DNA from: Prorocentrum cordatum | Lineage: Eukaryota; Sar; Dinophyceae; Prorocentrales; Prorocentraceae | DNA length: 64,000 nucleotides | Direction of reading: 5' to 3' | Assembly (NCBI GenBank): GCA_963575745.1 | Contig: CAUYUJ010014610.1 | Span: 276,383 to 340,382, forward strand | Notes under the pieces: model-generated | What the model was told of the DNA's origin: nothing | Seen by the model: the letters and a program-made list of their open reading frames with translations, nothing else | Databases searched by the model: none | Shown: positions 1 through 64,000 of the stretch, piece by piece | Layout: each line of letters opens with the position of its first letter | How positions within the stretch are numbered: the first letter of the stretch is position 1 | Position numbers and translations under genes: made by a program

Positions 1-99
1 AACCAAATCAAACCCAATCCTCAGCCAGTTTCTGGCCCAAGTCCTGGCGCCTGAGCGGCGCCCTGGCCCGAAGGGCGCAGACCTGCGCAGCGCGGGGCC

Positions 100-1970
100 A
101 TGGCGTCTCGGGAGCCAGAGTCGTTGCCTGACAGCAATGAACAGGGCCCCGTCGAGACTGGGCCCGGCTCCCCCGTCGAGACCCAGGCGCCCGGGGTCGA
201 GGCCGACAGCGAGCAGCCCGCCGAGCCCTTGGCCCTCATGCCGCCCTGCGAGGGCAACGGCGGCACCGAGCCCGAAGACGATAGTTCCGACGCCCAGCCA
301 GCTACTCAGACTGAGATCGACGCAACGATGGCTGAGGCATCGATGGGCCAGGCGTTCACCAGCCAGGTCCTGGAAGATCCGCATGCCGACGTGGCGGAGG
401 TCAGCTCCGATTGTGGCGAGGGGCAGGACTACCTCCACCAGCTCAGCATGAATATTGAGGGGCAAGAGGTGGAGGACGCCGACGGGCTGCTAGACGCCTG
501 CGCCGAGGATTGCGAGGACGAGGATCTGGATTTCGCCAAGAGGGCGACGGATATCAGCATGGAGGTTTATGCGATGAAGGAGACGGAGGTCGAGGCCTCG
601 ACAGCCGTGCCATCGACAGCTGCGTCATCTTGGGGAGGCTCGGACGGCGACGTTGGTCGAGCACGCGGCTTGGAGGCCACGCTTGCGGATGAGGCCGACA
701 ACCTGATGAGCGCAGATCGCGACCTTCCAGAGAGCATGGAGAAGCTCATGGCCGACGCCCACAAGGCCACCAGCAATGAAAACTTGTTGTCGGATATAGG
801 TGTCTTGAACTTGAATGAGCCGAGGGCGAACTTCTTCAAGCAGATGGTGGCGCAGGATTGGAAGTTCGATGCTCGGGGCGCCGCTGGCAATCCAGCGGGC
901 GGCCAGCGGGGCAGATTCATCAACGGCAAGAACGAGGGGATCATCCAAGAGAAGAAGAACTGCAAAGCACTCGGCCGCAACCCCGATGCGCAGCGCGACC
1001 TCCGCGCGAGGTGGGCGAAGAAGCAGTTCGCGGAGTGGGGGCAGGAGAAGGTCAAGATGGAGCGCTCGTCGAGGAGGGCCTTCTCTGACGAGCGCTACTA
1101 CGTGCTGAACCGCATCACCACGGAGGAGGGCGGGGGCAAGAGAGGAGAACATAACGCGATCAATTGCGCGTTGAAATGCGCTGCGATGGGGCCGCCGCTC
1201 TACAAGTGGTGCACGCGGCGCAAGGACTGGCTGCACTTTTACAGGATCGACGGCATCGAGGAGTCGTACGAGGAGCGCCGGCAGATGACGAAGACGGCCT
1301 ACAGCTCGGGCAGCACCGATATCAAGAACAAGAATTATTGGCTGAGCATCGGCGCGAGGGCTGCAACGTTGCAGAATGCGGCGGCTCCTGCGCCGCCTGC
1401 AGAGGCGCAGGCGGGGCCCGAGGAGAAGCCCGAGGTGACGGCAGAGGAGAAGGCAGAGGAGACGGCAGAGCGGAAAGCCGAGGATGGGACGCTGCCAGGG
1501 CCCCCCCAACAGAGCCTGAGGGTCGCAGGAGGAGGCGCAAGGGTCCTGAGCAGCCAGCTGCAGAGCCTCCAACTCCAGAAGAGCCACCCAAGAAGAGGAA
1601 GGCGAACTCTCTGATCAGCGATGCCAAGGCTGCCACGCTCTCCTACAGCATGGCCATCACCGCAGCAGATCCGTTGATCTCCGACGCGAAAGGCACCGAC
1701 GAAAGCTGGGCCGCGTTCGACACGCCAGGCCACGTCGGAAAGGCGTTGAAAGCCAGGGAGAACCTCGAAAAGGAGCTGGAGAACAATGCGAACTCCTCGA
1801 AGTTCACCAGCGGCGACGTCGCGGAGATGCTCTAGAACATGAAGGCGACGAAGGACGAGGGCGCCGCCTCGCAGTTCGAGCGCTGGCTGCAGGACTTCAG
1901 CGAGAAGGTGAACCCTGGAAGCAACAAGCTCGCGAAGGCGACGCGCATGATTGCGTCAATGCACGTGGGT
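100..1970 (+). pseudogene. Acidic NLS-bearing protein of unknown function, frameshifted
   Basis: I do not recognise this family. An ATG at 100 opens a 504-residue frame with a Glu/Asp-rich first ~170 residues, followed by a mixed-charge region (residues ~240-440) with a Trp-Cys-Thr-Arg-Arg stretch and many basic residues. Coding sense appears to change frame at the C7 run 1501-1507. The other frame then reads through a Lys/Arg-rich segment with PKKRK (a classical NLS-like motif) and a helical region to a TAG at 1833-1835. In the same frame it carries on after the stop with the coherent stretch ATG KATKDEGAASQFERW until about 1970, where GGA repeats begin. The frame change plus an in-frame stop suggests a decayed copy, or a one-base sequence error followed by a real stop. 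The acidic head and basic tail could fit a nuclear chromatin-associated protein, but this is inference. Confidence 0.5.
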
Positions 1971-2110
1971 CACCGAGGGCGCGAAGCTCGCGAACAAGTC
2001 AGATGGCCAGAAGCGCAGCAGAGGGAGCTCGTCTGCGGCCTGATCGCCCTCGCGACTCCGTGGGCCTCGGCGCCGCGGAGATCGGCAGCGCGCGGGGCGC
2101 TGCGCACGGG

Positions 2111-2385
2111 AGGCGCAACAAGGAGGAGGAGGAGGAGGAGGGGGAGGAGAGAGGATGAGGAGGAGGAAGAAGATGAAGATGGGGAAAAGGATGAGGATGA
2201 GGATGAATTAGAGAAGGAGGGGAGGGGAGGGGGGGGGTGGGGGGGGGGAGGAGGATTGGGGGGAGAGAGGGGGAGGAAAGATGGAAACAAAAGGAGGAGG
2301 ATGAGGAGGGAAAGGAGAGAGGAGGAGGAGGAGGAGGAGGTGGTGGAGGAGGAGGAGGAGGAGGAGGAGCTCGGAAACGTCTCAG
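2111..2385. repeat. AGG/GGA-rich low-complexity tract
   Basis: Purine-only triplet-like sequence (agg, gag, gga) with G runs. Open frames crossing it are compositional artefacts. Confidence 0.9.
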
Positions 2386-2427
2386 GACCCCAGGGCCCGA
2401 GTGGAGGAGGGGCCCTGAGGACCAGGG

Positions 2428-2527
2428 NNNNNNNNNNNNNNNNNNNNNNNNNNNNNNNNNNNNNNNNNNNNNNNNNNNNNNNNNNNNNNNNNNNNNNNNN
2501 NNNNNNNNNNNNNNNNNNNNNNNNNNN
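2428..2527. other. Assembly gap (100 N)
   Basis: Exactly 100 N lie between a GGA-rich tract and a CT tract. This is a conventional gap of unknown true size. Confidence 0.99.
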
Positions 2528-2529
2528 CT

Positions 2530-2530
<1 letters not shown>

Positions 2531-2586
<56 letters not shown>
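2531..2586. repeat. (CT)n microsatellite
   Basis: Uninterrupted CT dinucleotides directly after the gap, then C/T-rich sequence to about 2660. No 5' end of the A/B retroelement family follows it, unlike the tracts at 7.6 and 24.5 kb. Confidence 0.95.
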
Positions 2587-2589
<3 letters not shown>

Positions 2590-2660
2590 CCTCCTCCCCT
2601 CCCCTCTCTTCTCCTCTCCTCCCCTCGCCTCTCCTATCCTCTCCTCTCCTCCTCCCCTCG

Positions 2661-3090
2661 AGGCGTGCCCGAGGTTTCGTTGGTGCGCCTCTCGCGCACC
2701 CCCGCCCCGAGAGGAGCAAGGGGGGCACGCCCCCCTCGGATGAGTCTGCGCCCACCCGCCTCCTGGAGAGCAGGTTTCGCAGAGGGGGACTAGGTCTCTG
2801 AACGCGTCGATTGCTGGCCGCAACGGGCCGCGGGGGAGGCAGTCGCCAATGGAAAGCCAACGGAGGGAAATAGATGGAGGAGGAGGAAGAAGATCAGGAG
2901 GAGGACGACGACAACCACGACGAAGAACAATCCTGTCAATTTCTCACGCACTACGACATGCGAGGGAGAGGAGCGCCGCGCAACTACTGGGCCTCCGCGT
3001 CAGCCTGATCCCTGGCCGTCCGCATGTCCCTCCGGTAGCACGCCATCTCCAGGACGTTCTCGGCGTGCGCCACGTCCTCCCAATGGGCGC
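2661..3090. other. Intergenic sequence, no gene recognised
   Basis: GC-rich unique-looking sequence between simple repeats. Open frames exist on both strands but show no motif or coherent composition. Confidence 0.5.
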
Positions 3091-3420
3091 GGATCCCCTA
3101 GTCCCTCCTCCTCCTCCTCCTGTTTCTCCTCCGCCTCATCCTCCCTGCACCTCCTCCTCCTCCTCCTTTTTTCTTCCTCCTCCTCCGCTCCTCCTCCGCC
3201 TCCTCCTGTTCCTCCTCTTTCTCATCCTACTCATCCTCCTCCTGACTCTCCTCCTCTTCCTCCTCCTCCTGCTCCTCCTCCCCCTCCTCCGCCTCCTCCT
3301 CCACATTATCCTTCCTCGCCGTCGCATTTCTCGTCCTCCTCCTCATCATCATCCGCCCTCTCTTCCTCCTCCTCTCCATCCTCCTCCTCCCCCCCATTAT
3401 CCTTCTGCTCCTCCGCACGC
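3090..3420. repeat. CCT/TCC-rich low-complexity tract
   Basis: Pyrimidine triplet tract. On the minus strand it reads as poly-Glu/Asp and may form the acidic tail of the minus-strand ORF next to it. Confidence 0.9.
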
Positions 3421-3429
3421 CATGGGCAC

Positions 3430-4526
3430 GGAAGGCCCCAGGGGGCTGCCACTGCCAGCGGACAACAACACATGCTACCTGACGCGCGCCATGCGACTCT
3501 TAGCAATCGTTCACCATAGAGCCCGCCCAACCCCTCCTGCGGGCGAGGCCTCCAGCCTGGCTCCACGTCCATCCGCTTACACTCGAGATGGGTTGAGAGC
3601 GAAACCCGAATCCCTTCCCTCAGGCCCTTGAAGAAGGCGTCGCTCCGGCACAGCTTCGACAAGCAATACGCAGGACACACCAGATTCATAGTCTTGACTA
3701 TGGGAGAGAGACACAAAGCACTGGCATGGTGCTTGCAGAACCCAGTTAAAGCTGCAATCTTACCGCCGAATTGTCTGGTGAAGAAAGCAATGAGTTTCAT
3801 ATTGGCCGAGTGGTGGTCGCTGCCGAAGTTGGCGCACGCCATCTTCACACGGGGTGGAAGCTGGCCACCGCCTGTTGAGAAAAGGAATTGGTGCAAAGAC
3901 GCAGGCAGCACGCGCTTCAGGGCAGCAAACATGCACCCAGCGCTCACGGTGTCCAGAATCGCAGGCGGCAGCACAACCTGCTCGTGAACAAGGCTGCCTG
4001 GTTCGTAGAAGGTCAACCATCCATGCGAAGCCATACAGCACACGTCAGTTCCCCTGCCCGATTTCTCACCAGTCGGGATCAAACGATACTTCGACTCGTC
4101 CCATTGCAACTGGAAGATCATGAACTGAGATGACCCAACAGCATTCGCAATAGCCTCTGCCTGTTTCCCGCGCAAGATGTGAGAGCACGCGTAAACTATA
4201 TTTGCTATGTAGCTGACACTCCTCTCGACCCTGGTTGCGATGCTACGGAAGGTCTCGCAAGGATGCGAGAACGCGACCCTCAAGCATTCCCTCGAGGACA
4301 TGTGCTTCCAACTGCCACTCCCCTTGAAAAGGCGCCCACAAACGCGGGAACGCTGCCGCGACGAGGCCGCCCCCGCTCGATGCCCGACCCCTCGCTGCAG
4401 GGAGTCCGGTTTCGAGCGGCTGCGCTCGCGCGTTTGCGGGCCCCTGGCCTTCTGTTTGGGCGGCCCACGCCCGTCCACCCCAAAGCAGTCGTCGAGGCGG
4501 CTTGCCCGCCTATCGAGCTCCGCCAT
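3430..4526 (-). CDS. Unknown protein, possibly a multicopy or transposon-related gene
   Basis: The minus strand carries an open frame of about 400 codons starting at 4526. The central part (residues ~85-330) is of normal, non-repetitive composition with many hydrophobic, Cys and His residues, for example SHGWLTFYEPGSLVHEQ, FGSDHHSANMKLIAFF and GFCKHHASALCLSPIV. This points to a real folded protein. The C-terminal end runs into an acidic GGA-derived tail, so the true stop is uncertain. Conserved-looking Asp-His-His and Cys-Lys-His-His clusters could be metal or catalytic residues, but I cannot assign a family. No start context or spliced-leader relict is visible nearby. The plus-strand ORFs over the same bases are shadows. 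A DNA-transposon or other multicopy origin is possible and not shown. Confidence 0.45.
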
Positions 4527-4663
4527 CTGGGCCTCCCGAGCCTTGTCGCGCAGCCTCTGACCTCCCCGGGCGGCGCAGGCAACGGGTCAGGCAAACCGCC
4601 CCCCCCTGCACGACCTCGATGCTACTGGGGCTGCTTTTCCATGTCCCCGGGCAGACGATCCAC

Positions 4664-4777
4664 CGCCCAGGGCGGAGGTTCGACAGCTTCGCGGGCTGTG
4701 GTTCCACAGCCCAGGGCTGTGGAACTGCAGTTCCAAGCCGCGGAGCCCGCGAAGCAGTCGAACCGCGGCCCTGGGCG
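4664..4777. repeat. Nested palindromic repeat, copy 1
   Basis: The outer arms 4664-4696 and 4745-4777 are inverted repeats matching at 30 of 33 positions. Inside lie a perfect hairpin, CTGTGG-TT-CCACAG, and a perfect 14-bp palindrome, GGAACTGCAGTTCC. A related copy lies at 6235-6310. Confidence 0.8.
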
Positions 4778-4779
4778 TC

Positions 4780-4963
4780 GACGTCGACGACGACGACGAC
4801 GGCGACGTCGACGTCGACGTCCACGTCAACGTCGACGACGACGACGACGACGGACGACACGACGACGACGACCATCACCACGACCGTCGACGTCGACGAC
4901 GCGAAACGACACGACGACGTCCACGACGACGACGCGAACGATCTACGACTAACCTGACAACGT

Positions 4964-4999
<36 letters not shown>

Positions 5000-5094
5000 T
5001 CCACGACGATCGACACGAACGACGACAACGACGACGACGTCGACGTCGCGACCGTCGACGTCCGACGACGACGACGACGACTACGACGGTCGAC

Positions 5095-5126
<32 letters not shown>

Positions 5127-5225
5127 AACCGACGAACGACGACGTCCCGACCGCGAGGGGGCGACGACGATCGGCGAACGACGTCGGACGACACGACGAC
5201 ACGACGACGACGTCGAACGACGGTT
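4780..5225. repeat. (CGA)n / (GAC)n tract
   Basis: About 450 bp of imperfect CGACGA repeats with interspersed GTCGAC. It gives poly-Arg, poly-Asp or poly-Val/Ser frames that are not genes. Confidence 0.95.
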
Positions 5226-5670
5226 TAGTGAAGCAAAAAAAGCTGGCCTTGAGAACTGGTTCTTGCGAATCCGATGCGTTTCTATGGCGGCTGGTGCATG
5301 TGGACCGTCGTGCGAAAAACCTCTAGCGCTGCCCTAGCGAACCGCCGTCCAATCTGCCCACATCGGGCTTTCCAAGCGCAGGCCCAGGAAAAACAAAAAC
5401 CCGTTCTCAAGGCCAAGACTTGTCTTCGCAGGTGGCCGGCGCACGCGCCAATTGGCCCCTTCGGACGTCGCATTTGGGAACAGCGTTGCCTTGAGAATCA
5501 TTGTTTGGGATTCCGACGCGCCTCTGTGGCAGGCAACCCGGAGAAATCCCTGCCCCTGGCGTGGAAAACGCTGGTCCTGATAATCAGAGCTGTAACCTTA
5601 AACCCGGGGTCGGCGAAGTGTTGCCGCGGCGTCAATATTTATTTAATGTAAGCAAAAAGTCATCAAATCC
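5226..5670. other. Unassigned unique sequence
   Basis: Mixed-composition sequence containing an open frame at 5274-5651 with no recognisable motif. No RNA gene or repeat boundary is seen. Confidence 0.4.
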
Positions 5671-5707
5671 TCCTCCTCCTCCTCCTCCTCCTCCTCCTCC
5701 TCCTCCT
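5671..5707. repeat. (CCT)n microsatellite
   Basis: About twelve consecutive CCT triplets. Confidence 0.95.
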
Positions 5708-5904
5708 TCTCGTAGTGCGCTCTCTGCTTTCATCCCACCCCGCCAGGTTGGCGGCACCGCCTGGAACCCGCCCATTTCCGGGCCCAGTGCAAGGCGGCAG
5801 GGGGAGCGGGGCCCCCAGCGGGGCGCTCGCCGAGGGCCCGCTCGGCGATGGCCAGCAGCTCCTGAGGGTCCATGAGCCCAAACAGCTATCGAGCTGCTGC
5901 GGTT

Positions 5905-6160
5905 CCTCCTCCTCCTCCTTTTCCTCCTCATCCTCCTCCTCCCCCGCAGGAGGCGGCGTTCGCTTCCATCCACCCCTCCCGGGGGGATGGGGGATAAGGA
6001 GGAGGAGGAGGAGGAGGAGGAGGAAAAAGAAGAGGAGGAGGAGGAGGAGGATGGGAAAAAGGAGGTGCAGGAGGGGGCGGGAGAAGAGGAGGACGAGGAG
6101 GAAAGAGGATATGGAACACGATGAAGGGAGGATGGTGAAGACTATGGTGATGATGAGGAT
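5905..6160. repeat. CCT-rich then GGA-rich tract
   Basis: A pyrimidine triplet tract (5905-5945) is followed by a purine triplet tract (5995-6160). The pair is partly complementary and could fold back. Confidence 0.8.
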
Positions 6161-6234
6161 GACAAGGGGGAGGAGGAGGAGGAACAAAGGAAGAACAGAG
6201 CGAGGTACGGACCGCCTGGAGCGCGGGCCCACCG

Positions 6235-6310
6235 CCCGGGGCCGCGGTTCGACAGCTTCGCGGTTTGCGCGGCCCGGGGCTGTGGGCCTACAGCCTGGGG
6301 TACTGGAGTC
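6235..6310. repeat. Nested palindromic repeat, copy 2
   Basis: It shares the motif ggttcgacagcttcgcgg with copy 1. Arms CCCGGGGCCGCG (6235-6246) and CGCGGCCCGGGG (6268-6279) are near-perfect complements. An inner hairpin GGCTGT/ACAGCC follows. Confidence 0.7.
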
Positions 6311-6319
6311 ACAACTCTG

Positions 6320-6590
6320 GAAATAGGGAACGCTATAATACAATATATCACAATTAGCGATAACAGCAATAATGCTGCTAATCATATGAACGACAATAAT
6401 AACAATATTATACATATTCGATGTGATATTAATGCTATTAATAACAACAATAATGGTATGAGTTTTGAAATCACTAATTATAAGATCGCATGTATCTGAA
6501 AATGATAATGATAATGTTGATGATAACGACAATGACAAAGCTAATGATAATGACGATGGTGATATTATAATGATAATTGTTTGACATGTT
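6320..6590. other. AT-rich tract
   Basis: An abrupt switch from GC-rich sequence to AT-rich, AATAAT/GATAAT-like sequence. No gene seen. Confidence 0.7.
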
Positions 6591-6621
6591 TGCTTCGATT
6601 GTTTGGCGCATTTGCTTCGAC

Positions 6622-7303
6622 AGCGCAGAGAAGCTTCTAAAGAATACCGGTTCCAACTGCTCCAGGCGCCCGGGCCGGCGAAGTCCTTGCCCCGCTCGCC
6701 CCAGCCGCTCCAGTCCTTCCAGGTGGAGTCGCCCTTCCAGCCGTCGTCCTAGCTGTCCCTCCAGCCGGACTTCCACCAGCCGCTCCGGTCGGCGTAGTCC
6801 TCGACGCCGTCTGAGGCGTCTCGCTCTCCGGTGCGCCTTTGGCTCCAGGGGTCTCCACGCTGCCACGGATCTTCGTCTTGATCTGGTGCTGCCCCACTGG
6901 CCCGTCCTTCGCCTGCTGTGTCAGTTGCCCGACCTGCTCGGCTGGACTCATGGACCTGGTCTCGCACCATCATGATCACCCTCTGCAGCTGCTGCGGCGA
7001 TATTCCAGTGGCCGGGTCCGGCCTGGCCGGTGGCGGCGCCTCTGGTGGCGCCGGCCTCGCCGCTGTAGCAACTCCATCCAGCAGCGCTCTGAGCTGCTCC
7101 TCCGAAAGGCGAAACTGGCCATCTTCATCTGCCCATTGTCTTGCTGTTCCCAAGGATGCAACGATGGGTCCCTGGCCTGCCGAGGCCGAGCTGCGAGGTG
7201 AATTAGCACCCTGCTCCTGAGACATCGTCGGGCCCGCAGAACCGAGCCTCCGCAGAGGCTCCGCTACCACTGTCTCCCCACCGACGTTATCTCCAGATGA
7301 CAA
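6622..7303 (-). pseudogene. 5' part of a retroelement gag-like ORF (spliced-leader retrocopy)
   Basis: Reading leftward from an ATG at 7303, the frame gives 184 residues rich in Gln, Ala, Pro and charged residues. Segments SEEQLRALLDG and SPQQLQRVIMMVRDQVHE look helical. A Trp-rich tail SGWWKSGWRDS meets a TAG at 6749-6751, and in the same frame it continues GWKGDSTWKDWSGWGERG until about 6620, where the sequence turns AT-rich. Trp-Gly-Asp-rich segments of this kind resemble, from my recollection of the family, the N-terminal regions of dinoflagellate Ty1/copia-like polyproteins. That link is tentative. A relict spliced leader lies 168 bases upstream on the same strand (7471-7491), so this is probably the reverse-transcribed, truncated copy of a trans-spliced mRNA. 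Confidence 0.55.
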
Positions 7304-7470
7304 GGTGCCTTTTCTCCGTCAGCACGGTCTCAGTCCCAGTGCGATCTCCGATCGCGCTGCACAAGCACCCTTGCACTCGTAGTAGTCAGAGGAAGGAAGG
7401 AATGGGCCTTGGAATGGAATGGGTAGTGAGTGACGGAAGATTAACAACAAGTGAGTAGAAAAAGTATGGC

Positions 7471-7491
7471 CTTGAGCCAACATGGTTACGG
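7471..7491 (-). other. Relict dinoflagellate spliced leader
   Basis: Read on the minus strand, the 21 bases match the dinoflagellate spliced-leader sequence at 19 positions (A for G at position 6, G for T at position 11) and end in GGCTCAAG. The gag-like frame follows downstream on the same strand after about 170 bases of 5' UTR-like sequence. Confidence 0.75.
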
Positions 7492-7590
7492 AGGGGGCCC
7501 AGTTCCCGATCATACGGTTCAAGTCCAGGGGAAAGGGCGAGGGCTACTCTCCTCACCCGATCAATGAGCTAGAGGCGCTCATTCCCGCAC

Positions 7591-7749
<159 letters not shown>

Positions 7750-7906
7750 CTAGTCTCGGCTCGAGAGTGCCCAGCACTCAGACCGCAGCCGCGACGCGAA
7801 GCGCCCCGCCTCGGAGTCAGACTCCCAGGCCTCGCGAGACCGGAGGGGTCCCAGCAGGACCCTACTGATTCGCGTCACCTCTCTCCCCACCAGAGCGCCC
7901 GCCGCA
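7750..7906 (+). repeat. Shared 5' terminal region of elements A/B (copy A)
   Basis: Nearly identical to 24672-24823. Both copies end at an ATG followed by GCCCC, which supports that ATG as the first start codon. Confidence 0.85.
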
Positions 7907-8877
7907 ATGGCCCCCGGTAAGCCGGAGCGCCGGCGCTCTTCCAAGCAGCCGCCGAGCTCACGTCCTGCTGCCGAAGGGTCTCTCCTCCAACGCAAGCAGG
8001 ACTGCATCGCAGCTTTCAAGCAAGCGGGGTCCGACCGCCCCACGGCCGCATACAATGGGCTTGCCGAGCTGAACGCGGACGAGCTCCAGGCCACGTACGA
8101 CATGCACAAGACCAACACAAAGAAGCTCGGCAGTGCCTTGATCCGCATGTGCGCCGCCAACCAGATCAGCTACACGCTGGATCGCCACCAGCGCAGCAAG
8201 CCTAAGCGCATTGGTGGTGACACATCACACCCACCAGCTGCGTCCGCACGTCTTCAGGCTGCGGACGCCCAATTCATTGCCTTGGACCCGGCCTTCTGGA
8301 AGGTCCCAGTCCTCGCCGAACCCACATCACTTGACGCCGGCAAGACGTACAAGCCCAGTATCAGCCTCCACGACTACGAGAGCGGAGAACGGCTGCTGCA
8401 ACACCACCTCGTGCAGGGTAAGCGTACCACGGGTCAGCTTGCGATTGCTGTCATGGGCCCAAAAAAAACGATAACTACGTCGGTACCGAGCTCGCCGTCC
8501 CCGTGCTGAAGCGTCACCCCAAGGAGCCCAAAGTGGTCCACACGCACGTCCCCGTGACCGTGTACCAGCTGGGCACCAAGGAAGTCGCCTGCACGGAAAA
8601 AGTAGCCGTCGCCACCATCGATCCTGCCGACCACGTATGCTGGATTCGGGTGACCATACATGAAACCGAGGCCATCGCCGCAGTCCCGTCCATGCATCAG
8701 GCCTTCGAGGACCAGTTCTCGGGAGGTGCCCCCGTGAACGGTGGTCCACGCGCCAAGGGTCCTTTCCGAGGGGACTCCGCTCCACAGGACAATGCGCGCC
8801 AAAACCAAAAGCACAGGGAGTCCAAGAAAGACGCTCGCCGCCAGGAGCTCGGATATTCGCATACAACAAATACATAG
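7907..8877 (+). pseudogene. Element A ORF1 (gag-like), frameshifted
   Basis: The ATG at 7907 follows the conserved 5' end. About 185 residues read normally: a basic Ser-rich start (MAPGKPERRRSSKQPP), a helical region around LNADELQATYDMHK and a basic QRSKPKR. At the A8 run 8461-8468 the sense changes to another frame, which continues AVPVLKRHPKEPKVVHTHV to a TAG at 8875-8877 with a charged C-terminus. A third frame downstream (about 8860-9060) still looks coherent and includes a CPSCH cluster, so the protein probably ran on further. A nucleic-acid-binding gag role fits the position and charge. No diagnostic domain is visible. The A8 run could be a programmed slippage site, a true mutation or a sequencing error. 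Confidence 0.5.
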
Positions 8878-9151
8878 ACAAGCAGAAACAGCTCAGGCCA
8901 CCTTCAAGGCCCTCTTCCACGGCAACTTATAAAGCCGTCACCTCCTCGAACCCCCCTTTTGCAAAAGCCTAGCATGTTGGATCGGGCGTCGAAAGATGCC
9001 CCAGCTGCCACCTCGGCGTCAGTCTTTCAGAGGCGGTTGACAAGGTACTTGGCGGGTACAGAGAGGTCAACTCGGCGCCACCACGACCCTGAGACGGTTA
9101 AAGTGTGCTGAAGAGCCCCACAGCAGACCATACCAGACCGTAGTGTTTCCT

Positions 9152-10536
9152 GAAGGACCAGCCCATCACGAATTGGGCCCAGAAAATATAATGCGTTCCA
9201 GAAGTCGGTGGACTTCAAAGCCCTAGGAGTCGCCAGGCACGGCAAGTCAGGCTTATTGGGGATCCGTGTTGCACGAGGGTCAGACGCCGCCAAGGCTGCT
9301 GCCGTCAGCATCCGTGGCTGCGAAGCCACCCTCGCCAAGACGCGATACCGCATCACTGGCATTGCGGCACGCCACGCCACGCTGACCCCGCTCGCTAAGA
9401 CTCTCACGGGCCCGTCCGTCAAATGGGACTGTGAGGTCTACCACACCGCCTGGGACCCAGCCACTTCGGCTCAGTTTGCCTTAGTGCGCGCCCATCGTCC
9501 CCCACCTACATATACGGTACAGGTCGCAGGGTGCCCCATCCCGTGGAGCATCACCGAGGCCCCGTTGGCTGAGGTGGTGCCGAAGAGGGACAACGTTACC
9601 ATTGTCCCCCCTACCACTATCACAGAGCCTGTGACGCCGCCAGCCCGTGGTGGCGGCTTCAGCCCCGCCACGGGCACACTCCTAACCAAAGCGGCCCAGA
9701 GCCCTTACCTCCACGACCTCATGACTGCCACGCCCAAAGGCAAGGGCGTCGCACCGCTCCAGATCCCCAAGGAGGAGCCTCTAGCCAAGCGCCACCGATC
9801 CTCCAGTGGGAAACGCGACGCCACGCCGCACGCAAGATCACACGGCGCCCCAGGCCGCAGCTCCTCTGCACCCCCGCACGGCACGGATGGAGCTGCCGAG
9901 CAGACGGCCGTCCAAGGTCCAGGTGGTCATGACCCGCAACTTGGCACGGTGGCGGCTGAAGGCGGGGGCCACACGGAAGGGGACGCTGCCACAGCCGCCG
10001 AGGTACCAGGCGACGCTGACTACGTCGAGATCCTCTCATCAGGGGATGAATTCAGCGTGGCATCTCGCGAACTGAACACCCTCGGCGAACGCTTCGCAAC
10101 GGCCCCTAAACTGTCAGATGCCGCCACGACCCGCATCCAACACATGGAACAACAGCACGAGCTGCTTGCCAACACGGTGGATAACATGCAGGTTCAGCTC
10201 GCGGGCGTTCTCTCATCCCAGGCCACACTCACGGAGCACGTTTCAGGTTTGGAACGAGGGCTTGCCACCGTCGTCACTCAGCAACAGACGGCAACTACCG
10301 AAGCTGCAGCACTGCGTGGCGACATCCAGGCCCTCCTCGGGCACCTCACGGGGGGCACCATCCACCTGCCACAGGTGGCCACCCTCGAAACAAAAAAGGA
10401 GGAAGCTGCATCAGTTGCCGATCCCGTGGCTGTCTGCGGGTGGATTGACCAGCCAGGCCAGGTCACCCCAGGGACGGGGCCCCCAGGGGCTGACAAAGGC
10501 AAAGACAAGGGGCGGGCCACTCAGGAACCCTATTGA
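9152..10536 (+). CDS. Element A second gag-like ORF with coiled coil
   Basis: This frame is open from just after a TGA near 9150 to a TGA at 10536. The track start at 9208 is a GTG and I see no in-frame ATG near the beginning, so the protein is probably the continuation of ORF1 through earlier frameshifts. Residues ~1-140 look globular (FKALGVARHGKSGLLGIRVA, then TYTVQVAGCPIPWS). The middle is disordered and Ser/Pro/His-rich with a Lys/Arg cluster. Residues ~310-400 have a heptad-like pattern with many Leu, Gln and Thr residues, suggesting a coiled coil, as in trimeric LINE ORF1 proteins. Hairpin H1 is translated here as GGGFSPATG. Function is inferred from position only. Confidence 0.55.
9643..9675 (+). 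repeat. Structured hairpin H1
   Basis: Arms GCCCGTGG / CCACGGGC enclose the core GGcGGCTTCAGCCCC with the single C bulge. The stem is complete apart from that bulge and one T-G pair. Confidence 0.85.
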
Positions 10537-10707
10537 AGGTGCCTCAGAGAGCCTGCCTCAGCCCTCCGAGGAAGCGCCTTCAGAGGCATCTCTTCTCTCT
10601 TCGCGTCGTATCTCTTACTTGTCATATCATGTCAGTTTTGGCAGCAGCACGAGCAAGCTATCTGGTGTAGGGACACCTGTCATCTTGCTGTGGGTGTGTT
10701 TGTTGCA

Positions 10708-13700
10708 ATGTACATGAGCATGCAGGGGTATCTAAGGATGCGTGCTGACATGCAGCTTTTGGCTCATCGCTCGCGCCGCCCGCCAGGCCTCGCCATCATG
10801 TGGCGCCTAGCCTGCAGCCTGGCCCTCCCCTCGCTCGCTGGAGCACACCCGTCTTCAGGCGGTGCGCCCCAGCACGGAGGAGAGGTTTTCCTGCGACACG
10901 CTGAACGTGGGATTCTTTTCTACCTCTACGATGACAGCATCTACAAGTACGATCACTGCACCATTTTGGACCCGATCGTGAACAGCACCGTAGCCGCGGG
11001 TCCGTGCGGCAACGAACCGCTGGGCGCCATCGTGAGCGCATACACACCCTTGTCAACTACGACACATGCATCGAAATCCACTCCCAGCGTGGCCTCGACT
11101 GCGGTGCTGCAGATCCTTGACGGGGACGTTGATTTAGGCCAGGCACACAGTGGCGGCTTCAGCCCCGCTGTTGTGCCCCGCTATTGCCCCACGGGTCTCA
11201 CCACCCCGCTGTGCGCTAGGGGCGAACCCGAGGAGGACCCTGCTTTCTGGCACCTGATGATGATCCGCGCCCGGCTCATACCGTGTGCTGCGGCGTGGGC
11301 ACCAGGTGAGGACCACCAGGACGTGTTCTGGGCATGGCTCGAGGACTGCGTCCCGTACATCCTGGCGACGCTCCATCTGCCACAGTACGATCACCTTTTT
11401 CAGGAGGAGTCTGAGGACACAACCGACGCCCTGCGTCAGCGCACCGCGGTCGACATGTGCGAGGACATCTGGCACAGAGCGGGCCCCGACAGGCAGCGCA
11501 TCAACCGCAACCTCACTCGTATCCAGAGCAGCCGCGAGTACGCCACCCGCTATTTTGGCCTCCTTCTGGAATACCAGGGCGCTCGAGCCACTCTCGTCGG
11601 CCCTGAGGCTTTCACGGCACCTTTGCCGCCATACCTCTCACGGGCCCATGCTCTGCTGCCAAGAGGCCTCCCTCCACCCGACCAAGACGCCATGGCGTAC
11701 CTCGCCGACGTGATCCTGCACCAACCGCCAGACATGCTGCCGCTCGTCGAGGAGGAGCTCGCCGCGGCGCCGATGGACGGCACCGATCAGGCCGCAGATG
11801 ACCCTGTATCATGGCTGCTTCAGCACATCGCGGCCAGCGACATCGGCAACACATCCATGGACTCGTTCCACGCGTCGGAAGATAGCCAGGACGGCATCGA
11901 TACCCAGGATCGAGACGGCACGATACCACCAGGCGACTCGGCCCAGCGTGACCGCGACAGTGAACCCTACTTTGGGCACACCTCGTTGCACAGCAGTCCG
12001 CCCCACAACTCAGCTCAGGCCGACCCCAGCGCACCGCTCAACGACGCTGAAGGCGTCACTGCCGCTGACGCGACAAGCCATTCCACTGCATCGCCAGCTC
12101 ATGCCAGCCCGTGCAGTGGCGGCTTCAGCCCCGCTGCACCACTGGATAGACCTGGACATCCCCAGACCGCAGGTGGCAGCACCACGCCCTTCACCTCCGT
12201 ACACCGTGACAACGTGACTGACTCCAACCCCAGTGCCATTGACCACTGGCAGGCCGACATCGACAACGACCCCATCGATGATGAGTACCCAGATGCCAGC
12301 GGTTCCCACGAGCCCCAGCACAGCGCAGCGGCATCACGACATTGTGGCTGCCTCATCTGCCTCTTTGTGGCCACGTACGCCATCGCGAAAGCAATGCCGT
12401 ACAAGGACCAGATCGATGGGTACTTGCCGACACCGAGCCGAGACCCCAGCTACCGACAACGACGACGACGCAAAGCGACGGCACCAGGCCCATCGGTGTC
12501 CACCACATCCCGACGCAAAACGACATACAATGTCACGTCCACATTGTGGGCCACTCTCAAATGGACCAGCGTCAAACTCAGAGATAGCGTCTCGGGCGGA
12601 GCCACTGCAGACGGGGTCGGCCTCGGGGGTGTCCTGAAATGGGCCAGCGGCAAGCTAGGGGCTATTGCCACGGGTGGAGTCGTGTGTGGTCTTCTACTCG
12701 TCGGTGCCAATCTTCTTGCCCAGGGAGCTGTCGGACACGTAGGAGCCCGCATCTGTGCGCGGGCCCTGGACTCATCCACAGCCCAGTGGTGCCTCCGCTG
12801 TTGCCAACCGAGCAGGAGGCCGCGTGATGAGGCCACATACAAAAAGCCGTGCACGCTCGCCGACGAACACGACGACCAGCATGTGCACGCACTCCGACAT
12901 CCGCTGCTGCAGGAACACTACGCCGCAGCAGTTGCCGCCGCAGTCGCCGATGTCACTACCGCCACCACCGCCGCCATCGTCGAAGTCACTGCCGCCGTAT
13001 CGCGAGCCTCGTCTGACACACCAAGATCGACCAGCCCGTCTCCACGAGACGGCTCCAAGAGCGGCGCGGCATTCGGTAACCTACCGACTAACGAGGATGC
13101 CACAGCACACGGCAGCGACACCGAGGCAAGGGAAACGCGTGAGCGCACCCACGATAGCCCGTGGTCCATCTTCCGACATGCTGACGCTCGTGGGTCCTCC
13201 CCCGACGCGGACACCCAACCACCACGACGGCGAGCACGCTATGCATCACCCGACAGGCCCCAGGCGCCTTCAGGCCCTGGTATGCCTTACACAGCCCTCA
13301 AGCCACCGACACGCAACTTACGCAACACCATCCAGCGCGACCCAGCGGTCCCCGTGCCGCCGAAGAGCATACTTAACGCCCTTTATCAAAACGGCTTTGC
13401 GCTAGGTAACAGTGGCGTGTCTACAGAGGACATCAAAGACGCTCTGCGACTCCACGACCATCCTCGATTTACTCATGATCCAACACTCCAAGCGCTGGGG
13501 CCGTGGACGGACAACATGCAGAGGCCCCCGAACCGCCTCACTTGGGTGCTGGAAGACTCGGGCGGGAACTCAGGCGAGACAATCTTCCCATACCTCACGT
13601 GGGACCTCCGCCAACCCACCACCGACGCGCCCACTGTCTTCTGGCATGGGACCCGCGGCGACCATGCGGCCCGTCTTGCTGCCAGTGGAGGGCACCTCTT

Positions 13701-13872
13701 GCCAGGTCCCCGCCGTGAAGCGAAGGGCCGAACTGGCACCAACGTTGGCCGCACGTACGCGAGCTTGCACCCTTCGCTGGCCGCGTGGTACGCAATGCCG
13801 CCCCACCCGCCCTACAGTCTTGAAGACGACACCCTCGCGTGGGGACCCATCGCACTCTGGATGTGCGAATAA
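10708..13872 (+). CDS. Element A accessory ORF: membrane-anchored, ADP-ribosyltransferase-like C-terminus
   Basis: The first in-frame ATG is at 10708. A second at 10798 starts a better signal peptide, MWRLACSLALPSLAGA. After a ~450-residue region with acidic and Cys/Trp-containing segments come a Cys-rich hydrophobic stretch (CGCLICLFVATYAIAKAMP, near 12341) and a likely TM segment (TGGVVCGLLLVGANLLA, near 12670), then a Ser/Pro/Arg-rich linker. The C-terminal ~90 residues contain FWHGTRGDHAARLAASG, GRTYASLHPSLAAWYA and end in LWMCE. A His-Gly-Thr, a later Tyr-x-Ser with Ala-x-x-Tyr-Ala, and a final Glu match the H-Y-E order of PARP/ART domains. This is motif-level similarity only. Hairpins H2-H5 lie inside the ORF. 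A secreted or membrane protein in a LINE is unusual. The real domain may extend past the stop. Confidence 0.6.
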   Translation: MYMSMQGYLRMRADMQLLAHRSRRPPGLAIMWRLACSLALPSLAGAHPSSGGAPQHGGEVFLRHAERGILFYLYDDSIYKYDHCTILDPIVNSTVAAGPCGNEPLGAIVSAYTPLSTTTHASKSTPSVASTAVLQILDGDVDLGQAHSGGFSPAVVPRYCPTGLTTPLCARGEPEEDPAFWHLMMIRARLIPCAAAWAPGEDHQDVFWAWLEDCVPYILATLHLPQYDHLFQEESEDTTDALRQRTAVDMCEDIWHRAGPDRQRINRNLTRIQSSREYATRYFGLLLEYQGARATLVGPEAFTAPLPPYLSRAHALLPRGLPPPDQDAMAYLADVILHQPPDMLPLVEEELAAAPMDGTDQAADDPVSWLLQHIAASDIGNTSMDSFHASEDSQDGIDTQDRDGTIPPGDSAQRDRDSEPYFGHTSLHSSPPHNSAQADPSAPLNDAEGVTAADATSHSTASPAHASPCSGGFSPAAPLDRPGHPQTAGGSTTPFTSVHRDNVTDSNPSAIDHWQADIDNDPIDDEYPDASGSHEPQHSAAASRHCGCLICLFVATYAIAKAMPYKDQIDGYLPTPSRDPSYRQRRRRKATAPGPSVSTTSRRKTTYNVTSTLWATLKWTSVKLRDSVSGGATADGVGLGGVLKWASGKLGAIATGGVVCGLLLVGANLLAQGAVGHVGARICARALDSSTAQWCLRCCQPSRRPRDEATYKKPCTLADEHDDQHVHALRHPLLQEHYAAAVAAAVADVTTATTAAIVEVTAAVSRASSDTPRSTSPSPRDGSKSGAAFGNLPTNEDATAHGSDTEARETRERTHDSPWSIFRHADARGSSPDADTQPPRRRARYASPDRPQAPSGPGMPYTALKPPTRNLRNTIQRDPAVPVPPKSILNALYQNGFALGNSGVSTEDIKDALRLHDHPRFTHDPTLQALGPWTDNMQRPPNRLTWVLEDSGGNSGETIFPYLTWDLRQPTTDAPTVFWHGTRGDHAARLAASGGHLLPGPRREAKGRTGTNVGRTYASLHPSLAAWYAMPPHPPYSLEDDTLAWGPIALWMCE
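10843..10867 (+). repeat. Structured hairpin H2
   Basis: Arms GCACACC / GGTGCGC (one mismatch) around cGTCTTCAGGC. Confidence 0.7.
11142..11177 (+). repeat. Structured hairpin H3
   Basis: Arms GGCACACAG / CTGTTGTGCC around the core. One T is bulged on the 3' side 11 nt after the first A of the AGCC arm. Confidence 0.85.
12111..12139 (+). repeat. Structured hairpin H4
   Basis: Arms GTGCAG / CTGCAC around TGGcGGCTTCAGCCCCG. Confidence 0.8.
13260..13280 (+). repeat. Structured hairpin H5
   Basis: Arms CCAGG / CCTGG around cGCCTTCAGGC. GGC / GCC can pair further out beyond an internal loop. Confidence 0.75.
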
Positions 13873-14175
13873 AAAGAAATAAAAACGCTGAGGGGGCCAC
13901 CCAACCACCGGCGCGGGGAAAACATGCACAAACTACGTGATAAGGGGAGCCCACTGAAAAAGAAAGAAACAAAACGAATGGAAAAAGAACACGAAATAAA
14001 AAAAAAGAAAAAAAGTAAATAAAAAAAACAAACAAAAAAAAATAGAAAAAACTGACAAAAAAGAAGGAAAGAAAAAAAAAAAAAAAAAAAAAAAACAAGT
14101 ATTGAAAAACAGAAAAGAAATAAAACAAAGAAAAGAAAATACAAATAAAAAAAAAAAAAAGAAAAATAAAAAAAG
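13873..14175. other. A-rich spacer between two element A ORFs
   Basis: Dominated by A runs broken by G, T or C, densest at 13960-14175. It separates two accessory ORFs. It could be a relict poly(A) tail of an inserted or spliced mRNA, or a simple expansion. No gene is seen. Confidence 0.75.
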
Positions 14176-14234
14176 ATGAGAAAAAGAAAAGAGCGCGCCT
14201 CATTTACCCTCGGGTCCAGAGCCTCCTCATCCGC

Positions 14235-17200
14235 ATGGACTGGTGTGCCCCCACAGAAGCTGCTTCCAGGTGCCGTGCCCTACCACACGCCTATGGCATG
14301 GGCGACTGCGCGCACGCCCTTCACATCGCTGGCTACGATCATCCAGATCTCCGTGAGGCGGCTGAAGCTCACGACCAGGAAGCTAGCACCAGGCGCAGAC
14401 CAGCCATCGCGGCAACGTGGCCACCGCCGCAGGCACTATACTCGCCAGAGGCAGCGCGAGTATGGGCCAAACAGCACTACGACACGGAAGCAGCCACCAG
14501 GGATGACCCTAACCAGCCCCGCCCACGCGTCTCGCTTCACATGCTCCAGCTGGACCCGAAACCACTCATTGACCTGGTGTACACTGGCTTGCAAGCTGTC
14601 CCCGTGCGGGGGCACCCTGACGCACGCGGGTCGCGCCCCAGCGGCTCCAGCCCTGGGGCCGCGTCGGGCCCACCACGCACGTACAAGTCAAGCACAGCCC
14701 TGGCGCACAGTCCAGACCGCTCATCGACGTCATCAGGAGCCGACGAACGCCGTACGCCTTCCCTCATCAGCGCGGCCGCCGCCCTCGCCCGAGGCCGTGC
14801 CCGCCCACGGCGATCTGCCTCTCGCTCTCGCTCGTCACGACAGAGTGGCGGGAACTCCACCTCAGACAACAGTGGCATCGAGACGTGGGAGCACATTGTG
14901 ACGGAAGAGGAGCCGACTGCCTACCACGTCCTCGCCTACCACGTCCGTGATGTGCGGACCCGTGTCAATGCCCCTGGCATCGAGGTCTGGCTTGACCCTG
15001 GTGATCACAACGACGGTGCCTACTTACCGTGGGGGACGACAGTCATGGGCCACCGCGTTATTGACCCTGCGGTGGCGGGGCGGGACGGCTGGGTCATCCT
15101 CCACCACGACCACGGCGACACCACTACTAAGCTCTGGGCACCGACCCAAGTCCACGTCAAAGCGGACAACACCTGGCGCACCGTCATGGTACCAGCGGAC
15201 ATGGGGCCCCAGTGGATCAGGTGCCATGCCGAGGACGCTCGCCTCCCCGCCGAGGTTGTCCGCACTACAGGCCAAACCTGGTTTGCTGACGTCTGGCCCT
15301 TGTGGGATCGGCCGCGACCCCACCCAGACGACCCAGGCACAAATGAGCATGCGCTCCCGCCTTTACCAGGACGCTGGTCTTGCCTACAGTGTCGATTCCA
15401 ATGCTGTCAGTACTGTGCGGCTCGCCGCAACACGCAGCTCGGCACCTCGGGCCAACCAACGTGCCCAGACTGCGCACGCAGCGGACTGCGTACACTCATG
15501 GACTGGTCCACGGACTACTCGTGCAACAGTTGGACGTGTGCATACAGCACCAACAACAGGGACTCCGACACATGCTGCCTGTCCAGCAGGTGCCCCCATC
15601 CCCCTAGTCCACACAGCCTGCTCGACGTCCGTGCCACAGGGATGCCGCCGCACATCCTTGCCCGCCAATTCGGCAACGCGCCAGCCCTCCACGACCTTAA
15701 GGAACCCCCCCGAGCGCCTTCAGGCCCCGGGGGGGAACCTCCACCACCAGGGCAAGCAGGTTACCAGGGTCAATGGTACTTCCCACCGCAGCCGCGGCGC
15801 GTCCCCAGGCAGGGACTGCCTGACGGCACAAGGCGGCCACCTGGATTCACAGGAACGGGGATGCCCGAAGAACCTTCCCCCGACCAACCGCTTTGGAGGG
15901 AAGGCTACGTGCTCTTCAGTCCCCACCAGGCCTTCAAGGAGGAATTCACCTTCAACAAGACGGTCCGCCGACCCTACTCCCTAGCCATTACCAACATGTA
16001 CAGGGATCGTGTCACGGTCAGGACCGTCTGCGAGTCGATCGCCGAGCGCATCCACACTACCCGCACCCGCTGGCGAGATGTGGTACTGTACTGGGACGCC
16101 GAGGGTGGTCCTGGGCATCAAGCCCTCGACTACGACATGCGACTCTGCGACGCCATGGTGAGCCGTGCCACGACCGAAGCCGAGCTAAACCACGACCGCA
16201 GCAACCGTGGTAGTTTCTGCCTCTATGGACCAGCGCACCAGCGAGCCGTCAACATCACGGCGATCTCCGAGCCGCAGAACATCGACAACATGGAGCATGT
16301 GCGGCGATACTCACCCGTAGGGGGGACCTACCCTGACCACGCCTTCGAGCACGTCTATCGGGGCTGGCAGCGGCCCGACGTGCCCACCAACCTCCCCGAC
16401 ACCCGTCCCCTCTCGAGAGCCGACTGGCAGCGACACCAACAGCACCAGCAGCGCATTCAGCAGCGGGACCAACGTGACGCAGGACAGCAGGGCACGCCAC
16501 GCTACCGCTCCCCCGCGCGAGTCCCGACAGGCGGTAACACGGCCTACGACGGGGTTGCCGCCTACTACCGTGGCCCCGTAGGTGCCAGGCCCGCGGCTGC
16601 TGGAGCAGCCGCCTCCAGCTACGGCCACGCCCCCCACGCCAGGGTACACCCAGCGGTCATCGGCTACCCGCGTGCACCCGTGCAGGCCCTCCCAAGGGCC
16701 ACCTCGCCAGTGCCAGGATCCACGCGCGCCTGGGGCCTTTACTCAGGCCGACATGATGGCACCTCCAGCAACCAGCCCGCAGTGATAACCCCTGCGGCTT
16801 CAGCCCAGGGGGCTGCAACAAACCGAGGCAGGGCTGGGCGCCCCGAAGGATGGCGTGATGCGAACGTGCGCGCTTGGCAACCGCGCCAGCACACGCCCCC
16901 GCCAAACGTGGCTGCAGCACTGCGCCCTGCCCAAGCAAAACCTGCCCCACCTGAGCGGGAGAGGCAGCCGCTTACCCCGCTCGTCCTCACGCACATCCAG
17001 GCGCATCACAGCGCCTCCCCGCGGCACAGCGAGGGAAGCGCCCACCGCGTCAGCCCCCGCCCCGACGCTGTCGACCCTGACCAGGCCACAGCCACGGCGG
17101 AGGGCGGCACAAGCGCCTCTCGCCAGCCCAGCCCATCACCCTGCGCGGCGCCGATCCGATCCCCGAGCAGGGCGGATTCCGAGCGCGCTAATGCCCAGGC

Positions 17201-17786
17201 GATCTCGCCACGCGACCGCCACACGGGCGGGCGCGTCCCGCGCAGCAGGACCTGCAGCCGCCACAGTTCACGCAAGGCCCCAGGGAGCTCCACGAGCTCG
17301 CCGCCTCGCGAGACTCAGGCAGATGGCCGAGCCCCCGAAGTGGTGCCACGCTTCGGAGCCAGCGTCATCGAACCTGGCCAGGTCGACCTCGAGCCGACGC
17401 CGTCCACGGACCACGAGCCGCCGCTGCCCACCCGCGTGATCGCCCCCATCGACGAGGCGCCAACCTTCGACCCGTTCAAGAACAAGTATCGTGTCAAGAA
17501 CCTCGTGGCGGGTTTCGGCGGTGGCTCACCGCTCTCACCTCAGAGTCGGGGCGGATCCCCCGCCACCTCAGCTGCTGCCGCGGCAGCGGCGGCCCCGCGG
17601 GGAATCAGCCCTGTCCGCAACGTGGGCCTCACGGCAGCGGGCATGGACGAGGCCCAGCGCCAGGCCTCCGACCGTGCTGCTGGAGCTGTTCCACCAGATG
17701 CTGCACATCAAGATACTGACGGGGCGGGCGCGCCACCGCAGGACGGACCAGCGGTGTCGCGTGCGCAGTATATGCGCGTGCGTTGA
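14235..17786 (+). CDS. Element A Cys-rich accessory ORF
   Basis: ATG at 14235, 1183 codons. Residues ~1-130 are globular, followed by a Ser/Arg-rich disordered region. Residues ~220-340 form a coherent domain (AYHVRDVRTRVNAPGIEVW, GRDGWVILHHDHGD). Residues ~375-460 hold a dense Cys pattern beginning CLQCRFQCCQYCAARR, then CPDCARSG, CNSWTCAYS and CCLSSRCP, suggesting a multi-zinc binding region. A second globular domain follows (residues ~560-720, including TRWRDVVLYWDAEGGPGHQ and SFCLYGPAHQRAVN). The rest is Pro/Arg-rich. Hairpins H6-H8 lie inside. A zinc-binding protein placed before the endonuclease-RT could bind element RNA, but I cannot name a family. It lies in the same reading frame as the downstream EN-RT, separated by three in-frame stops. 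Confidence 0.6.
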   Translation: MDWCAPTEAASRCRALPHAYGMGDCAHALHIAGYDHPDLREAAEAHDQEASTRRRPAIAATWPPPQALYSPEAARVWAKQHYDTEAATRDDPNQPRPRVSLHMLQLDPKPLIDLVYTGLQAVPVRGHPDARGSRPSGSSPGAASGPPRTYKSSTALAHSPDRSSTSSGADERRTPSLISAAAALARGRARPRRSASRSRSSRQSGGNSTSDNSGIETWEHIVTEEEPTAYHVLAYHVRDVRTRVNAPGIEVWLDPGDHNDGAYLPWGTTVMGHRVIDPAVAGRDGWVILHHDHGDTTTKLWAPTQVHVKADNTWRTVMVPADMGPQWIRCHAEDARLPAEVVRTTGQTWFADVWPLWDRPRPHPDDPGTNEHALPPLPGRWSCLQCRFQCCQYCAARRNTQLGTSGQPTCPDCARSGLRTLMDWSTDYSCNSWTCAYSTNNRDSDTCCLSSRCPHPPSPHSLLDVRATGMPPHILARQFGNAPALHDLKEPPRAPSGPGGEPPPPGQAGYQGQWYFPPQPRRVPRQGLPDGTRRPPGFTGTGMPEEPSPDQPLWREGYVLFSPHQAFKEEFTFNKTVRRPYSLAITNMYRDRVTVRTVCESIAERIHTTRTRWRDVVLYWDAEGGPGHQALDYDMRLCDAMVSRATTEAELNHDRSNRGSFCLYGPAHQRAVNITAISEPQNIDNMEHVRRYSPVGGTYPDHAFEHVYRGWQRPDVPTNLPDTRPLSRADWQRHQQHQQRIQQRDQRDAGQQGTPRYRSPARVPTGGNTAYDGVAAYYRGPVGARPAAAGAAASSYGHAPHARVHPAVIGYPRAPVQALPRATSPVPGSTRAWGLYSGRHDGTSSNQPAVITPAASAQGAATNRGRAGRPEGWRDANVRAWQPRQHTPPPNVAAALRPAQAKPAPPERERQPLTPLVLTHIQAHHSASPRHSEGSAHRVSPRPDAVDPDQATATAEGGTSASRQPSPSPCAAPIRSPSRADSERANAQAISPRDRHTGGRVPRSRTCSRHSSRKAPGSSTSSPPRETQADGRAPEVVPRFGASVIEPGQVDLEPTPSTDHEPPLPTRVIAPIDEAPTFDPFKNKYRVKNLVAGFGGGSPLSPQSRGGSPATSAAAAAAAAPRGISPVRNVGLTAAGMDEAQRQASDRAAGAVPPDAAHQDTDGAGAPPQDGPAVSRAQYMRVR
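14632..14663 (+). repeat. Structured hairpin H6
   Basis: Arms CGCGCCCCAG / CTGGGGCCGCG with core cGGCTCCAGCC (loop TCCA). One C is bulged on the 3' side at the same distance as in H3. Confidence 0.8.
15705..15735 (+). repeat. Structured hairpin H7
   Basis: CCCCCCCG / CGGGGGGG arms, a small ag/cc internal loop, then cGCCTTCAGGC. Confidence 0.7.
16789..16811 (+). repeat. Structured hairpin H8
   Basis: CCCCTG / CAGGGG around cGGCTTCAGCC. GCAG / CTGC can pair further out across an internal loop. Confidence 0.8.
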
Positions 17787-18004
17787 GCCGCTGCCGCGCC
17801 TAGCCGCCGCCGCTGGTTCGCTTTTGCTTTTGTGTTCGGCAGGACGGATCGAGGAGTCGCCTCCCTCTCCCTCTGCTGCCGTCTCACCTCTCCTCCCCTC
17901 GTCCCCTACGGTACTGGAGTGAGGAGGATTTTTCGTGACATTTTTACTGACGTTTATGAACCCCCCCCTGGCGCAGTGCCGACCGTGTCCCGCCTATACT
18001 TCTG

Positions 18005-18034
18005 GCCTGACGGCGGCTTCAGCCCCGGTCAAGC
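18005..18034 (+). repeat. Structured hairpin H9
   Basis: GCCTGAC / GTCAAGC (one mismatch) around GGcGGCTTCAGCCCC with a bulged G. It sits between ORFs, just before the endonuclease. Confidence 0.7.
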
Positions 18035-18101
18035 TAATCCATAGGAACGCCATGAGCTCCTACTGTGGCCACGCCTTCTACCTGGGCGAGGGTCAGGCTG
18101 A

Positions 18102-21100
18102 CCTACACCGTGCGGGGCGTGCAAACCCCAGCTCCACCGATGGAGACGGGCCAGGTCGCTCCATACACCTCGTCAGCCTAACATCACCAGTCTCTCAGCG
18201 AATTGGCCAACCATCACCGCTCTTGGTGTCGACCACAACGCCGCAGTCATAGCACTGCAGGAGACCCGACATGCCAAGCCGACTAGACAAGCCATCGCTA
18301 CCAGCGCCGCCAATCCACTCCACGGAGGATACCACGCCAGTCATGGACCTGACCTAGATCTGGCGCGAGCCCAGCGCAGAGCTGCCCACGGCGGCACAGA
18401 CCACACCGTTGTGGGCAACACTGGCGCCTCGGGAGGGGTCGCCATCCTCTCTAAGGAAGCCATTGTCGACTCCACTGTCGACGACAATGCGCCCTGTATC
18501 GTCGCCCTCAAGGCCAAGAAAAGATGGCACGAGGTCTTTCTCCCGCTCTGCACTCAACACCGCCGCAGGCGGCGACGAAACAACCACGGGCCCGCGGGGA
18601 TCTACATAGCGAGCCTCTACGGGAATGCTGGAGGAGACAGCACAGCTCTTTTTCGGCTCGCTGACTGCGCCGCCGCTAGGGTCGGCTCAGCCCCCTACTT
18701 CATCTGCATGGACGCCAATACGAACATCGACGACAATCCACACCTTCTGCACATGTTGCAGCACGGATGGTTTAACGTCGCTGAGGGCACACCAGACCAC
18801 ACCATGCACACATACGGCAATATCCCTGACTGGGACCGCGTCACCAAGTGCCCCCGCACTTCGCGCATCGATTATATCATTGCCAACCAAGCGGCGCGAT
18901 CCCTAGTCACCGACTTCTGCTATCTTCGCGACTTGCCAGCGAAGTCTCATGTTGGCCTGCAGGTCACGCTTGACCTCAGTCGCCTCGACCATACGGCCCG
19001 ACGTCTTCTTGCCCCCACGCCCAACCCTCCCGACGATGGAGCTCATGAGGGTCACGAGCTGCAGGCACTAGGGACCCTCATCGCTGGGCGATATCAGGAC
19101 CGCATGGAACAGGCCGACACACGCGACGACGTGGAGCGCATGTTCGCCCTGGCTAACGAGGCCAGCCATGAGTACCATCTCACCCGTCTGCGCGACCTGC
19201 CACCTCCACCGCCAGACCACCCAAAAAAGAAGCCCCCCCCCATGCACGGGCTCACGCCCACGTTCGAGGAGCGACCAGTTGTCCCCCGCGCCTTTCCCAC
19301 CTACGGAGCTTCCACGATACACATGAACCGACTGCGCAATCTCCATCGGCAACTCTGTGAGCTTCGTTTCATCGGACAGCACCATCATTTAGATTGCCGT
19401 GCCATCCCGCCGTACCTCGCGCAGCGCATCGACTGCACGTGGACCGCGGCCCGCCACCTATGCCACAAGCTGCGCCCCACGGTTCTCCTAGACTTCCCCG
19501 AGGCCTGGACCCCCGACGAGCCAGCACCTCACGGAGAGCACCTTGACGTTTTGATCCAACACCTCGACTTGGAGCTGGCGCGACGTGCGAACCGTGCCAA
19601 AGCTGAACGCATCAAGATATGGGCTGAGGTCGTCCGCGAGCCAAGCGGGCGAAAGGCGGCCATATACGCACGGGCTGCTGACAGCTCGCCCACGGCGTAT
19701 CTCCGCACGCCTACCACACCTGACGATACGCAACTTCACTGCGACACCAACGCCTTTAAACCTGACGAAGCTTGCACGGACGACAGCGACGCTGACACCG
19801 AAGCTGGCGGCTTCAGCCCCAGCGACGGTAGTTCGCCCGACACGGACAGCGACGAAGACCACACTCGTGAACCACCACCTGCGCAAGTCCCCGACATCCT
19901 CCCTGCCAACGCCATTGTTGCTAACACCAAGGACATGCTGAAGCTCATGGTCGACACCTGGGAGCCCATCTTGGGCATGTACCGTGCACGTGCGGGACAT
20001 GACGCCGAAGCCATGCCGACGTGGGCCGACTTCTACGACGAGTACCGTCAAGAGCTGCCTACGCCATCACCAGCTACCCCTTTCCACCTCACCGACGACC
20101 AACTCATCCACTTCATTCGCACCCGTTCACCGCGCCGCGCGGGGGGACTGGACGGCTGGACTACTAAGGAGGCTAAGGAGTTACCCGACGACATTCTTCG
20201 CCTCTTCGCCAGCGTCCTACGCGCTATGCAACGTACTGGCACCATCCCAGAACCCCTCCTCCACGTGCCAAACCCGTGCCTCCGAAAAGGCCGAGGCGAA
20301 CTCCCAACGGACCAACGACTTCTCTCGGTGCTTTCCGTTTGGATGTATGCGTGGGAAGCGCCAGCTTACCGCAGCCTCACGGACTGGCGGAAAGGAAGGA
20401 CCCACGCCACGAGCTTTGGCGCTGTCCCCAAAGCTACCATTGGGGACGTCAGCACCTCTCTTGCCCTGCGCATCGAACACGCCAGGGCCTTACTCCTTCC
20501 CTTAGCTGGGGCTGCCCTTGACCGACAGAAGTGTTTCGACTACCTCATCACGGACATCTGCCTTAACCTTGCGCTTCACGCGGGGTGCCCCCAAGACATC
20601 GATACTGTCCGCAGAAACTTCTACAGTCGCCACAAACGCTACATCCGCATGAACGGTGCGTACTCTAAGGAACTGGCCAGGACAAACGGTCACCTCCAGG
20701 GAAGCTCTTGGTCCCTGGACGACATTAAGCTGCTCATGTGTGTGTGGACCAAGAGACAGCATCGATACTTTCCGCGATCACTCAGCACTACCTTCGTTGA
20801 CGACAGCAACTCCACTACCCACACCGCGCCTGAGTTGCAGAAATCTCTTGATGAAACCGCCAAGTTTGATCGATTTTCTGGTCAACGCATTCATCCTGGC
20901 AAAGTGGCGGGGTGGGCGCTCACCGACGAGCTTCACACCGCCGTTACCCAGCTCACTCTGGCGGAACGGCCCTTACGCGTGGTCGACTCCTTTAAGCTCG
21001 TCGGGAGTTACATCAACGCCGAGGCAGCGCCGGCTCCAGCCGCGCTTAACCTCACGGCCACCGCTGACGCCCGTGTTCGCAGGGCGACAAGTCGCCTGCC

Positions 21101-21704
21101 GCGCATTGGCAAGCTCCCATCACCGATGCTTATTAAGGCGCGGCACGCCCGTTCCCTTGCTGCCAGCGTCTGTACCACGGGCACCGACATTCAAGCCCCA
21201 TCAGGCCCCGTAAAAACTGCCTACAACCATGCCCTTAAGGCGGCTATCCGCCCCAAGGGAAACAGGTGGGTCGAGTTTTGGACCCTCATGGCCGTGTGCG
21301 TCCCAGGACACGCCCTGGAGAATGACGCCATTACGCAGCGTGAAGTCTTCCTGTGTCTGCGGCGACAGGTAAACCGCGACGCTACTCTCTGCGGTCTCGT
21401 CAGGGATCTCCAACACCATGTCCAGACCCTATTCGGGGGAGGACCTGTCGGACGACTTGTCCAGACGCTTCAGCAGCTCCGTTGGACCTGGCCCACATTT
21501 GGCAACATGTACGACGACTGGGGCTGTCAGATCAGTTGGCTGAACTTACCCCAAAACGCCTTCCTTCACATGCTGCGAGCCTCACAACGCAGAGCCTTTC
21601 TGAGAAAGATCAAGCCACGGCGCCATGACCTTGGACACCTTGCCTCTGTCAGACAGGGCCTCGACCTCTTCGACCACAACGCCCAACACGCTAGCCCGCG
21701 CTAA
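18102..21704 (+). CDS. Element A APE-type endonuclease and LINE reverse transcriptase
   Basis: The first Met usually called here would lose part of the endonuclease. The in-frame sequence from 18102 supplies its N-terminus (NITSLSANWPTITALG, then IALQETRH with the catalytic Glu). APE motifs follow: ICMDANTN (18708), RIDYII (~18864) and a Ser-His near 18945. After a ~400-residue linker comes the RT: GLDGW (~20145), LLSVLSVWMYAW, LDRQKCFDYL (motif A Asp), HLQGSSWS and FVDD at 20793-20804, then QRIHPGKVAG. Order and motifs are those of non-LTR retrotransposons. FVDD instead of the common YADD/FADD is notable. Start uncertain: in-frame stops at 17784, 18042 and 18099, and no good ATG before the endonuclease. 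The protein would nick target DNA (flanks suggest TC repeats) and copy element RNA there. Confidence 0.85.
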   Translation, partial: PTPCGACKPQLHRWRRARSLHTPRQPNITSLSANWPTITALGVDHNAAVIALQETRHAKPTRQAIATSAANPLHGGYHASHGPDLDLARAQRRAAHGGTDHTVVGNTGASGGVAILSKEAIVDSTVDDNAPCIVALKAKKRWHEVFLPLCTQHRRRRRRNNHGPAGIYIASLYGNAGGDSTALFRLADCAAARVGSAPYFICMDANTNIDDNPHLLHMLQHGWFNVAEGTPDHTMHTYGNIPDWDRVTKCPRTSRIDYIIANQAARSLVTDFCYLRDLPAKSHVGLQVTLDLSRLDHTARRLLAPTPNPPDDGAHEGHELQALGTLIAGRYQDRMEQADTRDDVERMFALANEASHEYHLTRLRDLPPPPPDHPKKKPPPMHGLTPTFEERPVVPRAFPTYGASTIHMNRLRNLHRQLCELRFIGQHHHLDCRAIPPYLAQRIDCTWTAARHLCHKLRPTVLLDFPEAWTPDEPAPHGEHLDVLIQHLDLELARRANRAKAERIKIWAEVVREPSGRKAAIYARAADSSPTAYLRTPTTPDDTQLHCDTNAFKPDEACTDDSDADTEAGGFSPSDGSSPDTDSDEDHTREPPPAQVPDILPANAIVANTKDMLKLMVDTWEPILGMYRARAGHDAEAMPTWADFYDEYRQELPTPSPATPFHLTDDQLIHFIRTRSPRRAGGLDGWTTKEAKELPDDILRLFASVLRAMQRTGTIPEPLLHVPNPCLRKGRGELPTDQRLLSVLSVWMYAWEAPAYRSLTDWRKGRTHATSFGAVPKATIGDVSTSLALRIEHARALLLPLAGAALDRQKCFDYLITDICLNLALHAGCPQDIDTVRRNFYSRHKRYIRMNGAYSKELARTNGHLQGSSWSLDDIKLLMCVWTKRQHRYFPRSLSTTFVDDSNSTTHTAPELQKSLDETAKFDRFSGQRIHPGKVAGWALTDELHTAVTQLTLAERPLRVVDSFKLVGSYINAEAAPAPAALNLTATADARVRRATSRLPRIGKLPSPMLIKARHARSLAASVCTTGTDIQAPSGPVKTAYNHALKAAIRPKGNRWVEFWTLMAVCVPGHALENDAITQREVFLCLRRQVNRDATLCGLVRDLQHHVQTLFGGGPVGRLVQTLQQLRWTWPTFGNMYDDWGCQISWLNLPQNAFLHMLRASQRRAFLRKIKPRRHDLGHLASVRQGLDLFDHNAQHASPR
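19797..19829 (+). repeat. Structured hairpin H10
   Basis: ACCGAAGCT / AGCGACGGT (two adjacent mismatches about 10 nt below the loop) around the core. It lies in the linker between endonuclease and RT. Confidence 0.75.
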
Positions 21705-21890
21705 CGCCCCGACCTTACCCAAACAGACTGCCAAATCCTAAACAATGCGCACCTTGACCTCGCGAGCAGCTGGCGACTCCCCTAAGAACTACCTGCTCTA
21801 TATATCTATATATATTACCCACCCAACGGTCACCCAACAGCGACGCACATCCGAGACCACAACCACCCCGCTCCTTATGGGGGGACCTGA

Positions 21891-24002
21891 GCGCGCACAA
21901 ACCACAACAACCATCCTCGCCCGACACACTGCGCGCGTGCGTGTGCAGAGGCTCTCTCTCAGGCAGCACCTGTCTCTATCTACTCATGCAAGTGCTGGGC
22001 CCGAGAAAGATTCCCTCTCACCACCCTCATCAGTGATGAGCAGTGGGCCCGTCTTCCGCCGCGCACAAGACACTGCGGGCTCTTCGATGAAGACCCAGCC
22101 CTCCTCGACCTGCAGGCCGACCTCGCGAGGTACCCGCTACCTCAGCCCATACCGCGGCCCCCACCTGAGGGAGATCCTGCGGCTTCAGCCCAGGACTCCT
22201 ACACCACCTACCTTGACCACGACACTGGTTGGACATGGGTCTACGCTGCCACGGACGGTGCATGCACCAACCAAGCCATCCCATTGCTAGCACGAGCGGG
22301 CTACGGCGTCTACTACGGCATCGACCACCGCATGAACTACAGTGCACGTGTCCACGGCATTACGCAGAACGCACAGCTTGCGGAGACCCTCGCCATTGTC
22401 CACCTCACGGCATGTGCTGAACGGCCCGTACACGTTTTCGTGGACAACCAGGCGGTGGTCGATGGGTTCCAAAGTATCATCGACGGACACTCACCACCGC
22501 AGGGCACGCACGTGGAGCTCTGGGAAAAGATCCACCGATGCGTCATGGCAAAGCCCAACATGTTCCGCGTCGAGAAAATCGCAAGCCACCTGGGCGACAT
22601 GGGCATCGACCTCGGGCTCATCGGGCCCATCGCGGAGGAGTTCAATCGTCAGGCTGACGCCCTCGCCACAACGGCGGCACGTACTCATAACCTTCCAGAC
22701 GACATTGTCGAAGCTGCCAAAACACGACACCGCCAAGCGACCGTGCTTCATGGAGTCGCTGTCGCCATCTACGAGCGTAGACACCGTACACTCCCCCTCC
22801 CACACCGCAGGGCTGGGTTCACAGCTGCGGAACTCAACAAAATGGATCCAAATCCCCTGCTGTCTGACCAGGCACCACCCGCGGCTGGACCAGACATCCC
22901 ACAGAACCCGGACGAGCTCTGGGCCGAGGCCCAACGGGCGATATTCGACGAACAGGAGGACGACCCGTTCGGCTTTGGTGGGGGCCTGGACTTCCTGGGC
23001 GACGGGCCAGCCAGCGCCAACCCTGCCCCGTCGGGCACCCGCACGGCGCCCTCGACTCCGCCATTGAGAGCGGCAGCGCACCCACATGACAACGCCGCAC
23101 ACTTTCAAGACGCTGACGAACAGGAGGATGACCTGTTCAGCTTCGGTGGGGGATCGGACGCTTTGGACGACGGACCAGCCAGCGAAAACCCTGCCCCGTC
23201 GGGCAACCTCTCGATCCCTACTGCGACTCCGTCCCCGAGAGCAACATCGCCCACATACGATGATATCGGCCACCGCCAAGACGCCGACCACGACCTGGGT
23301 GACCCCCGCGGACTGAGAGGCATAGAGGACGCACCGCCGATACCCCACGCTGCCGACCATGCCGCCCTACCGAGACGCCAACCTTCTACGCGACCGACCT
23401 CAGAGCCCTTGCACGGCATCATGATTGGTCCCACCGCGCAAACCACTCCGCCCCCCCACCGGCGGCAGCCCGCGGGGGCGGCTTCAGCCCCCCCGCAGGG
23501 CACCAAACCAGACAGGCCCTCGTGCCCCGTCCACCCATCCATCGTTGCTGAGCGAGAGGAAGCGGCTCTCCCGACCTCTCGGGGCGTGGCCCTAGCGGCT
23601 CCAGCCCTGGGGTCGCGTGTGCCCCTCCAGCCACCCTTCAAGGGTGACGGACGACAGCGTACAGGGCGCCGCACTACGCTAGTCCACCATTTGGACAGGC
23701 GTACCGAGGACCTCGCCTCTGTCTCGAGGCTCTCGGCCGCTGGCACTGAGCAGCCACCCCTCACCGACCGCGAAACCGAGCTGTCCCAGGCTATGGCTGC
23801 TCTCCAGCAGAGGTGCGTTGCTCTCGCCGCGGACCTCGCCGCCGCCCAAGCTCGCCAAGGCCCTCTACTCCAGCGCCTCCACAGCGCCGTGCGAGCCTTC
23901 GCCGAGCTGCTCACGCCCTCGCCCGATGGTGCCGTGCCGTCACTCACCATCCAAGCTATGCTGTCATCGTTCCGCGGCGCTCCACCTGGTGCCCCGCGCT
24001 AA
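21891..24002 (+). CDS. Element A RNase H and Pro-rich C-terminal ORF
   Basis: Same frame as the RT, open after stops at 21702, 21783 and 21888. The usual start (22284) is a TTG and would omit the first catalytic Asp. The upstream sequence reads TWVYAATDGACTNQ with that Asp at 22254. The RNase H1-like residues follow in order: Asp (TDGA), Glu (LAETLAIVHL), Asp (FVDNQAVVDG) and Asp (NRQADALATTA). This supports a complete D-E-D-D set over ~150 residues, removing the RNA strand after cDNA synthesis. Downstream is a low-complexity Pro/Asp-rich region with an imperfect duplication (DEQEDDPFGFGGGLDFLGDG / DEQEDDLFSFGGGSDALDDG), and a Leu/Ala-rich helix near the end. Hairpins H11, H12 and H13b fall here. 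The three stops between RT and RNase H make this copy probably defective unless spliced or recoded. Confidence 0.75.
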   Translation, partial: ARTNHNNHPRPTHCARACAEALSQAAPVSIYSCKCWARERFPLTTLISDEQWARLPPRTRHCGLFDEDPALLDLQADLARYPLPQPIPRPPPEGDPAASAQDSYTTYLDHDTGWTWVYAATDGACTNQAIPLLARAGYGVYYGIDHRMNYSARVHGITQNAQLAETLAIVHLTACAERPVHVFVDNQAVVDGFQSIIDGHSPPQGTHVELWEKIHRCVMAKPNMFRVEKIASHLGDMGIDLGLIGPIAEEFNRQADALATTAARTHNLPDDIVEAAKTRHRQATVLHGVAVAIYERRHRTLPLPHRRAGFTAAELNKMDPNPLLSDQAPPAAGPDIPQNPDELWAEAQRAIFDEQEDDPFGFGGGLDFLGDGPASANPAPSGTRTAPSTPPLRAAAHPHDNAAHFQDADEQEDDLFSFGGGSDALDDGPASENPAPSGNLSIPTATPSPRATSPTYDDIGHRQDADHDLGDPRGLRGIEDAPPIPHAADHAALPRRQPSTRPTSEPLHGIMIGPTAQTTPPPHRRQPAGAASAPPQGTKPDRPSCPVHPSIVAEREEAALPTSRGVALAAPALGSRVPLQPPFKGDGRQRTGRRTTLVHHLDRRTEDLASVSRLSAAGTEQPPLTDRETELSQAMAALQQRCVALAADLAAAQARQGPLLQRLHSAVRAFAELLTPSPDGAVPSLTIQAMLSSFRGAPPGAPR
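22170..22199 (+). repeat. Structured hairpin H11
   Basis: GGAG-a-TCCTG / CAGGA-CTCC around cGGCTTCAGCC. The distal bulge is on the 5' side in this copy. Confidence 0.8.
23468..23501 (+). repeat. Structured hairpin H12
   Basis: GCCCGCGGG / CCCGCaGGGC around GGcGGCTTCAGCCCC. All positions pair except the C bulge and one bulged A on the 3' side. Confidence 0.85.
23585..23617 (+). repeat. Structured hairpin H13b
   Basis: A 15-bp stem (with G-T pairs) around cGGCTCCAGCC, starting CGTGGCCCTAG and ending CTGGGGTCGCG. Confidence 0.75.
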
Positions 24003-24040
24003 TCTCCTCCTTTCTGCCTGCCCGTGTGTACGCGTGGCTC

Positions 24041-24367
24041 CGCGTCCACGGTGTCAGGGCGTGGGGGCGGGGGTGCCCCGTCACTGCGCGCCGCTTAGCG
24101 GCCAAGCGCCCAACTGGCGGTCTGCCAAGCCGCCTAGCCACGTGTCAGCACGTCGCCTTTCTTGTTGGGGCCTCTTTCCTTACGCGGTCTGACAGGTGAG
24201 ATCATCATCGTCTGTCCGCCGTCTGTAGCGTCTGTCGCACTGCGCCGGGGGAGGGGTTTTATGTTGCCCGCCCTCGTATCTAAAGGCTGCACCGCCGCAA
24301 ATAGTGCATGCGAGTTGTCGCACCGCAGTGCGCCTCGCGGACGGACCCTGGTCCGCCTACTTGTCCG
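24041..24367 (+). repeat. Shared 3' terminal region of elements A/B (copy A)
   Basis: 327 bp matching 31609-31935 at high identity and equal length, ending in ttgtccg just before (TC)n. This is the likely 3' UTR recognised by the reverse transcriptase. Confidence 0.85.
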
Positions 24368-24435
24368 ATCTCTCTGCCTCTCTCTCTCTCTGCCTCTCTC
24401 TCTGTGCCTCTCTCTCTCTCTGCCTCTATCTCTGC

Positions 24436-24466
<31 letters not shown>

Positions 24467-24498
24467 CTCTCTTCTCTCTATTCTCTCTCTGCTCTCTC

Positions 24499-24531
<33 letters not shown>

Positions 24532-24598
24532 GCTCTCTCTCTTCTCTTCTCTTCTCTTCTCTTCTCTTCTCTTCTCTTCTCTTCTCTTCTCTTCTCTT

Positions 24599-24671
<73 letters not shown>
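24368..24671. repeat. (TC)n tract between elements A and B
   Basis: About 300 bp of TC and TTCTC repeats, including a run of about 14 cttct units (24541-24605). It is both the 3' flank of A and the 5' flank of B. Confidence 0.95.
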
Positions 24672-24674
<3 letters not shown>

Positions 24675-24823
24675 GTCTCGGCTCGAGAGTGCCCAGCACT
24701 CAGACCGCAGCCGCGACGCGAAGCGCCCCGCCTCGGAGCCAGACTCCCAGGCCTCGCGAGGCCGGAGGGGTCCCAGCAGGACCCTACTGATTCGCGTCAC
24801 CTCTCCTCAGTGCGACCGCCGCC
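24672..24823 (+). repeat. Shared 5' terminal region of elements A/B (copy B)
   Basis: Homologous to 7750-7906, diverging only just before the ATG. Confidence 0.85.
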
Positions 24824-27800
24824 ATGGCCCCCCTGTCTGCGCCAGGCCGCCACCGCACTTTCACGTCTCACCATGCTGTACTACCTGAGCTGCCTGGCCA
24901 TGTTACTGTTCATAGGCACCAGGACCTTGTCTTCCGCGTGCCCGTCCTGCACGGGCGCGACCTCCCAGTACCACCTGGACACGCCCCACACGTGCCGCGT
25001 GCGGATCTTCACGAAGATCTACGTATACTTGGGCATGACGTGTTTCACCTGCGCGCCGAGCTGCGCGCCTACCGAGCCGACCTCCGCGCTCACCTACCAA
25101 GCACCGACGCCAACACAGACGACTCCGTCCAGCACCTGCACACCTCGGTACGGCCAGGTATCCAGGGGGGGGTCGGGCTCCCGACTGCTGGGGGTGACGG
25201 TGCTGAGTGCGGTCGGGCTGTTCCCACGCCTGCCGTCGTCGCGCCGTGCGTGACAAGCAGTCGGCCCCCAACCTCCCCCCGAGAGCGCTCCCGCGGCAAC
25301 GTAGGCACCGCTCTCAACTTCATCGGCATTATCTTGCTGAACTTCGGGTACGGCCTCGGCTCCACCTTCGGCATCGTTCTCGGCACCGTCGGTCCGCAGA
25401 CAGCATCGACGCCAGCTCTGACGGCGGCACTGCAGTCAGCATCGACGCCAGCGAGTGGTACGGATTCGGCACCACCCTCGCCCCCTCCCTCACCCCGCCC
25501 CGCAGGAGGAGGAGGAGACGATGACGACCACGACGACCTTGACGACTCATTACCGGCGCCGGCGCCGAGGTCAGCACCGACGCTCCCACCGACGGCAGAT
25601 ACGACCCCAGTTTCGCTGACCCCGACGGCAGCATTGACGGCGGCGAGGACGGCTCCGACGGCAGCACCGCTAGCATCACAGACTCCGACGGCGGCATCGA
25701 TAGCATCGCCGGCTCCGACGGTAGCATCGACGGCAGCGACGCCACCACTGCCAGCGGCGGCTCCGACGTCAGCATCGACGGCAGCGACGCCAGTACTGCC
25801 AGCGACATCTCCGACGGCCGCAAGAGACGTCAGCACCACAATCACCCACTCCTGCGCTCCCTGTATGGCCACTCGCTCGGCGGCGCCTTCAGGCCCGCCG
25901 AAGCCTGGTGACCTACAGACCTCTCCTCGGCATCATCGTCTCTCAGAGTTGCTGCCAGCTTCGACGCCAGCTCCGACGTCCGTATCGAGGCCAGCACCGA
26001 CGCCAGCCCCTACGACAGCACCGCCAGCGTCAACACCCATGCCTGCGCCTACGCCGGTACCTACGCCAGAGTTGCAGGCCGCATCGACGCCAGCTCCGGC
26101 GTCTCCATCGAAAGCAGCACCGATGACAGCTCCTATGCCAGCACCGCCAGCGGCACCAACCACTATTTATCCCACCCCGCCGACGACCCTGGGTGCCCCT
26201 AGGCTAGCACCGCCGACCACCGCATCCATTGAGGCGCCCACGTCCACATCAACGACAGCACCGACGGCCGCATCGAGGCTAGCCTCGATGAGTCCTCAGC
26301 CAGTCACTGCTCTGACGCCTCGTCCATGGCCGCGGGCGGGAGTGCAGCCTTCAGGCGCACTCTCCGCTAGCGGGGCCGCCATGTCATGTCATGCCACGTC
26401 CGCCTCGTCGCCCGCATCGTCTGTGTCACTATCTGCGCCGACGACTACATCGACGCCACCACGGACGGCAGCTGGGACGTCCGCATCGGCAGCGACAGCT
26501 TTCGGGCGACCGCCTTCGACGTCAGCAGTGGCAGACTCGCCGGCGGCGGCACAAACGTTGCCACCCTCGGTGCCACCTACGGCAGTCCCCCAAACGGCCT
26601 TCACAGCGGTATCCACGATAGCACTCATGACTACATCCACGGTGGCATACACGGCCATGGCTCCCGTGCCCACGTCCGCACCGACGCCAGCATTGACGAC
26701 AGGATCGGCCTCAGTATCGTCGGCACCGACAGTGGCATTGACGACGAGATCGACACCATCAGGCACACCCACGGCTATTGGGGCCGCCATACCACGCCGT
26801 ATCATGTCCGCCACGTCGACACCTACGCCTGCGCCACGGCCCGCATCGACCCCAACAGCGACGTCAGCACCGACGACCGCATCGACGCCAGCCTCGACGA
26901 GCCCTCAACCATTCACTGTCCTGACGCCTCGCTTAGGGCCGCTGGCGCGGGTGCCGTCTTCAGGCGCGCCCTACGCTAGTGGGGCCGCCATGTCATGTCA
27001 GGACACGCTTGCCTCGTCGATTTTTTCGTCTGCGGCACTGTCTGCATCGACGACAACATCGACGACTACGCCGGTACCCACGCCAGAGTTGCAGCCAGCA
27101 TCTACGCCAACTCCGCCGTCTGCATCGACGCTCGCATCCATGGCAGCATCGCCCATAGCTTTGACACCAGCACTGCCAGCGGCAGCTCCCACGACCACGC
27201 CTACGCGGGCACCAACGTTGACACCAGCACCAACGCCGGCACTGAGCGCTGCCGAGACGTCATCGCCGACGACTACTCTCACGCCAACCCTGCCAGATTC
27301 AGCACGCCCTGAGTCGTCCGCGGCGGCGCCAAAGGTGGCACCCACGTCGGCCTACACGGCAGCGTTCGTGGAGCGTGTGTGGTTGGAGGTCATCGAGTGG
27401 TACAACGTGGTGTCACCGTCCACGTGGGCCACCCTGTGCGCCACGTACGTCATGCACTACTTCTTCATCGGCTTCCGCGACGAGCGGCGGCGACGGAGCG
27501 CAGCTACAGCGCGGCGGCGACGCCGACAGCGCGGCGGCGACGTCGACCGCAGACGCCCTCTAGGCCACCAGACGGCCGCCCAGGGCCGCCCTGGCATCAG
27601 CCCCCACACTGCCACGAGCCTCGAGCCGACCTCCCTTCCAAAACCTGGTAGCACGCCAGCGGGGGCGGCTTCAGCCCCCCCGCATGGCACCACGCCTGCC
27701 ATTCCTGTCATCGGCCCCCACACGGCCTCAAGCCTCGAGTCGACCCTCCCGCCAAAACCTGGTAGCACGCCAGCGGGGGCGGCTTCAGCCCCCCCGCATG

Positions 27801-28657
27801 GCACTACGCCTGCCGTTTCTGTCATCGGTCCCCACGCTGCCTCGAGCCCAGGGGTGACCTCCCCGCCACAACCTGGTAGCATGGCAGCGGGGCCTGCCTC
27901 GGCCGTCTCACATGCTCACACGCCTGCCCTGGATCCTGGCTCCCTCGCAACCTCGCGTGTTAGCACTAGCACTCCCAGCACTAGCACTGTGACTGTACGG
28001 GAGCACCTCGAGCGCTACCTCGGACCACAACCAGCCACCATCGGTTACCTCCGAGCCGTCAACCGTCGCTTGGCAGCTCGGATTCCACCGCGGCTCCACG
28101 CCGGCACCGAGGTTATCGTACAAGGCCAGGTCCACAACCCCATCAACGGCCTCCGAGGCATCGTACGAGGGCCGTCCAGGGAGTATCCAGGCCTCTGGAC
28201 CGTCACGCTGCCTACTGGTGACACTGCCCACCTCCGCGGTTCCAGTTTGACCGTCCCAGCACCCCCGCTGCGCGCCGAGGTGCCGCCCACCAGTACAGGC
28301 ATACTCACGAGGGCGCCAATCCAGGACCCCCAGCCGGCCCCCGCAGCGTACACAAGTTGCATCAGTCTGGCGGCACGGCGCCTGACGACACAGCGGCGGC
28401 ACCCTGCAAGTCGGCCTCGCTGCCTGCCGCCAGCAGCCGCGATCAGACGGACATCACGGCTGGCCACGACGAAGGCCTCGGTGGCTCACGCGATGACGGG
28501 GACGACGACGGCCTCTTCCTCGGGGTACAGGTCGAGATCACCGCACCGACCAGCCCTCTGCGTGGATACATCGGCACAACCATCGACTTGTCTGGCGACC
28601 GCGTCGTGGTCCAGTTCACCGGCGGTCTCACCGTCGGTTGGAGCCGCTCCGATGTGA
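24824..28657 (+). CDS. Element B long Thr/Pro/Ala-rich ORF with KOW-like segment
   Basis: The ATG at 24824 is in the same position relative to the shared 5' end as the ORF1 start of A. 1277 codons. The first ~155 codons are His/Arg-rich and may be out of frame, because the overlapping frame at 24873 looks more protein-like there. From residue ~160 this frame carries a hydrophobic segment, FIGIILLNFGYGLGSTFGIV, a likely TM helix. About 650 residues of degenerate Thr-Pro-Ala repeats follow (mucin-like). Next come VERVWLEVIEWYNVV, a second hydrophobic stretch (CATYVMHYFFIGF) and an Arg-rich block. Near 28110-28250 it reads EVIVQGQVHNPINGLRGIV and WTVTLPTGDTAHLRG, resembling KOW/SH3-like folds. 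Hairpins H14-H18 lie inside. Past ~28340 sense seems to shift to the next frame. Function unknown. Confidence 0.5.
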   Translation: MAPLSAPGRHRTFTSHHAVLPELPGHVTVHRHQDLVFRVPVLHGRDLPVPPGHAPHVPRADLHEDLRILGHDVFHLRAELRAYRADLRAHLPSTDANTDDSVQHLHTSVRPGIQGGVGLPTAGGDGAECGRAVPTPAVVAPCVTSSRPPTSPRERSRGNVGTALNFIGIILLNFGYGLGSTFGIVLGTVGPQTASTPALTAALQSASTPASGTDSAPPSPPPSPRPAGGGGDDDDHDDLDDSLPAPAPRSAPTLPPTADTTPVSLTPTAALTAARTAPTAAPLASQTPTAASIASPAPTVASTAATPPLPAAAPTSASTAATPVLPATSPTAARDVSTTITHSCAPCMATRSAAPSGPPKPGDLQTSPRHHRLSELLPASTPAPTSVSRPAPTPAPTTAPPASTPMPAPTPVPTPELQAASTPAPASPSKAAPMTAPMPAPPAAPTTIYPTPPTTLGAPRLAPPTTASIEAPTSTSTTAPTAASRLASMSPQPVTALTPRPWPRAGVQPSGALSASGAAMSCHATSASSPASSVSLSAPTTTSTPPRTAAGTSASAATAFGRPPSTSAVADSPAAAQTLPPSVPPTAVPQTAFTAVSTIALMTTSTVAYTAMAPVPTSAPTPALTTGSASVSSAPTVALTTRSTPSGTPTAIGAAIPRRIMSATSTPTPAPRPASTPTATSAPTTASTPASTSPQPFTVLTPRLGPLARVPSSGAPYASGAAMSCQDTLASSIFSSAALSASTTTSTTTPVPTPELQPASTPTPPSASTLASMAASPIALTPALPAAAPTTTPTRAPTLTPAPTPALSAAETSSPTTTLTPTLPDSARPESSAAAPKVAPTSAYTAAFVERVWLEVIEWYNVVSPSTWATLCATYVMHYFFIGFRDERRRRSAATARRRRRQRGGDVDRRRPLGHQTAAQGRPGISPHTATSLEPTSLPKPGSTPAGAASAPPHGTTPAIPVIGPHTASSLESTLPPKPGSTPAGAASAPPHGTTPAVSVIGPHAASSPGVTSPPQPGSMAAGPASAVSHAHTPALDPGSLATSRVSTSTPSTSTVTVREHLERYLGPQPATIGYLRAVNRRLAARIPPRLHAGTEVIVQGQVHNPINGLRGIVRGPSREYPGLWTVTLPTGDTAHLRGSSLTVPAPPLRAEVPPTSTGILTRAPIQDPQPAPAAYTSCISLAARRLTTQRRHPASRPRCLPPAAAIRRTSRLATTKASVAHAMTGTTTASSSGYRSRSPHRPALCVDTSAQPSTCLATASWSSSPAVSPSVGAAPM
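24873..25253 (+). CDS. Element B signal-peptide Cys-rich ORF
   Basis: The ATG at 24873 gives 126 residues. It starts with a textbook signal peptide (MLYYLSCLAMLLFIGTRTLS) followed by ACPSC, then RIFTKIYVYLGMTCFTCAPSC. After that come a Thr/Pro stretch and a hydrophobic C-terminus (LLGVTVLSAVGLF). It overlaps the start of the 24824 frame, and only one is likely translated here. Composition favours this one for the first ~380 bases, with a later frameshift into the 24824 frame. Element A has a comparable signal-peptide ORF (ATG 10798), so a secreted or ER-targeted product may be a family feature. Confidence 0.45.
   Translation: MLYYLSCLAMLLFIGTRTLSSACPSCTGATSQYHLDTPHTCRVRIFTKIYVYLGMTCFTCAPSCAPTEPTSALTYQAPTPTQTTPSSTCTPRYGQVSRGGSGSRLLGVTVLSAVGLFPRLPSSRRA
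25875..25904 (+). repeat. Structured hairpin H14
   Basis: GCTCGGCGG / CCGCCGAaGC around cGCCTTCAGGC. Fully paired except the C bulge and one bulged A at the usual 3' position. Confidence 0.85.
26336..26367 (+). repeat. Structured hairpin H15
   Basis: GCGGGAGTGC / GCACTCtCCGC around aGCCTTCAGGC. The 5' bulge is A here. It lies in a segment duplicated at 26945. Confidence 0.85.
26945..26976 (+). repeat. Structured hairpin H16
   Basis: Paralogue of H15. GGGTGC / GCGCCC replaces GAGTGC / GCACTC, keeping the stem by a compensatory change. Core cGTCTTCAGGC. Confidence 0.8.
27655..27688 (+). repeat. Structured hairpin H17
   Basis: GCCAGCGGG / CCCGCaTGGC around the GGcGGCTTCAGCCCC core. It is part of a 114-bp tandem unit. 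Confidence 0.85.
27769..27802 (+). repeat. Structured hairpin H18
   Basis: Same arms as H17, 114 bp downstream in the next tandem unit. Confidence 0.85.
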
Positions 28658-30087
28658 CTCGCGTTCGCAAAGACCCAGGGCTCCGGCTGTCAGGCAGCGC
28701 GCAGAAACTGATGCGGCGCCTCGACCAGTCGCCGCGCCCCTTCCCCGGGACTGCCCTGGAGCCCCTCCATGACATCCCGGAGGAGCCTGTCCCTGCTGAC
28801 CTCCCGCCTGCCCCCTGGACGGCAACGTCTGTGGAAAAGACAAGTGTCTGTTGTTCACACCTGCTTCACATGCGTATAATCACTCACTCTGACTCTATTC
28901 TGTTATGTCAGAAACAAGGATGCCGCCACACAGTGTCTCAGCCTGATGTGTCAGAAACAAGGATGCCGCCACACAGTGTCTCTCCCCTGCCGGCACGAGC
29001 GGTGGCGTTCGAAATGGGATCTCATCCACAAGCGTCAGAGCCGAAGGCAGCACCGACGCCCCTGTCGACGCCCGCACCGACGCCAGCACTGACGACAGTT
29101 CTGACACCAGCACCTCCAGCGCCAGCGGCCGCCCCCACCACGCCGGCACCAAAGCCAAAGTCACAGGCAGCAGCGACGTCAGACCCGACACCCACCCCGA
29201 CGTCAACAGTGAGGCCAGCACCGACGACAGCTCCGACGCCAGCACCGCCAGCGTCACCACCCACGCCTGCGCCTACGCCGGTACCCACGCCAGAGTTGCA
29301 GCCAGCATCTACGCCAACTCCGCCGTCTGCATCGACGCTCGCTTCCATGGCAGCATTGTCCATAGCTTCGACACCAGCACTGCCAGCGGCAGCACCCACG
29401 CCCACGCCTACGCGGGCACCAACGTTGACACCAGCACCAACGCCGGCACTGAGCGCTGCCGAGACGTCATCGCCGACGACAACTCTCACGCCAACCCTGC
29501 CAGATTCAGCACGCCCTGAGTCGTCCGCGGCGGCACCAAAGATGGCACCCACGTCGGCCTACACAGCAGCGTTCGTGGAGCGTGTGTGGTTGGAGGTCAT
29601 CGAGTGGTACAACGTGGTGTCACCGTCCACGTGGGCCACCCTGTGCGCCACGTACGTCATGTACTACTTATTTACCGGCTTCCGCGACGAATGGCGGCGA
29701 CGGAGCGCAGCTACAGCGCGGCGGCGACGCCGACAGCGCGGCGGCGACGGCGACCGCAGACGCCCTCTAGGCCACCAGACGGCCGCCCAGGGCCGCCCTG
29801 GCACCAGCCCCCATACTGCCTCGAGCCTCGAGCCGACCCCCCTGCCAAAACCTGGTAGCACGCCAGCGGGGGCGGCTTCAGCCCCCTCACATGGCACCAC
29901 CCCTGCCACTCCTGTCATCGGCCCCCACACTGCCTCAAGCCTCGAGTCGCCCCCCCCGCCAATACCTGGTAGCACGCCAGCGGGGGCGGCTTCAGCCCCC
30001 CCGCATGGCACCACGCCTGCCATTCCTGCCATCGGTCCCCACGCTGCCTTGAGCCCTGGGGTGGACCTCCCCGCCACAACCTGGTAG
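28357..30087 (+). CDS. Element B second Thr/Pro/Ala-rich ORF (frameshift continuation)
   Basis: Open for 576 codons from a TTG, with no early ATG, so it is probably the continuation of the 24824 protein after a frameshift near 28340. The beginning reads GLFLGVQVEITAPTSPLRG and VVVQFTGGLTVGWSRSDVT, a second KOW/SH3-like segment. A 42-bp tandem duplication (28906-28990) follows, then Thr-Pro-Ala repeats. It then carries a near copy of the upstream VERVWLEVIEWYNVV / YVMYYLFTGF / Arg-rich module, from the 825-bp duplication. A one-base insertion near the end of the duplicated unit (gtggacc versus gtgacc) ends the frame at 30085-30087. Hairpins H19 and H20 lie near its end. Confidence 0.45.
   Translation: MHQSGGTAPDDTAAAPCKSASLPAASSRDQTDITAGHDEGLGGSRDDGDDDGLFLGVQVEITAPTSPLRGYIGTTIDLSGDRVVVQFTGGLTVGWSRSDVTRVRKDPGLRLSGSAQKLMRRLDQSPRPFPGTALEPLHDIPEEPVPADLPPAPWTATSVEKTSVCCSHLLHMRIITHSDSILLCQKQGCRHTVSQPDVSETRMPPHSVSPLPARAVAFEMGSHPQASEPKAAPTPLSTPAPTPALTTVLTPAPPAPAAAPTTPAPKPKSQAAATSDPTPTPTSTVRPAPTTAPTPAPPASPPTPAPTPVPTPELQPASTPTPPSASTLASMAALSIASTPALPAAAPTPTPTRAPTLTPAPTPALSAAETSSPTTTLTPTLPDSARPESSAAAPKMAPTSAYTAAFVERVWLEVIEWYNVVSPSTWATLCATYVMYYLFTGFRDEWRRRSAATARRRRRQRGGDGDRRRPLGHQTAAQGRPGTSPHTASSLEPTPLPKPGSTPAGAASAPSHGTTPATPVIGPHTASSLESPPPPIPGSTPAGAASAPPHGTTPAIPAIGPHAALSPGVDLPATTW
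29862..29895 (+). repeat. Structured hairpin H19 (partly decayed)
   Basis: GCCAGCGGG arm intact. The 3' arm carries T and A changes giving one G-T pair and one mismatch. Confidence 0.75.
29976..30009 (+). repeat. Structured hairpin H20
   Basis: Same arms and bulges as H17 and H18. Confidence 0.85.
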
Positions 30088-30100
30088 CACGGCAGCAGGG

Positions 30101-30766
30101 ATGCAGGACGCCGACCCTAGCGGCCGAAATCTCCATGGTGCGGACACGCTGCGAGAGGTCGCGGAGACGCTGTCGCACCTGAAGGAGCAGGACCTGCTCC
30201 AACGACTGGAGGCTGAGGAGCGCTCCGACAGGAGGAGGCTGAGGAGGCTGAGAGCCAAACGCAAGGCCGCAGCAGCCGCCGAGGGGGGCGGCGGGGACGC
30301 CGCGCAGGCCCAGGAGGAGCCACCCTGCCAGGATGCTCCGGCTCCTGCGCTCCGCCGGGCCAAGCGGATCCTCTTGTCATGGGTGTTGGCCGCGTACCTG
30401 CCGCCTCTTGTGGCGGTCCCCGACCGCCGCCCCGCTAGGCACACCCACTGGTTCCGCGAAGCTGGACCACAGTACGACGGACCGAGAAAGGCCGACGCGC
30501 AGCCGACTGCCCACCGATGCATCGAGCTCCGCCTATGGAGTCTGAGAGCTCCTGGCCCCCGCCCGACTCTGGCCCGCAGTTCGGACATGCTCCTAACCTG
30601 CGTGGACGCGGCCCTCGGCCTCCCGCACGGCCGCACAGCAGGCCTCATCCACCGCGCCACTCTCAAGCGTCTGCGCACTGATACTGTTTTCCTTCTTCAG
30701 TTTCTCACGTGGTCCGACGCTTTTGAAGAACGCTGGGGCTTCTCATTCACTTTGCCCTCATCCTGA
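30101..30766 (+). CDS. Element B C-terminal coiled-coil/TM ORF
   Basis: The ATG at 30101 gives 221 residues. Residues ~12-65 form a highly charged predicted coiled coil (DTLREVAETLSHLKEQDLLQ, then Arg/Lys-rich repeats). A Gly/Ala linker and a hydrophobic segment (ILLSWVLAAYLPPLVAV, residues ~90-106) follow, then a globular-looking tail with His, Cys and Leu (IELRLWSLRAPGPR, SSDMLLTCVDAALGLPHG). It begins 13 bases after the stop of the preceding frame and ends before the 3' region. No family recognised. It could be a membrane-tethered structural protein of the element. Confidence 0.45.
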   Translation: MQDADPSGRNLHGADTLREVAETLSHLKEQDLLQRLEAEERSDRRRLRRLRAKRKAAAAAEGGGGDAAQAQEEPPCQDAPAPALRRAKRILLSWVLAAYLPPLVAVPDRRPARHTHWFREAGPQYDGPRKADAQPTAHRCIELRLWSLRAPGPRPTLARSSDMLLTCVDAALGLPHGRTAGLIHRATLKRLRTDTVFLLQFLTWSDAFEERWGFSFTLPSS

Positions 30767-30782
30767 CCAGCGTGGTTCGGCC
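30725..30782 (+). repeat. 58-bp direct repeat, copy 1
   Basis: Begins gaagaacgctggggcttctc. Repeated at 31000-31057 with one substitution near the end. Confidence 0.9.
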
Positions 30783-30999
30783 AGCATGTTGTTTGTATGT
30801 GCCAATCTTGCGTTTATACTTGTTTCTGGTAAGCCTGTTGTTCGGTCGTTGGTGCGTACTCTTCACACGCAGTATATATGCATTTGTTGTTCCTCCTTCC
30901 TGAATGTGGTGACGTTAACCCGGCCGGCCACCTTCGTTATCTACTGCTTGGCTTTCAGAGCAAACAGGTGGGACAAAATGCGTTGTACTTTTCAAGAGC

Positions 31000-31057
31000 G
31001 AAGAACGCTGGGGCTTCTCATTCACTTTGCCCTCATCCTGACCAGCGTGGTACGGCC
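31000..31057 (+). repeat. 58-bp direct repeat, copy 2
   Basis: Copy of 30725-30782. The intervening 217 bp could have been inserted or duplicated within the element's 3' part. Confidence 0.9.
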
Positions 31058-31128
31058 TCGCCCTCGCCGCAAGTGCGCGTCCTGCCTTGTTCACCCGGGC
31101 GCTGTTCCCTGGTGCGCCGTGCCTGCTG

Positions 31129-31160
31129 GCGGGGGTGGCGGCTTCAGCCCCACCCCACGC
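31129..31160 (+). repeat. Structured hairpin H21
   Basis: GCGGGGGT / ACCCCaCGC around GGcGGCTTCAGCCCC. The bulged A on the 3' side is at the usual position. It lies in the non-coding 3' part of element B. Confidence 0.85.
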
Positions 31161-31608
31161 ACCCGAGCCATCACGCCATGTCTTGTCCGCCATGTCGTAG
31201 CGGGTGCATCCGCTGTGAGGGCCTCCTCTGCACCCTCGCACTGTCTCTGCCTGTGAGCATGCTGGGCCATACGGCTCCCAGCATGTGCACCTTTTCCTCA
31301 GCGCGTCTGGCGCCCTCTGCCGTCCGCCGCTTGGTCGCGGACTCTGTCTCTGTGCGCTCTGTGCTGGACCTTTTCCTCGGCGCGTCTGGCACCCCTCTGC
31401 CGTCCGCCGCCTGGCCGCGGGCTCTGTCACTTTCGAGGTCCGCCAATGGGGGCTAAAGGTTAGCTGGCAGTGGCTGGTGCCGCTGTGCTGTCGGCTAGCT
31501 TTTGCCGCTTCTGTTGGGGTTCTCGGCCTGTGCGCACTGTGCTGGGCCATGCGGCTCCCAGCTGGTGCACCTTTTCTCTTTTCGCCAGCCCGTGCGACCG
31601 CGAGGCAC

Positions 31609-32610
<1,002 letters not shown>

Positions 32611-32664
32611 CGGGTTGCCAGCTTGACAAAGGATTTCGGGCCGCAATTCCATTCTCAAGCTTCT

Positions 32665-32895
32665 AGAAGGAGGGGGCGGGGTGGAGGGGTGGGGTGGTGG
32701 GGGGTGTGGGGGGGGGCGGGGTAGGTGGGCGGGGCAGGGGTGGGGTGGTGAGGGTGGGGGGGGGGGGCTGGGGGGTGGGGCGGGGGGGGGGGGAGTTAGG
32801 AGGAGGAAGGAGGGGGGTGATTGGGGAGGGAGGCATGAGAGGAGGAGGAGCAGGAGGTGGAGGAGGAGGGGGAGGGGGGGGGGCGGGGGGAGGAG
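32665..32895. repeat. G-rich low-complexity tract
   Basis: Almost only G with T or A. Many G runs give G-quadruplex potential on the plus strand. Confidence 0.85.
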
Positions 32896-33299
32896 CCCCA
32901 ACCGCGGCGACCAAGCGCATCTGGATTTCTCCTGCGGGCGGGCGTGACCTAGCGCGGCTCGGACGGCATGGAGACAATACGTTTGCTGACTGACGCATCG
33001 GGAGCTTGCGCGTTCTATGTGAATGAAGCTGCATGGTCTTCTGTCCTAGGTTCTGGAACGCTGTGCGATGCTACGTTGGATGCAACAAACAACGCTATGC
33101 ACAGCTACGTTGGACGCAGCAAAACAGGCTGTGCAACGCTATGCTATGCGGGGCGTGGCAACACGATGCAACGCCGCGCAATGCTATGCAACACTTGGCA
33201 ACCACCCTGGGCGCAGCAACACTTCCGTCGGCATTTCGTGCTCGAGCCATTTGGGCGGTTTCAGCTCCATCGATTTTCAATTCCAGCATGCGCCACCTG

Positions 33300-33860
33300 A
33301 TGGCCACGCGCGCACACGCACAAAACATGAATTGGCAGCCGACCAGCGCCCCCGCGTGCATCGCCAAACCGAACCCCATCGCGAAGAGGCGCTTCCGTGC
33401 ATTGCTCAAAGTGGCGCGCTTGTTGAGGACGAAGAATGTCGGGGAAGGGGCGCGGCTCCGCGTGCTAAAGAACCGTGCGCCTTCGATCGTGAGCCTTGCG
33501 CAAGCAGCCTATGATTGCGCTGAACACCGCAAGGGTCGAGACGCCGATCTCGTTGAACAAATGCGGCGCGAGATTCCAATCGACTCTGGAAGGGGTGATT
33601 GCATGTCCCCGCGGGCGATGCGCAGTTCGCACCTAGCCGATCGGTGCAAGACGATTCGCTTCGAGCGCGCGCGTCGCATCTGTCAGATCGATGGTTGCGG
33701 AGACGGCATCATCATCGCCACCATCATCATCGCCATGCTCACCATGGCCATGTCAGGCACACCGCTTGAGCAAGAGAATGCTTGCGGCCAGCGCCCGTCG
33801 CACCCTTCAGGGAAGGAGCCCAACCCTTTTGGAGTCTCCGAGGGATGCGAAGACCGATGA
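33300..33860 (+). CDS. Unassigned ORF
   Basis: An in-frame ATG at 33300 gives ~186 residues of non-repetitive, basic composition (KRRFRALLKVARLLRTKN, RAPSIVSLAQAAYDCAEHRK), ending in a hydrophobic CATCAT-derived stretch. No motif is recognised. The 240 bases upstream contain a degenerate repeat of aacgctatgca/acgttgga. It could be a chance frame. Confidence 0.2.
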   Translation: MATRAHAQNMNWQPTSAPACIAKPNPIAKRRFRALLKVARLLRTKNVGEGARLRVLKNRAPSIVSLAQAAYDCAEHRKGRDADLVEQMRREIPIDSGRGDCMSPRAMRSSHLADRCKTIRFERARRICQIDGCGDGIIIATIIIAMLTMAMSGTPLEQENACGQRPSHPSGKEPNPFGVSEGCEDR

Positions 33861-33869
33861 GCTCCAGCA

Positions 33870-34560
33870 TTCACGAGCTCAAACAGACACTGTCTGAATC
33901 CGACCTGCCGCGATCTCCGAAATACTATTGGGTGGGTGAGCTCCAGCGCACGCGTGCTCACACGCTGCCTTAGAACGCTTTCCCTCTGGCCGCCAGCGGC
34001 CCCGATATCTCGCCCGAAACTCAGAACTCAGAGGAGAAGGGGGCCAAGGAAAGCATAGGGGAAAAGGAAGAATCACGAAAGCAAGCCTAAGGAATATGAT
34101 GTCGATAAGAAAAACATACTAACAAAGATGATGGACAAACACAACGCCAGAGAAAAAAGCACACGCGGCAAAAAAGGGAGGAGGAAGACGAGGGCGCGGA
34201 AAGAGATAAATAAATGAGAGAGGGGGGCAACGAGGAGGAGGATAAACCACATTGGGCCCCTGGGCGGCCCCGCCGTGTCACGCAAACCTGCCGAGACAAA
34301 AGTTCATGCCGCATTGCCTGTGTTGAGACCGCCGTCTTGGAAACCGTCTTGGCCGTCTTGCGCTGGATGCCTTGGGGGCTGTCTTGGTCGCCTTAAAACG
34401 GGGCCATCTCGTTTGGGCCGCTTCCGATTAAAATAACCATTGGGTTCGGATGGCTTCCGCCGTTCCGCGGGCACTGTATTCCGATGGCTTCCGTCGCCCC
34501 GCTGATTTTTGTGCTCGGCTTGCGCCGCCCCGCCAGCCTTCTGAAGTAAGCGCCTATGGG
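33870..34560. other. Gene-poor spacer
   Basis: Mixed sequence without a convincing gene. It holds small direct repeats of gccttccga-like words around 34340-34500. Confidence 0.4.
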
Positions 34561-34565
34561 CCAGG

Positions 34566-34640
34566 GGCGACATGGCACAGCACAGCACAGCACAACACAG
34601 CACACAACACACAGCACACCACACCACAACGCAACGCACT
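34566..34640. repeat. CACAG/CACAA microsatellite
   Basis: Irregular cacagcacagcacaacac repeats. Confidence 0.9.
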
Positions 34641-34699
34641 CACGTTCAGGGGTCGCGCGCGCGCCTGAGATCTGCATCGCCCGCAATGCAACTAAGTCA

Positions 34700-34945
34700 A
34701 CGCGTCCGTCGGCCTCCTTAACGTACCGCAGAAGTTTTGAATTCAGTTTTTGGAATTACGCAGCGATTGCTTCTATTGGACAAAGCAGAACTCAGACGCG
34801 CGCGCGTCGCAGTTCTGCATTGTCCACAATGCAAATAAATCGTTGCGTCCGTCGGCCTCCTTAAAAAGAGCCACCGAATTTTTGAATTCAGTTTGTGGAA
34901 TTACATGTTGATTTTCTCTTTTGCGGGCCATACAGAACTCAAAAG
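34700..34945. repeat. Imperfect direct duplication
   Basis: The phrase cgtccgtcggcctccttaa, followed by gaattcagttt and cagaactcggacgcgcgcgcg-like words, occurs twice about 145 bp apart (34703 and 34847). Confidence 0.6.
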
Positions 34946-34974
34946 CAGAACTCGGACGCGCGCGCGTATCCACT

Positions 34975-35036
34975 ACATATACATTTATATCGATGTATAT
35001 GCGCGAATCTATAAGTATATAATTTATATATTTATA

Positions 35037-35077
<41 letters not shown>

Positions 35078-35290
35078 GCATATGCGTATACATATGTGTA
35101 CATGCACATATATTTATATTTATATACATATATGCATATATATATATACATATATATATACATTATGCATTTATATACACATACATTTATGTGTGTACAT
35201 AAGTATGTATTTATATATATATATACATATATATATGTAAACATGTATATATAAATGCACGTATTTGTACACTTGTACATACGTTTATCG
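34975..35290. repeat. AT-rich (TATA)n tract
   Basis: About 300 bp of tatata/catata repeats in an otherwise GC-rich region. Open frames here are compositional. Confidence 0.9.
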
Positions 35291-35335
35291 CATGTATTAC
35301 TATGCTTATATAACTTACACATCATTGTGTATTTC

Positions 35336-35470
35336 ACACGGATCTGATCCGACATAACGGATCATATCCAAAGGGTCGGATCTGATCCACCTCGGGCCAG
35401 AGGCCCGAATCTGATCCGACGCGGTTGATCTGACCCAGCGGCCCTGGATCTGATTTTTAGATCATGCGGG
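35336..35470. repeat. GGATCTGATCC repeat cluster
   Basis: At least five copies of a (g)gatctgatccg-like word, each a near-palindrome, plus one CGGGCC-aga-GGCCCG hairpin. Confidence 0.75.
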
Positions 35471-36544
35471 CCCCAGGGGGGGCCGCCGGGCGCCGCGGAT
35501 CTCGGGGCGCCCGGGGCCGGGCAGAGGGCGGGGGGGCGGGGGCGCGGTCGGTCGGCATGGGCCAGGGGAGGGGCGAGGGGCTCGCGGGGGGATGCAAGGA
35601 GGCCACGGGGCGGGGAGAGGGCGCGGGGAGGCGAGGGGCGGGAGCACGGCCGGTCGGAATACGCAAGGGCCGGGGCGAGGGGGGGGGGAATCAGCGCCCC
35701 CGATTCGGGGCGACGCCCGACCCGCGCGCGCCCCCCCCCCCCCCCCCCCCCTCCCAGACGAAGGGCCTGCAGGGCAGGGCCCGAGCGATCGGCGGCAGAG
35801 GGGGGTGGAGCCTCGCGCCCAACGGATAAGTGAAGCGGCGCCCTGGAGCCTCGCCGGGGGAACCTCCAGGGCGCCCCCGCGGACTGCGGGGGCCCCCCCC
35901 GAGCAAAGTTTTGGAGGGCGGGTGTCGGTAGACCCCTTGCCGGGAGGCGCGGCGGCTCAGCCGGCGCTGGGGCCCTTTGTTCGCCGCCGCGCTCTTTGCT
36001 TAGGGCGGCGAACGCCGCCGTTCTGCCCTGGATGGGGGGGGCCCTTGCAGCTGGGCCCCCCCTGCTTCCCAGGAGGGGGCGCCCGCGGTTGCGGATGGGC
36101 GGTCTGCCGCCGGAGAGGCTGAGCCCAGCTTCGGGAAGGGTCCAGTTTGGTTCGGTTCGGTTAGGATCCGAAACGAGTCCGTTTTTATCGGTTCGGCGTC
36201 GGAATTTCCCGGCTCGGTGCGGCTCGGTTCGTCGTTGTCTGGGGCGCCGCGCGCGTCGGCCCGGTTCGCCGCGCGCGTCGCTCCGTTTCCGCCCGGCCCG
36301 CTCCGAGGGATGCGGGGGAGGAACCGGGCGAGGAGGATGGGGCGGGGCGCCGGGGGGGGGGGCCGGGGAAAAGGGGCCAGGGGCCGGGGGGGGGGGCCGG
36401 GGAGGTCTGGAATGGGGGCCGGGGGAGGGTGCCGGGGAGGGGGCGCCGGGGAGGGGCGCCGGGATGCGGCGCCCGAGGGGGGTGGGGGGATGGAAGGGGG
36501 TGCCGGGGAGGGGCGGGGGGGGGGGCGGGGGGGGGGGGTGCCGG
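35471..36544. other. GC-rich low-complexity spacer
   Basis: Extended G- and C-runs, including C-runs at 35730-35752 and G-runs at 36340-36540. Long frames are compositional and I see no protein signature. Confidence 0.6.
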
Positions 36545-36605
36545 CCTCAGAACCGTCGGACAGTCGAGCCTTTGACGCAGGCTCGACTGTCCGACGGTTC
36601 TGAGG
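36545..36605. repeat. Perfect 27-bp inverted repeat
   Basis: The arms 36545-36571 and 36579-36605 are perfectly complementary over 27 bp with a 7-nt loop, TTGACGC. Pairing extends four more bases (GCCG/CGGC) beyond a one-base bulge. Confidence 0.95.
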
Positions 36606-36685
36606 CGGCTCTTGAGCGCAGCGCCCAGCGGCGCGCCCGCGCTCGGCGGGGGCGTTTGCGCGGGCGGGGCGCAGTGCGCAGTCGT

Positions 36686-36905
36686 GGTCACATCCTGCGG
36701 GCCCTGGGCTACATATGCTCGACTGGGGGGAACGCGATCATGAAGGATGGCCTCGAGTGCGGCGCAGGCCCCGCCTGCGTGTCGGACATCATCGGCAGGT
36801 GGCAGGGGCCCGCCTGGTGCCGTGAGGACAGCGACTACAACTACGGCGACGTCTTCATCCACGAAGACACATGCGGGTTTGCCCGCCTCCAGCTCGCGAG
36901 AGGGG
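36686..36905 (+). CDS. Possible coding fragment
   Basis: Within a longer GC-rich frame, this ~70-codon part has unusually protein-like composition with spaced Cys (GYICSTGGNAIMKDGLECG, VSDIIGRWQGPAWCR, DYNYGDVFIHEDTCGF). Five Cys and several aromatic residues suggest a small disulfide or extracellular domain fragment. No start or stop can be fixed, and the flanking sequence is low-complexity. Family not recognised. Confidence 0.3.
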
Positions 36906-37064
36906 ACGCCGCCGCTGACCGGGCCCCTTTCCATCGCGGCTTGCCCCGCCGCAGCGCCGCCCCCAATCTCGACGGCGGGGGTGGCCGACGAAGCGGCGCG
37001 GGCCGTGCGCTTCAACCTCGGGGGCGACGCGTGGCGCGACGGCCTGTTCAGCCCCGCGTCGGGC

Positions 37065-38230
37065 ACCGCCTGGACTGGCCCCTCTCGCTCGCGAGCTGCC
37101 TCGGCCAGAGGCACGGGGGGGCGCGCGGCGTCGGCGGCGGCCGAGCCGATCGAGGGTCAACCCGGGGCGGGGGCCATGGCGGTTGCTCCGCAAGGAATTC
37201 GCGTAGCCCCCGTCCCGAAGCGGCTCTCGCAGAGGCGAGGTCGTCGAAGCCGCGCGACGAGCTGGCCCATCCACCTCGCGACCTTCGTCGGCCAGAGGTT
37301 CGCGGTGCACGCGGCGCTGCGTGCTGGGGCGGCGCTGGAGGCGCCGCTGGGGAGCGACCCTATTGCGCGTGGGCCCCCAGCCACGATGCACGCGACGACT
37401 AGCGCAGGCGCGCATCAAGAGGCTTGCCCCCCGGTGCGACGCGGTGCTCTACGGCGAGGACCGCTCGTCGTCAGCCGCGCCACGGATTGGTTCCCCTACC
37501 CCGCGCTGCTCCCCAACCAGAGGCGCATGATGCTCCTGGAGCCGTTGGCGAGGGCGCTGGCTGGCCGGCCGGGGCGCGGCCCCGCGGCGCGCGGCCCCCC
37601 CGCCGCGGCGAGCGTGACAATGGCGACGGGTGCGCGCCAGAGGGCCCCTCTGGTGCCACTCGGAGCCCCTCGGCCTGCGATCGGCCCCGCCCTGGACTGG
37701 ATCCTCGACCAGAGGCTCGGGGGGCCCGCGGCGCCGGCGGCGGCCGAGCGGAAGGCCGATCCGCGATGGGGCGGGGGCCATAGTGGGCGCTCCGGAAGGA
37801 ACTCGCGAAGTCCCCGCCCAACAGCGGCTCTCGCCGAGGCGAAGTCGTCGGAGCCGTGCGATGGGCTTTCCGCACCACTTCGAGAGCTCCGTCGGTCAGA
37901 GGCTCGCGTTGCACATGGCGCTGCATGCTGGGGCGGCGCTGGCGGCGCGGCAGAGGAGCGGCCCTGCGGCGCGCGGGCCTCCTACCTCGACGTGCGCGAC
38001 GGATTCGGCGGGCACGGGCCGAGTGGATCAACATCCGGGGCGCCGAGGAGCTCTTCGGCGCCCCCCCCCCCCCCCTGGACTGGATCCTCCGCCTCGCGCT
38101 GCTCCTCAGCCAGAGGCGCGCGTTGCACCTGGCGCTGTTGGCGGGCGCTGCGCCGGCCGTGGCGGGGAGCTTGGGGGGCGGCCCTGCGGCGCGCGGGCCC
38201 CCGCCAAGAGGCGCGCGGGCTAGGCCCCCG
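37065..38230 (+). repeat. Diverged ~620-bp tandem duplication
   Basis: Unit 1 from about 37065 and unit 2 from about 37685 share ordered blocks: tggactgg, the gccggcggcggccgag block, the gcggctctcgc-gaggcga block and the ctgcatgctggggcggcgctg-like block. Partial copies recur near 37480 and 38070. Confidence 0.55.
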
Positions 38231-38264
38231 CCCTGCGCGAGCTGGGCGGCGCCAGGGCGCCAGC

Positions 38265-39183
38265 ATGGAGGTCGCGACCGTCAGCGCGACGCGCTGGCCC
38301 TCCTGCCTCGCGCAGCTGGAGGAGGACAACATCGACGGCTCCGCCCGGGCAATCCCCCCTCCTTCAGGAGCACCACCTGAAGGAGGAGCACCAGCCGGCC
38401 GCTGCTGGTCGCGCTGCTCGCCGCCTGGGATGGGCAGCAGACCCCGCCCCAGAGGTGGCCGCGGCGAAGGGCGGCGCCTCGGCAGGCGCGGGCATCCCAG
38501 TCCGTCCTTGGGCGCATCTTCGGCGGGTCGAGTTCGCCGATGCCCGCATCGCGGCCCGCTGCTCCGCCCGCCTTGGCTTCTGGACGACGTCCGCGGGCGG
38601 CCGCGAGGGCGCGCCAATGGCGTCTGCGCGCCTCCACGCCAGCCAGGGCCTCAGCGACCTCCACCTGGACATGCTGGCTAACGTGGGCTCTGTGGCGCGG
38701 GCCATGCGACGGCCCTTCGTCGCGGGGGCGGACTGGAACATGACGCCCGCTGTGCTGGAGGAGGTGCAGCTGCCACCGCCAATTGGGGCGCGACTGGCAC
38801 GCTCCAGCCACGCCACCTGCGTCGCGGCCACTTCCGCGCGGGAGATCGACTTCTTCTTCTGCGTCGACCAGCTGGCGGAGGTCCAGGCCGCGCGTCGGTG
38901 CGACCGATTGGCGGCCACTACCCGCAGGGCGGCGGTGCTCAGACTGCCCACCCCCCCCCCTGGTGCCACGGTCCCCCGCCTGCGCCGGCCGAAGGCCTTC
39001 CCTGCCCATGTGCTGATCGGGCCGCAGCTGCCCCCGCCAGGATGGCAGGGCGCGGTCGCTGACCTGCGGGCGGCCACGGCAGCAGCTGGCTTGGGCGCCG
39101 CCCGCGGGCGCTGCCTTGACCGATGCGAGGACGAGCCGGCCCAGCACTTCGGCTTGGCAGAGGGCCGCGAGGCGGACCGCTAA
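38265..39183 (+). pseudogene. Endonuclease (APE/EEP) domain fragment of another LINE
   Basis: The ATG at 38265 starts MEVATVSATRWPSCLAQLEE, resembling the first strand of an endonuclease/exonuclease/phosphatase fold. After a frame change near the C6 run at ~38355, the other frame supplies LQEHHLKEEH with the catalytic Glu. It then gives LHASQGLSDLHLDML, FVAGADWNMTP (the GDxN motif), CVAATSAREIDFFFCV (the ID motif) and ends at TAA 39181-39183. The final Ser-Asp-His motif is not visible. It is therefore an endonuclease domain of a LINE different from element A, without its reverse transcriptase, and probably a dead fragment. Confidence 0.6.
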
Positions 39184-39189
39184 TGTCCA

Positions 39190-39820
39190 ATACCGGTTAA
39201 AAAATGATTATCCCGGCAAAGCAACCGAACAGCGATGTGTACAAGCATATTTGGAAGCATTCCCCGTTGCCTCAGCTGGGGGCACGCAGGCGGAAGTTCT
39301 TCGCATTGACCAGTGTAAGTTGGGGGCCCCGAGTCTCAAACCCACATGTTGAATGGTCATCAGGTGTACAGCTCTAAAAGAGCTGTTCGGAAGCGAGACC
39401 AACCGAGCCAGGTGCGATCGTGGACATCCACGCCAGATATTCGAGGGGAAGACAGTTGAAGGGAGATGGAGGACGTCGGAGGCGAAGTTTACCCGGCCAC
39501 GATGTGCAGGGTCCTGGCTGCTTCTTTTTTGTTGATTTTGATGAGAACACGATTGCAGAATATTGGCAGGAACGCAAGTAGAAATATGATTGTCAGTTTT
39601 ATGTGCCGTTAGACCCATATCTGTCTCGAGGAATAGGGGCGGACTATGCGGGATTCAACGGGCGGGAACCGATGCGATAAATGCTGACCCCTGGTGTCTG
39701 CGGCCATGCTTCGTTTATTGTCGTCGTCGTTCTCCCCAATGCATTGTGCATTGCCCGTTTTCCTTGGCATGGGCTCGTCATTGACACTGAAGTCCTTATT
39801 CCGACCGACCGACCGACCGA
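39190..39820. other. No gene recognised
   Basis: Normal-composition sequence with short frames on both strands and no motif. Confidence 0.4.
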
Positions 39821-39821
39821 C

Positions 39822-39888
39822 CGAGGAGGAGGAGGAGGAGGAGGAGGAGGAGGAGGAGGAGGAGGAGGAGGAGGAGGAAGAGGAGGAT
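39822..39888. repeat. (GGA)n microsatellite preceded by (CCGA)n
   Basis: Four ccga units and then about 20 gga triplets. Confidence 0.95.
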
Positions 39889-39889
39889 T

Positions 39890-42210
39890 GGGCAGCAAAG
39901 CTTTTTAAAACAACAGAGTCCCAACCAAGGATTGCTGGCAACAGCACGTTGTGTTCGTTCAGTGCGTTGTAGGTCAGGGCCTTCCCTCCTCGCTCACGCG
40001 GCCGGTTCGGCACGCCGGCGGACAGGAAAAGGAAGGCGGCGCGCGGTTCCGCCAGGTTGCGCTGCGCGCCAGGGCAGCCGCCTTGCTCGGCGGCGCTGGA
40101 CAGCGGTGCGGCACAGGGGGCGGCGCGGAGGACGCCACCCCCTTTCCGACCGGAGGCGAGAGGCCACGGGGTACAAGTTTCAGCGTCTGGGACGGGCCAC
40201 TGAAGTACTCTAGTGGCCAGTCCTGCTGCAATGTCCTTTGCAAGTCTGCAGGAGGCCGAAGGGAAAGTGGCCGTTCGATGAGCATCCGCGGGCGCCCTCT
40301 TCGCGAACGACTGGATCCGCCTCGACAACCCAGGGCTCGCGGAACCCAGAAAGACCTGCTTCAGGCTTCGGAGCCTCAAAACAGGGCCAAAGTGGCAGGT
40401 CCATGGTGGCCCGGGATCCAAGGTGGATCTGGCCGTGGCGACGACAAGCACCCAAAAAACTTAGGAAGGACCTGGGATTCCGCCGCGTTCGAGTGGCCCC
40501 GCCGCTGGGCTCCTGCGCGGCGCCCAGGTACGCTCTGCGTTTAGATGTTCTTGCGTTTTTGGAACGGCCGGTGTCGTTTTTGTTATGTTGTGGGTTTCAG
40601 GTTGTTGTTTGTGTTGGTCAACCGCAGCACGAGAAGTTGAAGATTAAGAGAAGACGCCCCCAGCGTTTTTAACAACAGCTACGGTCCTGCGGCCAGCGCG
40701 ATCCCTGTCGCCGCCGCCCGTCGCCGCCGCTTCGGAAGGGACACCGCCGACTTGCTCCCGGGCGGCGCCTGGTGCGCCCCGCCACCGCCAGCGGCCGCCT
40801 CCGCCCCCCTCAGCATCGTCTAAGCGATCCCTATCTGAATTGGGCCATTGTGTCTCAGCCCCACAAGCCCCCCCCATCCCAGGCGGGCCCCGCGAGACCC
40901 GAAGGGAACAGCACGCATTCCTTCCTAGGGCGATAAGTCGGCCATTGGGGCCAATGTTATGGATGGAGATCGGCGACGCGAGCCTCACCCCCGCCCGCCG
41001 CCGCCGCGGCGGAAGGACCCCACCTCGGGGCTCGTGGGCGGCGCCCAGCAGGGTGCCCCGCCGCAGGACCCCGCCGCTAGCGGCCACCCGCCGCGCCCAC
41101 TGGTGTGCTCTCGTCTTCGCCCGCATACGGGAGGTTGAGCAGGGAGGGGGGGGCGAGGAGGTAGGGGCGGGGCAGGGAGGATAAAAGATGAGGATCGGTA
41201 TGAGGCGACAAGCTGCCAGTGGTGTCCGAAGAATCAGGCTAGGGTGATGATAGATGACAGAACGGGTTCCACTCGGTGGCAGGCCTGTTGTCCCAAAGGG
41301 AACCGCGGGTGGGCCCGAGACTCAAGGCACCACGATGTATTTGCCTCTTCATCTCTCGGGCCGTCTCCCTCTTACGCTGAATTAACAGACGGAGTTCCTC
41401 CGAGAGTTGAGGCGCCGGCGGAGGAGGAGGGGGGGGAGTGGGAGGAGGTCGGGGTGTCTCCCCCGGTGCAGCCTCGGCCGCCTCGAAGGCGGCAGTGGCT
41501 TACATCACGCACTCGTGGAACGTGTCTTCCTCCTCGTAGCCGCCTGCCTCCCCTCCCACAAAAACCTGGGGTTCGGGAGCAGCGGGTCGGACAGGGCGGT
41601 CGAATCTGGGTTAACGTTTTTGTTGTTTCCTGTGGTCGGAGAGGGAAAAGTACAGGGCAATGTCAGACCTCGGGTCCTCATACGGGCCCAGTGCTTGGAA
41701 TAATGCTGACAACTTATCTGCAAGGTCAAAAACAACCTTGCTGGATGTCAGTGGCACTCCATGCCCTCTAGAGGAAGGGGTGGATGGCCTACGCCATCTG
41801 CAAGGCATACCAGAGGAGTATACATTTTCTTTGGGGCCGTTTTCTGGAGGATGGGGGAGAGGAAGGAGGAGGAGGAAGATGATGATGAGGAGGAGGAATG
41901 TGAAGAGATGAGGAGGCAGAAGAGGACGAGGAGGAGGAAGAGGAAGAAGGGGAGGGTCATGGAGGGGCATGGGGAGCATGACGCGCAGTGAGACTTGAGG
42001 CGGGGGGAGAGGGGAGGAGGAAGGGAGGAGGGAAGTGGATTACTGCAGATGTGCCCCCATTGCATCTTGTAAGCAAGAACTGGTAGAAGTAGCTCGCCGC
42101 GAGGAGAAACCCGCGACACGGCGCATTTCAGGGGCTGTGCGCTGTGGCCGCGAGCGTTACTTCGTCGCCATCGCCGTTACTGCAGTAGCCGTTGTTGCCG
42201 CAGCCGCGGC
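39890..42210. other. Gene-poor spacer
   Basis: GC-rich to mixed sequence with GGA-rich patches near 41130-41180, 41405-41450 and 41855-42030. Short frames only, with no convincing protein or RNA gene. Confidence 0.4.
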
Positions 42211-42217
42211 GATGCGA

Positions 42218-42238
42218 CCGTGTCCATTTGGGCTCAAC
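42218..42238 (+). other. Possible diverged spliced-leader relict
   Basis: Matches the dinoflagellate spliced leader at 17 of 21 positions, including the CCATTT core and GGCTCAA. It lies about 200 bases upstream of the copia-like ORF, in sense orientation. A chance match is possible. Confidence 0.35.
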
Positions 42239-42431
42239 CCTGACTGCATATTGCAGCATCGAGTGTCAGCAGAAGAGCGGGAGCGGCGTGCTGCGCCTGG
42301 TCTTTGCGAGTTGGCAGAATAAGTGGGACTGCAGATGAACCGCCGCAAGGCGGGCCTTTGTCGTTGGCGCAGGCGCTGCAGACACTGTAAGAACGACAAA
42401 CACCGGGTGGAATCATGGCCTGGGCATTATT

Positions 42432-44213
42432 GTGTTCGCGCAGAGGCCACGAGCAATCTTCTCACAGGTGCAGTCCGGCTATGCGCAGGCGCATCAACAC
42501 GTAGAGTCCAGGAGTGGTTTGGGCGCAGTTATTTCGGCACGGCACCGCGGGCGTTGCGTCTCGTCGGCACCGTCTCTGCGCATGGCAAGGCCCAGGCGCT
42601 GTTGGCGCGAGAACACGTGGGGTGCGAGCATGGTTTGGGCATCGTTGCTTCAGCGCAGGCATCGGCTGCATGTTTTTCGTCAGCGCACGTACTGCGCGCG
42701 GCAAAGCGCATGCGCCGCTTTCGAGCGTGTCTACGACGCTGCTACAGGCGGGTGGTTCGTTCGCATGGACGAAAAGACGCTCTGCGAGAAGGCTCGGGTG
42801 CTGCGCGCGGCGTTGCGCCTGGCGAAAGCCCGCGGGCGGTTCGAGTGCCTGGCGCATATTCTCGAGAAGGGGCAGGCGGGCATGGAGGCCACCGCGTGGA
42901 TTGATTTCCATAAGGACGGCGCCGTCGGACCATGGATGGAGAAAATGGCGTGGGATACGCTTCGGTCTTTCTGGCGCCTGGTGAACATGGATCAGTGTAC
43001 TACTGGCTCACGTGACTCCCATGGGGTACTGATACGAAAGCCGCCTGAGATTATGGCCAACCATCGTATTTTACTCATTCATGTTGAACGAAAGCGATGT
43101 AATGGCCATCATCAACACGCGTCGGTATGTAACAAGGAACTGCCCATGACTGCGCAATATTCTCCAAAACTGCAGTCGTTTGTTGTCGAGGCTGTTCAGA
43201 TTGCGCGCGATCTCTTCAAGGTAACTCGTGATCCTTTCCATGGTCGCCCTTATTCGTCCACCGTGTTGGTCACCAGCGTGAGGGGATGCGACTTGGATGA
43301 CCCGAGTCTCCCTCGGCAGCCCGATGGCTCGATTGCGAGACCACCCTCGGGAGGGCTCGGGTGTCCCGCATGCGCGGGCAACGTTAACATGCATTATCCC
43401 TCTCACGATAAAGATCCGAGACATTGCAGGTGGTGCGATAAAGGCGACTACCATTGGGAATGTCCGAGCTGTAGGAAGAACGATGGGAAAAACAAGCCTG
43501 GACACGCACTAACACCTGGCAAATGCAAGTTTGCCAAGCCTTGGAAGTTGCCCGACCATCATGGACAGATACCGCCGTCTCCTGCCGAACCGGCAGCAGG
43601 CTCTGCGCCGCCAGCTCTTGCTGAGTTAGCAGCACCACCACCCGAGGCGCCAGCCGCATCACCACTTACGCGGCTCAGAGGACCGAGGCCCGGCCCCAGA
43701 GCTGGACCTACAGGGGGCGCAAGCAGTCACGATATTACTGTAGGAAGACATGTTGCTGAACCTGCTGCAGGGCAACCTGCATCGAGCGGAGCTGGTAGTT
43801 CGGATGGCCATCTCCGACTACCACAGGTCAGAGCCAGACGTGGTCGACAACAAGGTGGAGAAGCACGTCCTCCACCACCAGCGGGTAACCCTGCTGCACG
43901 ACCACGACTACCAGACTGGCCACGGTTCGATGTACAAACCGGCCTACAACATTTACAAAACCTTGACCCCAGCGTGGTAACACGCGAGTTGCGGAAACTA
44001 CACTTGCGTTGGTTCCATGCGAAAGAGCCCAAGGCGAGACCCATCTTAAGCAATATAGGTCTGGACAATGTCAGACTCAACCTGATTAAACGTGTCTGCG
44101 ACACATGTCGAGAGTGCAGAGCCTGGGACACGCCTGGGCATACTGCATGCCCTCTACTGCACTACCTGGCAATATTGAACGAGGAAGTGGAATGTGATCT
44201 GATGTTCTACTGA
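42432..44213 (+). pseudogene. Copia gag-like region and pre-integrase zinc motif
   Basis: Open for 593 codons from a non-ATG. The first ~170 codons are doubtful. Later parts read GHHQHASVCNKELPMTAQYS, then a Cys/His cluster (CPACAGNVNMHYPSHDKD, HCRWCDKGDYHWECPSC) that is likely zinc-binding. A Pro/Ala-rich linker follows. Near the end comes LRKLHLRWFHAKEPKAR ... RVCDTCREC, the His-x-His ... Cys-x-x-Cys pattern of the gag-pre-integrase domain. The first integrase catalytic Asp is in VECDLMFY, directly before a TGA at 44211-44213, and the same frame continues in the next segment. Confidence 0.7.
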
Positions 44214-44807
44214 CAAGAACACAAGGTCTTCCACATCATCGGCCGCTGTATACGATATGATACTAGGATTGAGATACCAGACACGACTATGACAAGTATC
44301 CGGGATGCATATCATCAGTGCTGGGCGCAGTTTGGGCCTGCAGTGGTAGTCTATTCTGATGGAGAGGGCGCCCTTAACAACGACACTGCGAAAGCAGTCC
44401 TCAAGGCAAAAGGCACTGAACATAGGATGCGCGCGCGTGGACGGCGCGCTGCAACGATCGAGGCCAGAAATGACATCCTACGCCACCTACTTCGCGTCAT
44501 GGAAGCTGAACTCAATAGGCTAGATATACCCCTTGTGTTCACCCGACTACTGCGCGAGGTCCTGTTCGCCGCCAACGCGTTCGCCTTCTATAGCGAGGTG
44601 TCGCCATGTAGCGCTCTGTTTGGACGGCAGCCAGCAATGTTCCCTGACCTACCTGTCCTGGGCCACGAGCAGCCGACGCAAACGTCGGACCACTCTCGTG
44701 AACAGGCGATACGCAGGGCATGTATTGAATTTATCACACAGGCCACACCAGTAGCTAAGACCAATCGTGCCTTACGCACTAAAACGATTATTACTGGTCA
44801 GCACTAG
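44214..44807 (+). pseudogene. Copia integrase core
   Basis: Direct in-frame continuation after the TGA. FHIIGRCIRYDTRIEI is followed by VVVYSDGEGALNND (second catalytic Asp) and RAATIEARNDILRHLLR (catalytic Glu), then EVLFAANAFAFYSEVSPCSA and LFGRQPAMFPDLP, which match the copia/retroviral integrase core in order. It ends at TAG 44805-44807. Sense continues in frame to ~44910, then shifts frame. Confidence 0.75.
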
Positions 44808-44898
44808 TACGATGCAGGAGACTCGGTCGATTATCATCGCCCCACGACCGGGACAGATGACAGGGGCGGCTGGAAGGGCCCGTTCCCCGATGTAATAA

Positions 44899-45394
44899 AT
44901 GATCCCGAACAGGGGCCCGGTCATCATCCGAGTGGGCAATCGATATGTTCAAGTCCAATACGGCGATTCAAGACACTCATTTTACATTGAAGCACTGATA
45001 GCCCGAGAGATTGGCTCCGACTACACTGCGCTACGCACAGCGATGACATCCCTAGCCAGCCGATCGGCGGGGAGACCTGCCCTGACCTTTGGCCATGTGC
45101 CGACCAAGAAAGGGGCGCTTCATACGACGACTGCATGCCGTCTGTCTCCCAAGGAACCTTTAGCGCTGCAGTACCTTATCATAATTTTTCGCATTGCGAA
45201 TGTAGTTTCAGTCAGGCCAGCCAAGAGCATTCATAAGCTGCCGCCTGTTACTTATGCCGATAGCTGCACGTTGGTCCACTACGACAACGACGTGAATCCA
45301 GCTTTCCATTATTATGAAGCAGAAGGTACTGTTCTGAATATCCGTATTTGGATCGGCACATTCGAGAATTATTCAATGCATGACGTCAACTAAA
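44899..45394 (+). pseudogene. Integrase C-terminal / linker region
   Basis: After a frame change near the G4C3 stretch at ~44915 the sequence reads PVIIRVGNRYVQVQYGDSRHSF, typical of the beta-rich region after the integrase core (the R-x-G-x-x-Y-V-x-V pattern). A coherent stretch with TYADSCTLVHYDN follows, ending at 45392-45394. Probably part of the same polyprotein. Confidence 0.5.
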
Positions 45395-45683
45395 CCTCGA
45401 GCAGGTTTTGCTCAGGACATGTCAAGATTTGAGGAATTGGCAGATGCACCGACACCGGATGTGACCCCAAGAGAGGATCAGAAGCCGAACCGCCATATGA
45501 TGATGGGCGGTTTTCCACGATTTTCGAAGAATCAGAGGCCGATTTCGAGGCGCATGCGATGGAAGTGCGGCATGCAGAACTACAAGAGGCAAAAGGAACT
45601 GCCGGAGACAACTCCACCAGAGAACCTCTCCGCAATACCTACACAGATGGTTCCAGATCAAAGTGCGCTGATCACTGTAGCTG

Positions 45684-46433
45684 ATGAACAGCGGGGGCAC
45701 CTGCCGGAGTGGGGGCGCACTGACGACGCCGATGCCGAGGAGACGTACTACGCCCCAAATGTCCACCATGGTCGAAGACAACAACTACGGATTGGACTCA
45801 TATGAACATGGTCGATCTGTCGATCTCTGCTTTACGACAGAGATGTCAAAGGTAGTCCTGTCCGAACAACAACAGATGATACTAGACGCCGACCGGGTGA
45901 CCGCTATGCGAGTATACGCAACCGCCGCTGCAAAGCGAATTGCGGTCGTCAAGGGCGACGACCTCTTCGCCCAAGCTGGCATCCAGGCGAATCCCGAGAA
46001 AGTATCGAACGCCCTCTACACTGAACTCAGGACATGGCTCGATAACAAGTGCTTCACTATGCAAGATACAGCTAAAGCATCGAGCATCATGACTTCGAGA
46101 TACGCGCACGCATGGAGGTTCGCGAAGAACGAGAAGGGCGAGATGGAACGCACCATCAGACTACGTTTGGTTCTCCGAGGTTTCATGGACCTCGAAGCCT
46201 TCGACGTAGAGGCATGTCTGGGAACGGCGCGACGGCCAAGCCAGAGGCTACTCGCCAGCACGGCAGCGTGCAAGAGGCAATGGACCACTACTTCCCTCGA
46301 CATCAACATGGCCTTCCTGAAGGGACTGACCTATCAGGAACTTGCTGACGCTACTGGTGACAAGGAACGCATGACATGTTTTACAATACCGCCCGGAGCG
46401 GCCGCGGTGCTCCGACCCCCCCCCCCCCCCCCC
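45684..46433 (+). pseudogene. Copia reverse transcriptase, N-terminal half
   Basis: YTELRTWLDNKCFTMQDTA leads into copia RT hallmarks: IRLRLVLRGFMDLEAFDVEA (the R-x-V-x-x-G-F/D-x-x-x-x-F pattern) and TTSLDINMAFLKGL with the first catalytic Asp. It then reads CFTIPPGAAAVL and hits a run of 18 C (46416-46433), where the frame breaks. Confidence 0.75.
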
Positions 46434-46434
46434 A

Positions 46435-46700
46435 GGATTCGAGCACTACGGCGAGTCACAGCGCTGCCTACAGTGCTTGAAACCAGGCACAGGCACCAAA
46501 GACGCACCGCGGGCTTTTTCGCAATAGCTCAGAAGGACCACCAGAGGTTTCGGTCTCCGACCCACGTCCTACGACGAGGAGTTCGAGACGAGCAACAATT
46601 TGCTCACGGCCAAGCACGTTGATGACACATGGCCGGTACTGAGGACACCATTGACAAGACTGTCAAATGCGTTGACTATACCCTTGGCAAGTGTAATTTC
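46435..46700 (+). pseudogene. Copia reverse transcriptase, C-terminal half
   Basis: Past the C18 run a different frame reads LKPGTGTKDAPRAF (copia Y-G-L-K-Q-A-P-R-x-W equivalent), RRTTRGFGLRPTSYDEEF and LLTAKHVDDT, the second Asp pair (VDD). A stop (TAG near 46529) interrupts, and a further frame change follows at about 46627, leading to MAGTEDTIDK. Confidence 0.65.
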
Positions 46701-46890
46701 AACAAGCACACATACACCAACTGTGCTGTGAGATACACCAAAGATGAGGGCCAGCTCCGTCCTACGCAACATCCTGAATCGACCAGCGCCGACGCTGACG
46801 TTCAGGCAACCAAGATGGTTGCATACATGTTCGTCAGCCTCAGGGGTGCGCTGGCGCATGCATTAATCACCCAGGTGCGGTCGATGGCGC

Positions 46891-47631
46891 ATGTTGTTTC
46901 TCTACGGCGTGCCGAAGAACCGACCGAACATCCGAGTGCGACGACTGAACGCGATCACGAGGAGGCTACAGGCCTGCCCAAAGAAGATCGTCTACCAGGC
47001 GATGAATCCTACGGGCGAGGTCGATCTGCGTAGCGACTCGGGATACCGACGCCTGAGTGGAGACGCAGATGACGACATCGAAGGCTATGGTATTCGCGGG
47101 GCAAACCTGCTACGACGTGGAAACACGTCATTCGGTAAGCCTGTCGTTCAAATGATCGCTGCGTGCTGCAAGTCTCACCGCTTGCAGGTCCGCTCGAGCT
47201 ATTCAGCAGAGACACTCGCAGCAGCTCATAATTTGGAGGGCTCCTATCACACGATAGCGACTCTGCACGAGCTCCACGCAGGGCCGCCCACGCCCACTCA
47301 GTTGAAATATATATTTGAGTTGGGTGGCGTTAGCATGAAGGTCACTTTGACCATTGATACTGACCATGTTTTTAAATATAAATCCTTGTCAAGTAACGAC
47401 ATGAAGAAGCCGACTGAGTGTACCCTCTCAGGACACATCAGTTGGATACGACAGATGATGGAGCGTGGAATCGTGCGCAGCATCCAGCGGTGCGTCACCC
47501 GCGACATGACTGCGGATGGTCACACCAAGGGGAACATCGACAGAGAAATGCTCCTACAAGTCATGGGAGGTATACAGGCCTTCAAACATGACCTGAAGAG
47601 ACATACTCCATATCGGGCCGGCCAGACATGA
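46891..47631 (+). pseudogene. Copia RNase H
   Basis: Reads VDLRSDSGYRRLSGDADDD (catalytic Asp), then VRSSYSAETLAAAHNLEGSY (the R-S-S-x-x-A-E motif), LTIDTDHVFKYKSL, and CVTRDMTADGHTKGN, equivalent to the copia M-x-A-D-x-L-T-K end. It ends at TGA 47629-47631. Good conservation of motif order despite the broken upstream frames. Confidence 0.75.
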
Positions 47632-47679
47632 AGTTCTGACGCCGCCTGACGAGTGCGTCAAGTACAGAACTGTACAAGC

Positions 47680-47868
47680 GGCCTCTTGGGGGCCTCTTGG
47701 GGGCCTCTTGGGGGCCTCTTGGGGCCTCTTGAGGCCTCTTGGGGGCCTATTGGGGGCCTCTTGGGGGCCTCCTGGGGCCGCTTGGGAGCTTCCAGGGGGC
47801 CTCTTAGAGGCCTCTTGGGAGCCTCCTGGGGGCCTCTTGGGGCCATCTTGGGGCCTCGTGCGACCTCC
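47680..47868. repeat. GGGGCCTCTTGG minisatellite, block 1
   Basis: Variable-length copies of ggggcctcttgg(g). Confidence 0.9.
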
Positions 47869-47869
47869 T

Positions 47870-48260
47870 CAGAAGCGCCAATGAGAGCTGGCCCCTGAAA
47901 AGGACAAAATGAGCCCAAAACCTTTTTGTAAAAATCAATGATTTTGCTATGAAGGAAGATGGGCGCGGCGCCCTCAGGACGCCCAAATGGGGCCAACACC
48001 CTAGTACAATCAATGGTTTTTGCTTCAAAGAAGAGCAGAGGGGCCAAACTCCGCCCGGGGCCAGAATCCTCGCGAGGGTCGTCGTTTTTTGGCCCTCCCA
48101 GGAGTCGAAAAAGACCTCCCTGACTACCCTCGGCCCGCCCTCTCCAGGCCCAGGGGGAGGGATTAGGGGGAGGGGTAAACCCTTCCCCGAAGGGGAAGAA
48201 GGGGGGTCGAGGACAGAGCGGGCTCTCTAAACCACTCACGCCCAAAGGGCCGGTGGGATT
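47870..48260 (+). repeat. 390-bp dispersed repeat, copy 1
   Basis: Strongly similar to 50815-51215 (shared: atcaatgattttgctatga, gaagagcagaggggccaaac, aaccactcacgcccaaaggg). It directly follows a G-rich minisatellite in both places. Confidence 0.85.
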
Positions 48261-48294
48261 AGGGCACCCTGTCCCTCGAACACATGCGCGCACA

Positions 48295-48475
48295 GACATG
48301 CGAAACACTCGCGCAAAACACACGCACACACATACACACACACACACACACGCACAGACACAGACACAGACACAGACACAGACACAGACACAGACACAGA
48401 CACAGACACAGACACAGACACAGACACAGACACACACACATGCACACACACATACACAAGTACCAAAAAAACATA
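48295..48475. repeat. (CA)n / (CACAGA)n microsatellite
   Basis: CA repeats with a central block of about fourteen cacaga units. Confidence 0.95.
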
Positions 48476-48784
48476 AAGACACGGACAGAGTTTGAACCTT
48501 TCCCCTCGCTGCCAAGGGGGTGAGAGGTGAGGCGATGTTTTCTTTGGAGGTCGATCGGGCCCTCGCCGGGCCTGGAAGTCGAACCTCCGATGCTTCGTCT
48601 ACCGCGCTCGTGCGCAGTAGGCGCGTCGTGCGTCACGCAACGTGTTGGCTGAACTGCACCCGCCCTTCCCCATCAAAGACAGGAAAAACCAAAGCAGGAA
48701 GAAGGCCCCCCCTAATCTTGCAGGTTTACAGTGCCACGGGAGGGCCTCCAGAAATGATGCAAGAGTTCGGTTCTCTGTGCGTTG

Positions 48785-49195
48785 CAGATATGTGAGTCGT
48801 TCCGGCTCCTCGCGGTGCGAGTCGTTGGGGCCCCTCGCCCTCCCTTGTGTGAGTCCTTCGGGCCCCTCATTGTGTGTGAGTCGTTCGGGCTCCTCGTGGC
48901 GTGAGTCGTTCGGGCCCCTCGTCCTGGTGTGCGTCGTTCGGGCCCCTCCTTGTGTGTGAGTCGTTCAGGCTCCTCGTGGTGTGAGTCGTTCGGGCCCCTC
49001 GTCCTGGTGCGAGTCGTTCGGGCGCCTCCTTGCGTGTGAGTCGTTCGGGCTCCTCGTGGTGTGAGTCGTTCGGGCCGCTCGTCCTGGTATGAGTCTCTCG
49101 GGCCCCTCCTTGTGTGTGAGTCGTTCGGGCTCCTCGTGGTGTGAGTCGTTGGGGCCCCTCGTCCTGGGGTGAGTCGGTCGGGCTCCTCGTGGGGC
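48785..49195. repeat. GTGAGTCGTTCGGGC minisatellite, block 1
   Basis: About sixteen copies of a 22-31-bp unit gtgagtcgttcgggcccctc(gtcctg). Related arrays lie at 50517-50590 and 62558-62800. Confidence 0.9.
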
Positions 49196-49430
49196 CTCTT
49201 GGGGGCCTCTTGGAGCCTCTTGGGGGCCTCTTGGGGGCCTCTTGGGGGCCTCTTGGGGGCCTCTTGGGGGCCTCTTGGGGCGTCTTGGGGCCTCGTGGGG
49301 GCCTCTTGGGAGCCTCTGGGGGGCCTCTTGGGGCCTCTTGGGGGCTTCTTGGGGGCCTCTTGGAGGCCTCTTGGGAGCCTCCTGGGGGCCTCTTGGGGCC
49401 AGCTTGGGGCATCTTGCGACATCCTCAGAA
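49196..49430. repeat. GGGGCCTCTTGG minisatellite, block 2
   Basis: Same unit as 47680-47868, directly following the GTGAGTCG array. Confidence 0.9.
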
Positions 49431-49683
49431 GCGCGAGCTCTGAGTTCCGTGATTCCTCAGATCTGTTCGAGGGGACCGATCTCGGAGGCGAGTTTCACCT
49501 TCTGCTCCTCTTCCACCTCTCCCTCCTAAGCTGCCGCCCTCTGCCCGCGCCCGACTGGATGGGCGAACCTGCCTTTCAGGTGCAGCTCAGAGCTGCGAGC
49601 CTGAGCAGGGTAGTCACTTGCGCCGCGTGCGCACTGAGGAGCTGGACAGGAAAGATCGCTGGATCGTCGACGCCGTCGTCCAT

Positions 49684-49965
49684 TCAATCGTCGTCGTCGA
49701 AGTCGGCGTTGTCATCGTAAGCGCGGTCGCCGTCGTCGTCGGCGTCGTCGCCGCCATCATCGTCTGAGAAGTCGCCGTCACGTGAGTCGTCTGAGTCGGT
49801 TAGGTGTAGGACTCGAGGAGTACCGCCTTCTGTTTTGGCCCCCATCGCCTTCTCTCCCTCCTCTTCCTCCTCGTGAGCTCGCTCAACAATATAGATGTAG
49901 GAAGATAGAAGAAGAGGCAAGAGGAAGAAGAGACAGGGGATATGGGCGAGGGCACGCGGAGACAC
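49684..49965 (-). CDS. Small acidic ORF with hydrophobic N-terminus
   Basis: Minus-strand frame from an ATG at 49965, 93 residues. It has an N-terminal hydrophobic helix (LAHIPCLFFLLPLLLSSYI), a Glu cluster, then VLHLTDSDDSRDG and a poly-Asp tail coded by GTC/GTT-type repeats. It could be a signal-anchored acidic protein or chance. The Asp tail is a trinucleotide expansion. Confidence 0.25.
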   Translation of the reverse strand: MSPRALAHIPCLFFLLPLLLSSYIYIVERAHEEEEEGEKAMGAKTEGGTPRVLHLTDSDDSRDGDFSDDDGGDDADDDGDRAYDDNADFDDDD

Positions 49966-49999
49966 GCCTGGAGCACCCCACGGTCGGCATGCTTCGCTA

Positions 50000-50064
50000 G
50001 AGTAGTAGTGGTGGTAGTAGTATTGGTAGTTATAGTGTAGTAGCAGTACGAATAGTATTAGTAG

Positions 50065-50162
<98 letters not shown>

Positions 50163-50219
50163 TGAGTTGTAGTAGAAGTAATATTAGTATGTGTCGTAGT
50201 AGGAGGAGTAGGAGTATGA

Positions 50220-50255
<36 letters not shown>

Positions 50256-50330
50256 ATAGTAGTAGTAGTCGTAGTCGTAGTCGTAGTCGTAGTCGTAGTC
50301 ATAGTAGTAGTAGCAGGTACCAGCTGTAGT
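50000..50330. repeat. (AGT)n microsatellite
   Basis: About 330 bp of tag/agt triplets with cgtagt variants near the end. Degenerate triplets continue to ~50510. Confidence 0.95.
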
Positions 50331-50516
50331 AGTCGTAGCTCTAGATATAGCAGAAGTAGGAATCGTCGTAATACCAGTAACAATACCAGTAGTAGTACCC
50401 GTGCAAGTAGTAGTGGTAGTAGCAGTAGTAGTACGAGTATTGGTAGTGGTAGTACGAGAAGCAGCACGAGGCATAGCACTAGCAGTAGCAGTACCAGTAG
50501 CAGTGGCAGTGGCAGT

Positions 50517-50814
50517 CGTTCGGGCTCTTCGTGGTGTGAGTCGTTCGGGCCCCTCGTCCTGGCGTGAGTCGTTCGGGTTCCTCGTGGGGTCTATTGGGGG
50601 CGTCTTGGAGCCTCTTGGGGCCTCTTGGGGGCCTCTTGGGGGCCTCTGGGGAGCCTCTTGGGAGTCTCTTGGGCCCTCTTGAGGCCTCTTGGGGGCCTCT
50701 GGAGAGGCTCTTGGGGGCCTCTTGGGACCGCTTAGGGGCTTCTGGGGGGCCTCTGGGAGGCCTCTTGGGGGCCTCCTGGGTGCCTCTTGGGGCCATCTTG
50801 GGGCCTCGTGCGAC
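50517..50814. repeat. GTGAGTCG then GGGGCCTCTTGG minisatellites, block 3
   Basis: Two or three gtgagtcgttcggg units and then ~220 bp of the G-rich unit, in the same order as 48785-49430. Confidence 0.85.
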
Positions 50815-51215
50815 CTCCGCAGAAGCGCAAAGGAGAGCTGCCCCCTGAAAAGAACAAATTGAGCCCAAAACCTTCGTAAAATCAATGATTTTGCTATGAG
50901 GGAAAATGAGCGCGGCCCCCCTCCGGACGCCAAAATGAAGCCAAAACTGTAGTAAAATCAATGATTTCTGCTTCAAAGACGAGCAGAGGGGCCAAACTCC
51001 GTCCCCCCGTCGGGGCCAGAATCCTCGTGAGGGTCGTCGTTTGTTGGCCCTCCCAGGAGTCGAAAAAGACCCCCCTGACACCGCTTGGGACTCCCTCTCC
51101 AGGCCCAGGGGGAGGGGGTAGGGGGAGGGGTAAACCCCTCCCCGAAGGGGAAGAAGGGGGGTTGAGAACAGAGCGGGCTCTCTAAACCACTCACGCCCAA
51201 AGGGCTGGAGATTGG
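50815..51215 (+). repeat. 390-bp dispersed repeat, copy 2
   Basis: Copy of 47870-48260. A shorter third relative lies at 51365-51552. Confidence 0.85.
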
Positions 51216-51239
51216 CTTCGCCTAAGGCGAAGCTGTTGG

Positions 51240-51345
51240 CTGGGCCCCCCAGCCCCCTTCAAACTTGCCCCCCCCCCCCCCACCCACCCACACCACCACC
51301 GCCACCACCGCCACCACACACACACACACCTACCCCCAGGAGGCC
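51240..51345. repeat. C-rich then (CCACC)/(CA)n tract
   Basis: A C14-type run followed by caccacc and cacaca repeats. Confidence 0.9.
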
Positions 51346-51364
51346 AACATGTGACCAGCACGTT

Positions 51365-51552
51365 TTTGTAGAATCATTGGTTTGGGTTTCCTCACCGAGG
51401 CCATTTTGGACGCTCCAACGACCCGCAAGCCGCCACCTCCAGACCCAGAGGGAGAGGGGAGGCGAGGGGTAAGCCTCTCCCCGAAAGGGAAGAAGGGGGG
51501 GTTGGAATAATAAACTTTCTGAACCGCTCACACCCTCAAGGGCTGGTGGGAT
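51365..51552 (+). repeat. 390-bp dispersed repeat, partial copy 3
   Basis: Shares gggtaagcctctccccgaaa-like and aaccgctcacaccctcaagg-like words with copies 1 and 2, more diverged. It abuts the first unit of the gene array. Confidence 0.6.
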
Positions 51553-53165
51553 TTCTCCACCGTTTCCTCCTCCTCGGTCTTGTCCCGTCGAGGTGGGAGG
51601 AGCACCGGCCTCGCACGGCACAGACCCATCGGCCGCTGCGGGGATGACGACGACAGCGCTCGTGTGTGTTCTGGGCGGGGTGACTTCAGTACTTGTCTTG
51701 AACCGTGCAGCAGCGGGCATCCAGCGACCCCTTCTTCCTCCCGCCGCAGCCTTTTGCTCCAAGCCTTCACCAGTTGGCACAACGCTGCCTTGCCGCCGCA
51801 GTCGCGCCCCGCCGTTGCAGGAGATGGCCCGCCTGGTCTTCGCACTCGCCGCCCTCCTGCTCGCCGGCCAGGGCTGCGCACCCGTCGAGGGCACGACCAC
51901 CGTCGCGGAGGAGCGGCGCCTGGAGACCACCGAGAGCCCGGAGCCGTCCACATCGGAGCCCCTGTCGGCGGCGCCCCGCACGGGCGGCCTGGCTCCGCTG
52001 ATGCTGGCGCTCCTCGCGCTCCTGCTCTCCGGCAACGGCTGCACGGCCCTGGACGGCACCACCACCCTCGCGGAGGAGCGGCGCCTGGAGACGACCGAGA
52101 GCCCGGCCCCGTCCACCTCGGAGCCCGTGTCCGCGGCGCCCTGCGCGAGCGGCCCGGGCCCGATGATCGTCCTCGGCGCGGCGCTGTGCCTGGGTGCCAG
52201 GCGGTGAATGGCGGTGAGCTCTGGGGCGGGCCTCGCAGCAGCGCTGTATCATCTCAAGGTCTGTGCCCTCTGCCGCCGGCACCCCAGGCTGAGCCATCGT
52301 GCTGCCATGCTGGAGCAGTTTTGGGGCCACCTTGAGGCCTCTCGGGGGTGGCACTCGGGGGCCACCTCCGGGCAATCTTAGGGAACCCGAGGGCTCTCTC
52401 TTGGGGCCCGTCTTGGGACCACCTTGCGGCCTTGTCGGGTCACCCTTGGCGATCTGGCTTTCATCGTGGGGCCCTCGGGGGGCCCACCCTGGGGCCGTCG
52501 TGGGCGATCCCGGGACGTCTCGGGAGCACAGCGTGCGACATGCAACAGGCACTGGGGTTGCGAGCGGTGCTCCACTTTCGTTTGCCCTCCCAGGGGCGTC
52601 CTGGGGCCACCTTCGAGGCACCTTCGAGGCCATCCTCGGCCGCATGGGGCTCTTCGGGCCCTCTTCGGGGCCTCCTGCGGCCGTCCTGGAGGACTGAAAG
52701 CAGCCTAGAGCGGCCAGAGATGGCCGACGCGCAGCCCCAGGGCGTCCTTTTGCAAAGTGGAGCCAGGAGAGGCAGAAGCCAGGAGGCAGAACAGAAGAAA
52801 GCAAGACCAGCAGGCCAGCAGAACCTCACGCAGCCATGCGCCCCTTCAAGGGGGCTGGTGGACTTCCCCACGAGCGCCGCCCGCCCGAGGCGCCGCCGAC
52901 CGCCCGCGTGCAAGAGGCTGCGCGGGTGCGGCAGCTGCCAGTGCCGTCGACGGGCGGGAATCACCGCCTCGCAGGCTTGAGAGTTTCACCGTGTGGACCC
53001 ATCACGCTGCACCCGCCGGCGTTGTGTCCACTTGTTGCCGCACTCGTGCGGCATGAATTTCGGAGAGCTTCCTAGACGGTACCTCCCCGGTAGGCGGACC
53101 TCAAGTGCTGTTCGTGCGAGGCGGCCCCGTTGAAAAGAGCAGCACGGCAAGCGGCAAGGTCAGCA
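51553..53165 (+). repeat. Tandem gene unit 1
   Basis: About 1.64 kb from ttctccaccgtttcctcc to the next such block. Repeated at 53190 and 54842. Confidence 0.9.
51644..52207 (+). CDS. Small secreted/surface protein with internal repeat, array copy 1
   Basis: The ATG at 51644 gives 187 residues. An in-frame ATG at 51824 gives 127 residues and begins with a classic signal peptide (MARLVFALAALLLAGQGC), so the true start is undecided. The protein has two copies of a module: a hydrophobic stretch ending in Gly-x-Gly-Cys, then GTTTVAEERRLETTESPEPS / GTTTLAEERRLETTESPAPS and TSEPxSAAP. A third hydrophobic end (GPGPMIVLGAALCLGARR) closes it, which could be a GPI-type or membrane-anchoring tail. Family unknown. 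Compared with copies 2 and 3, five differences cluster in residues 13-25 and I see none afterwards. A tandem unidirectional array of near-identical genes is typical of dinoflagellates and often marks high expression. Confidence 0.6.
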   Translation: MTTTALVCVLGGVTSVLVLNRAAAGIQRPLLPPAAAFCSKPSPVGTTLPCRRSRAPPLQEMARLVFALAALLLAGQGCAPVEGTTTVAEERRLETTESPEPSTSEPLSAAPRTGGLAPLMLALLALLLSGNGCTALDGTTTLAEERRLETTESPAPSTSEPVSAAPCASGPGPMIVLGAALCLGARR

Positions 53166-53189
53166 ATCACGGTTCGTCCGCTTCCTCTT

Positions 53190-54838
53190 ATTTCTCCACC
53201 GTTTCCTCCTCGGTCTTGTCCCGTCGAGGTGGGAGGAGCACCGGCCTCGCACGGCACAGACCCATCGGCCGCTGCGGGGATGACGACGACAGCGCTCGTG
53301 TGTGTTCTGGGCGGGGTGGCTTCAGCACTTGTCTTGAACCCTGCAGCAGTGAGCATCCAGCGACCCCTTCTTCCTCCCGCCGCAGCCTTTTGCTCCAAGC
53401 CTTCACCAGTTGGCACAACGCTGCCTTGCCGCCGCAGTCGCGCCCCGCCGTTGCAGGAGATGGCCCGCCTGGTCTTCGCACTCGCCGCCCTCCTGCTCGC
53501 CGGCCAGGGCTGCGCACCCGTCGAGGGCACGACCACCGTCGCGGAGGAGCGGCGCCTGGAGACCACCGAGAGCCCGGAGCCGTCCACATCGGAGCCCCTG
53601 TCGGCGGCGCCCCGCACGGGCGGCCTGGCTCCGCTGATGCTGGCGCTCCTCGCGCTCCTGCTCTCCGGCAACGGCTGCACGGCCCTGGACGGCACCACCA
53701 CCCTCGCGGAGGAGCGGCGCCTGGAGACGACCGAGAGCCCGGCCCCGTCCACCTCGGAGCCCGTGTCCGCGGCGCCCTGCGCGAGCGGCCCGGGCCCGAT
53801 GATCGTCCTCGGCGCGGCGCTGTGCCTGGGTGCCAGGCGGTGAATGGCGGTGAGCTCTGGGGCGGGCCTCGCAGCAGCGCTGTATCATCTCAAGGTCTGT
53901 GCCCTCTGCCGCCGGCACCCCAGGCTGAGCCATCGTGCTGCCATGCTGGAGCAGTTTTGGGGCCACCTTGAGGCCTCTCGGGGGTGGCACTCGGGGGCCA
54001 CCTCCGGGCAATCGTAGGGAACCCGAGGGCTCTCTCTTGGGGCCCGTCTTGGGACCACCTTGCGGCCTTGTCGGGTCACCCTTGGCGATCTGGCTTTCAT
54101 CGTGGGGCCCTCGGGGGGCCCACCCTGGGGCCGTCGTGGGCGATCCCGGGACGTCTCCCCCGCCGTCGGGAGCACAGCGTGCGTCGCTCAACAGGCACTG
54201 GGGTGCGAGCGGTGCTCCACTTTCGTTGACCTCCCAGGGGAGTCCTGGGGCCACTTTCGAGGCACCTTCGAGGCCATCCCGGCCGCATGGGGTCTTCGGG
54301 CCCTCTCTGGGGCCTCCTGCGGCCCGGTCCTGGAGGACTGAACAGCCAGCCTAGAGCGGCGCGACGATGGCCGACCGCAGCCCAGGGGCGTCCTTTTGCA
54401 AAGTGGAGCCAGGAGAGGCAGAAGCCCAGGAGGCAGAACAGAAGAAAGCAAGACCAGCACCCCCGGCCAGCAGAACCTACGCAGCCATGCGCCACTTCAA
54501 GGGGGGATGGGGGACTTCCCCACGAGCGCCGCCCGCCCGAGGCGCCGCCGACCGCCCGCGTGCAAGAGGCTGCGCGGGTGCGGCAGCTGCCAGTGCCGTC
54601 GACGGGCGGGAATCACCGCCTCGCAGGCTTGAGAGTTTCACCGTGTGGACCCATCACGCTGCACCCGCCGGCGTTGTGTCCACTTGTTGCCGCACTCGTG
54701 CGGCAAGAATTTCGGAGAGCTTCCTAGACGGTACCTCCCCGGTAGGCGGACCTCAAGTGCTGTTCGTGCGAGGCGGCCCCGTTGAAAAGAGCAGCACGGC
54801 AAGCGGCAAGGTCAGCAATCACGGTTCGTCCGCTTCCT
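53190..54838 (+). repeat. Tandem gene unit 2
   Basis: About 1.65 kb, near-identical to units 1 and 3. It has a private change around 54158-54200 (an extra cccccgccgt). Confidence 0.9.
53280..53843 (+). CDS. Small secreted/surface protein with internal repeat, array copy 2
   Basis: Same reading frame and length as copy 1 (187 residues from 53280, or 127 from the signal-peptide ATG at 53460). N-terminal part reads VASALVLNPAAVS versus VTSVLVLNRAAAG in copy 1. From the following IQRPLL to the stop at 53841-53843 I see no difference from copy 1 or 3. Upstream, a 53030-53170 segment links the end of unit 1 to this unit and is repeated before unit 3. Confidence 0.6.
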   Translation: MTTTALVCVLGGVASALVLNPAAVSIQRPLLPPAAAFCSKPSPVGTTLPCRRSRAPPLQEMARLVFALAALLLAGQGCAPVEGTTTVAEERRLETTESPEPSTSEPLSAAPRTGGLAPLMLALLALLLSGNGCTALDGTTTLAEERRLETTESPAPSTSEPVSAAPCASGPGPMIVLGAALCLGARR

Positions 54839-54841
54839 CTT

Positions 54842-56108
54842 ATTTCTCCACCGTTTCCTCCTCGGTCTTGTCCCGTCGAGGTGGGAGGAGCACCGGCCTC
54901 GCACGGCACAGACCCATCGGCCGCTGCGGGGATGACGACGACAGCGCTCGTGTGTGTTCTGGGCGGGGTGGCTTCAGCACTTGTCTTGAACCCTGCAGCA
55001 GTGAGCATCCAGCGACCCCTTCTTCCTCCCGCCGCAGCCTTTTGCTCCAAGCCTTCACCAGTTGGCACAACGCTGCCTTGCCGCCGCAGTCGCGCCCCGC
55101 CGTTGCAGGAGATGGCCCGCCTGGTCTTCGCACTCGCCGCCCTCCTGCTCGCCGGCCAGGGCTGCGCACCCGTCGAGGGCACGACCACCGTCGCGGAGGA
55201 GCGGCGCCTGGAGACCACCGAGAGCCCGGAGCCGTCCACATCGGAGCCCCTGTCGGCGGCGCCCCGCACGGGCGGCCTGGCTCCGCTGATGCTGGCGCTC
55301 CTCGCGCTCCTGCTCTCCGGCAACGGCTGCACGGCCCTGGACGGCACCACCACCCTCGCGGAGGAGCGGCGCCTGGAGACGACCGAGAGCCCGGCCCCGT
55401 CCACCTCGGAGCCCGTGTCCGCGGCGCCCTGCGCGAGCGGCCCGGGCCCGATGATCGTCCTCGGCGCGGCGCTGTGCCTGGGTGCCAGGCGGTGAATGGC
55501 GGTGAGCTCTGGGGCGGGCCTCGCAGCAGCGCTGTATCATCTCAAGGTCTGTGCCCTCTGCCGCCGGCACCCCAGGCTGAGCCATCGTGCTGCCATGCTG
55601 GAGCAGTTTTGGGGCCACCTTGAGGCCTCTCGGGGGTGGCACTCGGGGGCCACCTCCGGGCAATCTTAGGGAACCCGAGGGCTCTCTCTTGGGGCCCGTC
55701 TTGGGACCACCTTGCGGCCTTGTCGGGTCACCCTTGGCGATCTGGCTTTCATCGTGGGGCCCTCGGGGGGCCCACCCTGGGGCCGTCGTGGGCGATCCCG
55801 GGACGTCTCGGGAGCACAGCGTGCGACATGCAACAGGCACTGGGGTTGCGAGCGGTGCTCCACTTTCGTTTGCCCTCCCAGGGGCGTCCTGGGGCCACCT
55901 TCGAGGCACCTTCGAGGCCATCCTCGGCCGCATGGGGCTCTTCGGGCCCTCTTCGGGGCCTCCTGCGGCCGTCCTGGAGGACTTTTGGACCCTTTCGGGC
56001 CCCATGTGTTCCCCGTTGGCGGCCCAACACGAGTCCGAAAGCAGCCTAGAGCGGCCAGTGGTGGCCGAGGCGCAGCCTCAAGGCGTCTTTTTCACAACCA
56101 TTCTGTGA
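54842..56108 (+). repeat. Tandem gene unit 3
   Basis: Last unit. It matches the others until ~55982 and then keeps about 55 bp that units 1 and 2 lack, before diverging. Confidence 0.9.
54932..55495 (+). CDS. Small secreted/surface protein with internal repeat, array copy 3
   Basis: Same structure as copies 1 and 2 (alternative signal-peptide ATG at 55112; stop 55493-55495). The N-terminal coding part equals copy 2, whereas the 3' flank (about 55800-55960) equals copy 1 rather than copy 2. The unit is therefore a mosaic, which suggests recombination or gene conversion within the array. Confidence 0.6.
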   Translation: MTTTALVCVLGGVASALVLNPAAVSIQRPLLPPAAAFCSKPSPVGTTLPCRRSRAPPLQEMARLVFALAALLLAGQGCAPVEGTTTVAEERRLETTESPEPSTSEPLSAAPRTGGLAPLMLALLALLLSGNGCTALDGTTTLAEERRLETTESPAPSTSEPVSAAPCASGPGPMIVLGAALCLGARR

Positions 56109-56239
56109 TGTTGGGTCGTCGTTTTGAATCAGCAGCACCCCGCGTCACCTCCCTCGTCATCGCCATCGTCATCGACAACATCACATTCACGAGCGTTACC
56201 AACAACAACAACCACGACAACAACAGCGTCATCATCACC

Positions 56240-56269
56240 CACCATCACCATCACCATCACCATCACCAG

Positions 56270-56351
<82 letters not shown>

Positions 56352-56425
56352 GTCATAATCATAATCATAATCATAATCATAATCATAATCAGCATCATCA
56401 TCATCAACATCATCATCATCATAGC
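56240..56425. repeat. (ATC)n microsatellite
   Basis: Over 30 cat/atc triplets, then ataatc repeats. Confidence 0.95.
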
Positions 56426-56980
56426 GCTGCCGTGTTGCTCAGGTCCTTCTAGCAGCGCGGCGCCCGTTCCATCTGCACAGTGCAGGTGGCACACACTCCG
56501 CAGGCCATTGCGCATGATGAAGTCCTAGCCTCGATGGCAGGAGATTAACTGGCCGCTCACGCCGCAGACGGGCGCAGGAGGATGGAGGCTACGACGTATA
56601 CAATACAATCCTCAAGCTCTGCCACTACGCCGCAACCTCTCGGACGTGTTGGCCGAGTTCTCGTCTGCACATGTGGTTTCATTGACGGGTACATGTCAGA
56701 ACGTGAAGCACCTCTCGTATGACCAATCTCTTTCTTTTGCAGGGAGACGTGTGAATAAATGGCAGGTTTGGCAGTGGCCTACGGAGGCCATCAAATCTAC
56801 GAGCCGACGACGTACACGCAAGATGGGCACGAACACCTCCGCAGGCTGTATGATTGCTTTGGACAGGACAGTCTTCCGTAACCATCGTCGAGTTCGGACC
56901 TGGGAGACCCCCAAGGGTTTACAAGGACGTGGCGGCGCTGTACGGTACAAATGGGCTATGCAGTATGACCTTTGTTTTCG

Positions 56981-56982
<2 letters not shown>

Positions 56983-57041
<59 letters not shown>
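56983..57041. repeat. (TA)n microsatellite inside the LINE
   Basis: About 30 TA dinucleotides within the endonuclease region. Confidence 0.95.
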
Positions 57042-57045
<4 letters not shown>

Positions 57046-57804
57046 ATATTTGGGCCCCATGATGAGGCAGGGCGATTATGGAAACGTGAATTGCTCAGCT
57101 GGATTTCAGAAGTTCTGGGCTCGTTGCCGGCCCATTGTGTACCGATCTTGCTCTGCGACGGCAACTTTCACTGTGGGTATGAACGTGTTGGATCTAGATT
57201 ACATAATATGCCTGAGGGAGCTGCCGTGGGACGTGCTTGCCCTGAGGCCGAAACGGTGTCAGGTACGCTGTGGATGTTTTTGTTGAACCAACATCATTTG
57301 GCGCTGGTGAATACACACGTTTATGAGGAAGCGGGCCCCACGTTTTTCGGGTCGGGCAATTCCAAGACGCGGGTTGACTACATTGCGGTCCCCAGGAATG
57401 CTATGAATCGAGTTGAACAAATCTAGGTGTGGTATAGAACTGGTTTCGAACTTCAGCTGTGTAAACCGATATGCGCAGCATCAAAACACATTAATCATCG
57501 CCCAGTGGTTATGGATATTCGTTGTGCAGATTGGCACGAAGAGGAGGAGCAGAATTCTACCCGCTGGAATCGGGACCGAATCATGTCGGACTGGCTTCGG
57601 GCTGAAGATAGCCGTATACGGTTCGTGAATGAGGTGGAACGATGGGCCAGTTCCGATGAGGTATGTAATGAGATGAGGACTCACTGTAGGAACGGTTCTG
57701 TCGACGCAGCTTGGCAGTTGTTGAACCAGGGCCTGTGCGATCTCGCCGTTGCTCGCTATGGAAACACTGCGCAAACTTACTGTCCGTTTTCCATTGGCAG
57801 GTGA
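57042..57804 (+). pseudogene. LINE endonuclease domain
   Basis: From ~57049 it reads GPHDEAGRLWKRELLSWISE, VPILLCDGNFHCG (the G-D-x-N equivalent), FFGSGNSKTRVDYIAVPRN (the R-x-D-Y-I motif) and, after an in-frame TAG at 57424-57426, KHINHRPVVMDIRCADW, where His-Arg-Pro-Val replaces the usual Ser-Asp-His segment. The order fits an APE-type endonuclease C-terminal half. The N-terminal part would lie upstream of the TA tract, in the 56646 frame. The frame then shifts near 57790. Confidence 0.6.
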
Positions 57805-58237
57805 CACTCAGACCGTATACCAGAGGTACAAAGCTTTGCGATCAGGAATGTGGCGACGACGGCGTACTCCTGCCGAAGACCCAGCATCGAGTGTGCAGCT
57901 GAATGAGGAATTTGTTGAGGTCCCGAAACGGCTCCGCAAACTTCGCAGACGAGACTTTCGACGTGCACAGGACGGATGGGCTGCCGAATTAGAGACGGCA
58001 GAAGCTCAACATCATTGGCGGGACGTGTGGAGACTCAGTAGAAACATAGCAGGCACGCAGCTTGGCCTCAAGAAGCGGCAGGTTCTTCTTTCGTCGGCGC
58101 AACCTCCAACTTGCCAGACTGGATTGACTACATGGGTCTGCTTGGAGCAGAAGGCGGAATGCGCGTGCGCGCGTCTCTGGTGCTCCGAGGGCCACGGGGG
58201 CACAGTCTTTATCAGCTTCAAGATGTTGCGACTTTAA
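57749..58237 (+). pseudogene. LINE linker between endonuclease and RT
   Basis: A different frame reads TQTVYQRYKALRSGMWRRRR, VQLNEEFVEVPKRLRKLRRR and AAELETAEAQHHWRDVWRLS. This charged helical linker resembles the region before the RT in many LINEs, where WRDVWRLSRNIAG would be the conserved Trp-rich helix. It degenerates after LGLKKR (~58080). Confidence 0.5.
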
Positions 58238-58309
58238 TTCGTGATGTGCCGCATGCTCCTCAGGAGCGTCAGCGAGCTCTCGCAGCTCTTGAGCCCAGGT
58301 ACTTCGAGG

Positions 58310-58530
58310 ACCCATCTTCAGGATCCGAGTTGCCTTCAGGATCTGAATCACGCCCAGGAGTTGAATTGCTTGCAGGATCTGAGTTACTTAGGGGATCTCA
58401 ATTACCTCCAGGATCTGAATTACCGCAAGGATTTGAATTACGTCCTTGATCTGAATTGCCTCCAGAACCTGAATCGCGTCCAGGAGTTGAATTGCATCCA
58501 GGATCTGAATTACATGAGGGATCTGAAACA
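58310..58530 (+). repeat. 18-bp minisatellite
   Basis: About twelve copies of an 18-bp unit of the type caggatctgaattgcctc, read as LQDLNC/LQDLNY-like hexapeptides in one frame. It interrupts the LINE. Confidence 0.85.
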
Positions 58531-58776
58531 CCTCCAGACGGGGAACCTAGGCCACCTTTCCTTTTCTTCGGGACAACATGAGGAAGCTCTTCGGGACCTC
58601 TGGGGCACTACTCGAAGTCTGAACAGAAGAAGGCAAAAGCTCGTGAACAAGTTCCTGCCTGGTCAATACCTCGGGAAATCTGGCCGACGCGTCAGAGGGC
58701 GCCGCAACAGGCAACCAGAGATCCTCCTGAGGCCGAACGACGTTTCTTACGTGAAGGTTTCTTCTACAGCTTGATC

Positions 58777-59485
58777 ATGCAGGTTGTCATAACTATTAGA
58801 CGCATCCAGGACACCCCTAATATCTGGCATGTAAGCGAGGCTTGCCCCACCCCCAAGGGTAACGGAAAAAGCAAGTGCAAAGCGGAGCGGATAATCCATC
58901 TCCTGGACCTTGTGGGGAAGGCTTTTCATAGTGCTATTTGGAACCGTCGCGCGGTGCGTAACTACCACAACTCCACCGGCTTCAAGTCAGGACGCCGGCG
59001 TGAACAGTCCATTTTGCAGATGCGCCGTGCACAGTGGCGACGATCGCAGAGAGGATTGGGTTGGATCGAGCCCTTCTATGACATGGCTAACGCTTTCGCC
59101 TCCGTCTCCCACGTCGCCCTGGATAGTGTGATCGACAGCGCGTTCGACGGGGGATCGGCTCGCATCGTGAAACATCGGCATCGACGGGCCATGACTTTCC
59201 TGGGTTCGCATTCTGGCGAATGGGCTCTCTTGGACCTCGGGCGCGGTGACCTTCAGGGGGGCGCTGCCGCGCCGTCTCTTTTCACTTGTGTTTATGATCC
59301 TCGGATTCAGACGTGGATTGAGGTGGCGGAGGAGGAGGCAAGTATTTGTTCAGGTTCGCGAGCCCATCGCAGGCGTCACAGTGAACATCTCTTTTACCAC
59401 CTTCGCCGATGATATGACTCGCATCGGCCAGGTGCGCGGCGACTCCCAGGCTCGGGCAGCAGCCGACAAGCTGACAGAACGATGA
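58777..59485 (+). pseudogene. LINE reverse transcriptase
   Basis: Reads TPNIWHVSEACPTPKGNGK (entry motif, P-x-x-K), AERIIHLLDLVGKAFHSAIW, PFYDMANAFASVSHVALD (motif A Asp), GRGDLQGGAAAPSLF (G-x-x-Q-G motif), then a frame change at ~59330. It continues as VNISFTTFADDMTRIG with the FADD box at 59402-59413. After 59535 a further segment (HYKGIAKQWVRHLGG) resembles the post-RT thumb region. Frameshifts make it non-functional in this copy. Confidence 0.7.
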
Positions 59486-59770
59486 TAAGAAGGAAATTGC
59501 ATGTCGAAGCCACGGGAAGGGGTCCCCTGCAGAAATGCAGGCTTTCTACCATAAGAAGGGCGTTATCCACTATAAAGGAATTGCGAAGCAATGGGTTCGC
59601 CATCTTGGGGGCTGGCATAATATAGACGGGTGGGCATATCGTGAAACCGACCTGAGATTGACGGCGGCCCGCGCGGGCTGGCGCGCATCGAGGCGTTTTT
59701 GGATTCCGAAAGCGAGGAGGGAGATCAATCAGATAGTTTACCAGAGCATGGCCAGGGGTGCGATGCTTTC

Positions 59771-59797
59771 GGGGGGGGGGGGGGGGGGGGGGGGGGG
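59771..59797. repeat. G27 homopolymer
   Basis: Uninterrupted run of 27 G, with length likely unreliable in sequencing. Confidence 0.9.
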
Positions 59798-60167
59798 CGA
59801 GACTTTGGACCAAAAAAGATTCGACGTCGTGGGCCGTTTCGATCAGGCCCAACTCCGAGTTTTACTTCAGGGAGCAGGATGCGAAAGACGCGAGGTGGAA
59901 GGAGGAGGTGAACAAGTACGTGCATGGTCGAACGCCAGGGCGATGGGAGGAGCTTAACATGCCGATGGCTTTGGAAGATCGCCAGGGAGCCACAGAACAC
60001 TTCGCGTTTGCTCGCAGCTTTGACAGGCGCACTCGGAGGTGAGTCTCACGGACAGCTAGCTCACTTCCTCGGGTCGCCCACGTCGCGGATGCAACCCGCA
60101 TCCCCGTGGATTTTGTCACGATCTTGATGTGCAGACTCGCGCGCAGCCTCAGGTGCGCGCAGTGCTT

Positions 60168-60170
<3 letters not shown>

Positions 60171-60220
<50 letters not shown>
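60171..60220. repeat. (GA)n microsatellite
   Basis: About 25 GA dinucleotides. Confidence 0.95.
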
Positions 60221-60224
<4 letters not shown>

Positions 60225-60861
60225 GGTGTGCCTTCTTTCTGCCAGAGAACGCGTCGATTCCCCATCTTGGTCGCGATCTGCTTTGTTACAACCGCCCCCG
60301 TGAGTTCGAACGGGAATTTGCACCTCCAGAACTTCAGGGCCAAGGATTCGGGAGTTTTCCGCGTGGCCTGCAGTTTCCCGACGGGACCCCGTGCACCCAG
60401 GTCTTCAGGTCGTTGCGGGCTCTGCAGTGTCATAAACGACGTGCACATCAAAAATGGGTTCCCCATGGACATGCCGTATTCAGTAAACAATGCAGTTGGT
60501 GTTTCAGGATTTTCAGTTCGATTGAACCGACCCGCCATCACTTGGAAGTTCGGGATAAACGCCGTGCTTGTCCTAAACAACGAGGGGGAAGCGCTGCGAC
60601 TGGGCTGACGACTGAAGTCGCAATCGCGAACCAGTGGTCCCTTCAGTCCCCGTTTGGCGAGTTTGAGGCGAGCAGTCTTTCTGTTCTGCACGAACACGTC
60701 CGTGAGCATTTTGTGGTTCGAGAAGATCGTGCGGTTGTCCGTTCTCTTCCTGAGCGCGACGCCGTTGCAGTGCCCGTGCTCCTCGGCAGCTCGGCGGATG
60801 TTGGCGCCGCAGCAGGGGGCGGCGCAGGCGGCGGCGGGGATTCCCGCGGCGGCAGACGGGC

Positions 60862-60892
60862 GAGCAGCCCAACGACAGCGAGTAGGAGGGAA
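60862..60892 (+). repeat. 31-bp direct repeat, left copy
   Basis: Starts gagcagcccaacgacagcga. Identical to 62805-62835. The pair brackets the minisatellite block. Confidence 0.9.
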
Positions 60893-61042
60893 TTCCTTAC
60901 GCTTCGCGTATCCCCACCAGCCCATCTCACAGCAGCAACTCTCGCGAAGCATGCCGACAGTCGTGTTTTTCCCGGAAAGGGCGTAGGCCCAGGGTTCTCT
61001 TTTAGTAGGTAAACCTAGTCCCCCGGTGCCTGCTTGAAGGAG

Positions 61043-61168
61043 GCCGGCGAATTTTTTCCCTGATAAATAACGAGCCGGCGAATTGCCGGCGAATTTTTTC
61101 CCTGATAAATAACGAGCCGGCGAATTGCCGGCGAATTTTTTCCATGATAAATAACGAGCCGGCGAATT
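61043..61168 (+). repeat. 42-bp tandem repeat, 3 copies
   Basis: Unit = ccggcgaatt + ttttccctgataaataacgag + ccggcgaatt + g, three times with one change in the last copy. Confidence 0.9.
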
Positions 61169-61214
61169 AAAATTTGAGGATGTCTCGAGCGAAACGCTTG
61201 TTTCCCAGCACGGC

Positions 61215-62145
61215 CCGACCCCAGCAAGACCACACCCCAGCACGACCACACTCCAGCACGACCTCACCACAGCACGACCACTCCCCAGCACGATCACGCC
61301 CCAGCACGACCACGCCCCAGCACGACCACTCCCCAGCACGACCACCTCCCAGCAGGACCCCACCCCAGCACGACCCCACCCCAGCACGGCCCCACCCCAG
61401 CAAGACCACACCCCAGCACGACCACACCCCAGCACGACCTCACCACAGCACGACCACACCCCAGCACGACCACGCCCCAGCACGACCACGCCCCAGCACG
61501 ACCACTCCCCAGCACGACCACACCCCAGCACGACCACCCCCCAGCACGACCACCCCCAGCACGACCACCCCCCAGCACGACCACACCCCAGCACGACCAC
61601 CCCCAGCACGACCAGCACGACCCCACCCTAGCACGACCACACCCCAGCACGATCACACCCCAGAACGACCACACCCCAGCACGACCCCACCCCAGCACGA
61701 CCCCACCCCAGCACGACCACACCCCAGCACGACCACACCCCAGCAGGACCCCACCCCAGCACGACCCCACCCCAGCACGGCCCCACCCCAGCAAGACCAC
61801 ACCCCAGCACGACCACACTCCAGCACGACCTCACCACAGCACGACCACTCCCCAGCACGATCACGCCCCAGCACGACCACGCCCCAGCACGACCACGCCC
61901 CAGCACGACCACCTCCCAGCACGACCACCCCCCCAGCACGACCACCCCCCAGCACGACCACCCCCCAGCACGACCACACCCCAGCACGACCTCACCACAG
62001 CACGACCACACCCCAGCACGACCACGCCCCAGCACGACCATGCCCCAGCACGATCACGCCCCAGCACGACCACCCCCCAGCACGACCACCCCCCCAGCAC
62101 GACCACACCCCAGCACGACCACACCCCAGCACGACCACACCCAGT
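61215..62145 (+). repeat. 16-bp minisatellite (gcacgaccacacccca)n
   Basis: About 930 bp, nearly 60 units with length and base variants. Because 16 is not a multiple of 3, the long open frame over it reads a 16-residue super-repeat (PQHDHTPARPHPSTTT-like). Not considered a gene. Confidence 0.9.
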
Positions 62146-62149
62146 CGCA

Positions 62150-62340
62150 CCCCCGTGGAATGTTTCGTGGGGTGTCTCGTGGAATGTTTCGTGGGGTGTC
62201 TCGTGGAATGTTTCGTGGGGTGTCTCGTGGAATGTTTCGCGGGGTGTCTCGTGGAACGTTTCGCGAGGTGTCTCGTGGAATGTTTCGCGAGGTGTCTCGT
62301 GGGATGTTTCGCGGGGTGTCTCGTGGGATGTTTTGTGAGA
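62150..62340 (+). repeat. 24-bp minisatellite
   Basis: About eight copies of tttcgtggggtgtctcgtgg + aatg, read as FRGVSRGM in one frame. Confidence 0.9.
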
Positions 62341-62557
62341 TGTCGCCCAGTTGGGTATCATGAAAACGTGTCCATGCTCCACATGTCTATATCCCTTTCC
62401 GGGTTCGTGGGTCCATCATGTTTTTTTCAGGCGCGCGTCCGCTTGGCCCCGCATATCCCCCCTGTTCCTCCTTCCCCCCCGCCTCCTTGTACATCCTCCT
62501 TGTGGGGGGGCGGGAGAAGGACGAGGCGGAGGAGGAGGGAGAGAAAGCGCTCCTCGT

Positions 62558-62800
62558 GATTTGAGTCGTTTGGGGTTTCTCGTCCTGGTGTGAGTCGTTC
62601 GGGCCCTTCTTCCTGGTGTGAGTCGTTCGGGCTCTTCGTGGTGTGAGTCGTTCGGTCTCTTCGTCCTGGTGTGAGTCGTTCGGGCTTCTCGTGGTGCGAG
62701 TTGTTCGGGCCCCTCATCCTGGTGTGAGTCGTTCGGGCCCCTCCTCCTGGTGCGACTCGTTCGGGCTCCTCGTGGTGTGAGTCGTTCGGGGCCCGCGTCG
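62558..62800. repeat. GTGAGTCGTTCGGGC minisatellite, block 4
   Basis: About nine units of the family seen at 48785-49195. Confidence 0.9.
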
Positions 62801-62804
62801 CGGT

Positions 62805-62835
62805 GAGCAGCCCAACGACAGCGAGTAGGAGGGAA
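62805..62835 (+). repeat. 31-bp direct repeat, right copy
   Basis: Identical to 60862-60892. Confidence 0.9.
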
Positions 62836-62860
62836 CTTCGACGAGGAGTACCGCAACCGC

Positions 62861-63538
62861 GTGGTGAACACGGCGAAGACTGCGGCCGGCCTCGATGTCC
62901 AGTCGAGGCGATTCGCGGGCTGCCTGACGCTCGTGGTGCTAGTCAAGTCGGCACAGAAGCAGTTGGAGGCGATGAGGGAGGCGGGAGTTCGCTTCGACGA
63001 AGCGAAGGCGCAGCGCCGAGCAGCAGGCAACCAGGAGGAGCTCGCGTCTGACGCGGGCGCGCCTGCACGTGTGGATCGGGCTCTGTGTGTCGATCGTGAA
63101 CGACGGCGAGATCCCAGCAGAGTCCAAAGGGAAAGTGGTGGCCCACCCGAGAGAGGTTCAGTCGGTCGCAGATCTAGAGGGCAAAATCACAGTGTGCACA
63201 GCGAAAACAAGTCCTTCCGCCAGCAGAATTGGAAAGAGGACATTTATCGGATCGAGCTTCTCACAATTCCGCCCCTGAGGCCCGTGGTGGAGGAGGTAGT
63301 TGCCATCGTCATGAGGAGCGAGGGCAGTATCAAAAAAATATGGCGTCCGCAGAAAGGCCCGAGCGCGCGGAAAGTCATGCGGGAAGTCATACGGAGAGCA
63401 CCAGGCGCAGGCGCAGAATTAGAAGTATATCGGAGTTGTTTAGGACCGAGAGGGAACATTGAGGTTCTCGAGACTTCTGAGGTAGATTTTTTGATGTTAA
63501 AAAAGCTGGGGCAGTCTCGGATTTTACGTTCAATTTAG
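62861..63538 (+). CDS. Unassigned basic ORF
   Basis: Open for 225 codons from a GTG. Coherent sequence in the same frame starts upstream at ~62835 (FDEEYRNRVVNTAKTAAG), so the beginning is upstream or lost at the 31-bp repeat. The first ~60 residues are helical and amphipathic (KSAQKQLEAMREAGVRFDEA). The middle is Arg-rich and may be out of frame. The last ~90 residues read PPLRPVVEEVVAIVMRSEGS and KVMREVIRRAPGAGAELEVY. No family recognised. It could be a fragment of a gene interrupted by the minisatellite block. Confidence 0.35.
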   Translation: MVNTAKTAAGLDVQSRRFAGCLTLVVLVKSAQKQLEAMREAGVRFDEAKAQRRAAGNQEELASDAGAPARVDRALCVDRERRRDPSRVQRESGGPPERGSVGRRSRGQNHSVHSENKSFRQQNWKEDIYRIELLTIPPLRPVVEEVVAIVMRSEGSIKKIWRPQKGPSARKVMREVIRRAPGAGAELEVYRSCLGPRGNIEVLETSEVDFLMLKKLGQSRILRSI

Positions 63539-63539
63539 A

Positions 63540-63815
63540 GATTCTCCACTGGCGTGAGCGGCACCTTGAAGTCAGTCTTCGAGGGCCTCGAGCATGGTTC
63601 CCCTCCTGGTGCTTCTTGGCGCTACAGGTGGGGCTGTGCTCAGGGGGCCAGTGCCATAGAGTTTCGTTCCAGTTTTTGCTAGACTTGCTTGGGTGGTGAG
63701 CTAGGATGCAAGCTTCTCATTCTGGCCGAGACGGGCAAAGCCCACTGACCCGAGCTCCAGGTTTTTAGCATGTTCGTTGCCTTGCCCTGCTGCTAGCCAG
63801 GGAGCTCATATGGAG
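63540..63815. other. No gene recognised
   Basis: Unique-looking sequence without long frames or motifs. Confidence 0.4.
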
Positions 63816-63827
63816 GGAAAGAAGAAT

Positions 63828-63985
63828 AATATCATCATCAGCATCATCATCAGCACCGCCATCATCATCGTCATTATCTTCATCGTCGTCGTCAGCAGCA
63901 GCATCATCATCATCGCAATCATCCATCTCATCAGCATCATCCATGTCATCATCATCGTCGCCGTCGACGTCATTATCATGAGCCT
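63828..63985. repeat. (ATC)n / (GTC)n microsatellite
   Basis: Imperfect atcatc and gtcgtc triplets to near the end of the window. Confidence 0.9.
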
Positions 63986-64000
63986 GTTCTCGCGCGTTGT

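Follow-up and report, generated by a model that had tools for sequence, protein, structure and literature searches.

Apart from the role of the 3' tail, little is understood of how LINEs discriminate between their own RNA and that of the host, or of how a partner lacking reverse transcriptase (RT) comes to be recognised. The 64-kb stretch of DNA analysed here (the window) raises this question, as two elements within it, A and B, carry an array of small hairpins: what maintains these hairpins, and what might read them? A search with the four apex sequences GTCTTCAGGC, GGCTTCAGCC, GCCTTCAGGC and GGCTCCAGCC gave 23 perfect apices, every one on the + strand, with 15 in A and 8 in B (Table 1); the - strand had none. 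A preliminary description had rightly placed the array on the sense strand but undercounted it at 21 copies (13 in A, 8 in B); A has 14 copies within the range covered there, and 8250 (A1), lying upstream of that range, also belongs to the array. The hairpins are 17-37 nt long and have in common a 5' bulge, normally C, and three further pairs that lead up to a loop, UUCA or UCCA, closed by C-G, while nearly any sequence is tolerated in the lower stem provided that pairing is kept. Leaving one base unpaired 5' of the apex gave a better arm score than the flush register in 22 of the 23 hairpins, the sole exception being 18015 (A10; 3 in the bulged register versus 5.5 flush, flush with mismatches). 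The bulged base is C in 22 cases and A in one, as the preliminary description had proposed.

With G-U allowed, at least three uninterrupted arm pairs are found in 22/23 hairpins and five in 20/23; arms are short at 18015 (A10, three pairs) and 10851 (A3, four pairs), and pair 2 is mismatched at 15716 (A8). Dinucleotide-preserving shuffles of positions 7500-32000 (n = 300) yielded a mean of 0.29 apices, never more than 2, and none of these had 5-bp arms; when left and right arms were re-paired between the 23 copies, the observed pairing total was reached in 0 of 20,000 permutations; these counts do not represent independent events, because the copies are related and some arms are alike. Covariation was scored on 21 of the 23 hairpins, two being left out as identical tandem copies. 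The score was 0.692 versus 0.162 in shuffled sets (0/500 shuffles reached the observed value) and 0.09-0.21 with the partners slid; 87.9% of the cells were paired, and both sides had changed in 9 of 11 pairs. A covariance model built from 21 copies recovered all 23 places and, at E values up to 1, no further place on either strand of the window. A chance origin of the array was rejected on the strength of the shuffles, the arm permutations, the covariation and the covariance-model search. The statement in the preliminary description that the arms differ but remain complementary stands as regards pairing; their supposed unrelatedness does not hold throughout, since the arm CAGTGG is common to 11155 (A4) and 12121 (A5), 14643 (A7) resembles 23597 (A15), and four B hairpins are duplicates.

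Element A, about 17 kb long and flanked at both ends by (CT)n tracts, is present in many genomic copies. Its ORF4 matches Exo_endo_phos (Pfam; 26.6 bits against a cut-off of 24.5, 6e-6), an AP-type endonuclease domain, and matches RVT_1 weakly (14.8 bits, below the cut-off of 29.6; E 0.025). The motifs DRQKCFD and FVDD, recognised by eye in ORF4, are taken to be the RT catalytic motifs. ORF5 matches RNase_H (Pfam; 1e-6). The 5' truncation with constant 3' end typical of LINEs was seen in one copy (L051), which matches A only from 23178 through the 3' end. Element B is 88.6% identical to A at the 5' end and 84.7% at the 3' end, where the shared region starts at 24007, downstream of all 15 A hairpins. 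The middle of B is largely unrelated to A; a single hairpin-bearing stretch of 41 bp is common to both, and in B a 114-bp unit containing it is amplified in tandem. No RT was detected in the longer ORFs of B with Pfam and BLASTP; the B ORFs searched had no Pfam match, nor any BLASTP match to the ORFs of A. With A-type ends and no RT found, B has the make-up of a non-autonomous partner, presumably moved by the machinery of A, judging from the shared ends. All hairpins lie in ORFs that read through them, except 18015, which falls between ORF3 and ORF4.

Table 1. Elements, open reading frames and hairpins in the window.
Feature	Position	Strand	Description
Element A	7578..24370 (ends approximate)	+	LINE-type retrotransposon; long ORFs; 15 hairpins
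ORF1 of A	9154..10536	+	long C-terminal helix; candidate RNA-binding ORF1p
ORF4 of A	18102..21704	+	AP-type endonuclease and weakly matched reverse transcriptase
ORF5 of A	21891..24002	+	RNase H domain
Hairpin A1	8240..8268	+	apex GTCTTCAGGC; C bulge; 9-bp arm
Hairpin A2	9643..9675	+	apex GGCTTCAGCC; C bulge
Hairpin A3	10837..10873	+	apex GTCTTCAGGC; C bulge; 2 arm mismatches
Hairpin A4	11147..11171	+	apex GGCTTCAGCC; C bulge
Hairpin A5	12111..12139	+	apex GGCTTCAGCC; C bulge; A4-like arm
Hairpin A6	13260..13280	+	apex GCCTTCAGGC; C bulge
Hairpin A7	14635..14659	+	apex GGCTCCAGCC; C bulge
Hairpin A8	15705..15735	+	apex GCCTTCAGGC; C bulge; arm pair 2 mismatched
Hairpin A9	16789..16811	+	apex GGCTTCAGCC; C bulge; arms in 1447 genomic copies (any loop)
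Hairpin A10	18011..18027	+	apex GGCTTCAGCC; C bulge; 3-bp arm; flush register better; ORF3-ORF4 gap
Hairpin A11	19797..19829	+	apex GGCTTCAGCC; C bulge; 2 arm mismatches
Hairpin A12	21026..21046	+	apex GGCTCCAGCC; C bulge; one of the weaker conserved hairpins
Hairpin A13	22175..22195	+	apex GGCTTCAGCC; C bulge
Hairpin A14	23469..23499	+	apex GGCTTCAGCC; C bulge; 41-bp stretch common with B tandem hairpins
Hairpin A15	23584..23618	+	apex GGCTCCAGCC; C bulge; A7-like
Element B	24370..31940 (ends approximate)	+	partner of A; 8 hairpins
Hairpin B1	25877..25901	+	apex GCCTTCAGGC; C bulge
Hairpin B2	26338..26364	+	apex GCCTTCAGGC; A bulge
Hairpin B3	26949..26971	+	apex GTCTTCAGGC; C bulge; B2 duplicate with compensatory A-T to G-C change
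Hairpin B4	27659..27683	+	apex GGCTTCAGCC; C bulge; inside 114-bp tandem unit
Hairpin B5	27773..27797	+	tandem copy of B4
Hairpin B6	29868..29888	+	in duplicated unit; partly degraded arm; no fold predicted (210-nt context)
Hairpin B7	29980..30004	+	duplicated unit
Hairpin B8	31132..31156	+	apex GGCTTCAGCC; C bulge; TCCA loop and U-G for U-A in C2 copy

Comparison of genomic copies (137 alignments, 16 sites) showed a divergence of 27/3141 (0.9%) in the hairpins versus 3983/72042 (5.5%) in the flanks. At synonymous sites (118 alignments) the figures were 8/830 (1.0%) and 1905/15586 (12%), the hairpins thus being about 12-fold more conserved than the flanks. Copies had been found by one 15-mer, and a bias from this search pattern was rejected because sites not matching it were equally constrained (6/572 versus 1275/10057 at synonymous positions). 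That the conservation profile is a BLAST artefact was likewise rejected: the hairpin/flank ratio was 0.098 (n = 15) as compared with a median of 1.01 at random centres in A, 144 of the 150 drawn having given ratios (P 2.4e-8). Divergence was not reduced at 27667 (B4), with 2/46 versus 46/1016 in two alignments. At 16796 (A9), the C bulge with any loop occurs in 1447 genomic copies, of which 96 of the first 100 have the TTCA loop, and no copy combines a non-C bulge with that loop. From the constraint on the hairpins and their synonymous sites it follows that selection acts at the level of the nucleic acid.

Which form of the sequence is selected can be judged from several features. Most hairpins, lying within ORFs, encode GGFSP, AASA or APSG-like peptides, and such a peptide repeat (GGFSP or AASA), the palindrome being incidental to it, might be the object of selection. 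This idea is hardly credible: the main ORFs read the hairpins in phases 0 and 2, the short 5' ORF reads them in phase 1, and a further hairpin is located between ORFs, so they are not a peptide motif; moreover, the arms give different residues while retaining their pairing. Codon phases and synonymous constraint together led us to reject a peptide motif. Inverted repeats under constraint at the nucleotide level would also be expected of a DNA feature, such as palindromes that a protein binds or that extrude as cruciforms, or a silencing or insertion mark. We consider this improbable in view of the fixed orientation (23/23) and of the pairing, which is poorer in the antisense version (64 found, as against 96 in the sense register). 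Among the eight inner pairs, G-U outnumbers A-C by 10 to 2, five of the ten G-U pairs coming from one column in which several arms are alike; outer columns 2 and 3 have no such excess (3 versus 4). In a 210-nt context, 20/23 hairpins are predicted to fold in the sense strand versus 15/23 in the antisense; no fold is predicted for 26956 (B3) and 29874 (B6), and at 18015 (A10) the arm scores below 0.5. The G-U pairs, the orientation and the predicted folds speak for RNA as the acting form.

One apex with many different arms could also arise if the apex inserted anew and the adjoining flank were copied as an inverted arm, and the recurrence of the 41-bp hairpin stretch in A and B, with tandem amplification of its 114-bp unit in B, is in line with such spreading. 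Palindromic double-hairpin elements are likewise repeated hairpins, which spread in organelle DNA; the array differs from them in its fixed places, its confinement to one nuclear element lineage and its sense-only orientation. If hairpins spread by themselves, their presence should vary between copies and loci. Instead, 161 of 169 site-copies are intact at the same places, no clean empty site occurs among the copies examined, and one copy of 13266 (A6) has lost its left arm through deletion. The arms also show compensatory substitutions, the flanks are less conserved than the hairpins, and one class of other arms is in no excess in 4.1 Gb (31 versus 45 in the control). The fixed hairpin positions disfavour self-spreading, and we regard it as very improbable. 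Of the two origins that the preliminary description had left open, palindromic flanks made by insertion or spreading are disfavoured, and selection for the structure is supported by the covariation, the purifying selection, which extends to synonymous sites, and the fixed positions.

What the RNA signal does is less certain. We give an even chance to the hairpins being a dispersed, selected cis-acting signal that marks the RNAs of A and B for one RNP or mobilisation machinery, a role that we favour over translation control, the other one suggested in the preliminary description, because B, with no RT found, has little in common with A except its ends and the hairpins. A protein, most likely encoded by the element, would recognise bulge and loop on the sense RNA, bind along the whole transcript and assemble an RNP (or particle) for carrying and copying the RNA; B, having retained both ends and hairpins, would be mobilised by the machinery of A. 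Both the binding of a protein and the choice of that protein, as well as action as RNA in RNP assembly, are what we infer from the array. Host proteins might read the hairpins instead, to aid the nuclear export, stability or translation of a very long transcript or to suppress its splicing. The same structural and selection data speak for this, hairpins are dispersed through the ORFs and one intergenic gap, and a host factor would explain their sharing by A and B just as well. In a limited test, however, hairpins with the other arms tried were not seen elsewhere in the genome, as might be expected of a general host signal, and frameshifting is unlikely because the ORFs continue through the hairpins; overall, we find a host reader rather unlikely.

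Known systems offer partial parallels to a marking signal of this kind. The array consists of multiple stem-loops with a common core along one RNA, as do MS2-type packaging signals, which are described as combining a loop of the form xxYA with a bulged A on the 5' side (PMC6281560). The UUCA and UCCA loops conform to xxYA and the unpaired 5' base is alike, but the bulge here is C (22/23) and not A, so that the hairpins are not members of the MS2 motif and could at most function like it (PMC6281560). Moreover, the core sequence hardly varies here, and the carrier is a LINE without a capsid gene found: neither capsid or nucleocapsid domains nor any recognised RNA-binding domain came to light in the ORFs of A with Pfam, or in ORF1 and ORF2 with a PDB sequence search. 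Three pairs separate bulge and loop, as against two in MS2. The resemblance is best read as convergence, not homology. That the hairpins are shielded from mutation and, in A, evenly spaced suggests a built-in label for a protein reader, as in some RNA viruses. Stringent LINEs of the eel UnaL2 and zebrafish ZfL2 type carry a stem-loop in their 3' tail, whereas the 15 hairpins of A are internal, mostly in ORFs, and not of the 3' tail kind. LINE RNA stem-loops are read by the element's own protein, and SINEs use the same machinery (PMC4176376, PMC5135761). The coiled-coil ORF1p of LINE-1 packages the element RNA (PMC5940361), and ORF1 of A is similar in its long C-terminal helix, which is probably a coiled coil. 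The structure model of ORF1 is poor (mean pLDDT 46) and confident only at about residues 320-400. L1 RNA is not known to carry a recurrent sequence-structure signal of this type. Introner elements likewise involve inverted repeats in the same kind of genome and are reported to be enriched in P. cordatum introns (PMC10666404), but their repeats lie at both intron ends; the present 17-37 nt hairpins are nearly all in ORFs. Rfam gave no match in the window above gathering score, and no relatives were found in other organisms: none of 7993 scored candidates in the protein collection reached E 1e-5, and viral contigs gave none either.

With 23 stems around one core, well over a thousand copies and partner B, the array constitutes a natural test set for features of RNA recognition, and a compact RNA tag with its binding protein may be gained for dinoflagellates. 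If the hairpins serve packaging, assembly by dispersed signals, as has been proposed for RNA viruses, would extend to a nuclear retrotransposon, with a nearly fixed core and signals easier to detect.

A tentative, more specific possibility is that the array is an assembly code, ruler-spaced and virus-like, in which a putative element protein, nucleating at every hairpin, would package the RNA of 17 kb. A non-LTR retrotransposon would then have converged with the architecture of phage coat-protein operators. Spacing in B is irregular (P 0.58), and the gap in A between 18015 and 19809 contains no hidden hairpin of the array's kind. Even spacing, of about one hairpin per 1.1 kb, is limited to the larger element A: as compared with 1.9 expected, 9 of its 14 gaps in the window measure 950-1350 nt, as do 11 of 14 in another copy of A (C2).

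Two elements lie within ~7.6-31.9 kb of the window, with (CT)n tracts between them and at both borders. Element A is a LINE. Its main ORFs, counted between stop codons, are 460, 1111, 1220, 1200 and 703 codons long; the fourth contains an AP-type endonuclease (Pfam) and a reverse transcriptase match under the Pfam cut-off, and the fifth an RNase H (Pfam). Element B has its 5' end (88.6% identity) and 3' end (84.7% identity) in common with A. In a self-BLAST of the window, the middle of B showed no match to A except a 41-bp stretch with one hairpin (93% identical), the sole hairpin homology between the two middles, and those B ORFs that were searched matched neither Pfam families nor the A ORFs. 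From its sequence, B looks like the non-autonomous partner of A. One 5'-truncated copy of A was read outside the window. In the window, A and B stand head to tail with (CT)n tracts at the joints; head-to-tail orders are also found at other loci (A-A on contig C21, A-B-A on contig C2); it is as if CT microsatellites were the insertion target of the A/B lineage. An A-rich stretch in the window's A copy looks like an insertion or expansion, since the hairpins flanking it are 1377 nt apart here and 1114 nt apart in several other copies (L033, L036, L040). The end of ORF2, FWHGTRGDHAARLA...GTNVGRTYASLHPSLAAWYA, resembles by eye an ADP-ribosyltransferase core; it gave no Pfam match.

The preliminary description had reported 21 hairpins (13 in A, 8 in B), all in sense orientation. 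The family, its orientation and the B count hold; the total, however, is 23, with 15 in A, as the four apex variants (a TTCA or TCCA loop closed by C-G, with adjoining pairs) occur 23 times on the + strand of the whole window and never on the - strand. The single unpaired base 5' of the apex, described as nearly always C, is C in 22 copies and A in one. Leaving it unpaired improves pairing of the arms (the lower stem) in 22 of 23 copies; only at 18015 (sites are named by apex position) does the flush register outscore the bulged one. The array was not matched by any of 300 dinucleotide shuffles, which averaged 0.29 apices and never produced 5-bp arms. That the arms differ yet pair was upheld by swapping them among copies, which reached the observed pairing in 0 of 20,000 permutations. 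The independent arms nevertheless number fewer than 23, because some are alike (11155 with 12121; 14643 with 23597) and B copies are duplicated. A covariance model, also proposed in that description, recovered all 23 copies and no additional window place up to E = 1. A 259-kb scan (the window plus 20 fetched regions) that kept the geometry constant and let the loop vary found 134 places. The loop was TTCA or TCCA in 96, followed in frequency by ACCT (10) and AACT (6), possibly repeats of one place.

The covariation analysis covered 21 hairpins, after exclusion of two tandem copies with identical sequence. Paired cells amounted to 87.9%. Changes on both sides affected 9 of 11 pairs, a count not unusual alone (7.8 in shuffles; 104/500); the covariation score was 0.692 versus 0.162 shuffled (0/500), and 0.09-0.21 with slid partners. 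The duplicated site 26347/26956 and two C2 copies (flanks 74-80% identical) stay paired across an A-T to G-C change. The C2 counterpart of site 31140 carries U-G in place of U-A and TCCA in place of TTCA.

Twenty regions from seven contigs, retrieved by one 15-mer, were compared with the window. Among these related copies, in which the counts are not independent events, hairpins (-7 to +15) differ at 27 of 3141 bases and flanks at 3983 of 72,042 (137 alignments, 16 sites). Synonymous change in ORFs 1-5 was 8/830 in hairpins versus 1905/15,586 in flanks (118 alignments), and 6/572 versus 1275/10,057 at sites without a match to the search 15-mer (77 alignments). The median ratio was 1.01 for random centres in A (144 of 150 drawn) and 0.098 for the hairpins (n=15; P 2.4e-8). 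The least conserved A sites are 21032 (7/253) and 18015 (5/207); divergence was not reduced at B site 27667 (2/46, two alignments). Counting the window's own copies and excluding three B duplicate sites, the hairpin is preserved intact in 161 of 169 site-copies at orthologous positions. A genome search for the arms of site 16796 gave 1447 copies (control, 0); among 100 listed, the loop is TTCA in 96, TCCA in 3 and CTCA in 1. In the raw count, the same arms with a TTCA loop and a non-C bulge have 0 genomic copies.

We take the hairpins to act as RNA, not as a DNA or protein feature. They occupy codon phases 0 and 2 in the main ORFs and phase 1 in a short 5' ORF at 8250, and one sits between ORFs. 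The eight inner pairs include 10 G-U versus 2 A-C, half of the G-U coming from one column; outer columns 2 and 3 show no G-U excess (3 versus 4). Folded in 210-nt context, 20/23 are predicted to form in sense and 15/23 in antisense (arm probability > 0.5), those predicted not to form in sense being 18015, 26956 and 29874.

Hairpin gaps in A fall within 950-1350 nt, a band picked after the gaps were seen, in 9 of 14 cases in the window (P 1e-5) and 11 of 14 in the C2 copy (0/100,000), against 1.9 expected; being two copies of one element, these make one observation. With a free band the spacing is still regular (5e-5 and 0/20,000, respectively). The long gap 18015-19809 spans the endonuclease domain and contains no hidden hairpin of the bulged kind. 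Spacing in B is irregular (P 0.58), and its hairpin number has been raised by tandem and segmental duplication. Within the segmental duplication (95% identical) lie tandem units of 114 bp, the majority of them containing a hairpin.

Genome-wide (4.13 Gb, 21,875 contigs), the 15-mer GGCGGCTTCAGCCCC occurs 8358 times versus 37 for its reversed control. Partial tests, covering two apices and limited arm classes, revealed no bulged hairpins outside the elements. Apex CGCCTTCAGGC has 4524 places (control, 1810); from 100 listed matches, 3 of 54 strings had at least three arm pairs, one being A's own site, while A's second CGCCTTCAGGC site fell below this cut owing to a mismatch. When GGCTTCAGCC was required to have G/C arms and Y-R as its first pair, 31 places were found versus 45 controls. 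Among the matches of the latter scan is a bulge-less repeated hairpin with a TTCA loop, CTCCGCCGGCTTCAGCCGGCGGAG plus near variants, at about nine places in different contigs.

The near-fixed core, made up of the 5' bulge, three pairs and the UUCA or UCCA loop, and the freely varying stems below it are what a protein recognizing the bulge and loop would need; the lower stem would serve to present the core. B has retained hardly anything of A beyond the ends and hairpins, which suggests that the hairpins are a mark for A's machinery, most simply one that directs the RNA to RNP assembly or packaging. Two ORFs are candidates for the reading protein: ORF1, with a predicted long helix, and ORF3, with a Cys-rich stretch apparent by eye; no recognised RNA-binding fold was found in either. 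The design resembles that of MS2 packaging signals, which combine an xxYA loop with a 5' bulge and are repeated along the RNA (PMC6281560); the bulged base is A there and C in 22/23 A/B hairpins. Reading by host factors, in export, stability or translation, is a possible alternative to a mark for A's machinery. A self-spreading hairpin, also entertained in the preliminary description, is unlikely, because the hairpins keep their positions and their arms change by compensatory substitution.

Dispersed RNA recognition signals are a known kind of feature; to our knowledge, none are known in this class of element. Literature titles and abstract openings yielded no hairpin array of such kind in a retrotransposon or in dinoflagellates, and the LINE signals met in those portions are 3' stem-loops. 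The words hairpin and retrotransposon are absent from the main text of the P. cordatum CCMP1329 genome paper (4.15 Gb, 22,724 scaffolds, 59.7% G+C; PMC10666404).

Elsewhere in the window, a unit is present in three copies ~1.64 kb apart, each containing a 165-bp repeat iterated 1.8 times in tandem, and the satellite-like motifs GGCCTCTTGGG and TGTGAGTCGTTCGGGC form separate arrays, mostly near each other.

Coordinates of features (window positions unless a contig is named)
Feature	Location	Coordinates
(CT)n tracts	borders and junction of A and B	7592-7751, 24369-24673, 31936-32608
FWHGTRGDHAARLA...GTNVGRTYASLHPSLAAWYA	A, ORF2 end	13640-13830
A-rich stretch	A	13981-14174
41-bp stretch with one hairpin	A; B	23465-23505; 27651-27692
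Segmental duplication	B	27063-27892 / 29270-30100
GGCCTCTTGGG/TGTGAGTCGTTCGGGC satellite-like arrays		47680-47857, 48791-49416, 50514-50807, 62551-62790
Three-copy unit		51850-55442
CTCCGCCGGCTTCAGCCGGCGGAG-type hairpin, examples	other contigs	C1761:58804-58836, C4414:9738-9770
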